Assembly: GCA_018650465.1 (NCBI GenBank)
Contig: JABIFY010000040.1
Span: 1 to 38,068, forward strand
Direction of reading: 5' to 3'
Origin: Alphaproteobacteria bacterium
Lineage (GTDB): Bacteria; Pseudomonadota; Alphaproteobacteria; UBA2966
Length of the DNA: 38,068 nt
A program made the position numbers and the translations under genes. The notes beneath the pieces were generated by a model. That model was not told where the DNA came from, made no database searches, and saw nothing but the letters and a program-made list of their open reading frames with translations. This document shows, one piece after another, positions 1 through 38,068 of the stretch. Positions within the stretch are counted from its first letter, which is position 1. The number at the start of each line of letters is the position of its first letter.

Positions 1-63
1 AAGCACTTCAACCTGCCGCAGCATCATCACAATCTCTTCTGGTTTGTTTCGCTTGATAGCCAT
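1..63 (-). CDS. IS3-type transposase OrfA, N-terminal fragment
   Basis: Only the first 21 residues are inside the window, starting MAIKRNKPEEIVMMLRQVE. Basic N-termini of this form, leading into a helix-turn-helix, are typical of the small first transposase protein (OrfA/InsE-like) of IS3-family elements, which binds the terminal repeats. The start at 63 is supported by the ribosome site GAAGGAGG seven bases upstream. The frame is open to the window edge, so it cannot be said whether the transposase is intact. Family placement rests on a short stretch and on the adjacent terminal repeat. Confidence 0.65.
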   Translation of the reverse strand, partial: MAIKRNKPEEIVMMLRQVEVL

Positions 64-119
64 TTCTGATCCTCCTTCAACTAACTATAAAGGTGGACCA
101 CTTTTTCGGGGGAAGACCA
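1..119 (-). mobile_element. IS3-type insertion sequence, 5' end (partial)
   Basis: The window opens inside an insertion sequence that runs leftward out of view. Its terminal repeat, read inward on the minus strand from 119, begins TGGTCTTCCCCCGAAAAAG and is followed by a strong Shine-Dalgarno (GAAGGAGG, about 70-78) and the transposase start at 63. A terminus beginning with TG and a short gap to orfA are usual for IS3-family elements. A related but decayed copy of the same end lies at 447-507. The other terminus and target duplication are outside the window. Confidence 0.7.
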
Positions 120-209
120 ATCAATCGTCAGAAAAACGATACTAAGAATAAGGGCAGTTGCAAAAATGATGTTCCTGCCTCGCGGCATGAACATTGGACT
201 TTCATTCAT
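120..209 (-). pseudogene. Possible N-terminus of a membrane protein cut by the insertion sequence
   Basis: A minus-strand reading frame starting at 209 encodes about 30 residues: a short polar head (MNESPMFMPRGRN) and one hydrophobic segment (IIFATALILSIVFLTI). It then runs straight into the insertion-sequence terminus at 119. This looks like the signal or first membrane helix of a gene whose remainder was separated by the element. The ribosome site is weak and there is no second half to compare, so it may be a chance frame. Confidence 0.25.
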
Positions 210-403
210 TCTCTCACGTCCTGAATTTTCAATTATCAAATGACAATGTAATTCAAAAATGAGACAAAATAACCTCCTTTCAACATAAATAGCGCGACAC
301 TCACTCTGGATGACGTGAATGAACTGCTTCGGCAAAAATGTCTATGCCCGTTCTGCATATGTCCGTTCATGGCTGATAGTCCCCGTTTTTGACCGCCACC
401 GGA

Positions 404-429
404 TTTATTCTGCTCTTGACCAGAATAAA
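404..429. repeat. 9-bp inverted repeat, 8-bp loop
   Basis: TTTATTCTG at 404-412 is matched by its exact reverse complement CAGAATAAA at 421-429. It lies just upstream of the decayed insertion-sequence end at 447. There is no T-run to make it a terminator. It could be debris of a mobile element or a small hairpin. Apart from this and the short frame at 120-209, I see nothing in the gene-free stretch 120-446. Confidence 0.4.
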
Positions 430-446
430 CAATACTGCGAGCAAAT

Positions 447-507
447 TGCTCATCCACGGAAAAAGTGATCCATCTTCAAATTAGGTGCAGAAGGATCAAG
501 GATGGCT
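447..507 (+). mobile_element. Decayed solo end of an IS related to the one at 1-119
   Basis: Read rightward from 447, the sequence begins TGCTCATCCACGGAAAAAG, continues through GTGATCCATCTTC and reaches GAAGGATCAAGG followed by ATGGCT at 502. This lines up along its full length with the minus-strand sequence from 119 to 58 of the left element (terminal repeat, spacer, ribosome site, ATGGCT), with one- or two-base gaps and roughly 70% identity by eye. The distance from the TG terminus to the ATG is 55 versus 56 bases. After ATGGCT the similarity stops and the frame closes after 25 codons, so only the terminus survives. Confidence 0.6.
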
Positions 508-594
508 CCATTTTTTCTGTTTGTCCGTTTCGGTGAATTCGCCTGCATGGTAGAATTTTGCCACCTTATAACAGCCTAACCGGAGTTCTACGTT

Positions 595-1131
595 ATGGTC
601 GCAAAAGCAATAGAAGTTGGTCCAAATCGTTACCGTGAATCATACGGTCGTTGCTACGAAGAGTTCGCAATTGGTGATACTTATGAACACCGCCCAGGCC
701 GGACAATTTCAGAGGCAGACAACACCTGGTTTACGCTGCTCACCATGAACCAGCACCCTGTTCATTTTGACCATGCCCTGGCCAGCCAAAGTGAATTTGG
801 CAAGCCAATCGTCAACAGTTGCCTGACACTTTCTGTTGTCGCAGGCATGAGTGTTTCAGATATCAGTCAGAAAGCGATTGCCAATCTGGGCTGGACTGAC
901 ATCCATATGCCAGCACCCGTTTTCCACGGAGACACGCTGTATGCGGAATCAGAAGTGCTTGATAAACGAGAATCATCTTCACGGCCAACGCAGGGGATCG
1001 TGACAGTGGAAACACGAGCCCACAATCAGGATGGCGTATTGGTGATGCAGTACAAACGCACAGTTCTGGTACCCAAATTGGGTCACAGTCTTGAAGACAT
1101 CGCGGATGCAGCTGCCGCAGCTGACGCCTGA
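595..1131 (+). CDS. MaoC-family enoyl-CoA hydratase/dehydratase
   Basis: 178 residues, a single hot-dog domain. MaoC-type enzymes hydrate 2-enoyl-CoA esters; members close to this form act on mesaconyl-, itaconyl- or methylmalyl-CoA type substrates. The active-site loop reads TMNQHPVHFDHALA (residues 50-63). His57 fits the catalytic His, while the usual Asp of the G-D-x-N-P-x-H motif is Asn52, as in some branched dicarboxyl-CoA hydratases. The segment FGKPIVNS (68-75) fits the family core. A GGAG ribosome site lies nine bases before the ATG. It stands alone on the plus strand, convergent with the deacetylase at 1161. With the CitE-type lyase and CaiB transferase at 9312-11362 it could complete a citramalyl-CoA-like route. 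Family certain; substrate inferred. Confidence 0.85.
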   Translation: MVAKAIEVGPNRYRESYGRCYEEFAIGDTYEHRPGRTISEADNTWFTLLTMNQHPVHFDHALASQSEFGKPIVNSCLTLSVVAGMSVSDISQKAIANLGWTDIHMPAPVFHGDTLYAESEVLDKRESSSRPTQGIVTVETRAHNQDGVLVMQYKRTVLVPKLGHSLEDIADAAAAADA

Positions 1132-1160
1132 CAACTTTACGGGCATGCGACTTATTTACG

Positions 1161-2027
1161 TCAGCCCTCGGCGGCCTTGTACCAATCGGCAATCTGGCTA
1201 CCGTTCATGAATATTGTATCGTCGCGGGCAAGTACGTCGTCCAACATGCGTTCCAGTTCATGGATCCGGTGCGGGACCGCAATCAGATGGGGATGAAGAC
1301 CAACAGCCAGCACCCTTGGGTTCTGGCTGCTTTCCCTGCCAAAGGTTTCCAGGGTATTGGAAAAGCGCTGATACATTTCGCCAGTTGCGTGCTTTTCAAT
1401 GGCGTAAACGATGCTGTCATTGATTTCGACATTGTAAGGCATCGACATCAGGGGGCCGTGTTTTGTCGTCATCCAGGACGGCAGATCATCGACAACCCAA
1501 TCGAAGACAAAATCCACGCCCAGGGACTTTAGTATATCCGGCGTATCCGTGGTTTCTTTCAGGCCGGGACTTAACCAGCCACGTGTCTGGACACCCGTAA
1601 AGCTCTTCAAGACATCCAGGGCCGACTGGATCAACCCGGCTTCATCTTCTTCGCCTTGCATTGATTTTTGATGCATACCGTGGCCAACAAACTCCCACCC
1701 CGCTTCCAACATGGCGTTTGAACATTCAGGATAGGCTTCGATAACACCTGCGTTGATGCTGGTACTGGCCGGTATTCCCCGAGACTTGAAAAGATCAAGA
1801 ATCCGCGGCATACCAGCCCGCATGCCGTATTCAGCCCATGAATAATTGGGGATATCCGGAATACTCTCGGCCCCGTGCGGCGCCGTAATTATTTTCCGCG
1901 GCATGGCACCGTCGAAAAGCCAGTTTTCAACGTTCACAACCATATGCACAATGATTGGCTTGCCGGCGGGCGGCTCAATCGGCTTGCGAGCGCTGGACAT
2001 TTGATAGGGAATTCTTGGATTAGACAT
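1161..2027 (-). CDS. PuuE-like polysaccharide deacetylase-fold hydrolase
   Basis: 288 residues, a NodB/PuuE-like metal-dependent hydrolase of the polysaccharide deacetylase superfamily. Small cytoplasmic members without signal peptide, like this one, include allantoinases and cyclic imide hydrolases rather than true polysaccharide enzymes. Recognisable blocks are YGMRAGMPRILDLFKSRG (about 67-84), the metal-ligand region FVGHGMHQ (about 113-120) and GWLSPGL (about 150). It starts 13 bases after the SDR gene ends, behind an AGGAG site, so the two form one unit. A second, more canonical paralogue lies at 23917-24798. I favour C-N bond hydrolysis on a small amide or imide; the exact substrate is unknown. 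Confidence 0.8.
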   Translation of the reverse strand: MSNPRIPYQMSSARKPIEPPAGKPIIVHMVVNVENWLFDGAMPRKIITAPHGAESIPDIPNYSWAEYGMRAGMPRILDLFKSRGIPASTSINAGVIEAYPECSNAMLEAGWEFVGHGMHQKSMQGEEDEAGLIQSALDVLKSFTGVQTRGWLSPGLKETTDTPDILKSLGVDFVFDWVVDDLPSWMTTKHGPLMSMPYNVEINDSIVYAIEKHATGEMYQRFSNTLETFGRESSQNPRVLAVGLHPHLIAVPHRIHELERMLDDVLARDDTIFMNGSQIADWYKAAEG

Positions 2028-2040
2028 ATCGCTGATACTC

Positions 2041-2832
2041 CTATGCCAGTGCCTTGGTTGAACCGCCGTCAGCCGTAATCGAGATACCCGTCAGGTTGGC
2101 CGCCATATCGGAGGCAAGGAATGTTACAAGACGTGCAATCTCTTCGGGCTCACCCATTCTTTTCATGGGGATGTTTGAGACAAAATCTTTCTCGACTTCA
2201 TCCATGGGGCGGCCAGACGACTGTTGAATATTGTTCAGAATAGTGGCCATGCGTTCAGTTCGGGTTGGGCCTGGATTTACCGCATTAACAATAATGCCAT
2301 CCTTCACCACTTCGTCGGCCAAACCTTTGGTAACCACCAACAGCGCCGCATTCGCAGAAGCACTTGGCAGCATGGTTGAGGGCGGTTGTTTACCAGTATT
2401 GCCAACGATGGAAACGATGCGTCCGTAACCCTGCGCCCGCATACCAGGTATCACGGCCCGCATCATGCGGACTGTGGCCATAAATTTAAGGTCGAAACTG
2501 TCCTGCCAGACCTGATCAGGAACCTCCCAAAATACGCCGCCCTTGGACGCTCCGGCTGAATTCACAAGTATATCAATCCGGCCAAATTTTTTGATCGCCG
2601 CTTCAACAACCGCGTCGGCCGCATCTGGTTTGGTCAAATCAACTGCCATGGCGCCAACTTCGGCTCCACTGGATCCGGAAATGGCTTGCGCTGTTTCAGT
2701 CAATTTTTCATCATCGCGTGCTGTCAGAAATATCCGGGCTCCTTCAGAGGCCAACATCGCGGCGCAAGCGGCGCCCAAACCACGATTACCGCCGGTAACC
2801 AGCGCGACTTTTCCGTCAAGGTGGAGATCCAT
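2041..2832 (-). CDS. Short-chain dehydrogenase/reductase-like protein, atypical active site
   Basis: 263 residues with the Rossmann nucleotide motif TGGNRGLG (13-20), the NSAG block (91-94) and the PG..RTER region typical of classical SDRs that reduce or oxidise hydroxyl/keto groups with NAD(P). The catalytic Ser is present (Ser141), but the residue 13 positions on, normally the Tyr of YxxxK, is Met154, and the ASK-AAL block reads ASANAAL, so the Lys is Asn161. Catalysis must therefore differ or be lost. Start supported by AAGGAAG five bases upstream. First gene of a two-gene unit with the deacetylase at 1161; the transcription unit from dctP ends at a terminator upstream. Confidence 0.8.
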   Translation of the reverse strand: MDLHLDGKVALVTGGNRGLGAACAAMLASEGARIFLTARDDEKLTETAQAISGSSGAEVGAMAVDLTKPDAADAVVEAAIKKFGRIDILVNSAGASKGGVFWEVPDQVWQDSFDLKFMATVRMMRAVIPGMRAQGYGRIVSIVGNTGKQPPSTMLPSASANAALLVVTKGLADEVVKDGIIVNAVNPGPTRTERMATILNNIQQSSGRPMDEVEKDFVSNIPMKRMGEPEEIARLVTFLASDMAANLTGISITADGGSTKALA

Positions 2833-2941
2833 ATTACTTCCTTTGTCGTACTTACAAAAAAAACTTGTGCCAGAGAAACCGGGAGGCCTGAGGCGAGCAT
2901 GGTACTAGTTCATTGAAATAGGTCATAGCCTGCAACATATG

Positions 2942-2975
2942 AAAAAATGGCTCCGGATATTCTCCGAAGCCATTT
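2942..2975 (-). terminator. Rho-independent terminator of dctQMP
   Basis: On the minus strand an 8-bp stem AAATGGCT/AGCCATTT (2945-2952 with 2968-2975), one mismatch and a further 4-bp stem (CGGA/TCCG, 5-base loop) is followed by a run of six U. It lies 22 bases past the dctP stop codon at 2998 and points the right way, so it should end the dctQ-dctM-dctP transcript before the SDR gene. Confidence 0.85.
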
Positions 2976-2997
2976 ACTTCAAGTCAGACAATGCAGG

Positions 2998-4068
2998 TTA
3001 GTTAGAAGCTGACAATCCGTTCACCTTGCCAATCGTTTCGTTGAAGGTTTTTGCACAATCTGCGCCACAACGTTTGGCCCAACGCGGCAAAACCGTATCG
3101 AGCATGATCTGGCGCAGCAATTTCAAATCTGCAGCAGAAGGATCGACACGTTTCATTCCACCTGCTTTGCCCTCTGTGCAAGGACCTGTGGTGTTGCAAT
3201 TGATGCCAAGTTCGCCTTCGGAACGGTTCAGGTCCCACATATCGTCTTCGTGTTTCTGAATGGTATCTTCAATCACCTTGCGGATGTCGGCATCCAGTTT
3301 GTTCCACGCCTCGATATTTACGACGGTGACACCGGCAGCAAAGTTCAGAGGTAACGTGTAGAGGTATTTTGCGCCTTCATACCACTTGGCTGAATAACCA
3401 CCCAATGTTCCCGTAACGGCACAGTCGATGACGCCTTTTTGCAGGCCCTGTTGAACTTCACCAAACGACATGGGAATGCCCGAAGCGCCAACAGCACTCA
3501 GGAAATCAGACTGGGACACGCCAGAACTACGAACTTTCCGGCCCTTTAAATCAGCAAGGCTTTTGACTTCATCACGACAATAGAGAATTTGTGCCTGAAA
3601 TGACTGCAACGTCAAAATCTTGAGGCCAAATTTTTCTTCGTAATATTTTTCGAGTGTCGGGCGAAATGCCACTGTGACTTTATGAAAGTCATCGATCGTA
3701 GGTGACATGCCTGCCAAATCTGTGGTGTCATTAATCGGCGCTTCACCGGATACATGACCGAGCTGATAGGACGCAAATTGGGTTTGTCCACGCTGGGCAA
3801 GACGGAAAGGTTCTGGTCCTTTGAGGCCCATCTGATTCCAGGCCTTGAAATTCACTTTAAGTTTGCCACCGGTCAGCTTGGGAATGACTTCCGTCCAATA
3901 AGGCTTTTGGATATCCCTGAACTGGGTCGTGACGCTGACATTTCCGATAACATTGATTTCTGTCGCCGGAAAAACGCCGTCTGGGCTATCGGCAACGGCT
4001 ACTGCTGATCCCATGGACACAACTGCTGCTGCAGCTATCGCCCCGTACATCTTGTTTCTTATTTGCAT
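2998..4068 (-). CDS. dctP: TRAP transporter substrate-binding protein
   Basis: 356 residues, periplasmic receptor of a TRAP-type (DctP family) importer of carboxylates. Residues 1-26 form a signal peptide ending in VAVADS. The segment GRKVRSSGVSQSDFLSAVG holds the family's conserved Arg, which normally binds the substrate carboxylate. The C-terminal third carries unusual Cys pairs (GINCNTTGPC and RCGADC) that may form disulfides in the periplasm. Start supported by GGGAG seven bases upstream. It is the last gene of dctQ-dctM-dctP, 87 bases after dctM, followed by a terminator. The operon is headed by two TGTCCGGACA operators, so import is probably induced with the catabolic genes. Confidence 0.93.
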   Translation of the reverse strand: MQIRNKMYGAIAAAAVVSMGSAVAVADSPDGVFPATEINVIGNVSVTTQFRDIQKPYWTEVIPKLTGGKLKVNFKAWNQMGLKGPEPFRLAQRGQTQFASYQLGHVSGEAPINDTTDLAGMSPTIDDFHKVTVAFRPTLEKYYEEKFGLKILTLQSFQAQILYCRDEVKSLADLKGRKVRSSGVSQSDFLSAVGASGIPMSFGEVQQGLQKGVIDCAVTGTLGGYSAKWYEGAKYLYTLPLNFAAGVTVVNIEAWNKLDADIRKVIEDTIQKHEDDMWDLNRSEGELGINCNTTGPCTEGKAGGMKRVDPSAADLKLLRQIMLDTVLPRWAKRCGADCAKTFNETIGKVNGLSASN

Positions 4069-4155
4069 AATTATCTCCCTGTGCTTGTTTTTGGAAAGCC
4101 GCTCGCCAATGCGGCCTGGTGGAATAAGGTGGTTGGTTTCGGCGACCCTGCTAAA

Positions 4156-5439
4156 TCAGTTGAAAATCTCTGGCAGCCACATTGCCATCTGCGGAAACAT
4201 CAGCAGAAGAAACATCATGGCAACCATCATGAGTAGGAACGGTAATGAACCCAGGACAACATCGCGGAACGGACCCTCACCGCGAACGGCCTGAACAACA
4301 AACAAATTCACACCGATCGGCGGTGTGATTAAAGCGGCTTCGATCAGGATCATAAACAATACGCCGAACCAGACCTGGTCGAAGCCCAGTGCCAGAATGA
4401 CCGGAACGACGATGGGCGTTGTCGCGATCATCAACGACAACGTTTCCATGAACATGCCCAAAAGTAGATAGAAGGCGATAATGGCGACCATGGCCAACAT
4501 CGGATTAAGGTCCAATCCGTCCATGAACTCGTTGATAAACTCGGTCACGCCGATCGATTGCAACACGAAGTTCAGGAAGAAGGCCATCACAACGATAAGT
4601 GAAACCATCGCCGTTGTGCGCATTGTTCCTTCGAACGCCAACAGCAAGACTGGACCGTTGATACGCCGTCGAGCAAATCCGAAAATCAATGAAGCAACAA
4701 CGCCCAGTGAGGCAGCTTCAGTCGGTGTCGCCAGGCCTGCATAAATTGACCCCACAACGATAACGAACAGCAAAATTGGTGGCAGCAAGTGCTTGAGAGC
4801 CTTGATACGTTGGTCCCAGGTTGCAGGCTCGCGCGTTCCACTAAGGGACGGCTTGATTACGCAGGCTGCAAAAATGGCAAACGAGAACATTACAGCCAGC
4901 AACGCACCCGGAATCATCGCCGCCAGGTAAAGGTCTGTGACCGATGTATCCGTCAGGACAGCATAGATGATCATGTTTATGCTGGGAGGAATCAAAATAC
5001 CCAGCGTACCGCCTGCTGCCAACGAGCCAAGAAACAGTGGTGGGCTATATTTTCGCAGTTTTATATTCGGTATGGATACTGTGCCAATGGTGGCGGCTGT
5101 TGCAACTGAGGAGCCCGACGTTGCTGCAAACAATGCGCTTGCAGCAATGTTGGTATGCATCAAACCACCCGGTATCCAGTTCACCCAACGGTCCAAAGCC
5201 CGGAACATATCGGAGGCAATCCCCGTGTGCAGTAATATCTCGCCCATCAGTATGAACAGGGGAACGGCAACGAGTACGAACTCAGTGCTCGCAGACCAGG
5301 AGATGTCACCAAGTGCCGGCAACAGAGGGATGAAAGAAAAGGCCTCGCCCAGGGAAACCGCGAGAATGCCTAATATGGCAGCGACATAAATGCCCATTCC
5401 GGCAAGAACGAGTAATCCGATCAGCGAAATCCCTGCCAT
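4156..5439 (-). CDS. dctM: TRAP transporter large permease
   Basis: 427 residues, the usual length of DctM. It is the ion-coupled membrane channel of a TRAP transporter, with about 12 hydrophobic segments. Family blocks are visible: the VPLFILMGE motif near residue 58, ATSGSSVATAATIG near 105 and LGILIPPSINMIIYA near 148. Its ATG shares one base with the dctQ stop (TGATG), so translation of the two permease subunits is coupled. It works with the small subunit at 5439-6080 and the receptor at 2998-4068. Confidence 0.94.
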   Translation of the reverse strand: MAGISLIGLLVLAGMGIYVAAILGILAVSLGEAFSFIPLLPALGDISWSASTEFVLVAVPLFILMGEILLHTGIASDMFRALDRWVNWIPGGLMHTNIAASALFAATSGSSVATAATIGTVSIPNIKLRKYSPPLFLGSLAAGGTLGILIPPSINMIIYAVLTDTSVTDLYLAAMIPGALLAVMFSFAIFAACVIKPSLSGTREPATWDQRIKALKHLLPPILLFVIVVGSIYAGLATPTEAASLGVVASLIFGFARRRINGPVLLLAFEGTMRTTAMVSLIVVMAFFLNFVLQSIGVTEFINEFMDGLDLNPMLAMVAIIAFYLLLGMFMETLSLMIATTPIVVPVILALGFDQVWFGVLFMILIEAALITPPIGVNLFVVQAVRGEGPFRDVVLGSLPFLLMMVAMMFLLLMFPQMAMWLPEIFN

Positions 5440-6080
5440 CAGGAATTCCCCCGGGCTTGCTCGTTTTCGTCTTCCCTGGCAAGTTCCAAAGCCTCGTTAA
5501 GTTCAGCCTCACCCTCGCGTTGTTCGACACCAATCAGCTTCGTCACCGTCGCGAAATCACCTCGCAGAAAGTAATACAAGGACTGAAGCAAATAGACGAT
5601 GCAAACGAAGGCAAACCAGGTCAGACCAAGCGCCCAAAGCGATTGGGGAATGACCAGGGGTACAGACATATCGGACGCAGAAACTGCGCCCAAATTTCCC
5701 GGGCCAGGTAATTTGAAGCTTTCGATAGACAGGGACCAGGCATAAAAACTCATGAGGGATGCCAGCCCCGTCAGCATTATGATAGCTATGATATCGAGGC
5801 CCGCGCGCCAGCCAGGTGGAAACTTCGCGTAAACGACATCGATCCGGATATGGGTCTTGGTGACCAGGGCAAACGAAAAAGAAAACGCAACTGTAATTGC
5901 GTACAGGTAGATCGTGATCTCATAACTTTCAAAGAAATTGTCGTTAAACAAATTTCGGGCGATGACGTCGAGGGTCACCAGAACAGCACAAAAAAGAATA
6001 GTGCTGCCTGCAGCCCAACTCAGATAACGGGACATCCGCTCTAGCACGCCCGTATGCCTGTCATCCGAAATTTGCGACAA
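5439..6080 (-). CDS. dctQ: TRAP transporter small permease
   Basis: 213 residues with four membrane segments, matching the DctQ subunit that joins DctM in the membrane. The conserved block TKTHIRIDVVYAKFP (about 71-85) corresponds to the T..HIRVD.. motif of the family. A charged tail follows the fourth segment (EQREGEAELNEALELAREDENEQ), longer than in many DctQ. The likely start is TTG at 6080, seven bases after AAAGGG; an ATG at residue 15 is an alternative. It is the first gene of dctQMP, about 74 bases from the predicted transcription start inside the operator at 6149. Confidence 0.9.
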   Translation of the reverse strand: MSQISDDRHTGVLERMSRYLSWAAGSTILFCAVLVTLDVIARNLFNDNFFESYEITIYLYAITVAFSFSFALVTKTHIRIDVVYAKFPPGWRAGLDIIAIIMLTGLASLMSFYAWSLSIESFKLPGPGNLGAVSASDMSVPLVIPQSLWALGLTWFAFVCIVYLLQSLYYFLRGDFATVTKLIGVEQREGEAELNEALELAREDENEQARGNS

Positions 6081-6148
6081 AATTTGGCCCTTTGATAATT
6101 TGCAAGAAATGATCCCTTGAGACCTTTGGTCAACCCAGGGACACTAAA

Positions 6149-6188
6149 TGTCCGGACAACTTTATGTTCCTCGAAAAGGAAAAGTCAA
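6149..6188 (-). promoter_or_regulatory. Promoter and proximal operator of dctQMP
   Basis: Read on the minus strand: TTGACT (6188-6183), 16 bases, CATAAA (6166-6161; ATAAAG with 17 bases is equivalent), then the palindrome TGTCCGGACA at 6158-6149. The operator would cover the transcription start, the classic position for repression. The same geometry recurs at six other promoters in this window. A second copy of the palindrome lies upstream at 6197. Confidence 0.75.
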
Positions 6189-6196
6189 CGGTAATA

Positions 6197-6206
6197 TGTC
6201 CGGACA
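6197..6206. promoter_or_regulatory. Distal operator of dctQMP
   Basis: A perfect TGTCCGGACA palindrome eight bases upstream of the -35 of the dctQMP promoter and 48 bp centre to centre from the proximal copy. Its flanks (AATATGTCCGGACAAGTT) are identical to those of the acd proximal operator at 23860. Such a pair could allow cooperative binding or looping by a dimeric repressor. Confidence 0.75.
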
Positions 6207-6225
6207 AGTTTACTTTCGGTTCCAA

Positions 6226-7590
6226 CTACCCTGCGACCAGATTGTCGACCAGAATGCGTACGTCATCCAGGTCCTCCAGATGATCGACCAGATCAACCAT
6301 CGCATCAGCTTTCTCACGAGAAATCGGTTTGGCCGCACCTGCTGCATTTTTGTGGAATTTCTCGAGCCAGGCATCTCGTGTCATGGCATTCTCCGGATTG
6401 CCATAAACAATTTCAACGCCTTGCCGCAGCACAGTTCCATTTTTGAGCGTCACCGAGACTTCGACGGGTGATAGTGCATTGGGATCTGGATTGTCGTTTG
6501 CCTCGACCGAAATTCGCTTCGCCAGTTCAACCGTTACCGGATCACGGAAAGCTTTTTCATGGAAATCCGGGATGTTTATTTCGCCTTTCATGAAGGCAAC
6601 AGCAGCCACATAAGGCGAACACAAACGGGCATAATTTACATCCATGGCGTCATGAGCAGGCCGACCAACCAAATGCTTCGTCAGCGACGGCATGGTCAAG
6701 GTTGCACTTTCAATCTGATCTGCCGTCAGATTGTGTTCTTTTTGAAGGAGTAGTGCGGCATCGGCGACACCATGAGTGGCGCGGCCAGACGGAAAGGGTT
6801 TATGGGCCATTTCCGTCACCCGCCAGATCTTGCCTATATTGGCGAGGATATCCGCAAGATCATATTCAAGCTCGATCAGTGAAAAATACCCGAACGGTCC
6901 TTCCAGAACACCCTGAAGTCCTGCCAGTCCGGCCTCAGCCATATCACAGGCAACCACAGCGTTGCGGGCATTGAACCCGATCTGCATGCCCAGCAGCATA
7001 GAGCCTTCGGTGTGGGGTTGCATGGTGCCGCTCAATTGAGCATAGCCAATGGAAAAGGCCCGGGTCAGGGTTTCTTGATCAAATCCGCGCAAAATAGATA
7101 TCCCGGCAACGCCAGCGAACAGGCCAACGGTGCCAGGTCGAAAAAAGCGCAGGCCGGTTTTGGCCGCAAGACCAAGATTGCAGGCAACATCAACACCGAT
7201 TGCGACGGTCGTAATCAGTTCCTGACCGGTCATTCCACCGCGACGCTCAGCTTCGGCTAAAACACAGGGCAATACGGCTGTCATGGCGTGGGCGACGGCA
7301 CCTTCATGCACGCAATCAAATTCTGAATTATGTATTTGGTAAGCGTTGCACATAGCCGCGGTCGGGGTTGGGACACGGTCGCCACTATTCCAGATCCTTG
7401 CATCATTTCCCTGCCCCCAGAGGGACTGTGTCTTGATCAGTTCAGTTACCCATGGCCCGCTTGAGCCGATCATGCCAACTCCGAAACAATCCAGAATAAA
7501 CTTTTTTGTTGCCGCACGGGCATCTTCCGGAATGTCCTCGAAACGGGTCTCAATGACAAATTTGGCAAATTTGTGAATTGCGTCGGTCAT
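6226..7590 (-). CDS. MmgE/PrpD family protein
   Basis: 454 residues, the normal length of the MmgE/PrpD family, which includes 2-methylcitrate dehydratase, cis-aconitate decarboxylase and epimerases of iminodisuccinate. All act on small poly-carboxylates without a cofactor. The substrate-pocket block reads MAHKPFPSGRATHGVADAAL; the residue usually Cys in the second paralogue (PSC) is Gly here. ATG at 7590 follows AAGG by nine bases. It lies 127 bases downstream of the flavoprotein gene in the same direction, and its end is 20 bases from the distal dctQMP operator. A second paralogue is at 14598. The exact reaction cannot be read; a dehydratase or decarboxylase acting on a branched di- or tricarboxylate is likely. 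Confidence 0.88.
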   Translation of the reverse strand: MTDAIHKFAKFVIETRFEDIPEDARAATKKFILDCFGVGMIGSSGPWVTELIKTQSLWGQGNDARIWNSGDRVPTPTAAMCNAYQIHNSEFDCVHEGAVAHAMTAVLPCVLAEAERRGGMTGQELITTVAIGVDVACNLGLAAKTGLRFFRPGTVGLFAGVAGISILRGFDQETLTRAFSIGYAQLSGTMQPHTEGSMLLGMQIGFNARNAVVACDMAEAGLAGLQGVLEGPFGYFSLIELEYDLADILANIGKIWRVTEMAHKPFPSGRATHGVADAALLLQKEHNLTADQIESATLTMPSLTKHLVGRPAHDAMDVNYARLCSPYVAAVAFMKGEINIPDFHEKAFRDPVTVELAKRISVEANDNPDPNALSPVEVSVTLKNGTVLRQGVEIVYGNPENAMTRDAWLEKFHKNAAGAAKPISREKADAMVDLVDHLEDLDDVRILVDNLVAG

Positions 7591-7717
7591 GGGAAAAAGC
7601 CTTTATGTTTATCAGGAACCAGGCGAAGACATCTGGCATCAATCGAGAAAGCTGGTCTTGTTACTGTTTTCGTCAGGGCAAACAATCAATGGGATAAATC
7701 TGGATCAATACGTTGAT

Positions 7718-9136
7718 TTAATTAAGTTTTTTTACATATTCCGCAGCCGACTGACCGGCCAATCGGCCCAATGTCAAGGCCGTACACAGCCCTGCAGCCG
7801 GGAGATAACCAGTTGCCCCGTTCCCGGAGATGCCCTGTGCCGTCCCGCCTCCAGCAAAGAAATTTGGTAACAAACCACCATCTTTCTTCAGAACTTGTGC
7901 GCGACTGTCCACCTTTAATCCACCCTGTGTGTGATAAAGCGCGCCTGTGATGCGTATCGCCCGATACCCTGGTTGTAGTTTTGGCTCGTTACCAAAATCC
8001 CGACCAAAAGGACACTGGGCGCGACCATCAACGATATCATCAACAGATGCCATGGTTTGTGCCAAGGCATCGCCTGGAACACCGATCACCTCCGCCAGTT
8101 GGCTCAATGTATCTGCCACCCGGACAGCGCCCAGTTCCGAGAGCTGCCGGTATTCTGGCATGTCATCGCAGCGCGCGCCGCGCACGTCATCAAATATCAA
8201 CCAGGCTATTCCCGACGGCTGGTCCAGAACACGTTGTGCTTGTCCGGAAATGTTGGCAATTTCGTCAGAGAACCTTTGGCCCAGAATATTCACGGCGATG
8301 CCGCCGCCCATGACCACATCATAGTTTACTGAAATCGCGTGGGGCTCAGCGAGGGCACCATATCCCTGAAAGGCGTTCATGCCATCAACAGCACCACCGA
8401 GTTCCATACCCCAGAGGATGCCATCGCCTTTGTTTCCTTCGTGGCCAAAATACTTGTAATTCTTTGCATTACCGAATTCAGGGATGAACTTGCGGATCAT
8501 TTCCCGATTGCCCCCAAACCCACACGTCGACGCAATCAAGGCCTTGCATCCGATCCGTTCCTCGCTGCCATCGGGCCGCTGGAACGAAACCCCTCGGACC
8601 AGCCCGGTATCGGTCGCGAACAAACCAGTCACATGGGCATCAGTGACGATATCAACGCCAATATTTGCTGCAGCGCCGGCGAGTGCTCCCGACAATTCCT
8701 CGCCCGTTTTCGATGGCACACCATGCATTCGATTCACCGAGTGTCCGAAAAAACCACTCCAGCTTGGACTGACGGAGAATGGAACATCAAATTTGTCCGT
8801 GAGCCAATCAACAGTCGGGCCGGAATTTCCAGCCACCGTTCGCGCAATGACTTCGTCCGCCTGGCCAGAAGTTTTTGCCATGATGTCGGCATAGAAAATA
8901 TCTGGTGAATCCTCTATCTGAGACTCCGTTTGGGATTTGGTTCCCGCCGCACAAACATATCCCTGTGACATGGCGGTACTGCCTGCCGGAACGGGGTCGC
9001 GCTCCAGCACGATGACTTCCGCGCCTTCGGATCGTGCTGCCAGTCCCGCAGTCAGGCCGCAACCACCTGCCCCAATGACCAGAACCGGAACTTCCATATC
9101 GAAATCGATATTTTCATAAGAAATACTTGTAGCCAT
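7718..9136 (-). CDS. FAD-dependent fumarate-reductase-like oxidoreductase
   Basis: 472 residues of the FAD_binding_2 (fumarate reductase/flavocytochrome c flavoprotein, 3-ketosteroid dehydrogenase) family. The N-terminus has a Rossmann FAD site (VIGAGGCGLTAG, 20-31, then LERD). His402 in HTQGGLKVD matches the substrate-binding H-T-x-G-G block, and GNGATGYLPAAGLCTALTLGRLAG is the closing FAD motif. There is no signal peptide or heme motif, so it is a soluble, cytoplasmic enzyme, probably reducing or forming an alpha,beta double bond in a carboxylate. It diverges from the citE-type gene, and the shared region 9251-9298 carries one operator within both promoters. Confidence 0.87.
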   Translation of the reverse strand: MATSISYENIDFDMEVPVLVIGAGGCGLTAGLAARSEGAEVIVLERDPVPAGSTAMSQGYVCAAGTKSQTESQIEDSPDIFYADIMAKTSGQADEVIARTVAGNSGPTVDWLTDKFDVPFSVSPSWSGFFGHSVNRMHGVPSKTGEELSGALAGAAANIGVDIVTDAHVTGLFATDTGLVRGVSFQRPDGSEERIGCKALIASTCGFGGNREMIRKFIPEFGNAKNYKYFGHEGNKGDGILWGMELGGAVDGMNAFQGYGALAEPHAISVNYDVVMGGGIAVNILGQRFSDEIANISGQAQRVLDQPSGIAWLIFDDVRGARCDDMPEYRQLSELGAVRVADTLSQLAEVIGVPGDALAQTMASVDDIVDGRAQCPFGRDFGNEPKLQPGYRAIRITGALYHTQGGLKVDSRAQVLKKDGGLLPNFFAGGGTAQGISGNGATGYLPAAGLCTALTLGRLAGQSAAEYVKKLN

Positions 9137-9250
9137 GCCACCCCTGCGCTGGCCGACCCAGCGCCTCCCCTGGAAACAGATATCGTCCGGCGGTTGCCGA
9201 CATACGATATGACAGACCCCCTCTTTGCAGGCCCCAATATTTCATCGCAC

Positions 9251-9291
9251 TTGACAAAATACCTGGCCATCATAGAATTTGTCCGGACAAA
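9251..9291 (+). promoter_or_regulatory. Promoter and operator of the lyase/CoA-transferase operon
   Basis: TTGACA (9251-9256), 16 bases, TAGAAT (9273-9278), one base, then TGTCCGGACA (9280-9289); the full palindrome extends to TTTGTCCGGACAAA. Predicted transcription begins inside the operator, about 27 bases before the ATG at 9312. About 40 bp of this promoter recur almost unchanged at 13064-13103. Confidence 0.8.
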
Positions 9292-9298
9292 CTGTCAA
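9269..9298 (-). promoter_or_regulatory. Divergent promoter of the flavoprotein gene
   Basis: On the minus strand TTGACA (9298-9293), 18 bases and TATGAT (9274-9269) form a near-consensus promoter whose spacer contains the same TGTCCGGACA operator. One operator could therefore control both directions, with the flavoprotein start codon about 125 bases downstream. Confidence 0.6.
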
Positions 9299-9311
9299 TG
9301 TGGAAAACCTT

Positions 9312-10157
9312 ATGACAAATATCTGCCGGTCACTTCTTTTTGCCCCGGGTTCACGCCCGGAAATATTCGCCAAAACACTGGTCGCCGGTGCCGATCTGGT
9401 GGCAATTGACCTGGAAGACGCAGTGGCCCCTGCCTTGAAGGCAGATGCCAGGATCGCTGGCATTCGTTTTCTTGGCGAAAGTGACGGCACCGGACCACGC
9501 CGGGCGTTACGCATGAATGCCCTGGACACCGCTTTTGGCTTGACTGATCTTGTTGCGGTCGCTGAGGCCTCGCTGCAACATGGATTGTTGTTCATGCCCA
9601 AGATCAACAGCCCGCGTGACCTGCAGATCGCAGATACTGTCCTCACTGCCGCTGGATCAGGATTGGGTCTGATCGCCCTTATCGAAACCCTTGATGGCCT
9701 TGAGGCAGTGCATGAAATTGCGCAAGCCACACCGCGTCTGGAATTGATGATGTTTGGCGGTGTCGATTTTTCGGTCGAGTTGGGAACCACGCTGGACCGC
9801 GAGCCGCTGCATTACGCCCGGTCCCGGATCATCCATGCCGCCAGACGCGCCGGTATCCCTGCTCTGGATGTTCCGACAATCGCTTTTCGTGATGATGATA
9901 TCGTTCGCTCCGACGCCGAATATGCACGCTTGCTTGGCTTTTCCGGAAAGGCCGTTTTGCACCCGTCGAATGTGGCAACAGTGAATGAAGCCTTTTCACC
10001 GTCAGATGCCGAGGTTGAAGAGGCAAAGGCGATCATTGCGGCCTTTGAAGCCAGTGACACAGGCGTCGCTGTTCTTGACGGAAAACTGGTCGAGGCACCT
10101 GTCGTAAAGTCGATGCAGAATATCCTTGCCCTTGCCGCAGCAGAAGGTCGGGAGTGA
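9312..10157 (+). CDS. HpcH/HpaI (CitE-type) acyl-CoA lyase
   Basis: 281 residues from the ATG at 9312. CitE-type enzymes of the HpcH/HpaI superfamily cleave malyl-CoA, methylmalyl-CoA or citramalyl-CoA to an acyl-CoA and a 2-oxo acid, using Mg. Diagnostic pieces: RSLLFAPGSRPE (6-17), DLEDAV (33-38), Arg67, Glu125 (ALIET) and Asp152 (FGGVDFS), the last two being metal ligands. A longer reading from TTG 9279 would begin inside the operator at the transcription start and is rejected. A five-codon frame (MWKTL, ATG at 9298) ends in a TGA that overlaps this ATG. The stop overlaps the CoA-transferase start, so the two are co-translated. Citramalyl-CoA-like lyase is my best guess. Confidence 0.88.
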   Translation: MTNICRSLLFAPGSRPEIFAKTLVAGADLVAIDLEDAVAPALKADARIAGIRFLGESDGTGPRRALRMNALDTAFGLTDLVAVAEASLQHGLLFMPKINSPRDLQIADTVLTAAGSGLGLIALIETLDGLEAVHEIAQATPRLELMMFGGVDFSVELGTTLDREPLHYARSRIIHAARRAGIPALDVPTIAFRDDDIVRSDAEYARLLGFSGKAVLHPSNVATVNEAFSPSDAEVEEAKAIIAAFEASDTGVAVLDGKLVEAPVVKSMQNILALAAAEGRE

Positions 10158-11362
10158 TGACACTTCGACCCCTGGACGGCGTGCGGATCATATCGGTTGA
10201 ACAATATGGGGCCGCGCCTTTTGCAACCATGTACATGGCGGATATGGGTGCCGACGTCATCAAGATAGAACAGCCTCCGAATTCCAATGGCCGTGGCGGT
10301 GATAGTTCACGGGCCTCAGGCCCCCATTTCCTGGGCCCCAACAACAGCCATTTCTTTCAAACATTCAATAAATCGAAGAAGAGCCTCACCCTCAACCTGA
10401 AAAACCCGGATGCGAAGGAAGTCCTGCATCGTCTGGTGGCAGGTGCCGACGCCGTCACCAACAACATGCGCGGTGCCCAGGTTGCACGTAACGGCCTTAA
10501 CTATGAAAGCTTGAAAGCATGTAACCCCGCCATTGTCTGCGGGCATCTTTCCGGCTATGGCCGCAAAGGGCCGCGGGCCGATTGGCCTGCCTACGATTAT
10601 CTGGCACAGGCCGAGGCCGGATTTATGGCTTTGACCGGCGAGCCCGATGGCCCGCCACAACGCATGGGCTTGTCAATCATCGACTACCTCGGCGGCATCA
10701 CGCTGGCCTTTTCCGTAACTGCTGGCATCGTCGGCGCCCTGAAATCAGGCAAGGGTCGGGATATCGACGTCACCCTTTTTGATGTCGCCATGCATCAGCT
10801 GACTTATCCCGCAACATGGTATCTCAACGAGGGCGACGTCGTTGAAAGACGGCCCAACTCCGGCCATCCAAGTGTCGTCCCTTGTGAAGTCATGCCAACA
10901 GGTGACGGATCGATATTTGTCATGTGCGTCCTGCCAAAGTTCTGGGAAGCCATGTGTAACGGACTGGGCAGGCCGGATCTGATCGAAGACGCCAGGTTTA
11001 ATACTCCGGGCTTACGTTACCAGAACCGGGACGACCTAATGGCGCTGCTGAATGTGGAAATGAAAACCAGGACAACAGCGGAATGGATGGCGCGTCTGGG
11101 TGGCAAGGTTCCCCTGGCACCCATCCTGTCCCTTCCTGACGCGCTCGAAAATCCTTTTTTCGTTGAGAGTGACGGGATCGAAAGCATGGACCTGCCCCAG
11201 CGCAAGAATTTTCGCATGGTCGCCAGCCCCATCAGACTTGATGGACATCGCGCAACTGGAAAACCGGCACCGGAACTTGGCGCCGACACAGATCAAATCC
11301 TGACGGAATTGGGATATAGCACCAATCAAATTACAGCGTTGCGCGGAAACGGAACGATATGA
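10157..11362 (+). CDS. CaiB/BaiF (family III) CoA-transferase
   Basis: 401 residues. Family III CoA-transferases move CoA from a donor such as succinyl-CoA to a carboxylic acid; itaconate and mesaconate CoA-transferases are among them. The N-terminal block GVRIISVEQYGAAPFATMYMADMGADVIKIE is the family signature, and Asp176 in LSIIDYLGG is the expected catalytic nucleophile. It starts at ATG 10157 (GTG 10154 is possible), sharing one base with the lyase stop, behind AAGG/GGGAG. Coupling to a CitE-type lyase strongly suggests that it activates the acid that this lyase later cleaves. A second family member is at 28501. Confidence 0.92.
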   Translation: MTLRPLDGVRIISVEQYGAAPFATMYMADMGADVIKIEQPPNSNGRGGDSSRASGPHFLGPNNSHFFQTFNKSKKSLTLNLKNPDAKEVLHRLVAGADAVTNNMRGAQVARNGLNYESLKACNPAIVCGHLSGYGRKGPRADWPAYDYLAQAEAGFMALTGEPDGPPQRMGLSIIDYLGGITLAFSVTAGIVGALKSGKGRDIDVTLFDVAMHQLTYPATWYLNEGDVVERRPNSGHPSVVPCEVMPTGDGSIFVMCVLPKFWEAMCNGLGRPDLIEDARFNTPGLRYQNRDDLMALLNVEMKTRTTAEWMARLGGKVPLAPILSLPDALENPFFVESDGIESMDLPQRKNFRMVASPIRLDGHRATGKPAPELGADTDQILTELGYSTNQITALRGNGTI

Positions 11363-11524
11363 AAAACAATTTATCAAGGTTGAACTACCAGGTAGTAGAA
11401 AACCGAAATCAATCTTTCCAAAAAAGACATCTCCCCCGTTTCATTTGACAATAGTCAAAGCGGGTTTTCAGTCAGAACCTGAATATTGGTTGCAATCGCA
11501 TTTTTGCACCAGAAAGAAAATAAA

Positions 11525-12196
11525 ATGGATATCGATCTACAAGGCGTACTAATTTTCTTCCATGTTCTGTTATTTGGCTATTGGTTGGGGTCTGACCTCG
11601 GCGTTTTCTATTGTGACAGCCAATTGACCAGGGAAGACCTTAGTCTTGAGGAGCGATTGCGCGTTCGGGATATCCGAAAAAATATCGACATGGCACCGCG
11701 CACATGCGCGCCGTTGATTTTACCCATTGGCTTTACCCTTGCGCTGCAGCATGGGTCTCAAATAGACGGGGTGTGGCTTGTGGTGGTTTGGGTGCTCAGC
11801 CTGCTCTGGTTGCTCACATTGTGGGTGGAACGACTTTCCGTTGGTACACCACGAGAAGCCGGGCTCAACAAGGCTAATCGCAAAGTCTGGTTTCTGATGG
11901 CGTTCGCGATGACGGCACTGGGCGTTTATGCCCTGGTTACTGGCAACCTTGTTTCCGAGACCTGGTTAGCGGCGAAAATAGCGCTCTACGGTCTTATGGT
12001 TCTCAGTGCCACATGGATTTTGCGCGCGGCAGATCACTGGGAGCCAATATTTGAAATGGTCAGAGCCGGTGGTGCGGAAAAAATTGAAGGCGAAAAAAGA
12101 ATGAAAAGGAACCGGATCAATGCCGGAAGCGCTGCCGGAACCTTATGGGTTGTTGTTCTTCTGATCGCCTTCCTGGGTGCAACCAAGCCGTTCTGA
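11525..12196 (+). CDS. Conserved integral membrane protein, function unknown
   Basis: 223 residues from ATG 11525, which follows AGAAAGA; an upstream frame from 11486 adds 13 unlikely residues. It has four or five hydrophobic segments, beginning with VLIFFHVLLFGYWLGSDLGVFY, then a polar loop (REDLSLEERLRVRDIRKNIDMAPR) and PLILPIGFTLAL. The paired His and Asp in the first two segments are suggestive of a ligand or metal site, but I recognise no defined family. It lies 162 bases after the CoA-transferase on the same strand and is convergent with the racemase-superfamily gene. The gap holds the palindrome ACTACC-A-GGTAGT (11384-11396) and TTTGAC-AATA-GTCAAA, so it may have its own promoter. Confidence 0.7.
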   Translation: MDIDLQGVLIFFHVLLFGYWLGSDLGVFYCDSQLTREDLSLEERLRVRDIRKNIDMAPRTCAPLILPIGFTLALQHGSQIDGVWLVVVWVLSLLWLLTLWVERLSVGTPREAGLNKANRKVWFLMAFAMTALGVYALVTGNLVSETWLAAKIALYGLMVLSATWILRAADHWEPIFEMVRAGGAEKIEGEKRMKRNRINAGSAAGTLWVVVLLIAFLGATKPF

Positions 12197-12219
12197 GGGT
12201 ATCGTCCATAATTCAGGTC

Positions 12220-12981
12220 TTAGTGCTCGGACAACAGACGCCCATATCCAAAAATCTTGTCGTCTATGCCAGACTGGCGCAGGGCAAAATGATAAATGGC
12301 CGTATTGATGGCGACGACCGGCTTTTCCAGCCAACGCTCTGCTTCTGCCGCGATAGCACCAAGGCATAGATTTGTTCCAACCTGGATAATGAGATCCGGT
12401 TCGCTGGCGTTCAGTTCCTTGAGGGAATTCACCAGGTCTTCTTCTTTTTGGCAGGCAATATGGATCGGACTGCGGGCCTTCAAACCCTTCAGAGCGACAA
12501 CCTCAAGGCCAATTTCCGTAAAATAGCGGCGGACCATCTCGTCGCCTACCGGCCAATAGGGCGTCAGCACTGCGACCCGTTTTGCCTTAAAGGCATCAAC
12601 AGCTGTTTGACAAGCCTCTGAACCAAGAGCCACCGGCAGACCACCAGCGCGTTCGCTCAAACGTTTTTTCAGGATTTCGCTGCCACCTTTGCCATCCCAA
12701 AAGGTTTCCGCTGACATACCGAGTACAATCATATCCGGCTCGCACGTGATCATGTCATCAACAGAGCGATCAAGTGTGCCCTTGATTTGCTCAATCAGTT
12801 TTTCGAAATCTGCATCTGAATTCAGATCGATATTATCAACATGAAACCGCCCCGTGTTGTTGCTCACACCTTCGGGTGCCAGACGGGCAAATTCGCTCTC
12901 GACAATTGTGTTGGTCGATGGCACCAGGACGCCAAATTTTGCGCGGTATCCGATCGGGTCGATCATTCTTTCGGTTTTCAT
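12220..12981 (-). CDS. Asp/Glu racemase-superfamily enzyme (maleate isomerase/arylmalonate decarboxylase-like)
   Basis: 253 residues. The start FGVLVPSTNTIVESE (16-30) and the end GYGRLLSEH match the maleate isomerase/arylmalonate decarboxylase branch of the superfamily, whose members isomerise or decarboxylate small dicarboxylates with one or two catalytic Cys. Here the first Cys position is Ser90 (LGMSAETFWDG). The second block reads IIQVGTNLCLG, with Cys206 a few residues beyond the usual place. A two-Cys isomerase or racemase mechanism is therefore unlikely; decarboxylase or another reaction is possible. ATG at 12981 follows GGAAG. The gene diverges from the CMD protein at 13289, and a second type of palindrome sits 28 bases upstream of the start. 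Confidence 0.8.
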   Translation of the reverse strand: MKTERMIDPIGYRAKFGVLVPSTNTIVESEFARLAPEGVSNNTGRFHVDNIDLNSDADFEKLIEQIKGTLDRSVDDMITCEPDMIVLGMSAETFWDGKGGSEILKKRLSERAGGLPVALGSEACQTAVDAFKAKRVAVLTPYWPVGDEMVRRYFTEIGLEVVALKGLKARSPIHIACQKEEDLVNSLKELNASEPDLIIQVGTNLCLGAIAAEAERWLEKPVVAINTAIYHFALRQSGIDDKIFGYGRLLSEH

Positions 12982-13008
12982 TTTTCTTCCAGTCTGCTTT
13001 GAAAATAC

Positions 13009-13030
13009 TTCGGGATATTCATATCCCGAA
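13009..13030. promoter_or_regulatory. 22-bp perfect palindrome, second operator type
   Basis: TTCGGGATAT, two bases (TC), then ATATCCCGAA form a perfect inverted repeat just upstream of the racemase-superfamily gene. A copy of one arm, ATATCCCGAA, lies at 13108-13117, beyond the TGTCCGGACA operator. With only a two-base centre it looks more like a protein site than a hairpin, and it is unrelated to the GntR-type site, so a second regulator may act here. Confidence 0.5.
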
Positions 13031-13063
13031 CAAGTGCAACGGCACCTGTGAAATCATGTGAAC

Positions 13064-13103
13064 TTGACAAAATACCTATTATCATAAAATTTGTCCGGAC
13101 AAA
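13064..13103 (+). promoter_or_regulatory. Promoter and operator facing the CMD-family gene
   Basis: TTGACA (13064-13069), 15 bases, TAAAAT (13085-13090), one base, TGTCCGGACA (13092-13101, extended to TTTGTCCGGACAAA). It shares about 36 of 40 bases with the promoter at 9251. The predicted leader to the gene at 13289 is about 190 bases. A degenerate half-site CCGGACA follows at 13125-13131. The operator also lies about 110 bases upstream of the divergent gene ending at 12220, whose promoter is less clear. Confidence 0.7.
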
Positions 13104-13288
13104 ATAAATATCCCGAATAAATTCCCGGACAGCCAAATTTTCCTTGATATGACTCAGCCTACTTTACATGTCCCAGGAGAATTGAAATATCGGATTTATT
13201 GCATTGGGGACCATTGACCAGCCCTTGGCGTGGTGGCTTCGAGAAATAGCCCCTATGCAAATAATGTGAGTAAAGAAGGAACCAGATC

Positions 13289-13654
13289 ATGAGTGACCTC
13301 AACGAACGAAGAGAAAAAGGAAAAAGCCTGGCAGCCAAACTATTGGACGGCGTTCCCCCGCCGGCAAAGATGCCAAAAAAGTTTGTAGACTACACTCTCG
13401 AACATGTGTTCGGCGATGTTTGGCAGGATGAGTCCATGTCCCTCGAGGAACGCTCGTTGGTCACGTGTACAATGCTGGTGGTAATGAACCGTGAACCCGA
13501 AATGCGCGTACATTTTCGCGGTGCATATAATCTCGGCATTCCAAAGGAAAAAATTGAAGGCATGATCATTCATGCCGCCCATTATGGTGGCTGGCCAGTT
13601 GCGGCTTCAGCTTTCAGGGTCCTTGCTGAAGCCTGGCCTGAAGACCAGGGCTAG
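13289..13654 (+). CDS. Carboxymuconolactone decarboxylase-family (AhpD-fold) protein
   Basis: 121 residues, matching the small all-helical CMD domain: an entry helix (residues 5-40), then SLEERSLVTCTMLVVMN, EMRVHFRGAYNLGIPKEKIEGMIIHAAHYGGWPVAASAFRVLAEA. The H-x3-A and G-x4-E-x3-E/I pattern followed by YGG-P is diagnostic. The redox CxxC of true AhpD is absent, so it is more like the gamma-carboxymuconolactone decarboxylase side of the fold, but many members have no known reaction. AAGGA lies seven bases before the ATG. It is convergent with gntR and expressed from an operator-bearing promoter, so it belongs to the regulon. Confidence 0.85.
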   Translation: MSDLNERREKGKSLAAKLLDGVPPPAKMPKKFVDYTLEHVFGDVWQDESMSLEERSLVTCTMLVVMNREPEMRVHFRGAYNLGIPKEKIEGMIIHAAHYGGWPVAASAFRVLAEAWPEDQG

Positions 13655-13682
13655 TCAGGTCATTTTTTGCCGGGAGAGCAGG

Positions 13683-14417
13683 CTAATCATCTCGCTTTAG
13701 ATGCATGACGTAACTGAATTCTTCCGCCGGCGTCCAGTTGAAAGACGTCTGGATCGGCATATCGTCGAGTGCCAGGTATCGCCGAATTGCCAAAACTGAC
13801 CAACTTTTTTCACTTCGGCCAAGCGCCTTGGCGACATCTTCCGGAAAAACCTCGGCACTGATCGTCTGAACAGCTTCACTGACACTTACGCCAAACCGGG
13901 CCTCTATCAAATCATAATGTGGTCCGCTCAGATCATGGAGTTCCGGTTCGATTTTGCGAAAGGCCTCGTTGATATATATTCTTGTATAATTTAATGCCCG
14001 GCCCTGAGGGTTCCGCCGCAAGGCATCGACCTGTAGCCACTTGGACCCTGATGGTCGGCCCAGTATTTGTGCAATTTCGTCGTCAACAATGACCATTTTG
14101 CTGTCAATATAATCAAGTTTGGTTAGCGTGGCATATTGATGCAACTCGCTTATCGACTGCATCCGGTGGGAATAAACTTGCGGTCCATTCTCTGCAACAA
14201 CCTGGGAACCAGAACCCTGACGGCGTTCGACAATGCCACGTTCTGCCAACCGCCGAAGCGCTTCCCGAACTGTATACCGGCTGATCCCAAATTCAGCACA
14301 CAGTTCCTTTTCTGTTGGTAACGTGCTGCCCACGGGGAAGACACCATTGCTGATGCGTTCCAACAAATCGTCAAAGACCTGTATGTATTTGGGCTTTAAT
14401 GTGTTGGTGTCGGTCAT
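13683..14417 (-). CDS. GntR-family transcriptional regulator (HutC/UTRA type)
   Basis: 244 residues: a winged helix-turn-helix (about 9-75; PTEKELCAEFGISRYTVREALRRLAERGIVERRQGSG) and a UTRA ligand-binding domain (about 95-235). HutC-type regulators bind as dimers to palindromes with GT and AC arms, and a small metabolite releases them. TGTCCGGACA has GT-N4-AC symmetry and occurs nine times around the gene, one copy being in its divergent upstream region, so this protein is the prime candidate to bind them and itself. The ligand may be a pathway acid or CoA ester. ATG at 14417 follows GGAG by six bases. Family certain; link to the operator inferred. Confidence 0.93.
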   Translation of the reverse strand: MTDTNTLKPKYIQVFDDLLERISNGVFPVGSTLPTEKELCAEFGISRYTVREALRRLAERGIVERRQGSGSQVVAENGPQVYSHRMQSISELHQYATLTKLDYIDSKMVIVDDEIAQILGRPSGSKWLQVDALRRNPQGRALNYTRIYINEAFRKIEPELHDLSGPHYDLIEARFGVSVSEAVQTISAEVFPEDVAKALGRSEKSWSVLAIRRYLALDDMPIQTSFNWTPAEEFSYVMHLKRDD

Positions 14418-14541
14418 AGTTGCTCCGGGTCACTTTTTTCTATCATACATGGTTCGATAAAATCAGCGCCACTTCTTTTATTCAAGTTTTCTAATTTAAG
14501 TCCAATCCAGGTTGCCTGCCCTGCTGAAGAACGCATTTGAC

Positions 14542-14580
14542 TTGCACCCTTCCAGCGATACGATATTATATGTCCGGACA
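14542..14580 (+). promoter_or_regulatory. Promoter and operator of mmgE-ligase-amidase operon
   Basis: TTGCAC (14542-14547), 16 bases, TATTAT (14564-14569), one base, then TGTCCGGACA (14571-14580). The geometry matches the other operator-bearing promoters. Transcription would start inside the operator, only about 20 bases before the GTG at 14598. Confidence 0.7.
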
Positions 14581-14593
14581 AATAATGAAAGTA
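14565..14593 (-). promoter_or_regulatory. Possible autoregulated gntR promoter
   Basis: On the minus strand a perfect TATAAT (14570-14565) abuts the operator at 14571-14580, which would lie in the spacer. The -35 (about 14593-14588, TACTTT) is poor. If real, the regulator represses its own gene, with a leader of about 150 bases. Confidence 0.4.
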
Positions 14594-14597
14594 GCCA

Positions 14598-15977
14598 GTG
14601 CCTGAAACGACTGATTTATCCGGGGTGCCCTCCCTGCTTGAGATGCTCGTCAAGCGGCTGGTCCGCCCTGTTGATGACGCGACTATCGAGCGTGCTGCTT
14701 TACATGTGCATGACTGGATCGGATGCGCTTTTGCGGGCTCAGCCCAGCCAGTGGGCCACGTGCTGGCCTCCGCCCTTGAAACTGAGGGCACTGGTGCCTG
14801 TCTGGCACTCGGCCAGACAAAAACCTTTCCACCGGCGGCTGCCGCTTTCCACAATGGTGGCCTCGGCAATGTCCTTGAAATGGACGACATTCATCGTACT
14901 TCGCGCTCTCATCCCGGTCCTGTTATTATTCCTGCAGCACTTGCGGCGGCACAATGGACAGGCGCAACCCCACAAAAGTTCCTTGCAGCTGTCGTTCATG
15001 GGTATGAGGCAGCACTCCGCATAGGTCGCTCTGTTGGGCCTGGGCACTATGCTCTGTGGCACAATACGTCCACCTGTGGCGTATTTGGGGCCGCCGCAGC
15101 TGTTGCTGACCTGATGGATTTGACACCGGAACAGACGGTCTGGGCGCTGGGGAATGCCGGCGCCCAAGCCGCCGGTCCGTGGCGCTGTAGACATGAGCCC
15201 GTGATGACCAAGCAACTCCACACTGCCCATGCGGCACAGGATGGATTGAAAGCTGCCATGTTGGCAAAACACGGCCTGACAGGGCCCCGCCTGATGCTGG
15301 AAGGTGAACAAGGTTTTTTTGCAGCAACTGCACCGGATGCGGACCCTGCGGCTGTAAACGCGACACCCGACGCACAGTGGCTTATTTGGGAGACCAGTTT
15401 CAAACCATGGCCTTCCTGTCGTTTTACGCACACTTCTATCGATGCCGCATTAGACCTGCATGAACAAAAACCTGATCTGGATGATGTAAAGGAAGTTCTG
15501 ATTGAGACCTATACGGACAGCGCAGTCATTTGTGATGAACCTGTTCCCACATCAGAAATTCAGGCCAAGTTCAGTTTACAGCATGTGGTTTCAGCGACCC
15601 TGATAAATGGCCCGCCAGGCCTCGATCAGTTCCGGGGCGCGGCCCTGACCGATTCTGCAATTGCGGAGCTGCGAACGCGCTGCCGGATCGCCGAGACAAA
15701 ACAATTCAATGATGCCTATCCTCAACACTATGGAACAGCTGTTTCACTGACATTTGCGGATGGCTCGGTGGTCGATGCTTCTCGTGCGGATGCACTGGGC
15801 GATCCGGAAAATCCGGTTGCACCAGAAGCCATTGAAAACAAGGCCGCTACGCTTATGATTGATGCCGGACTTGACGCCGGCACCATCACCGAAATCAGGA
15901 ATACTTGCAGAGACCTTCCCCGCAGCAAAAACCTATCAGAATTGATACAGTCCCTGGCAAACGCTGCCGGGTCCTGA
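14598..15977 (+). CDS. MmgE/PrpD family protein (second paralogue)
   Basis: 459 residues from GTG 14598; no ATG is available in frame nearby, and another GTG lies nine codons in, so the start is provisional. The N-terminal all-helical domain is followed by the lid domain; the block ETSFKPWPSCRFTHTSIDAALDLHEQ carries the K-P-x-P-S-C-R-x-T-H pocket seen in canonical MmgE/PrpD proteins, unlike the Gly variant at 6226. Members dehydrate, decarboxylate or isomerise small polycarboxylates. It heads a three-gene run with a CoA ligase (16 bases away) and an amidase, directly under an operator-bearing promoter and divergent from gntR. Confidence 0.9.
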   Translation: MPETTDLSGVPSLLEMLVKRLVRPVDDATIERAALHVHDWIGCAFAGSAQPVGHVLASALETEGTGACLALGQTKTFPPAAAAFHNGGLGNVLEMDDIHRTSRSHPGPVIIPAALAAAQWTGATPQKFLAAVVHGYEAALRIGRSVGPGHYALWHNTSTCGVFGAAAAVADLMDLTPEQTVWALGNAGAQAAGPWRCRHEPVMTKQLHTAHAAQDGLKAAMLAKHGLTGPRLMLEGEQGFFAATAPDADPAAVNATPDAQWLIWETSFKPWPSCRFTHTSIDAALDLHEQKPDLDDVKEVLIETYTDSAVICDEPVPTSEIQAKFSLQHVVSATLINGPPGLDQFRGAALTDSAIAELRTRCRIAETKQFNDAYPQHYGTAVSLTFADGSVVDASRADALGDPENPVAPEAIENKAATLMIDAGLDAGTITEIRNTCRDLPRSKNLSELIQSLANAAGS

Positions 15978-15993
15978 TCTCAGGAGTTCAAAT

Positions 15994-17382
15994 TTGTCCA
16001 TCACGTCCTACTTCGATGCATTCGACGTCAAGGCACTACGTCGCGACTTCCCTCTTGGAGAAGATCTGTTTACCACCTACCGCGGCATGAGCAGGGACGA
16101 ACTGTTCGCCAGGCAAAATGCCCACTTCATGAAATCCCTGGCTTTCGCCTGGAAAATTCCTTTTTACCAGCGGCTGTGGGGCGGGGCGGGTGTGGAAGCC
16201 GGAGATATCAAGTCCCTGGAAGATATCGAAAAGCTGCCGATTTATTCAAAATCACATTTGATGGAATCGGTCGAAGCTAATCCGCCATTGGGTGATTTTG
16301 ACGGACTGGACACCTATTCCGACGACGAACGCCCTCCCCTGATTTTTCAGACGACGTCAGGTACAACGGGACGGCCGCAACCACTTCTCTTTGGACCCAA
16401 AAGCCGAGAGGCCCAAAATTTGCTACTCGGCCGGGTTTATGCTTTGCAAGGTATGACCAACCGGGATGTCATCCATTCCGTTTACGGTCACGGCATGGTC
16501 AACGGTGGGCATTACGCGCGGGAAGCTGTCACACATTGGGTTGGCGGCCAAATGCTGACAGCGGGAACCGGTATCGAAACTCGCTCCATTAACCAGGTCA
16601 ATCTCATGCGCGACTTTGGCGCGACAGTCATTATTGGATTTGGTGATTACATCAATCGCTTGTCGGAAGTTGCCAGGGAAGCCGGTCTGGAACCGGGGAA
16701 AGATATTCCTGTGCGACTGATTTGCGGGCATATGGGCGTCGAATCCACCGCGACAATGTCTCGTGCCTGGGGCGGTGCAGAAGTTTTCGACTGGTATGGT
16801 GTCGGCGACACAGGTGCTATCGCCGCCCAGGGACCAGACCGGGACGGTTTGCACGTTCTGGAAGACGCGCAATATATCGAAATTCTTGATGTCGACGACA
16901 ATACGCCTGTTGCGACGGGCGAGATTGGCAACATGGTCTGCACCTGCCTATACAAGGATGATGTATTTCCGATCATTCGCTTCAACACCCATGACGTCAG
17001 CCGGTACCTGCCAGGCGAAAATCAATTGGGCCTTCCCTTCCAGCGCATTGCCGGTTTCCTTGGGCGTTCTGACAACATGGTCAAGTTGCGCGGGATTAAC
17101 GTCTATCCACAAGGCATCGGAACCATTCTCTCCACGCAGTTTGATGCAACAAACGGCGAATATTATTGTCGCGTCACACGCGCCAGCGGTCGCGATGAAA
17201 TGACTGCTGTGGTGGAAGTTCGAGAGAAAACCGACGGTTTGGCCCATGCGATGGAAGACAAGCTTCGCACCCAGTTAGGCATTTCAATTACCGTTGAACT
17301 GGTCAATCCTGGTGAAACTGCTGAAACAACAGGTGTGGAAGTCAGACAAAAGGCAACTCGCCTCGTGGAGGTATCTGCGTGA
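15994..17382 (+). CDS. PaaK-type acyl-CoA ligase (phenylacetate-CoA ligase family)
   Basis: 462 residues, a little longer than typical phenylacetate-CoA ligase. These AMP-forming enzymes activate an aryl or small organic acid to its CoA ester in the cytoplasm. The phosphate-binding loop TTSGTTGRP is at 120-128, the adenine motif near DWYGVGDTG and the hinge region at DNMVKLRGINVYPQGIG. The N-terminus FPLGEDLFTTYRGMSRDELFARQN resembles PaaK. Start is TTG 15994, eight bases after AGGAG. It is preceded by mmgE and overlaps the amidase by four bases (GTGA), so it may activate the acid released by that amidase. True substrate unknown; phenylacetate itself is not implied by the neighbours. Confidence 0.88.
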   Translation: MSITSYFDAFDVKALRRDFPLGEDLFTTYRGMSRDELFARQNAHFMKSLAFAWKIPFYQRLWGGAGVEAGDIKSLEDIEKLPIYSKSHLMESVEANPPLGDFDGLDTYSDDERPPLIFQTTSGTTGRPQPLLFGPKSREAQNLLLGRVYALQGMTNRDVIHSVYGHGMVNGGHYAREAVTHWVGGQMLTAGTGIETRSINQVNLMRDFGATVIIGFGDYINRLSEVAREAGLEPGKDIPVRLICGHMGVESTATMSRAWGGAEVFDWYGVGDTGAIAAQGPDRDGLHVLEDAQYIEILDVDDNTPVATGEIGNMVCTCLYKDDVFPIIRFNTHDVSRYLPGENQLGLPFQRIAGFLGRSDNMVKLRGINVYPQGIGTILSTQFDATNGEYYCRVTRASGRDEMTAVVEVREKTDGLAHAMEDKLRTQLGISITVELVNPGETAETTGVEVRQKATRLVEVSA

Positions 17383-18677
17383 CCGTTCAGGATCGCACCA
17401 ACCAAGCGCTTGAAGCTATCGAGCAACAGCGCAGCCACAACATATTCCTGGATGTCGATGCTGACAGGTCTCGTCAGGCTGCGCAGGCAGCAGATCAGAG
17501 GTCTGTACCCCTGGGACCCCTGGACGGCAAACTGATCGGGATCAAAGCCAATCTGGCAGTAAAGGGTTTGCCCTGGACTGCTGCCATCATGGGGCTTAGC
17601 GACAGGATCGCCACGGAAGACGCAGGGGTCGTTGCCCGACTTCGCGCAGCAGGCGGCGTTATTCTGGGCACATTGAACATGCATGAAGGCGCGTTGGGTG
17701 CCGTAACAGATTCGCCCGGATTTGGTCGTTGCGCCAATCCTTTGATCCACGACTACACGCCAGGCGGCTCTTCCGGTGGATCGGCAGCCGCCGTTGCTGC
17801 GGGTCTGGTAGATTTCGCACTGGGCAGCGACACGATGGGATCATCCCGTGTGCCCGCAGCCTATTGCGGGGTTGCCGGGATCAAACCAACGGATGGATTA
17901 ATCGGCCGATCAGGCATGGCTTTCCTCAGTCCCAGCCTTGATGCAATTGGTCCTCTCGCACAAAGGGTCCGGGACCTTTGGCCCATTCTGTCGGCACTTG
18001 CAGGCCCCGATGCACTGGACCCTCTGGTTCAACCCCTGCCCCGCCACTGGCCGACTGATCCTGAGTGGAGAGATGACTTGTCAGGTGTCAGGATTGGCCG
18101 CCCCAAACAGATAGACAATGTTGAGTGTGAGCCTGAAATTCTGGCCGGCCTGAACCTTGCGATCGACGCATTGAAGGCACGCGGCGCGACAATTCTGGAT
18201 GTCGACATATCAGGCTGGAATCCCGGCCATGCCCGTCGTGGCGGCTTGCTATTGTCAGAAGCAGAGGGTGCTGTGGTAAATGCCGAACTGCTGGACGGGC
18301 CGCAAGGCACGATCACACCAGAGTTTCGGCAGAATCTGGAATTTGGTCGGGATGCATCTTCAAGCCGCTTGGTCGACGCCATTTCAAGAATTTCGGCTGC
18401 CGGGGCTGCTTGTGCCCGTGCCATGGTGGATGTTGACACGTTGATCATGCCAACAGCACCACAGCGTGCCTTCCCGCACGGATCAGACGTACCGAACAAT
18501 CAGGCTGATTTTTCTGGATTGGCCAATTTTGCAAAACGCCCGGCGGTCAGTATACCTGTACCATTATCAGGTGAAATTTTGCCTGCAGCTGTTCAGCTTC
18601 TCGGCCACCCCGGCGAAGACCCTGCTTTGTTGGCCATCGCCGACGTACTGGACCGCGAGCTGGAGACGACTAGTTGA
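17379..18677 (+). CDS. Amidase-signature family hydrolase
   Basis: 432 residues with the amidase-signature catalytic triad: Lys56 (GIKANLAVKG), the cis-Ser in PGGSSGGSAAAVAAG (131/132) and nucleophile Ser155 (GSDTMGSSRVPAAYCG). These cytoplasmic enzymes hydrolyse amides to acid and ammonia; some are half-amidases acting on the monoamide left by cyclic imide hydrolysis. The start GTG overlaps the CoA-ligase stop by four bases, so the two are translationally coupled: amide to acid to acyl-CoA is a plausible sequence. No partner suggests GatCAB, and the length is shorter than GatA. Its end overlaps the convergent crotonase gene by eight bases. Confidence 0.9.
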   Translation: MTVQDRTNQALEAIEQQRSHNIFLDVDADRSRQAAQAADQRSVPLGPLDGKLIGIKANLAVKGLPWTAAIMGLSDRIATEDAGVVARLRAAGGVILGTLNMHEGALGAVTDSPGFGRCANPLIHDYTPGGSSGGSAAAVAAGLVDFALGSDTMGSSRVPAAYCGVAGIKPTDGLIGRSGMAFLSPSLDAIGPLAQRVRDLWPILSALAGPDALDPLVQPLPRHWPTDPEWRDDLSGVRIGRPKQIDNVECEPEILAGLNLAIDALKARGATILDVDISGWNPGHARRGGLLLSEAEGAVVNAELLDGPQGTITPEFRQNLEFGRDASSSRLVDAISRISAAGAACARAMVDVDTLIMPTAPQRAFPHGSDVPNNQADFSGLANFAKRPAVSIPVPLSGEILPAAVQLLGHPGEDPALLAIADVLDRELETTS

Positions 18678-19455
18678 AGTTTGGTTTTCGCTTTTCAAGA
18701 AAGGCCTTATAGCCTTCCTTGAAGTCATCAGAAACAAACGAGTCATCAAAAAGTTTCCGGTATGCGGGCGCGTCCGGATCTGCGCCGGCAACAACCGCTG
18801 CAATCATTTGTTTGGCAACGGCAATTGAATTCTGCGACACCGCGCCCAATTCTTCACAATATGCCCTGACGGCTGTTTCCAGTTCGGCTTCCGGATAAAT
18901 CCTGTCGATCAACCCGATGGCCAGTGCTTCATCTGCATCGATCAGTCGCCCTGTATACAGCAGATCACGCGCCTTCGCATGCCCGACAAGATCAACCAAT
19001 TGTTTCGTATCCCCGAAAGAAACTGCTGTTCCAAGCTTTGCAGGTGGAATGCCATATTTTGATCCTTCAGATGCAAAGCGCTGATCACAAACCATAGCCA
19101 GTTCGCATCCACCGCCCACACAGGCCCCATGGATCATAGCCACAACAGGCTTCAGCAAACCCGCAAATGCCAGCTCCCCCGCACGGAAATTGTCATTATA
19201 GATGCGAGCTGATTCTGCGGATTTGTAATTGTCGGAAAACTCCTCAATCGCAGCGCCCGCTGCGAAGGCTTTGTTCCCCGCCCCTCGAAGGACGACCGAT
19301 CGCACCTCATCGTTTTCAGCGAGCATTTTTGTCAGGTCTGGCATCGCCCGCCACATAGCCCCCGTGATGGCATTGCGTTTTTCAGGTCGATCCAGCGTCA
19401 CCCACGCGATACCATTCTTGATCGTGCACTCAATTTGACCATCAGCGAATTTCAT
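18670..19455 (-). CDS. Enoyl-CoA hydratase/isomerase (crotonase) family protein
   Basis: 261 residues, crotonase fold, acting on CoA esters. The oxyanion-hole segment KAFAAGAAIEEF (62-73) and GACVGGGCELAMVCD (110-124) are intact, with Glu118 corresponding to one catalytic Glu of hydratases. The second Glu, normally in FGxPE, is replaced by Pro138 (YGIPPAKLG), so plain hydration by the two-Glu mechanism is doubtful; decarboxylase, isomerase or C-C hydrolase activity is possible. It is the last gene of the acd-dctPQM run, 38 bases after dctM, and tail-to-tail with the amidase. Confidence 0.88.
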   Translation of the reverse strand: MKFADGQIECTIKNGIAWVTLDRPEKRNAITGAMWRAMPDLTKMLAENDEVRSVVLRGAGNKAFAAGAAIEEFSDNYKSAESARIYNDNFRAGELAFAGLLKPVVAMIHGACVGGGCELAMVCDQRFASEGSKYGIPPAKLGTAVSFGDTKQLVDLVGHAKARDLLYTGRLIDADEALAIGLIDRIYPEAELETAVRAYCEELGAVSQNSIAVAKQMIAAVVAGADPDAPAYRKLFDDSFVSDDFKEGYKAFLEKRKPNFN

Positions 19456-19493
19456 AGATGTCTCCAGGGGGTAACAAGTAGGTAAAAGCTTTG

Positions 19494-20786
19494 CTATCGC
19501 ATGGTGTTCGGTAGCCAGGTCACGATACCAGGATTAAAAGTGAGAAACAAAACCAGTCCGATCATGATGAGGCAGAAAGGCAAAGCCGCAATGGCGATTT
19601 CGCCGATCTTTTGACCGGTAATCGACTTGATCACAAAAAGATTAAACCCGATAGGCGGGGTAATTTGCGCCATTTCAATTGTGATGATCAGGAACACACC
19701 AAACCAGATGGGATCGAATCCGGCGGCAATAACCAACGGCAGCGTCACGGGCAAGGTCATGACAATGGTAGACAATCCGTCCAGAAAACAACCAAGGACA
19801 AGATAGAAAAACATCAGCATAAAGATCAGAGCCATCGGTGACAGATCGAACCCGGCAATGGCAGCTGCCACGTCTGTCGGAATGGCAAGTCTTGCCATGG
19901 CCTTGGACAAAAACAGCGCACCGGCGAGAATGATGGCGATCATCGAACAGGTGCGAACGGTTCCCATGAGGGCACCGGCCATAACCTTTACATTGAGCCG
20001 TCGGTCAGAGGCAGCCAGAATAGTTGCGCCCAGCACGCCGATTGCGGCGGCTTCAGTAACGGATGCAAATCCAGCATACATGGAGCCAACGACAAAACTG
20101 ATCAGCAAGAATGTTGGCAATAGTTTCAATAATGACTTCAACTTGAACAGCATCGTCGTGCTGTCGCTGGTCGATGGTGCCAACTCAGGACTGATAGTCG
20201 CCCGCACCCCGATATAGATCATGAACAGTAGCGCCAGGATCAGCCCTGGAATGATGCCTGCCATAAAGAGTTTCAGGATAGAGACTTCGGCCAGAACACC
20301 GTAAACAATAAGCGGTATGGAAGGCGGGATAAGAAAGCCGATGGTACCTGACCCGGCCAAAGCGCCTGCGACAAAGGATTTATTGTAACCAAGCTTTGTC
20401 AGTTCTGGCAGGGTTATCCGTCCGACAGTCGCCGTTGTCGCAGCGGAAGATCCGGATACAGCTGCAAAGATCGTACTTCCCAATACATTCACGTGGGTCA
20501 ATCGTCCAGGCAATCGCCGCACCCAGGGTGCCAAACCGGCAAATAGATTTTCGGACAATTTGGTTTGAAACAGAATTTCACCCATCAGGATAAACAGAGG
20601 CAAGGTGACCAGTTCAAAGGCCGTGGCGGTCGACCAGAAATCCAGCGCCATGAAACGGTCGACGCGAATTGTCTTGAACATTTCAAGTGACAACGCCCCG
20701 ATTGACATCAAGGAGAACCCGACCCAGACACTGCTTCCCAAAAAGCCAAATAGCAAAATGAGAATAAAGATCAGTGGGGCTGTCAT
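19494..20786 (-). CDS. dctM: TRAP transporter large permease (second system)
   Basis: 430 residues with about 12 membrane segments and DctM blocks: LVTLPLFILMGEILF near 60, AVSGSSAATTATVGRITLPEL near 110 and SGTIGFLIPPSIPLIVYGVL near 145. It overlaps dctQ by four bases (ATGA). It forms an importer with the small permease at 20783 and the receptor at 21466, transcribed from the acyl-CoA dehydrogenase promoter with two operators. It is clearly diverged from the dctM at 4156, so the two systems may import different acids. Confidence 0.94.
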   Translation of the reverse strand: MTAPLIFILILLFGFLGSSVWVGFSLMSIGALSLEMFKTIRVDRFMALDFWSTATAFELVTLPLFILMGEILFQTKLSENLFAGLAPWVRRLPGRLTHVNVLGSTIFAAVSGSSAATTATVGRITLPELTKLGYNKSFVAGALAGSGTIGFLIPPSIPLIVYGVLAEVSILKLFMAGIIPGLILALLFMIYIGVRATISPELAPSTSDSTTMLFKLKSLLKLLPTFLLISFVVGSMYAGFASVTEAAAIGVLGATILAASDRRLNVKVMAGALMGTVRTCSMIAIILAGALFLSKAMARLAIPTDVAAAIAGFDLSPMALIFMLMFFYLVLGCFLDGLSTIVMTLPVTLPLVIAAGFDPIWFGVFLIITIEMAQITPPIGFNLFVIKSITGQKIGEIAIAALPFCLIMIGLVLFLTFNPGIVTWLPNTMR

Positions 20787-21304
20787 TCGTTGAACCCCGC
20801 AATTGTTGAAGGCGTCTCAACCACTTCGCCTCTGAATTGGCGAATAATTCGTGCAAGCAGGGAGAGGGAAAGGATGATTACAGACAAGGCCAGAGCTGCT
20901 TGTGGGACCCACAGGGGAGAACGGCTCGGGAAGACGCTGAGGGAGCCAAATCCGTAACTCCGCCAAGCATGTTCGACCAGCGCGGAACTGAGATAGGCGG
21001 TCAAGGCAAGGGCCGATAATGAGCATAAAATATCAAGTGGCCGCATCCAGTTGGCCGGCAACATGTCGGTCAGGGCTGTTACCCGAATATGGGCGCCCTG
21101 CTTCAAAGCCCAGCCAGAACCGGAGAAAAGAACAAACAAAAGAAGATAGCCACTGAATTCTACGGCCCAGGGCTGAGACCATTCAAAAAATGACGTCACG
21201 ATAACTTCAAAAACCAACATAACGGCAAGACAAAAACAGGCGATTGATGCCGTTACAGCACCCGCAAATGCTATTCCGTCTATCCAGCGCAGAATATGCG
21301 TCAT
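20783..21304 (-). CDS. dctQ: TRAP transporter small permease (second system)
   Basis: 173 residues, four membrane segments. The family block KQGAHIRVTALTDMLP (about 68-83) matches the H-I-R-V motif, though the usual Asp of RVD is Thr. It begins at ATG 21304, preceded by GGGGGAA, 161 bases after the receptor gene; this gap holds a strong hairpin. Its end is coupled to dctM by an ATGA overlap. Confidence 0.9.
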   Translation of the reverse strand: MTHILRWIDGIAFAGAVTASIACFCLAVMLVFEVIVTSFFEWSQPWAVEFSGYLLLFVLFSGSGWALKQGAHIRVTALTDMLPANWMRPLDILCSLSALALTAYLSSALVEHAWRSYGFGSLSVFPSRSPLWVPQAALALSVIILSLSLLARIIRQFRGEVVETPSTIAGFNE

Positions 21305-21370
21305 TCCGTTCCCCCTTTAATGACCGGACCCACAAGGCAACCACCCTGCAGGTCCGACATCATATTAGGC

Positions 21371-21393
21371 CGATTTCGCTAGTGGCGAAATCG
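21371..21393 (-). other. Hairpin between dctP and dctQ
   Basis: CGATTTCGC and GCGAAATCG form a perfect 9-bp stem with a 5-base loop (TAGTG). There is no U-run, so it is not a standard terminator. Hairpins at this point of TRAP operons can protect the upstream receptor message and raise receptor yield over permeases; this role is inferred. Confidence 0.5.
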
Positions 21394-21465
21394 CTTCGTC
21401 TTTAACAATAGGCACACACCATAGTGTTGATGTCACGCCTCATTTCCGTAAAGCCCGGAAATGCT

Positions 21466-22458
21466 CTACTTGCCGGCACGCTTGCGGTATGCCGCAATGA
21501 TTTCAGCAGATTTTCCACCAACGCGTTTGATGAAATCAGCTTCCATAGTGACAGTCGCTGCGATCATGGCTGCTTTCAATGCAGGTGTTGCTGCCTGAAC
21601 AGTCATGCCATTCTTGACCAATTGAGCCATCCGTTTTTTGTGCTCTGCTTCAGAAATCACCCAGAAGTCACGCTCCATCTTGCGGGCCAAACCTTCGATG
21701 GCTTTCTGATGCGCAGGTGACAAAGCATTCCACATGTCAAGATTAACGTTCATGACATTCGATGCCCACAAGTGGTTGGTGTTGTATGTGTGCTTGAGAA
21801 ATTCCCAATATTTCTGAGCGACAGCCGTTGAACCTGAAGTCATCACAGCATCGACCTTGCCTGTGGCCAGAGCTGGAACAACGTCAGCCGAGTTCAATTG
21901 CAAAGCCACCATGCCAAGATTGGAAACCATGGTCGCCGTGTTGGCGTCATAGGTCCGCATGCGGATGCCCTTCATGTCGGCTTTGCTTTCGATCTTCTTC
22001 TTGGTGAAGAAGTTCTGACTGGGCCATGGCACCGAATAAAGCATTTTCTGGTTGCGCTTCATCAGTTCGGCTTCCCACGTCGGGCGCACGATGTCCTGCA
22101 TGATACGCAAATCTGCATAATTCGAAATCAGGAAGGGAATAGATTCAACGCCCAGGATCGGCACATCGCCAACGTTCACGAAGGCAGCGAATTCGCCCAT
22201 GGCGACCAAACCGTCTTCAATAGCCCGCAGACTTTCGTTGTGACGAACACCTAGCGAGCCACCCGCATGAACAGTCATGACGACTTCGCCACCGGTAGCT
22301 TCTTTCACGGCAGCAGCAAAGGCTACTGCATCCTTGGTATGAAACTCACTGGCACCCCAGGGAATTGAAACATCCCACTTGGTTTCCGCGAGTACAGGGC
22401 TGGATATTCCGACCACCACCGCGGCCGCTATTGCTGCTGAACTTAACCTGTTGAACAT
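21466..22458 (-). CDS. dctP: TRAP transporter substrate-binding protein (second system)
   Basis: 330 residues from ATG 22458, chosen because AAGGA lies eight bases upstream and the protein then begins with a clean signal peptide (MFNRLSSAAIAAAVVVGISSPVLAE). A longer frame from 22479 would run into a hairpin. The segment DMKGIRMRTYDANTATMVSNLGMVALQLNSADVVPALATGKVDAV is the DctP substrate core with the conserved Arg. Periplasmic receptor for a carboxylate, differing from the dctP at 2998 in lacking Cys. It lies 122 bases downstream of the acyl-CoA dehydrogenase, which suggests that the imported compound is oxidised as a CoA ester. Confidence 0.93.
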   Translation of the reverse strand: MFNRLSSAAIAAAVVVGISSPVLAETKWDVSIPWGASEFHTKDAVAFAAAVKEATGGEVVMTVHAGGSLGVRHNESLRAIEDGLVAMGEFAAFVNVGDVPILGVESIPFLISNYADLRIMQDIVRPTWEAELMKRNQKMLYSVPWPSQNFFTKKKIESKADMKGIRMRTYDANTATMVSNLGMVALQLNSADVVPALATGKVDAVMTSGSTAVAQKYWEFLKHTYNTNHLWASNVMNVNLDMWNALSPAHQKAIEGLARKMERDFWVISEAEHKKRMAQLVKNGMTVQAATPALKAAMIAATVTMEADFIKRVGGKSAEIIAAYRKRAGK

Positions 22459-22477
22459 TACTTGTCCTTTCGATTGC

Positions 22478-22515
22478 AAGCCCGGTTCCCGGGCTTTGTT
22501 GACCCGTCTAACGGG
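22478..22515 (-). other. Tandem hairpins upstream of dctP
   Basis: AAGCCCGG-TTC-CCGGGCTT (22478-22496) and CCCGT-CTA-ACGGG (22503-22515) lie between acd and dctP, just before the dctP ribosome site. No U-run follows. They could be processing or stability elements that give dctP its own 5' end. Confidence 0.45.
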
Positions 22516-22580
22516 CTTCTGTTTTGGGGAAGTTTCCCCTCATCCGGTTTGATGTTCTGGCTGAAGAATGCCCCCCTGTG

Positions 22581-23744
22581 TCAAACCGGATTACGTTCGA
22601 TCAATTGTTTTGCGATAATCATTCTCTGAATTTCATTGGTGCCTTCGCCGATACACATCAGGGGTGCATCACGGAAATAACGCTCCACATGGTATTCCCG
22701 GGAATAACCGTAGGCACCGTGGATGCGCATGGCTTCAAGCGAGTTTTCCACGGCTGTCTCCGAAGCAAAATATTTGGCCATGCCCGCTTCCATGTCGCAG
22801 CGTTGGCCCCGGTCATGGGCAGCGGCGGCGGCATAAGTGAGTAAACGTGCTGCTTCCAGATTTGTCGCCATATGGCCCAGTTTCAACTGAATTGCCTGAT
22901 GTTCACATATTGGTTTGCCAAAGGTTTGGCGAACCTGGGAATAAGCAACGCTGTCTTTCAAGGCTGCAGATGCAAGGCCGCAACCGCGCGCCGCAATATT
23001 GATCCGGCCCAGTTCCAGGCCGCCAAGGGCCGTTTGCATGCCCCTGCCCTCTTCTCCGCCAATCAGGTTTTCAACCGGCACCCGATAGTCAATAAATGTA
23101 AGGCCCGCCGTATCGATTCCTTTGTATCCCAGTTTGTCAAACTTGTGCGTTACCTCAAATCCTTCGCCCTTTTCGGCGATCAGCATGGACATGCCTTTAT
23201 GGCGGGGCTCTGCATCGATATCGGTTTTGACCAACAACGCGTAACAAGACCCCTCAATGCCATTTGTGATCCAGGCTTTGGTTCCGTTCACAACATAATC
23301 GTCACCGTCGCGCACGGCGCGGACGCGAATAGCTTGCAAATCCGTGCCGCAATCGGGCTCGGTCAGCGCCAACCCACCCCTGATTTCTCCGGTCGCGAAC
23401 CTTGGCAAATATTTTTGCTTTTGGGCATCAGTACCCATTCGGGAAACGCAAGACGACATGATCAGGTGGCTGTTCATGATGCCAGTCAGGGACATCCACG
23501 TTTCTGCGATCTTTTCGATAACCTTGGCATAGGTCGTGGCACTAAGGCCCAGGCCACCATACTCTTCGGGAATAGTCGCGCCAAACAGGCCAAGCTCCTT
23601 CATTTGCTCGACCATTTCCAGCGGATATTCATCACCATGATCAAAGCGCAATACATGGGGGCGTACATCACGCTCCAGCCACTTTTCAACGCTGTCGAGA
23701 ATCATTGTTTCAACGTCATCGTTCTCCATCAGAGGGTCGCTCAT
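22581..23744 (-). CDS. Acyl-CoA dehydrogenase
   Basis: 387 residues from ATG 23744, which has AAGGA nine bases upstream; an ATG three codons earlier is too close to that site. FAD enzyme that introduces an alpha,beta double bond into an acyl-CoA and passes electrons to ETF. Blocks: GLALTEPDCGTDLQAIRV (FAD and substrate), NGTKAWITNG, and the C-terminal GEGTNEIQRMIIAKQLI in which Glu367 is the expected catalytic base. It heads the operon acd-dctP-dctQ-dctM-crotonase with two operators upstream. With the crotonase it forms a short beta-oxidation-like pair, likely on a branched or dicarboxylic acyl-CoA. Confidence 0.93.
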   Translation of the reverse strand: MSDPLMENDDVETMILDSVEKWLERDVRPHVLRFDHGDEYPLEMVEQMKELGLFGATIPEEYGGLGLSATTYAKVIEKIAETWMSLTGIMNSHLIMSSCVSRMGTDAQKQKYLPRFATGEIRGGLALTEPDCGTDLQAIRVRAVRDGDDYVVNGTKAWITNGIEGSCYALLVKTDIDAEPRHKGMSMLIAEKGEGFEVTHKFDKLGYKGIDTAGLTFIDYRVPVENLIGGEEGRGMQTALGGLELGRINIAARGCGLASAALKDSVAYSQVRQTFGKPICEHQAIQLKLGHMATNLEAARLLTYAAAAAHDRGQRCDMEAGMAKYFASETAVENSLEAMRIHGAYGYSREYHVERYFRDAPLMCIGEGTNEIQRMIIAKQLIERNPV

Positions 23745-23859
23745 GTCTCTCATTCCTTTGTTGAAAAATAATGATGCCGGGTATTCCTGTGACGCTTAAT
23801 CTTCACGCCGACATGGTCAGTCAATCCGCACACCATACTACCACCAAACCCCCAAAATA

Positions 23860-23897
23860 TGTCCGGACAAGTTAAAGGCGTTAAATACTGGTGTCAA
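23860..23897 (-). promoter_or_regulatory. Promoter and proximal operator of the acd-TRAP operon
   Basis: Minus strand: TTGACA (23897-23892), then TTTAAC/TTAACT as -10 (15 or 16 bases on, 23876-23870), then TGTCCGGACA (23869-23860) within one base. A leader of about 120 bases precedes the start at 23744. The layout is the same as at dctQMP. Confidence 0.72.
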
Positions 23898-23904
23898 TTA
23901 TTGT

Positions 23905-23914
23905 TGTCCGGACA
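23905..23914. promoter_or_regulatory. Distal operator of the acd-TRAP operon
   Basis: Perfect TGTCCGGACA (extended TTGTCCGGACAA), seven bases upstream of the -35 and 45 bp centre to centre from the proximal copy; it ends two bases from the stop codon of the deacetylase gene. Confidence 0.75.
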
Positions 23915-23916
23915 AT

Positions 23917-24798
23917 CTATTCCTGGCTTTCTGACCAAGGATTTTCCGAGACAAATCGTTCGGCAATTTCCTGGCGGGAGGTAATCCAGATTTCCGGAAT
24001 CTGGCTGACATATTTCAGGAATTCGTCCAGCGCCCAGATCCGGCCAGGACGGCCGATGATACGAAGGTGAAGACCAACCGAGAGCATGCGGGGGCCTTCT
24101 TTGGTTTCCTCAAGCATCCAGTCAACCGAGTGACGGACATAATCCAGCCATTGAGTTGGCGTATAGGCAGGGGCAACCCAGAACTTCATGTCATTGGTAT
24201 CTATGGCATAAGGCATGACAACCAGTCCGCGCTTGCTACCATCAGCCATCTCAACTGATTTCCAGCGCGGTACGTCATCTGACATGTCATCCATGTGATA
24301 CGTGTAGCCCTCCTCAAGTAGCAAACGATGGGTCTGAGCGGTGTGCAGATACCGGCTTAACCAGCCAGCGGGCCTCGTTCCCATCGTTTTTTCTATACTC
24401 TCGGCGGCCTTGCGAATGAATTCACGCTCGCGGTCTTCCTTGTAGGAAAATTGGTGAACCCAGCGCCAACCGTGCGAACAAACCTCGTGCCCCTGGCGTT
24501 TGATTTCAGCAGCCAGGTCCGGTGCCCGCTCCAGCGAGAGGGCTGCTGCCGTGACGGTTGTCTTTGCTTCGTACTTGTCCAGTAACTTCATGACGCGCGG
24601 ACCACCTGCCCGAATGCCGTACTGGTAGTTGCTCTCGTTGACATAGTTGCGGATGGGAATCTTCAACGCCACACCAAGTTCATCAACCGGCTCCGGCAAC
24701 TTGTCGCCGTCGGCAACATTCATCTCCGAGCCTTCCTCTACATTGATCACAATGGAGAGTGCAAGGCGTTTGCCGTCAGGTAACGTGAAATCAGTCAT
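23917..24798 (-). CDS. PuuE-like hydrolase (allantoinase / cyclic imide hydrolase-like)
   Basis: 293 residues, a good fit to cytoplasmic PuuE-type members of the polysaccharide deacetylase superfamily. Blocks: SIVINVEEGSE (14-24), YQYGIRAGGPRVMKLLDKY, GHEVCSHGWRWVHQ (metal-binding His region), GWLSRYLHTAQTHRLLLEEGYTYHMDDMSDDVPRW. Such enzymes open allantoin or cyclic imides by hydrolysing a C-N bond. The start at 24798 is preferred: the longer reading from 24873 begins with ATGTCCGGACAA, that is inside the operator and at the transcription start. AAGGG precedes 24798. Transcribed from its own operator-bearing promoter; paralogue at 1161. The amidase at 17379 could act on the product. Confidence 0.87.
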   Translation of the reverse strand: MTDFTLPDGKRLALSIVINVEEGSEMNVADGDKLPEPVDELGVALKIPIRNYVNESNYQYGIRAGGPRVMKLLDKYEAKTTVTAAALSLERAPDLAAEIKRQGHEVCSHGWRWVHQFSYKEDREREFIRKAAESIEKTMGTRPAGWLSRYLHTAQTHRLLLEEGYTYHMDDMSDDVPRWKSVEMADGSKRGLVVMPYAIDTNDMKFWVAPAYTPTQWLDYVRHSVDWMLEETKEGPRMLSVGLHLRIIGRPGRIWALDEFLKYVSQIPEIWITSRQEIAERFVSENPWSESQE

Positions 24799-24862
24799 GG
24801 ATGCCGGGCCCTTCAATAAGCATGATGCTCGAACCAGAATACACTTTTTCGGTTCGATTTTT

Positions 24863-24901
24863 TGTCCGGACAAATATTTGATCAGTAGCCGGATTTGTCA
24901 A
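24863..24901 (-). promoter_or_regulatory. Promoter and operator of the PuuE-like hydrolase gene
   Basis: Minus strand: TTGACA (24901-24896), 16 bases, AAATAT (24879-24874), one base, TGTCCGGACA (24872-24863; extended TTTGTCCGGACAAA). The leader to 24798 is about 70 bases. Confidence 0.75.
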
Positions 24902-24931
24902 GTAACAAGCGGTAACTATCAAACATCGACC

Positions 24932-24970
24932 TTGACGAAACAAGATGATCTTTCCTAATTTGTCCGGACC
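24932..24970 (+). promoter_or_regulatory. Promoter and operator of the second CMD-family gene
   Basis: TTGACG (24932-24937), 16 bases, CCTAAT (24954-24959), one base, TGTCCGGACC (24961-24970). This is the only copy with a changed base in the 10-bp core. It is 98 bp centre to centre from the divergent operator at 24863. Confidence 0.68.
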
Positions 24971-24989
24971 GAATTTACGGAGATAGTCT

Positions 24990-25562
24990 ATGCCTGATCC
25001 CGCCCTTGAACGCGTTGCTCGTGAGGACATGAGCGAGCGCATGCGCGATGAATACGATACGGCCCTGAACCTGCGTGATGACGCGACGATGTACGAGGTC
25101 GGGGCCAATGCGCCTGAACTCATGGAATGGTACAAGGACGAATTCTATGGGCGTCTGTTCTATGGAGGACGGGTTGAACCACGCGTCAAAGAGCTGCTGC
25201 GCTACAGGTTATCGATGACGCACGGCTGCGCCTATTGTAACAAGGGAAACCGGGTCGCGGCAGAAACCCACGGCGTCACACCAGAGCAGTTAAAATGGAT
25301 CATGAATGAAGATGCCGATTGCTTCGACGACAAGGACCGGGCCGTTCTTTGGCTCGCCGATCAGATTGTCATGACCAACATGAACGGTCACCTGGGGCCA
25401 GAACTGCACGGTAAACTGAAACCTCACTTTGACGATGCACAAATTTTCGAATTGGGCATGGTTGCAGGAATTCTGACGGGCATGGCCAAATTCATTTTTG
25501 TCTATGATCTGGTCGAAAAAGAAGCGAACTGCCCCATTCAGCCGTTGGAATCCGGGACCTGA
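24990..25562 (+). CDS. Carboxymuconolactone decarboxylase-family (AhpD-like) protein
   Basis: 190 residues, all-helical CMD/AhpD-like. VEPRVKELLRYRLSMTHGCAYCNKGNRVAA (about 62-91) contains the CxxC pair of AhpD-like proteins, but the His that normally follows is missing. Unlike the small CMD protein at 13289, this is the longer form, in which CMD occurs with an extra N-terminal helical part, common beside aromatic or carboxylic acid pathways with unproven activity. GGAG lies eight bases before the ATG, and the predicted transcript starts about 24 bases upstream inside an operator. It is convergent with the MFS gene, 21 bases away. Confidence 0.86.
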   Translation: MPDPALERVAREDMSERMRDEYDTALNLRDDATMYEVGANAPELMEWYKDEFYGRLFYGGRVEPRVKELLRYRLSMTHGCAYCNKGNRVAAETHGVTPEQLKWIMNEDADCFDDKDRAVLWLADQIVMTNMNGHLGPELHGKLKPHFDDAQIFELGMVAGILTGMAKFIFVYDLVEKEANCPIQPLESGT

Positions 25563-25583
25563 TCGCCAGACTTTCTGAACCGT

Positions 25584-26780
25584 CTAATGTTCCTCGCTTG
25601 ATCTGACCGCTCGTCTGAAAATCAGCCAAAATAATGACATCGCGACGAACCCTTCGGCGCTCATGATCAACAGAGCCTTGCCGCTGCCGAGCCAGTCCGC
25701 CATATAGCCAAGCACCGAAAACCCGACAGGTGCTATGCCGATACAGAGGGTTAGAATGCCAAACATACGACTTCGCTGATCAGGGGGTGACAGGCGATAA
25801 ATGATCATGACTTGCGACGTCGCAAAGAACCCACCGCCAAATCCTGCAAACAATATCCCGAATACAACAAGTGGTACATCCTGGCCCATGCCGATTGCCA
25901 GGATACCCGTGAAGCTCCCCAACACACCGATCATATAGGTCGTCCAGATATTGCCGATAGTTTTCGCGTTACCGGCAATCAATGCACCTGCCATCGCACC
26001 AACCCCTTCCAATGCCGCGATCATGCCCACTGAGTCGGGTGCCAGGCCGAGGGTTTGTTTACCGATGACAGGAATAAGAGTTGTAAAGGGGAAGCCAAAC
26101 AGATTGAAGATCAGAGTGATGCTGAACGCCGCCAGAATGTCACGTCGCGTCGCAGCATATTTGAAACCGGCCCATATTTCAGGCAGCAATTTCGCCGCAA
26201 CTGCCTGAAAGTTTTTCACCGGCGCAATCAACCGATATGCCAGAAGAGTGGAAATCAAATACAGCGCCATGGACACGACCAAAATGCCCTTCACACCCAA
26301 AGACGCCATGAGCAAGCCGCCAAACAAGGGGCCCGCAGCCCGCGTCAAGGTGCTGCCAGCCGTATCAAATGACAATATCCGCGACAAAAGATCCGGCCCG
26401 GCCAGCAGCCCGATCAGGTTGCGACGTGCCGGGAAATCCGTCGTCCAGTAGATCCCGCCGAGAATGATTGCAATGGCGAGATGCCACAGTTCGAGTTGAT
26501 CAGTTAGCACTAACCAGGCCATAACGCTTGAGGACAAAGACATCGCTGCCAATGAGTATCGCAAGACGTTCTGATGGCCGAAGCGATCAACCAGACCGCC
26601 CATGACAGCGCCAAAAATCACAAATGGCAAAAACCTGAGCATGGTGAATGTCGACACCATGAAGGCTGATCCCGTCACGTCATAGACGTAAATGCCAAAG
26701 GCCAGAAATTCGAGCCAGCGAATAATCCCGGAGAACATACCGATCAGCCAAACGCGACGAATGTCAGCGTGGGTCAGCAA
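25584..26780 (-). CDS. MFS transporter
   Basis: 398 residues, 10-12 membrane segments. The N-terminus (ADIRRVWLIGMFSGIIRWLEFLAFGIYVYDVTGSAFMVST) and the loop GGLVDRFGHQNVLRYS, a variant of the MFS motif A, place it in the major facilitator superfamily, in the branch near the enterobactin-exporter-like MFS_3 group. It is therefore probably an exporter or proton-driven porter in the inner membrane. Start uncertain: TTG 26780 has no clear ribosome site, and the frame is open upstream to 26882 without ATG. Last gene after CaiB, cupin and TauD on the same strand. Substrate unknown. Confidence 0.85.
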   Translation of the reverse strand: MLTHADIRRVWLIGMFSGIIRWLEFLAFGIYVYDVTGSAFMVSTFTMLRFLPFVIFGAVMGGLVDRFGHQNVLRYSLAAMSLSSSVMAWLVLTDQLELWHLAIAIILGGIYWTTDFPARRNLIGLLAGPDLLSRILSFDTAGSTLTRAAGPLFGGLLMASLGVKGILVVSMALYLISTLLAYRLIAPVKNFQAVAAKLLPEIWAGFKYAATRRDILAAFSITLIFNLFGFPFTTLIPVIGKQTLGLAPDSVGMIAALEGVGAMAGALIAGNAKTIGNIWTTYMIGVLGSFTGILAIGMGQDVPLVVFGILFAGFGGGFFATSQVMIIYRLSPPDQRSRMFGILTLCIGIAPVGFSVLGYMADWLGSGKALLIMSAEGFVAMSLFWLIFRRAVRSSEEH

Positions 26781-26882
26781 TAATTGCAGTGAAGTTGTGG
26801 CGTTATTTGAAGTGATTGCTTTGTCTTTTTTCGCTGCCTGCGGGCATAAATCTTTGTGTTCTGAGCCAGAACATACCAGTTG

Positions 26883-27950
26883 TCAGGTAATTTCAAGCCT
26901 GGCGTCTGTCTTTGTTCCCGGTACAACAACGGCTCCCCGATCTCCAACATCAATACTTTCCTGCCGATCAAGATAGACAGGCGCCAGCTCTCGTCCCCTT
27001 GAAGGACATAACCACAAACGAAGCAAATGGCGCTTTCGTTCACGGTCCGGCCAATCCTGAAAAGCCGTGCGATCGTGCAAAATCTGGTAGTTGTGGAGAA
27101 ACTGAATATCGCCTGGTTCAAAATCAACTGTCAAATTCAGGCCCGGATCTTCACAAAGAGCCTGAAACAAATCCAGGGCCTCAGTCTGTATTTCCGTCAA
27201 CCGCGGCACTTCCGGAAATCGTTGTCCGGAATCAATATAGGGCCGCGTAAATCCGGTCGTCAAAAGCCCGTGGTGCCAACTGAAAATGGGCATTTCATAC
27301 CAGGGATTTTTGCCCTCAGGGTTTTCACCACGGCGATCTACATAGAACGGCGCAAACAATTCCTGCATCAAATCGGGTCTACGGCGGTACATTTCGTTGT
27401 AAACCGTGACTGAACTCAGAATACTGCTTGCCCCGCCGCTCATCGACTTGCGCCAACACAGAAGCCCGACAATATCGGATGGATCTGTATGGTAGTTCTG
27501 CCGTGCAGAAGTCTGATAGAGGCGGGCATTGGGATCATCTGCGGAGCGCGACAGATCGATGACGTGCCCCAACAAGTCACCATTCGCGTTCTGGGATGTG
27601 GGTTTCCCGAGATAGCTGCCCAATCCCCAATAGGCCCGGGCCGCTGTTTCGAAGTCATACCGGTCCACCGGCAAGCCGCGGATGAGGACAAAACCTCGCC
27701 CCTCAAGCAGTTCGGTCAACAAGTCGTCAAGACGCGGTCCCAACGTCGGTAGTGGAAAGTGGGCTTTGTCGATATCTTTGATTTGGAGAGCGAGACTGGC
27801 TTTGATGGCCGCCTCAATTTCCTGAATATCTTGATCCTGCAGTTGAAAAATCCATTGCCGGGAGTTGGCCATATCCTTCCCATACCAGGCCGAAGCACCG
27901 GTGATCAGTCCATCTGGCATATCAAACTGCATATTTCCGGCGTCGCCCAT
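26883..27950 (-). CDS. TauD/TfdA-family Fe(II)/2-oxoglutarate dioxygenase
   Basis: 355 residues from ATG 27950. The Fe ligands are visible: His154 and Asp156 in NYHTDPSD and distal His292 in ILHDRTAFQDW, followed by Arg in RHLLRLWL for 2-oxoglutarate. Enzymes of this family hydroxylate small acids, amino acids, betaines or sulfonates with loss of CO2 from 2-oxoglutarate. GLPVDRYDFETAARAYWGLGSYLGKPTSQN and GGASSILSSVTVYNEMYRRRPDL are typical of a subgroup close to gamma-butyrobetaine and proline-type hydroxylases. It lies 39 bases after the cupin gene in the CaiB-cupin-TauD-MFS run. Substrate unknown. Confidence 0.9.
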   Translation of the reverse strand: MGDAGNMQFDMPDGLITGASAWYGKDMANSRQWIFQLQDQDIQEIEAAIKASLALQIKDIDKAHFPLPTLGPRLDDLLTELLEGRGFVLIRGLPVDRYDFETAARAYWGLGSYLGKPTSQNANGDLLGHVIDLSRSADDPNARLYQTSARQNYHTDPSDIVGLLCWRKSMSGGASSILSSVTVYNEMYRRRPDLMQELFAPFYVDRRGENPEGKNPWYEMPIFSWHHGLLTTGFTRPYIDSGQRFPEVPRLTEIQTEALDLFQALCEDPGLNLTVDFEPGDIQFLHNYQILHDRTAFQDWPDRERKRHLLRLWLCPSRGRELAPVYLDRQESIDVGDRGAVVVPGTKTDARLEIT

Positions 27951-27989
27951 GGTCAAACCTGTATCAAGATAAATTCAATTCAGTTCAGT

Positions 27990-28412
27990 TCAGGCTTCGA
28001 GTTCGATAGTCTCCGGGTCACCCGGTACATAGATTTCAAGCACAGTGTAATCATCGGAACAATCGATAAGCCAGTGGGCCAATTCGGGTTCCTGGTACAT
28101 GCACGACCCGACATCCATCCGAACCTCGCCAACCCCTTCAAAATGCGTCAAAGACCAGCCCTGGATCACATAAGCCATGTGGAAATCGACCTTGTGGTAG
28201 TGCTTTTGAATTGCACCATCAGGAGACTTTCGAGGCCGCACAAGATGAGCCCGCAACTTGCCGCCGGTCTGGTCGTAAATACCTAGATCGCGATAACTGT
28301 AATTCTTCTTCTTGTTGTCATCCCACTCAGATTCGCTTTCGTGGCTGACGGAAAGTTTTCCTTGTGAAAAACTCTTGGGTCCGTACTTGTCACCTTGATT
28401 TTGATCACTCAA
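27990..28412 (-). CDS. Cupin-domain protein
   Basis: 140 residues, a single small beta-barrel. Metal ligand candidates are in IQKHYHKVDFHMAYVIQGWSLTHFEG (His-x-His, then His) and the C-terminal ELAHWLI, the two cupin motifs. The hydrophilic N-terminus to residue 40 is probably flexible. Start is TTG 28412, with GGGGGG shortly upstream. It sits between CaiB and the TauD gene, so it may be a small-molecule isomerase, dioxygenase or sensor for that pathway, but nothing fixes the reaction. Confidence 0.82.
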   Translation of the reverse strand: MSDQNQGDKYGPKSFSQGKLSVSHESESEWDDNKKKNYSYRDLGIYDQTGGKLRAHLVRPRKSPDGAIQKHYHKVDFHMAYVIQGWSLTHFEGVGEVRMDVGSCMYQEPELAHWLIDCSDDYTVLEIYVPGDPETIELEA

Positions 28413-28500
28413 TTGCTTCCCCCCCGATCAGAGCACTGCTTGAGAAGCAATGATTGGATTCACTTTGGCCGCAAAAGCGAATTGATGCAAACATGACGGT

Positions 28501-29694
28501 TTAGATAACTTTCTGCTCACGTAGTTCGTCAATGCGTTCAGGGGAATAGCCAAGATCGTGCAGAATTTCATCATTGTGCTCTCCACATTCCGGGGGTGCT
28601 ACAACCAGGCTACTGGGTGTTCGCTCAAGTTCTACGGGTTGGCCAACCATTTCCATTTCACCATGTTTTTCCGACCGAACGGACTGTGTGATATCCAGAT
28701 GCTGGACCTGTGGATCGGCAAAAGTCTGGTCAATAGTGTTGATCGGACCGCATGGCACGCCAGCCTCGTTCAGTGCATCAACCCAATGTGCTGACGAAGC
28801 CGTCTTCGTTATTGCTGCGATCTGCGCGTTCAGGTCAGTCCGGTTTTTTGAACGCATCTCCTCAGTCCGGAAATCCGGGTGATCGACCAGATCATCCAGC
28901 CCAAGAGCTGAGCAAAACCGCTGCCAGATCGGCTTGCCTGTAACGGAGATATTGATTTCACCGTCTGCGGTTTCAAAAACCCCCGTGGGAATACTTGTCG
29001 GATGATTATTACCAGCCTGCTGCGGTACCTTGCCGTCGATCAGCCACCGCGCCGACTGGAAATCAAGCATAAAAATCTGGGCTTGCAAAAGCGAAGTATG
29101 AAGCCATTGGCCCTTGCCTGATTTTTCACGCTCCAGCAGGGCAACAAGAATACCTTGCGCCGCGAACAATCCGGCGGTTAGATCTGCGATCGGAATACCA
29201 ACACGCATCGGGCCTTCGTCTGCCTGTCCGGTAATGGACATCAGGCCGCCCATGCCCTGGGCGATTTGGTCAAATCCAGGACGGGTGGCATAAGGCCCAC
29301 TTTGACCAAAACCGGAAATGCTGGCGTAGATCAGTCCGGGATTTTCAACACTTAGTGTTTCGTAGTCGATCCCGAGGCGGTGTTTTACATCCGGGCGAAA
29401 GTTTTCAACGATCACGTCCGCCTTTTGCACCAATTGCCCAAAAATCGTCACGCCTTCCGGATCTTTCAGATTCAGGGAAAGAGAGCGTTTATTGCGGTGC
29501 AGGTTTTGAAAATCTGAGCCTTCCCTGGCACCGCCCATCTGCTCGCCACCGGTCAGGGATTCCGGCATTTCTACTTTGATGACGTTTGCGCCCCAGTCGG
29601 CCAATTGACGCACACAGGTGGGTCCTGAACGGACGCGGGTCAAATCCAGAACTGTATATTGCTCCAGTGCAGAGGACGCGGGAGAATGGGGCAT
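28501..29694 (-). CDS. CaiB/BaiF (family III) CoA-transferase (second)
   Basis: 397 residues from ATG 29694, which follows AGGA by seven bases; a longer frame to 29775 has an unlikely N-terminus. The signature TVLDLTRVRSGPTCVRQLADWGANVIKVE (14-42) and catalytic Asp171 in IPIADLTAG are present. Family III CoA-transferases activate an acid with CoA from another acyl-CoA. First gene of CaiB-cupin-TauD-MFS, divergent from the ABC importer, with a palindromic site between. It carries no TGTCCGGACA site, so this module looks separately controlled. Confidence 0.92.
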   Translation of the reverse strand: MPHSPASSALEQYTVLDLTRVRSGPTCVRQLADWGANVIKVEMPESLTGGEQMGGAREGSDFQNLHRNKRSLSLNLKDPEGVTIFGQLVQKADVIVENFRPDVKHRLGIDYETLSVENPGLIYASISGFGQSGPYATRPGFDQIAQGMGGLMSITGQADEGPMRVGIPIADLTAGLFAAQGILVALLEREKSGKGQWLHTSLLQAQIFMLDFQSARWLIDGKVPQQAGNNHPTSIPTGVFETADGEINISVTGKPIWQRFCSALGLDDLVDHPDFRTEEMRSKNRTDLNAQIAAITKTASSAHWVDALNEAGVPCGPINTIDQTFADPQVQHLDITQSVRSEKHGEMEMVGQPVELERTPSSLVVAPPECGEHNDEILHDLGYSPERIDELREQKVI

Positions 29695-29726
29695 GGATGG
29701 TTCCTGTGATTTTAGGGTCGAATAAG

Positions 29727-29738
29727 TATATCGATATA
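29727..29738. promoter_or_regulatory. Palindrome in the divergent CaiB/ABC region
   Basis: TATATCGATATA is a perfect 12-bp palindrome, 33 bases upstream of the CaiB start and 150 bases from the ABC receptor start. Its place between two divergent operons suggests an operator, but AT-rich palindromes also arise by chance. Confidence 0.35.
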
Positions 29739-29889
29739 TCATTTGTAGAAAGCGCATCAAATGAGTACCATTCATAGACCATTATAATAAATAGCTTCGA
29801 TAAAATTGATCAAAACCATATTTCAGGGGAAAAGTTGGTGTGAAACGGGCACTTACCGAACGCTCGTTGCGCCACGAAAGGGAGAAATC

Positions 29890-31065
29890 ATGAATCAGCA
29901 AGAATTTACACGACGTCTCATGCTTAAAAGTTTGACAGCCGCAGCGGCGGTGACAGCAACCGGTGGCTTATCGCTGGCCAGCGCCCAGGCGGCGGGACCG
30001 CTCAAGCTGTGGACAATTGGCCTGGCAAAGGTCGGTGCCAAAGACTGGAGCGCAATGGAAGCCCAGGCCGGTATCAAGGTGGCCTATAACGCCAAAAGCG
30101 GCAGCGCCAGCGAAGCCATTCAGAAAATGGTCGTCGGTGATGGCTCCAAGCTCTACGATGCCCTTTCCGATAACGGCGGCGGCATGGAAGATGCCCTCGG
30201 CGGTGAAGGCGTGATTGAAGCTCTTGATACTTCAAGAATCTCTAATTGGAAAAATATACTTCCGATCTACAACGAAGGTGGTCTGGCCGCAGGCACCATT
30301 CGCAACAAGGGTAAGGTCGTTTCAGTTCCCTATATCGGCAATGCCGACTCACTGGCCTATAACCATGGCAAGACTGGTGGTGATCTCAACAGTTGGGAAG
30401 CCCTGTTTGATTCGCAGTTTCGGGGCCGGGCTGCCATGCAGAACGACTTTGGTCCGACTTTGACCAATACGGCGATTTACCTCAAACAATCCGGCAAACA
30501 GGATATCGAAAATCCTTCCGACATGACGCCTGCAGAAGTGAAAGGCGTCTCTCAGTTCCTGATTGATCTGAAAAAGAAGGGACATTTCCGGACCTTCTGG
30601 GACGGCTTCGGAAACGGCGTGCAGATTTTAGCCAGTGAAGAAGTTCTCGTTGCTTCGTGCTGGGAGCCAATCCAGATCATTGCCTCTCGCAAGAGCAAGC
30701 TGGACATTCGCTATGGCACAATGAAAGAAGGCCATCAGACCTGGAACAACATGTTCATGCTGACCAAGGGTGGCAAGGCCCGCGGACAGGAACAGGCCTT
30801 TTATGATCTGATGAATGTTTACCTGTCGCCGTGGTTTGGTGCCCGGACCCTGAAGGGCCTCGGTTTTACGCCGCAAATGCAGGGTGTAAACGAATATGTC
30901 GACGCTAACCCGAAAGATTTCGATGCGGCCGCCAAGGCGGAAATTGCAGCTCGTTTGAAAAACAAAAACGATCGCAACATTGTTTCCGGTAATTCCTGGC
31001 AGAATGTTTTCCCGAAAAATATTCGCGCGTATCAGGACTGGTGGGCGAAAGTCCAGGCGGCCTAG
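29890..31065 (+). CDS. ABC transporter substrate-binding protein (Pot/Fbp type)
   Basis: 391 residues from ATG 29890, four bases after GGGAG in AAAGGGAG; the earlier frame from 29806 adds an improbable leader. The N-terminus RRLMLKSLTAAAAVTATGGLSLASAQA is a signal with a twin Arg, so Tat export is possible. The body (LKLWTIGLAKVGAKDW, VGDGSKLYDALSDNGGG, FRGRAAMQND) resembles type-II receptors of polyamine, iron or thiamine importers. Periplasmic receptor for the two permeases and ATPase that follow. Its ligand may be the substrate of the divergent CaiB-cupin-TauD module. Confidence 0.9.
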   Translation: MNQQEFTRRLMLKSLTAAAAVTATGGLSLASAQAAGPLKLWTIGLAKVGAKDWSAMEAQAGIKVAYNAKSGSASEAIQKMVVGDGSKLYDALSDNGGGMEDALGGEGVIEALDTSRISNWKNILPIYNEGGLAAGTIRNKGKVVSVPYIGNADSLAYNHGKTGGDLNSWEALFDSQFRGRAAMQNDFGPTLTNTAIYLKQSGKQDIENPSDMTPAEVKGVSQFLIDLKKKGHFRTFWDGFGNGVQILASEEVLVASCWEPIQIIASRKSKLDIRYGTMKEGHQTWNNMFMLTKGGKARGQEQAFYDLMNVYLSPWFGARTLKGLGFTPQMQGVNEYVDANPKDFDAAAKAEIAARLKNKNDRNIVSGNSWQNVFPKNIRAYQDWWAKVQAA

Positions 31066-31076
31066 GGAAATCCGGT

Positions 31077-32021
31077 TTGACTAATCCGGTTTCAACGAGC
31101 CCGAAAAACAAGAATGAGGGACGAGGTGGGAGAAATCCTGCCTCGTCGCTTTTCGTCAGGTATCCGCGGTTAGGCGACACGGCAGGGAAAATCCTGTTCG
31201 CCGTGCCTGTTGCCTTCATGTGTCTGTTTTTTGCGTTGCCCCTGGCGCTGACCTATGTCTGGAGCTTTTTTGAACGCACAATGTTCTGGATGAAGCCAGG
31301 CTTTACGCTTTTTTCCTACCATAATTTTTTCACTTCTGCGCGGCTGGAAAACTTCCTCGCTTCGATGGGCCATTCCAGCATTTCCGTTATCGTCGCCTTT
31401 ATATTCGGCTTCCCCATTGCCGTCTTCATTCGCCGACGAATCCCGCAGGTCGCCCAACACCGGGTAATCCTGCTTTTCATTTTACCCTTTGCTGTCTCCG
31501 AGATTATCCGGATATTTGCCCTGCGACCGTTCCTCCAGCGCAACGGACTGGTCAACAACATTTTGCTTGAACTGGGTGTTATTTCCGAGCCCATTACCGC
31601 AATTTTGTACACGCCGATGGGCGTTATTATTGGCGAAGTCCTGTCCTTTCTGCCCTTTATCGTCTTCGCCGGATTTCTCGCTATGGAAGCCGTGCCAAAG
31701 TATGTTTTCGAAATTTGTGAGGACCTCGGCGCCAGCCAATACAGAGTTTTTGTCGACGTCATTTTACCGTTGGCGGCACCCGGTATTTTTGCCGGCAGCG
31801 TATTCATTTTCGTCAACGGTCTGGGCGTGGCGTTACTGCCAAACATCCTTGGTGGACCAGGGGCGGTGAACGCGGGCCTGATTGCCACCCAGGCGATCAC
31901 TGCACTTGATTTTCCATTGGCCATGGCTGTCAACGCCATCATGATGACGACATTGCTGGGTCTCTTGTATATCGGTCACAAGTTGTTCGACCTGACCAAA
32001 ATCCTGTCACCGATGAGTTGA
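31077..32021 (+). CDS. ABC transporter permease (PotB-like)
   Basis: About 315 residues with six membrane segments. The EAA-type cytoplasmic loop is seen at FEICEDLGASQYRVFVDVILPLAAPGI, the ATPase-contact motif. The start is uncertain: a frame from GTG 31041 would overlap the receptor gene by 25 bases, while TTG 31077 lies eight bases after AGGGA and 11 bases after that gene ends. I prefer the latter. The first 40 residues are polar (PKNKNEGRGGRNP) and cytoplasmic. It pairs with the permease at 32026. Confidence 0.85.
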   Translation: MTNPVSTSPKNKNEGRGGRNPASSLFVRYPRLGDTAGKILFAVPVAFMCLFFALPLALTYVWSFFERTMFWMKPGFTLFSYHNFFTSARLENFLASMGHSSISVIVAFIFGFPIAVFIRRRIPQVAQHRVILLFILPFAVSEIIRIFALRPFLQRNGLVNNILLELGVISEPITAILYTPMGVIIGEVLSFLPFIVFAGFLAMEAVPKYVFEICEDLGASQYRVFVDVILPLAAPGIFAGSVFIFVNGLGVALLPNILGGPGAVNAGLIATQAITALDFPLAMAVNAIMMTTLLGLLYIGHKLFDLTKILSPMS

Positions 32022-32025
32022 TCCC

Positions 32026-32916
32026 ATGCAAGATGATTACAGTAGTCTCTGGGGATATCGGCTGAAGTGGCTTTATACGCTGCTCGTGGTCTTCACGTTG
32101 ATGGCACCGGTATTCTACGTCATGTACATTTCATTCAACGAGAATGGATTTGGCGCCCGGGATTACGTTTTTACACTGGATTGGTATGTCGTCATATTCT
32201 CAGACTTGTTGTTACTTGAATCGTTTCTCAACACCCTCGTGCTGGCGACAATCACTGTGGTTGTCGTTGTCCCCATGGGACTTGTCGCAGCCAAGCACTA
32301 CAAAATCACCCGCTACCCTTTGGCGGTCGTGTCGTTGATGCTGTCTCCATTGTTTGTGCCTGCCGATATTCTTGGCTCGGCCCTGCTGGTATTTTTCAAG
32401 AACCTCAACAAAACCTTTACGCTCCTTGGGGAGTCATTCAGCGTCAACTGGTTCGACAACTGGTTTGATCTTGGTTATTTCTCAGCCATTGTCGGGCTGA
32501 TCATCTATACCCTGCCCTATGTTTTTGTCGTTATCCTGATCACCATGGCACGTTACAAGGATCAGCAAACCGAGGCCGCTCGTAGTTGTGGTGCGACAGC
32601 CTGGCAAGCCTTCTGGCATGTTGAGTTTCCACAAATTCGAGCTGGTATATTTAGCGCCTGCTCCTTCACGATTATTCTGACCTTTAACGAATATACGCGC
32701 ACAAGCCTTCTCAAGGGTGGCTACGATACCTTCACCAGCGTGCTGGTTTCACAGATGCTGAACGAAGGTATGTCCGAACAATCCTATGCCATGAGCGCCA
32801 TGGTGAGTTATATCGCTATAGCCATTATCGGCTCGATTATTTTGCTAACCCTGGTTCGCTCGGAACGGCTGGAGCAGGTTGCCCGTGCCAAGGCCGATCC
32901 CATGGGCGCCACCTGA
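32026..32916 (+). CDS. ABC transporter permease (PotC-like)
   Basis: 296 residues with six membrane segments. The EAA loop is QTEAARSCGATAWQAFWHVEFPQI (about 187-210). It begins four bases after the first permease stops and precedes the ATPase gene, the usual order of a binding-protein-dependent importer of the polyamine/opine type. It has no close fusion or missing part. Confidence 0.9.
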   Translation: MQDDYSSLWGYRLKWLYTLLVVFTLMAPVFYVMYISFNENGFGARDYVFTLDWYVVIFSDLLLLESFLNTLVLATITVVVVVPMGLVAAKHYKITRYPLAVVSLMLSPLFVPADILGSALLVFFKNLNKTFTLLGESFSVNWFDNWFDLGYFSAIVGLIIYTLPYVFVVILITMARYKDQQTEAARSCGATAWQAFWHVEFPQIRAGIFSACSFTIILTFNEYTRTSLLKGGYDTFTSVLVSQMLNEGMSEQSYAMSAMVSYIAIAIIGSIILLTLVRSERLEQVARAKADPMGAT

Positions 32917-32951
32917 TCCCCGCCATCCATTCAACATACGAATTGCCCCTT

Positions 32952-34055
32952 ATGCCCGAAAAAAATGACATTGCCGTTGAAGTCAAAGGCCTCTCAAAAA
33001 ACTATGGCGACGTTCGCGCGCTGAAGTCCATCGACTTGCAAATTGGTGCTGGTGAGTATTTTGTCCTGCTGGGCCCCAGTGGTGGCGGCAAAACGACGCT
33101 GTTGCGCTTGATCGGTGGCTTTATCCGGCCCACGGCAGGAGAGATATTCCTGCACAGTGCCGAGGTATCGCACCTGCCGCCAAACGGGCGCCCAACGTCG
33201 ATGGTATTTCAGAGCTTTGCCCTGTTTCCTCATATGAATGTTCAGACAAATGTCGGGTACGGCTTGCGTCTGCGAAACATGCCCAAAGTGGAAATAAGAG
33301 AACGGGTTGATGCGATGCTCGAAATGGTCGGATTGACAGGCTATGGCGAACGTATGCCCCATGAATTGTCAGGCGGTCAGCAGCAACGGGTGCAGCTGGC
33401 GCGATCACTCGTTCTGGAAGTCAAGATCCTGCTGCTGGACGAGCCACTGGCAGCACTTGATGCCAAACTCCGCAAAGAGATGTGCATCGAACTCAAACGT
33501 ATTCAGGAGAAAGTTGGCATTACTTTCATCCACGTTACCCACAATCAGGAAGAAGCAATGACGGTGGCGGATGATCTTGCCATTATCTCGGGTGGTAAAC
33601 TGCTGGAAAGAGGCAAGGCGCGAGACCTCTATGAAAACCCCATTCACCGTTTCACAGCTGAGTTTATTGGCGAGAACAATGTTTTTGATGGCCATGTCAC
33701 TGCTGTCGACGGCGAAGGTCACGTCATGGTTGATCTCGGCTATACAAACCTCACAGTACATGGCCGCGATCAGATGCCTGGTGTTGGTGACAAAGTTTCA
33801 ATTTCGGTAAGATCGGAACTTGTTCAACTTGTTGACGGCAATGCCATGGCAGCGCAAGGGCAGGAAATTCTGTCTGGCACACACCGGGAAACCGTTTACC
33901 TCGGGCTGACAACTTCCGAGCTGGTGCGGTTGCCCAATGGCCAGGAGCTCCTCGTCCGCCAGTTGTCCGATGGATCTGGCGGGAATGGTATCAAAGTAGA
34001 TGAAGCGGTTCAGATCAGCTGGCGGACAGTCGACGGCAGGTTACATGTCTCTTGA
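32952..34055 (+). CDS. ABC transporter ATP-binding protein (PotA-like)
   Basis: 367 residues from ATG 32952 (an upstream TTG at 32943 adds three residues). Walker A GPSGGGKTTL (41-50), the ABC signature LSGGQQQRVQLARS and Walker B ILLLDEPLAALD are intact, followed by the switch His in VTHNQEE. The last 120 residues form the TOBE-type regulatory domain typical of PotA/FbpC/CysA. It should power the importer of the preceding three genes. The ribosome site is weak, so translation may depend on the upstream gene. Confidence 0.93.
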   Translation: MPEKNDIAVEVKGLSKNYGDVRALKSIDLQIGAGEYFVLLGPSGGGKTTLLRLIGGFIRPTAGEIFLHSAEVSHLPPNGRPTSMVFQSFALFPHMNVQTNVGYGLRLRNMPKVEIRERVDAMLEMVGLTGYGERMPHELSGGQQQRVQLARSLVLEVKILLLDEPLAALDAKLRKEMCIELKRIQEKVGITFIHVTHNQEEAMTVADDLAIISGGKLLERGKARDLYENPIHRFTAEFIGENNVFDGHVTAVDGEGHVMVDLGYTNLTVHGRDQMPGVGDKVSISVRSELVQLVDGNAMAAQGQEILSGTHRETVYLGLTTSELVRLPNGQELLVRQLSDGSGGNGIKVDEAVQISWRTVDGRLHVS

Positions 34056-34136
34056 ACAATCTTCTTTCGCGTCAGCAAACGGCATTGTCACATTAATTAA
34101 CCAGTGTTTGAGTTCTGCCTCCGGGTCACATATTGA

Positions 34137-34302
34137 GATGTAGAGAATTCCTTCAAGCGTCTCCGCTTCCCACCATCAGTCATTCACCATGCGGTTTGGC
34201 TATACGCTCGATTTACACTGAGCTATCGGGACATGGAAGATTTGCTTGCCGAGCGTGAACTTGATATTTACCAAGAAACGGTCCGGTGCCGTGAGCGCTA
34301 AA
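34137..34302 (+). pseudogene. IS6-family transposase remnant
   Basis: A frame from about 34137 to the stop at 34302 encodes SFKRLRFPPSVIHHAVWLYARFTLSYRDMEDLLAERELDIYQETVR, with a stop upstream, no usable start in frame and a premature end. The pattern RFPP-I-HAVWLY-RF-LSYRD-EDLLAER-DI-ETVR is the N-terminus of IS6-family transposases, normally about 230 residues; the catalytic DDE part is gone. The element therefore cannot move. It lies between the ABC operon and the TRAP genes with other IS debris. Confidence 0.8.
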
Positions 34303-34418
34303 TGCAGAGGTTCAAATCAGGGGGCCGCAAGCAATTTCATTCTCAGTTTGATGTTAGAACCTCACCACATAAACTCTCCTCAACAATCAAAGAATTTCCT
34401 TCGATTTTGATAAACTGG

Positions 34419-34733
34419 TCACTCAGATAGAGAGTCTTCCCGTTTGAGGTAGCCGTAGATATAGAGCTTGAGCAGAACCGACGGATGGTAGCCCGGCCGA
34501 CCCGTTGCCTGTGGCGCAACCCGATTGAAGCCCAGATCGCCCAGATCAAGCTCATCGACAAAAACATCGACCAGCCGCACAGGGTTGTCCTCACCGACGT
34601 AATCATCCAAATGTTCGGGGAACAAAGTGCTCTGGCTGCGATCTTCGCCTTCAATGAAACGCTTCAAAAGACCCTCCGCCAAAACAATGACAGAATCATA
34701 TCACGCTATGCGTTTTGACACAGCCTGGACCCG
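34419..34733 (-). pseudogene. IS1182-type transposase remnant with probable terminal repeat
   Basis: Minus strand from 34682: the sequence KRFIEGEDRSQSTLFPEHLDDYVGEDNPVRLVDVFVDELDLGDLGF then TGRPGYHPSVLLKLYIYGYLKR is the N-terminus (DUF772) of IS1182/IS5-superfamily transposases, which are about 450 residues long. It breaks after YLKR at a stop, so all catalytic residues are missing. Upstream, GGTCCAGGCTGTGTCAAAAC (minus strand, about 34733-34714) has the look of the element's terminal repeat. Between this and the IS6 remnant (34303-34418) I see no gene. Confidence 0.8.
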
Positions 34734-34735
34734 TA

Positions 34736-34932
34736 GGGGACCTTTGCGCATAGCCCATATTTCACTTGCTCGTTTTTCCAGGTGCACAGCGGGGATATGA
34801 GAGCCTTTGATGATTATAAAAGGTTTATCCTATGGGCTTCAGTTCGCCTGCTTCGCATTCAGTGTTGAGGGCGTTATTACCCCTGTATTAAATGGCGGCA
34901 GTTCTTCCCGCCGGGATTCTAATGACAATTCG
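34736..34932. other. Intergenic, nothing recognised
   Basis: About 200 bases between the IS1182-type remnant and the end of the large TRAP permease gene. A weak GGCGG/CCGCC hairpin lies near 34893-34914 with no U-run. I found no gene, operator copy or clear terminator here. Confidence 0.4.
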
Positions 34933-37590
34933 TCAGAAACTCAGGGATATGTCCTGATGTCCCGCCGCGCATGCCGCGACAAACAGTGCCTGATCATGCG
35001 TCAGGCGAGGTTGCTGACGGATGCCAATGCTGCCCTTGATGACATTTTCATAGCGGCTAATCTCGGCACGCACCTCGGTCAGGTCGTTGCGTCGCCAGGC
35101 CAGCTCACTGTCATAGGCCTTGAGCGCATTCGCCATGGCTTTCAGGGCTCGTTTGCGGTTCGGTGTTTTGGCTTTCAGGGCCCGGCGGGCCTTTGATATC
35201 TTGCTCTTGACCGAGGTCGCCCCTTCAATCGCCGAGAACTTGTTCGCGAGGGTTTGCAGCGGTGCCACAAGTTGGGCCTCCGTTTCGGTTTCTACGCGTT
35301 TCGCCATGGCCTGCAGATCACCCTGCAAGTCCAGGAAAGCAGCGTTTCCACCCAGTGTTTTCAGAAGTTTTTGAACAGGACCATAGGCATTGTCGACAGC
35401 CCGACGGTATTTCAGGCGTGCCGTGCGTTCCTCTTTCTTTAGAGCCTTGAATGCCTTGTTGACGCCAGTCCAGGTCGTCGGAACCTGTGCCTCCAGGGCT
35501 TCTTTGGCATGGCCAAGTTCGGTCATCCGCTGTTCTATTTTTTGGCGTTCAGCCGCGGCGTTATCCCCCCGCAGTCGTGACAGCAGGGTTTTCAACTCTT
35601 TCGCTTCGGCGTCGACTACGCGTATCTGACGATGAAGCTGACGCACTTCGGTGTGAAGCGGCCGGTAATCGGCTTCAGCGGCGCGTGCGATTTTTTCCTT
35701 TTCGAAAACCAAATCCAGAAGTTTCATAGATTTTTCAGCTTCGGCAAAACTGCCTTTGACTTCCGATGCCAGACTTTTGGACAGGTTTCCAAGATCCAGG
35801 CTCGCAACCTGCGTAATCGCCGCCCCGATCAGGGCGCCGTCAGAGGCAAATTGTTCGGCCACATATTGCTCAACGCAATATTGCAAACGCGGATTGCGAG
35901 GGGGTGGCGCGCTTTCGGACGTCAGGGACATGCGATTTGGCAGATAGTTTACCAGGCTCGGGAAAAAGCCCACGATCCCCAAGGCCACGAGCTGCAAGAT
36001 GATAAAGGCTATAACGCCCTTGTAGATGGAAACCGTTTTGACGATGGCTGGTGCCACCCCTCGTAAATAAAACAAGGCAAAGCCAAAGGGGGGCGTCAGG
36101 AACGATGTTTGGATATTCAGGCCAATCATCACCCCAAGCCACACGGCCGTCACATTGGCCGACGGATCCGCCAGCAGGATCGGAGCCACAATGGGCACCA
36201 CAACCACGGCAATTTCGATAAAATCAAGAAAGAAGCCGAGGATAAAAATTACCGCCATAACGATAATAAACTTGGACCAGAAACCACCCGGCAGGCTGTT
36301 CAGGAAATCCCGCACAAGATCTTCGCCGCCAAAGGCACGGAAGGCTGCCGTCAGCATGGCAGCACCCAGCAGAATGATAAAGACCAGGGAAGATGTCTTG
36401 GCGGTTTCGATCATCACGCCGTCCAGTGCACCCTCGATCTTCCAGGCACGCCAACCGCTCCAGAACAAAGAGACCGCCAGACCAATCACTGCAATGATCG
36501 CCAGGGTCGCGCCGAACACATCAGTGCTGCTCTTCAGTGATTTGAGATTGAGATCAAAGGTCGCCATCAGCAGCGTGATGGCCAGCAGGGACAGGATGCC
36601 GATAACAGCCGGTGTATAGATGTGTCTCGGCCCCTGATGAAGACGGTAACCGGCCATCACCACCGCCCCGGCGGCACCGATAGCACCCGCCTGGTTCACC
36701 GTTGCGATGCCAGTGATAATGGAACCCAGCACCATGAAAATCAGAGCCAGCGGCGGCACCAGAGTCAGCAAGGCCTGGCGCGCAAAGGTGACGTCATACT
36801 TGCCATCAAAATGCACGGCGGGGGCTGACTTGGGCTTAATCATGGCGAAGACCAGGATATAGGCCATATAGAGACCAACCAGCACCAGCCCTGGCACAAA
36901 AGCACCGAGGAACATTTCACCGGCACTGGTCGATGCCACATCAAACGAGGACGGCATGCTGAGTTCGCCCGTGGAAGACTTGAACAGGGCCTTGCGGGCA
37001 GTACTGGCCTGATCCACGGCACTGCCCAATTGATCAGCCAGAATAATCAGCACAATGGATGGCGGAATGATTTGCCCCAGCGTACCGGAGGCCGCAATGA
37101 CACCCGTCGCCAGGGGATGGGAATAGTTTCGTTGCAACATGGCCGGCAGGGAAATCATGCCCATGGCCACCACGGTGGCACCAACGATCCCTGTCGTGGC
37201 CGCCAGCAAAGCACCCACAAAGACCACCGAAATTCCCAGGCCACCAGGTACCGGGCCAAAAAGCTGCGCCATGGTCACCAGCAAATCTTCGGCGATCTTG
37301 GAACGCTGCAGCATGATGCCCATGAAAATGAACAGCGGAATGGCGATCAGGGTATCCCGCTCAACCTCCCAATAGACGCCGCGCAGGTTTGTCACCCCGG
37401 CACTGAGCCATTGGCGGGGGCCGCCTTGCGCAAAATAGGCGTCCACATTGCCTTCAAACATATAACCGCAGGCCGCAGCCAGACCGATTGTCAGAATGGC
37501 CGATCCCGGCAGGGCAAAGGCAACGGGATAGCCAGAGCCCAAGGCTGTGGCCATCACGACGAGAAGTAAGACGAGAAAGAGGAGTTCCAC
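34933..37590 (-). CDS. dctM: TRAP transporter large permease with long C-terminal coiled-coil extension
   Basis: 885 residues, about twice a normal DctM. Residues 1-556 are a large-type DctM (VYWEVERDTLIAIPLFIFMGIML, GTLGQIIPPSIVLIILADQLG, LNIQTSFLTPPFGFALFYLRGVAP), ending at LVNYLPNR. Residues 557-885 are hydrophilic, rich in Ala, Lys, Glu and Leu, with long predicted coiled coils (for example KEKIARAAEADYRPLHTEVR and RQKIEQRMTELGHAKEALEAQ) and no membrane segment. The reading frame is continuous, with no sign of a frameshift. The core transports organic acids with the small permease 19 bases upstream; the extension, probably cytoplasmic, has no function I recognise. Confidence 0.9.
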   Translation of the reverse strand: MELLFLVLLLVVMATALGSGYPVAFALPGSAILTIGLAAACGYMFEGNVDAYFAQGGPRQWLSAGVTNLRGVYWEVERDTLIAIPLFIFMGIMLQRSKIAEDLLVTMAQLFGPVPGGLGISVVFVGALLAATTGIVGATVVAMGMISLPAMLQRNYSHPLATGVIAASGTLGQIIPPSIVLIILADQLGSAVDQASTARKALFKSSTGELSMPSSFDVASTSAGEMFLGAFVPGLVLVGLYMAYILVFAMIKPKSAPAVHFDGKYDVTFARQALLTLVPPLALIFMVLGSIITGIATVNQAGAIGAAGAVVMAGYRLHQGPRHIYTPAVIGILSLLAITLLMATFDLNLKSLKSSTDVFGATLAIIAVIGLAVSLFWSGWRAWKIEGALDGVMIETAKTSSLVFIILLGAAMLTAAFRAFGGEDLVRDFLNSLPGGFWSKFIIVMAVIFILGFFLDFIEIAVVVVPIVAPILLADPSANVTAVWLGVMIGLNIQTSFLTPPFGFALFYLRGVAPAIVKTVSIYKGVIAFIILQLVALGIVGFFPSLVNYLPNRMSLTSESAPPPRNPRLQYCVEQYVAEQFASDGALIGAAITQVASLDLGNLSKSLASEVKGSFAEAEKSMKLLDLVFEKEKIARAAEADYRPLHTEVRQLHRQIRVVDAEAKELKTLLSRLRGDNAAAERQKIEQRMTELGHAKEALEAQVPTTWTGVNKAFKALKKEERTARLKYRRAVDNAYGPVQKLLKTLGGNAAFLDLQGDLQAMAKRVETETEAQLVAPLQTLANKFSAIEGATSVKSKISKARRALKAKTPNRKRALKAMANALKAYDSELAWRRNDLTEVRAEISRYENVIKGSIGIRQQPRLTHDQALFVAACAAGHQDISLSF

Positions 37591-37609
37591 GGAGAAAGCT
37601 TTCCTTGCT

Positions 37610-38068
37610 TCAGGCGACTATTGAGGATTCATGATCCTGATGTCCGGGTTCTTCACGGACATCAGCGGCGGATTCAAGGAAGTAGGCGACAAACTGGATC
37701 GCCATGGTGACGGCAAATACACCCAGGAAACCAGCCATCAAATATTTGACATACATGCCAAATCCAGACTGGGAGACTTCAAAATTAACAATCGGACCGT
37801 TGATGATGCCGGTCTTGCCATCCATGCCGATCGACATGATGGTCCAGGCGACGGACAGGCCCAACAGAACAGATCCAAAAGCGTTTATATAGCCGCGGGT
37901 GCGGCCCCTGAAGCCGGCATACAGCACATCCACCCGGACGTGACCGTCTTCCAGCAGGGTATAGGCGCTGGCGAACAGGAACAGGGCGGCATACCAAAAC
38001 CGCACCAGATCACCCATGAAAGCCTGCTCATAGGAAAAGACAAAGCGGGTAATCACAATCGTCAGTTC
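37610..38068 (-). CDS. dctQ: TRAP transporter small permease (third system, partial)
   Basis: At least 152 residues, open to the window edge, so the N-terminus and first membrane segment are missing; a start at 38056 is only the first in-window codon of the frame. Remaining segments and ASAYTLLEDGHVRVDVLYAGFRGRTRG match DctQ, with the H-V-R-V-D motif intact. It precedes the large permease by 19 bases; a receptor gene probably lies beyond the edge. No TGTCCGGACA site is seen with this system in the window. Confidence 0.88.
   Translation of the reverse strand, partial: ELTIVITRFVFSYEQAFMGDLVRFWYAALFLFASAYTLLEDGHVRVDVLYAGFRGRTRGYINAFGSVLLGLSVAWTIMSIGMDGKTGIINGPIVNFEVSQSGFGMYVKYLMAGFLGVFAVTMAIQFVAYFLESAADVREEPGHQDHESSIVA

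Follow-up and report, generated by a model that had tools for sequence, protein, structure and literature searches.

In an alphaproteobacterial genome, a short perfect palindrome recurs in front of operons for catabolism and transport, with the gene of a GntR/UTRA protein lying among them. Do these palindromes make up one regulon, and does the neighbouring gene encode its regulator? Comparison of the window, the whole stretch of 38,068 bp analysed here, with related loci in other bacteria indicates that this is a new GntR/HutC-type regulon, and that the protein reading the palindromes is very probably the product of the regulator gene within the cluster. The gene identities used for the window come from Pfam and NCBIfam (Table 1).

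Palindromes in the window and in the genome

Eight copies of TGTCCGGACA and one copy of its one-mismatch form TGTCCGGACC, the latter at 24961, were all found where the original prediction had placed them, distributed over six intergenic regions. The core GTCCGGAC occurs nine times in the 38 kb window, at these nine sites and nowhere else. With one mismatch allowed, the window holds 12 matches, a number attained by no shuffle out of 100; the expectation from dinucleotide shuffling is 1.29. Many unrelated copies across the genome, the outcome that would have spoken against the prediction, were not encountered: a pattern search of the whole genome (4,799,700 bases) recovered eight copies of WTGTCCGGACAW, all of them inside the 19 kb locus, compared with two copies of a reversed control pattern, and the 13 places outside the locus that match TTGTCCGGACAA with one mismatch are dispersed. 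The sequence flanking the palindromes varies from copy to copy.

The sites at 9280 and 24863 abut the TTG codons that were assigned mechanically as starts of the HpcH (9279) and PuuE2 (24873) open reading frames. The similarity of PuuE2 to its relatives begins at residue 13, and therefore its real start most likely lies downstream. With that start, site 24863 is intergenic. For the MaoC gene at 595, the 594 bases upstream contain no box. The open literature that we searched describes neither a bacterial operator with this palindrome nor a bacterial regulator for it.

Table 1. Predicted regulator, operators and target genes in the window.
Feature	Positions	Strand	Description
Regulator gene (proposed repressor)	13683..14417	-	GntR/UTRA (HutC-type); PF00392 and PF07702 above cut-off
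Predicted operator	6149..6158		over start region of TRAP1-SDR-PuuE1 promoter (minus strand); TTGACT 30 bp upstream
Predicted operator, second of pair	6197..6206		48 bp upstream of 6149 site
Predicted operator	9280..9289		between divergent FAD-MmgE1 and HpcH-CoA transferase operons; on +, TTGACA-16-TAGAAT before box
Predicted operator	13092..13101		between maleate isomerase-like gene and CMD1; TTGACA 28 bp upstream on +
Predicted operator	14571..14580		between regulator gene and MmgE2-CoA ligase-amidase operon; TTGACT 34 bp upstream on +
Predicted operator	23860..23869		acyl-CoA dehydrogenase-TRAP2-crotonase operon; TTGACA 28 bp upstream on -
Predicted operator, second of pair	23905..23914		45 bp upstream of 23860 site
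Predicted operator	24863..24872		PuuE2 (minus strand); TTGACA 29 bp upstream; orthologous position in Tistrella
Predicted operator, one mismatch	24961..24970		CMD2 (plus strand); TTGACG 29 bp upstream
Target operon	1161..6080	-	TRAP importer 1 (DctQ 5439, DctM 4156, DctP 2998), SDR 2041, PuuE-like 1161
Target operon	6226..9136	-	flavocytochrome c/TcuA-like 7718, MmgE1 6226
Target operon	9309..12196	+	HpcH/CitE lyase (RipC-like), type III CoA transferase 10154, membrane protein 11486
Target	12220..12981	-	maleate isomerase/arylmalonate decarboxylase-like
Target	13289..13654	+	CMD-family protein 1
Target operon	14598..18677	+	MmgE2, PaaK-like CoA ligase 15994, amidase 17379
Target operon	18670..23753	-	acyl-CoA dehydrogenase 22581, TRAP importer 2 (DctP 21466, DctQ 20783, DctM 19494), crotonase 18670
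Target	23917..24873	-	PuuE-like cyclic amidase 2; true start probably around 24837
Target	24990..25562	+	CMD-family protein 2

Conservation of the box with the regulator

Relatives were gathered by protein similarity to the regulator alone (32–43% identity), and 6–20 kb were read around each. At G+C contents of 0.58–0.71, TTGTCCGGACAA with at most one mismatch is present in 15 of 24 non-redundant loci of GntR homologues. Over these loci it ranks first among all 4096 palindromes of 12 bp, with 9 exact occurrences against 0.016 expected from base composition and, at one mismatch, 25 against 0.65. In the sequence read around the remaining nine, the consensus box is missing; some of these contigs are cut, and elsewhere the specificity of the protein is perhaps different. 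A logo that includes the relatives gives the full box as the 16-bp palindrome ATTTGTCCGGACAAAT. Outside the selected 12-mer, this box has A at −8 and T at −7, conserved to 80% and 62%, respectively, in the GC-rich relatives.

The box follows this regulator and not UTRA proteins at large. In a comparison with equal flanks, in which the window was counted among the orthologue loci, the box was found at 8 of 18 orthologue loci and at none of the 27 loci of other UTRA regulators from the same genomes (Fisher p 0.0002). Genomes with the regulator contain 49 sites (18 genomes other than the one studied here), and genomes without it contain 2 (10 genomes). The fifteen boxed loci include those of Caballeronia, a betaproteobacterium, and of the actinobacterium Mycobacterium branderi. 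In line with the original prediction, the motif accompanies orthologues of the regulator in further families and classes. The original prediction that the local GntR protein controls these promoters is largely supported by this distribution. Three features go beyond that prediction: the 16-bp length of the box, its constant spacing from a −35 element, and the resemblance of the lower pathway to itaconate/methylsuccinate degradation.

The boxes of the relatives precede similar operons. In genome G081 they lie before MaoC-ACAD-CoA transferase, MmgE2-MmgE1-ligase-amidase and a crotonase gene; in G684, before MmgE2-ligase-amidase and a run of SDR-PuuE2-MmgE1-lyase-MaoC-ACAD-CoA transferase; in G701, both TRAP importers are likewise preceded by boxes. 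The orthologous position of the 14571 operator is occupied in G684, G701, Tistrella mobilis (G272) and its congener G047. On the circular plasmid pTM2 of T. mobilis, the PuuE2-TRAP1-MmgE1 and ACAD-CoA transferase operons have boxes in front of them (635111 and 640602), and the regulator gene, at 180.7 kb, is more than 200 kb away; in G047 the corresponding boxed operons are on a different contig from the regulator gene. The sharing of operators by such distant orthologous operons argues for action in trans.

Outside the Proteobacteria, a plasmid of the actinobacterium Mycobacterium branderi has near-consensus boxes (L086 8831, 8918) located 80–170 bp ahead of a GntR gene with 37% identity; the genes next to it (P450s, SDR) are unrelated. 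In G701, a consensus box (L064 8254) precedes the genes of a TauD-family dioxygenase and of a solute-binding protein of family 5, possibly further members of the regulon; the TauD gene of the window, at 26883, is without a box.

The regulator and its predicted recognition of the box

By its domains, an N-terminal GntR winged helix (PF00392, 79.5 bits, cut-off 27) and a C-terminal UTRA domain (PF07702, 51.4 bits, cut-off 23.8), the regulator belongs to the HutC (UTRA) subfamily of the GntR family. It scored below cut-off with the named NCBIfam equivalogs, among them HutC, TreR and PhnF: the best score was 85.1 bits for TIGR02404 (cut-off 211.95), and HutC TIGR02018 gave 84 (cut-off 220). A contig search with the regulator protein returned a single weak match, from Staphylococcus.

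The effector domain of AraR from Bacillus subtilis is of the sugar-binding LacI type, not UTRA. The AraR box, At(T/A)tGTaCGTAcaa(A/T)T (PMC4218819), equals the box described here in length and outer bases and differs in one base per half-site, −2/+2 being A/T in AraR and C/G here. AraR boxes are also single and paired, as these are, and the recognition helix SRHTIR aligns with SRYTVR in the comparison of AraR with the regulator. NagR/YvoA and DasR, which are among the best solved matches, share the GntR and UTRA domains of the regulator, whereas the targets found here are unrelated to amino sugars. At the position of NagR Arg48 and AraR Arg41, the two residues that contact G−4 (PMC4333415, PMC4218819), the regulator has Arg47, and every orthologue compared has Arg as well. 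NagR uses Arg38 to contact the G at −5 of its half-site (PMC4333415); in contrast, the base at −5 of the operators described here is T, and the residue aligned with Arg38 is Lys37 in the regulator and never Arg in the group.

The orthologue in G173 has an altered recognition helix, SRYAVRQAL, and no consensus box. A single perfect 16-bp palindrome, ATTTGTTCGAACAAAT (L058 10422-10437), is located there between the regulator gene and a MaoC-ACAD operon. In this one case, helix and palindrome look like a matched change of protein and site. AraR, NagR, the present group and the G173 variant make a compact natural set for working out the GntR recognition code. The unnamed GntR/UTRA subfamily to which the regulator belongs, found in many Alphaproteobacteria and some Betaproteobacteria, gains a predicted DNA-binding specificity and a target set.

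Promoter layout and the proposed repression

Each box or box pair in the window is matched by one promoter, seven in total, in which TTGAC starts 28–34 bp before the box in the direction of the gene, and several of the −35 hexamers are perfect TTGACA. Among the relatives, the 90 bases around the boxes contain 29 TTGAC matches, of which 16 lie within the four positions from −30 to −27, a count in which one or two matches are duplicated since L062 and L066 overlap. This fixed spacing means that the box covers the region just after the −10 element, as expected of a repressor. The argument is based on the spacing and not on a simple promoter scan of the region, which found 16 promoters against 15.2 expected in shuffles. 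On the minus strand, in the direction of FAD-MmgE1, the 9280 box sits between TTGACA and TATGAT. In the directions of the regulator gene and of the 12220 gene, no clear promoter of matching geometry was seen.

We consider it highly likely that the GntR/UTRA protein acts as the repressor of a local regulon and reads the nine predicted operators in the six regions. As a dimer, it would bind the 16-bp ATTTGTCCGGACAAAT at nine places, with the main operators downstream of the −10 element and over the transcription start, about 28–30 bp past the beginning of a TTGAC −35 element, where a bound repressor would block RNA polymerase. The boxes paired at 45–48 bp in two intergenic regions suggest cooperative binding, and the second copies would strengthen the block. 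A pathway metabolite in the UTRA domain would release the protein, so that the two TRAP importers and the catabolic enzymes are induced together; at site 14571 autoregulation may be added. The analysis shows the sites themselves, their restriction to the locus, their conservation along with the regulator and with orthologous operons, and the spacing at the promoters; that the protein binds the DNA, that it represses and does not activate, and that an inducer releases it is what we infer.

The same protein could bind the box mainly as an activator, or as a dual regulator. The partner boxes 45–48 bp upstream lie ahead of the −35 element, a possible seat for an activator; however, each assigned promoter has a box right behind its −10 region, and perfect −35 hexamers such as those noted above argue in the same direction, which makes activation unlikely. 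It is still less likely that the box is genuine and bound by a regulator encoded elsewhere, with the GntR gene a mere neighbour. Many genomes have several UTRA proteins, and on pTM2 a second, unrelated UTRA regulator (L084 3830-4558, TMO_RS23550) adjoins the boxed PuuE2-TRAP operon. Yet close copies of this second regulator are confined to its own genus, the loci of other UTRA regulators are without the box, Pfam and NCBIfam revealed no regulator in the window besides the 13683-14417 gene, and loci chosen by the GntR protein alone yield the box as their top palindrome.

Some genomes do have recurring short perfect palindromes, and the copies might be a repeated element, a restriction-type site or a product of chance with no regulatory role. 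This is hardly credible for palindromes with variable flanks that are limited to one locus, keep a constant spacing to the −35 element and are conserved with the regulator across classes. Repression by the local GntR/UTRA protein is the reading that we retain.

Probable catabolic function of the regulon

The predicted regulon joins about 20 poorly annotated genes as one co-regulated catabolic unit, whose substrate can be searched for by induction. That the enzymes form one pathway, as originally proposed, is plausible because orthologous operons carry the motif in relatives. Each of the five enzyme types encoded by ich, mcd, mmgE, ict and ccl in the itaconate/methylsuccinate cluster known from Pseudomonas and Cupriavidus has a homologue in the window (CoA transferase, MaoC, lyase, MmgE and acyl-CoA dehydrogenase), and Caballeronia and Pseudosulfitobacter have MaoC-MmgE-ACAD-GntR-lyase clusters with an upstream box. 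Unlike the known cluster, the present locus has many additional enzymes, and its MmgE1 is without canonical residues. MaoC reaches 224.7 of the 340 bits required for RipB/Ich and the lyase 229 of 375 for RipC/Ccl; both were therefore dropped as itaconate-pathway equivalogs under the NCBIfam cut-offs, and those of the relatives likewise fall below. The substrate is thus probably related to that of the itaconate pathway and not identical with it.

When the MmgE/PrpD proteins were compared with (S)-(R)-methylsuccinate isomerase, MmgE2 was seen to keep the motifs with the conserved His and Lys of the active site. In MmgE1 (6226-7590) and its regulon orthologues, FFRPG stands for FHPTG and the Lys of the K-LH motif is missing; the loss of two canonical MmgE/PrpD active-site residues marks a divergent clade. 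The best solved match of MmgE1 is cis-aconitate decarboxylase, an assignment that we rejected since it lacks the aligned His and Lys. An assignment as maleate isomerase was likewise rejected for the 12220 protein, which has Met at what we take to be the position of the first catalytic Cys. Neither PuuE2 (226 bits) nor PuuE1 (114) reaches the cut-off of the PuuE allantoinase TIGR03212 (424.6).

With moderate confidence, the lower pathway is most likely a CoA-dependent breakdown of a branched dicarboxylate resembling itaconate or methylsuccinate. The PuuE-like hydrolases, the amidase and the PaaK-like ligase hint, at low confidence, that an amide or cyclic amide feeds it. Cyclic imide catabolism, by imidase and half-amidase, offers a resemblance in enzyme class only: the regulon may likewise join a PuuE-type cyclic amidase with an amidase. 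A bolder and rather doubtful scheme is that the regulon encodes an undescribed route, by which a methyl-branched cyclic imide or amide is taken up via TRAP and opened by PuuE-like hydrolase and amidase into a branched C5-dicarboxyl-CoA pathway; the regulators missing from itaconate/methylsuccinate-type clusters of Alpha- and Betaproteobacteria would then be orthologous GntR proteins. The word "regulator" is absent from the paper on the itaconate/methylsuccinate cluster (PMC12290011), and a literature search linking MmgE/PrpD with GntR and TRAP found nothing relevant; the present protein is a candidate regulator for clusters of this kind.

The 11486-12196 protein has hydrophobic stretches and is without a Pfam or NCBIfam family; the gene of a 32% identical homologue begins about 110 bp past a box in G160 (L080). 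Homologues of the 12220-12981 protein with about 50% identity are encoded near boxes in G047 and Allorhizobium. Genes for MCP chemoreceptors lie directly after a box in G047 (L070 8191-9876) and after a boxed operon in Tistrella (L084 14420-16495), suggesting chemotaxis toward the substrate.

Follow-up and report, generated by a model that had tools for sequence, protein, structure and literature searches.

Cyclic imides are metabolized in Blastobacter by a cyclic imide hydrolase and then a half-amidase. Fungal nicotinate catabolism likewise uses the cyclic imidase HxnM and then the amidase HxnN, the latter modelled on FAAH1, an amidase signature enzyme (PMC9304392). Characterised cyclic imidases (Pseudomonas putida CIH and fungal HxnM) are tied to the metal-binding HP0310 branch (PMC9304392, PMC3084791), in which the metal site consists of an Asp plus a pair of His residues at i and i+4 (PMC3084791). 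The itaconate/methylsuccinate module has an established chemistry, and its cluster (Ict, Ich, Ccl, methylsuccinyl-C4-CoA dehydrogenase and methylsuccinate isomerase) is known from Pseudomonas aeruginosa (PA0878–PA0883) and Cupriavidus necator, the origin of methylsuccinate in soils being unclear (PMC12290011).

Here we describe a 38,068-nucleotide stretch of alphaproteobacterial DNA (the window; contig JABIFY010000040.1). About 20 co-regulated genes, recurrent in Alphaproteobacteria, form a real, conserved regulon, which is apparently undescribed. We propose that it handles a ring amide and feeds an itaconate/methylsuccinate-type route, an explanation whose chances we judge to be about even.

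A shared operator and a linked set of genes

A genome-wide site search places all eight copies of the palindrome WTGTCCGGACAW in the 4.8-Mb genome inside the window (unstranded): as ATGTCCGGACAA at 6148–6159, 6196–6207, 14570–14581 and 23859–23870, and as TTGTCCGGACAA at 9279–9290, 13091–13102, 23904–23915 and 24862–24873. With up to two mismatches allowed, TTGTCCGGACAA has 11 sites in the window against 1.86 expected, a count reached by none of 100 shuffles. The site at 14570 precedes the PrpD2–ligase–amidase operon, and that at 24862 precedes the hydrolase gene PuuE1, a layout also found in Tistrella. Across related loci the operator 10-mer occupies the same position 5′ of the PrpD–ligase–amidase operon in 15 of 27 (permuted palindromes, mean 0.7 loci), the exact operator being absent from the other 12; elsewhere it precedes PuuE1 or further genes of the pathway, also in other families. 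Adjoining operator 14570 is a GntR/UTRA regulator of the HutC subfamily (13683–14417, minus strand), with both GntR and UTRA domains, which is probably the repressor of the regulon. The regulon would be catabolic and substrate-induced, with presumed GntR repression at TGTCCGGACA.

PuuE1 (23917–24798, minus strand, ATG at 24798) and the amidase (17379–18677, plus strand) had been predicted to share an operator type. They do so by different means: PuuE1 has its own site at 24862, and the amidase, with no operator of its own, shares 14570 with the rest of its operon. The predicted overlap of the amidase and CoA-ligase genes is likewise borne out, the amidase GTG start overlapping the TGA of the PaaK-like acyl-CoA ligase (15994–17382, plus strand) by four bases (GTGA).

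This coupling extends well beyond the window. Among 385 alphaproteobacterial genomes PuuE1 occurs in 19 and the ligase clade in 20, with both in 19 (19/19 and 19/20) spanning eight families; the amidase is present in all 20 ligase-bearing genomes. Pathway genes lie near PuuE1 in 16 of 20 neighbourhoods (at the remaining four the partners are not nearby) and near other PuuE proteins in 0 of 20. Co-occurrence, conserved neighbourhood and conserved operator together uphold the original prediction that hydrolase, amidase and CoA ligase make up one functional unit.

The hydrolases and the amidase

PuuE1 is a candidate cyclic amide hydrolase of the PuuE type, with a metal-free signature. It matches Pfam Polysacc_deac_1 (49.5 bits), and its model superimposes on the PuuE allantoinase 3cl6 with Z 31.6 over 267 residues; CE4 deacetylases fit far more poorly (Z ≤20.5). 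The nearest solved structures are PuuE, and PuuE1 belongs in the allantoinase branch and not in that of the characterised imidases. The two PuuE groups have N18, E20, E21, E54, H108, R111, W112, D169, N201, D202, H243 and R245 in common. H108 is kept and W112 stands where the HP0310-like metal site has its second His, so that the HP0310 metal motif is lacking. PuuE1 shares with 3cl6 its fold, framework residues and loss of the second metal His, but differs from it in sequence (35% identity), in bearing different residues at L146 and H167, in scoring about half the NCBIfam PuuE cut-off (TIGR03212; 225.5 versus 424.6 bits) and in having no purine context. It also forms a clade of its own (at least 434 bits, versus at most 301 for other PuuE). 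The true PuuE of this genome is a separate one, encoded at another locus alongside xanthine dehydrogenase and genes resembling those for ureidoglycolate lyase and allantoicase, and no purine or ureide catabolism genes were found in the PuuE1 cluster. We rejected allantoin as the substrate on the strength of this purine-linked PuuE and the distinctness of the PuuE1 clade.

A second PuuE-like hydrolase, PuuE2 (1161–2027, minus strand; Pfam Polysacc_deac_1), has a 53% identical orthologue between ECH and PrpD1 in an independent Variovorax operon that also contains an amidase, ordered amidase–CaiB–ECH–PuuE2–PrpD1. The amidase of the window (Pfam Amidase, 292 bits) retains the Lys–cisSer–Ser triad of amidase signature enzymes (Lys56, Ser131 and Ser155), invariant in 16 sequences.

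The proposed front end would work as HxnM and HxnN do, a deacetylase-fold enzyme opening the imide and an amidase then acting on the half-amide, the latter an amidase signature enzyme as FAAH1 is. It differs in that HxnM has its closest kin among the metal-binding HP0310-type enzymes and PuuE1 does not, and neither the fungal nor the Blastobacter system is known to include steps with CoA, PrpD or a lyase. The presumed front-end enzymes all stay short of NCBIfam equivalog cut-offs and so point to no particular substrate; an imide front end is plausible, the imide being one that we infer rather than one named by sequence evidence.

Kinship to the itaconate/methylsuccinate module

Judging by sequence, the remaining catabolic part of the window, predicted to combine beta-oxidation-like steps with a lyase, resembles the itaconate/methylsuccinate module. 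It holds a MaoC/Ich-like hydratase (595–1131, plus strand), upstream of which no operator was found; a CitE/RipC-like CoA-ester lyase (9279–10157, plus strand), whose listed reading frame begins at operator 9279 and whose start is likelier a codon downstream of it; the class III CoA-transferase CaiB1 (10154–11362, plus strand); and an acyl-CoA dehydrogenase (ACAD; 22581–23753, minus strand) orthologous to that of itaconate/methylsuccinate-type clusters. Identities to an unassayed Caballeronia (Burkholderiales) cluster, L069, are 69% for ACAD, 65% for MaoC, 53% for CaiB1 and 37% for the lyase. The yardstick for orthology was a set of Caballeronia and Azospirillum clusters with the P. aeruginosa PA0878–PA0883 layout, themselves unassayed, and the hydratase and lyase fall short of the RipB/Ich and RipC/Ccl equivalog scores (224.7 versus 340 and 229 versus 375 bits).

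The locus shares with the described cluster the CaiB-type CoA-transferase, MaoC-type hydratase, CitE-type lyase, ACAD and MmgE/PrpD families, as well as TRAP transport, as in IctPQM (PMC12599236). The window has two such transporters, both on the minus strand: TRAP 1 (DctP, DctM and DctQ; 2998–6080), whose orthologues adjoin PuuE1 in Tistrella, and TRAP 2 (DctM, DctQ and DctP; 19494–22479), whose place beside PuuE1 is conserved in both Celeribacter and Azospirillum. Unlike the described cluster, it adds the PuuE-like hydrolases, amidase, PaaK-like ligase, an enoyl-CoA hydratase/isomerase family protein (ECH; 18670–19455, minus strand; Glu118 kept, second Glu replaced) and the local GntR operator.

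Its PrpD proteins also diverge, being approximately 27–31% identical to those of itaconate/methylsuccinate-type clusters. In PrpD1 (MmgE/PrpD fold; 6226–7590, minus strand) the carboxylate-binding His, Lys and His are replaced by F150, L200 and Q203. This dicarboxylate clamp of the family is lost in 18 of 18 members, so the PrpD1 substrate may still be an amide. We rejected methylsuccinate isomerase as its function, the conserved carboxylate-binding His and Lys being gone in all 18. PrpD2 (same fold; 14598–15977, plus strand) has a complete dicarboxylate site, including the isomerase-type carboxylate-binding His and Lys; at 31% identity (to L073), it is only a candidate orthologue of the isomerase.

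Alternative readings

The conserved PuuE framework and the PuuE structures nearest to PuuE1 would also suit an allantoinase or hydantoinase, the cluster then being a purine- or pyrimidine-type ureide pathway in which the amidase would attack a carbamoyl group. We give this little credence: PuuE1 forms its own clade, the other PuuE of the genome already sits beside purine genes, and the cluster lacks ureide genes and holds CoA, PrpD and lyase genes that have no role in ureide breakdown. It is unlikely, too, that PuuE1 is another amide hydrolase, deformylating or deacetylating an open-chain N-acyl intermediate in the degradation of an alkaloid or vitamin that is N-acylated or has had its ring cleaved. 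Its fold family does include deacetylases, and related clusters hold several unrelated amide hydrolase folds (nitrilase-like and isochorismatase-like), as expected for a larger nitrogenous compound. However, where classical deacetylases have a second His for metal binding (PMC3084791), PuuE1 has W112, a loss that it shares with PuuE, whose substrate is cyclic, and the model is much closer to PuuE than to CE4 enzymes.

One repressor might instead govern two independent systems, itaconate/methylsuccinate use and an unrelated amide-using pathway. In Tistrella the modules do lie apart, the amidase at ~186 kb and PuuE1–TRAP–PrpD1–ACAD–CaiB at ~635 kb of plasmid pTM2, and the Celeribacter and Azospirillum loci have no ACAD–MaoC–CitE part nearby. 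We nevertheless find this improbable, because one operator is common to the two Tistrella loci and because PuuE1, although it accompanies ACAD and CaiB1 there and lies apart from the amidase, is found in no genome that lacks the ligase or the amidase.

Proposed route and its implications

In the ring-amide route that we prefer, the TRAP transporters would import a small carboxylated compound with a cyclic amide (an imide, lactam or hydantoin-like ring), which PuuE1, perhaps with PuuE2, would open hydrolytically. The amidase would take off the remaining carboxamide, and the PaaK-like ligase and CaiB transferase would activate the product with CoA. The resulting branched dicarboxylate would then be broken down in the itaconate/methylsuccinate manner by ACAD, MaoC/Ich-like hydratase and CitE-like lyase. 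PrpD2 may act as isomerase or hydratase on a dicarboxylate intermediate, and PrpD1 may do so on an intermediate with a masked second carboxylate, which could still be in amide form.

Of the order originally predicted (ring opening, deamidation, CoA activation, beta-oxidation-like steps, lyase cleavage), the CoA, dehydrogenation, hydration and lyase parts match the itaconate/methylsuccinate module; the imide ring (PuuE1 being closest to PuuE allantoinase) and the sequence of steps are tentative. The earlier statement that these parts are brought together in no described pathway stands for the complete set within the literature that could be searched, but not for imidase followed by amidase, already known from fungal nicotinate catabolism and from Blastobacter. 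An imide or half-amide pathway with these genes was not found in the open literature, outside which most subscription journals fall.

If confirmed, the route would be a new catabolic one in at least eight families of the sampled Alphaproteobacteria; it would let functions be assigned to three groups now annotated by family only (one clade of PuuE, one of PaaK-like ligases and one PrpD subfamily), its operator would help to locate pathway genes in other genomes, and it could account for a natural origin of branched C5 dicarboxylates. A bolder version, which we regard as a long shot, is a class-wide pathway converting natural alkyl-substituted cyclic imides (for example, of methylsuccinimide or methylmaleimide type, as from chlorophyll or heme oxidation) to methylsuccinate/itaconate-type CoA esters, with PrpD1 a new kind of MmgE/PrpD enzyme that lost its second carboxylate site in adapting to an imide or half-amide substrate. 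If true, it would supply a natural source of methylsuccinate.

Other genes of the window

A steroidal alkaloid was considered as substrate from a Sphingobium plasmid with PrpD1 and set aside, as the paper on those strains contained none of the terms for these genes that were looked for. The flavocytochrome c-like FAD protein (7718–9136, minus strand) has Ile and Ala where fumarate reductase/flavocytochrome c has its substrate arginines (402 and 544, Shewanella numbering), and was rejected as a fumarate or itaconate reductase for want of these catalytic residues; tricarballylate dehydrogenase was rejected on a score far under the cut-off. The Asp/Glu racemase-fold protein (12220–12981, minus strand) was rejected as a maleate isomerase, as it has no Cys at the positions aligned with the two catalytic cysteines of that enzyme. 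Family matches identify an SDR dehydrogenase (2041–2832, minus strand) and a carboxymuconolactone decarboxylase-like protein (13289–13654, plus strand), and a membrane protein with no Pfam family (11486–12196, plus strand) has a homologue near the cluster in Hyphomonas. The gene set includes two CoA-activating enzymes and two PrpDs, exceeding the needs of a simple imide route, which counts against the proposal. A second carboxymuconolactone decarboxylase-like protein (24990–25562, plus strand) lies behind a degenerate operator at 24960.

Operator, regulon and gene coupling

The 4.8-Mb genome contains eight copies of the palindrome WTGTCCGGACAW, all of them in the window, before or between the genes of a catabolic run that spans ~0.6–25.6 kb; allowing ≤2 mismatches gives 11 sites in the window against 1.86 expected, a number reached in 0 of 100 shuffles. 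One copy lies alongside a GntR/UTRA gene (13683–14417). The core of the regulon includes PuuE1, a PuuE-like hydrolase (24798–23917, minus strand), and an operon runs from PrpD2, an MmgE/PrpD protein (14598–15977), through a PaaK-like ligase (15994–17382) to an amidase (17379–18677), the last two overlapping by GTGA. The observation behind the original prediction, that a PuuE-like hydrolase and an overlapping ligase–amidase pair have the same type of operator, is borne out. Downstream of two operators, the 1161–6080 stretch encodes a second PuuE-like protein, PuuE2 (1161–2027), together with an SDR and another TRAP transporter. The right flank (25584–38068; MFS, TauD-like dioxygenase, second CaiB, spermidine/putrescine-type ABC transporter and third TRAP permease) contains no perfect operator and is therefore probably a separate system outside the regulon.

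The operator is conserved across related loci: of 27, 15 have TGTCCGGACA ahead of the PrpD–ligase–amidase operon, compared with an average of 0.7 loci for the remaining palindromes of equal composition. A single Tistrella plasmid carries the amidase operon and, ~450 kb away, one containing PuuE1, TRAP, PrpD1 (a second MmgE/PrpD protein; window 6226–7590), ACAD (acyl-CoA dehydrogenase; 22581–23753) and CaiB1 (class III CoA-transferase; 10154–11362); TGTCCGGACA is present at both operons.

Coupling was tested from two sides, through relatives of the amidase and separately those of PuuE1. Around the amidase relatives (27 loci, L014–L040), a ligase and a PrpD gene are almost always nearby where the contig reaches, often with ECH (enoyl-CoA hydratase/isomerase family; 18670–19455), PuuE1, ACAD, MaoC (hydratase; 595–1131), CitE (lyase; 9279–10157), two CaiB genes and GntR. 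An acetyl-CoA hydrolase/transferase-type CoA-transferase gene, not present in the window, recurs in 16 of these loci, mostly between GntR and PrpD2 or PrpD1. A PuuE1 profile separates 385 alphaproteobacterial genomes into two score groups (≥434 and ≤301 bits); at least one pathway gene (amidase, ligase, PrpD1/2, ACAD at ≥60% identity, MaoC or CaiB1) lies within 10 kb at 16 of 20 upper-group places versus 0 of 20 in the lower group (Fisher p = 1.5e-7, relatedness ignored). The ligase clade (≥629 bits; next group 368) is found in 20 of the 385 genomes and PuuE1 in 19, the two together in 19 (hypergeometric 3e-31; ~7e-14 with each whole family counted once). The amidase clade (≥358 bits, a cut with a narrow gap to paralogues at 343 bits) is found in 20/20 ligase-bearing versus 1/15 comparison genomes. 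Neighbourhoods, co-occurrence and operator conservation thus lend strong, independent support to the predicted coupling of hydrolase, amidase and CoA ligase. PuuE1 and the ligase are missing from the one other genome examined of the window's own genus, so the pathway is an accessory trait. A betaproteobacterial (Variovorax) operon has consecutive amidase–CaiB–ECH–PuuE2–PrpD1 genes; the PuuE2 encoded there shares 53% identity with that of the window.

Active sites of the hydrolases and PrpD proteins

The PuuE1 model (mean pLDDT 80; residues 23–55 poorly predicted) best matches PuuE allantoinase 3cl6 (Z 31.6, RMSD 2.3, 267 residues), tied with 3s6o and 1z7a, followed by HP0310 (Z 28.3), with ordinary CE4 deacetylases at Z ≤20.5. 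The framework residues of PuuE are conserved in PuuE1, as is the Trp at the position of the deacetylases' second metal His. Changes relative to PuuE that are fixed in the PuuE1 clade include L146 in place of Tyr and H167 in place of Asp. Another PuuE is encoded on contig C59 beside putative ureidoglycolate lyase, allantoicase and xanthine dehydrogenase genes (judged from sequence); because that PuuE sits with purine-type genes, PuuE1 would not be needed for allantoin in this genome. Genes for a small HapK/RedY-like protein and for an SDR are recurrent neighbours of PuuE1, present in many loci (L118–L133).

The amidase catalytic triad is intact. Of the two catalytic Glu residues, ECH retains one (E118), the second being replaced by Ala; it may therefore be something other than a simple hydratase. 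In the maleate isomerase-like (12220–12981) and flavocytochrome c-like (7718–9136) genes, residues known to be catalytic in related enzymes are missing.

PrpD1 is modelled with the full MmgE/PrpD fold (Z 47.6 to both iminodisuccinate epimerase and IRG1). Six carboxylate-binding residues have been listed as family-wide (PMC12290011); all are retained in PrpD2 (10/10) and isomerase-type proteins, whereas PrpD1 (18/18) has Phe, Leu/Val and Gln/Ser where mouse cis-aconitate decarboxylase has His159, Lys207 and His210. An Asp and the His103 and Lys272 equivalents remain in these 18 members. The simplest reading is that the PrpD1 substrate would have one carboxylate missing or masked and, given the neighbouring genes, an amide would be the obvious mask. 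That PrpD1 and its 17 relatives have all lost the same three carboxylate-binding residues, conserved elsewhere, suggests that they form a functionally new subfamily within MmgE/PrpD.

Candidate substrate

CitE, MaoC, ACAD and CaiB1 match enzyme families found in the itaconate/methylsuccinate cluster. The established chemistry of that cluster proceeds through CoA transfer, dehydrogenation to mesaconyl-C4-CoA and hydration, then lyase cleavage to acetyl-CoA and pyruvate, and its MmgE/PrpD protein acts as a methylsuccinate isomerase (PMC12290011). Compared with a similarly arranged Caballeronia cluster, ACAD is 69% identical, MaoC 65%, CaiB1 53% and CitE 37%, but PrpD1 is just 27% identical to its PrpD. 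This back end suggests a branched C4–C5 dicarboxylate skeleton, and the TRAP transport genes suggest that the imported compound is a carboxylate. Related clusters add further amide hydrolases of unrelated folds. In two sphingomonad-like genomes (G175 and G271; L165–L170), the same operator and core operons adjoin LeuC/LeuD-type hydro-lyases and an HMG-CoA-lyase-type gene; known members of these families act on substituted maleates and malates, and the neighbours hint at substituted maleate chemistry.

The imide assignment of the original prediction is one plausible chemistry among several. Taken with transport, back end and extra amide hydrolases, the LeuC/LeuD-type and HMG-CoA-lyase-type neighbours turn an alkyl-substituted imide into an attractive candidate, such as the maleimides of oxidised tetrapyrroles, which are reported in plants and sediments (PMC7318184); nothing in the sequence singles these out, and we consider such a substrate improbable. 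Judged by the literature searched, the complete regulon seems not to have been described; its individual parts and the imidase–amidase principle are already known. Clusters from Hyphomonas and Parvularcula (L024 16519–21099 and L029 12049–15738) carry a tandem PuuE2-like pair, accompanied by an isochorismatase-fold hydrolase and a nitrilase-fold amidase.
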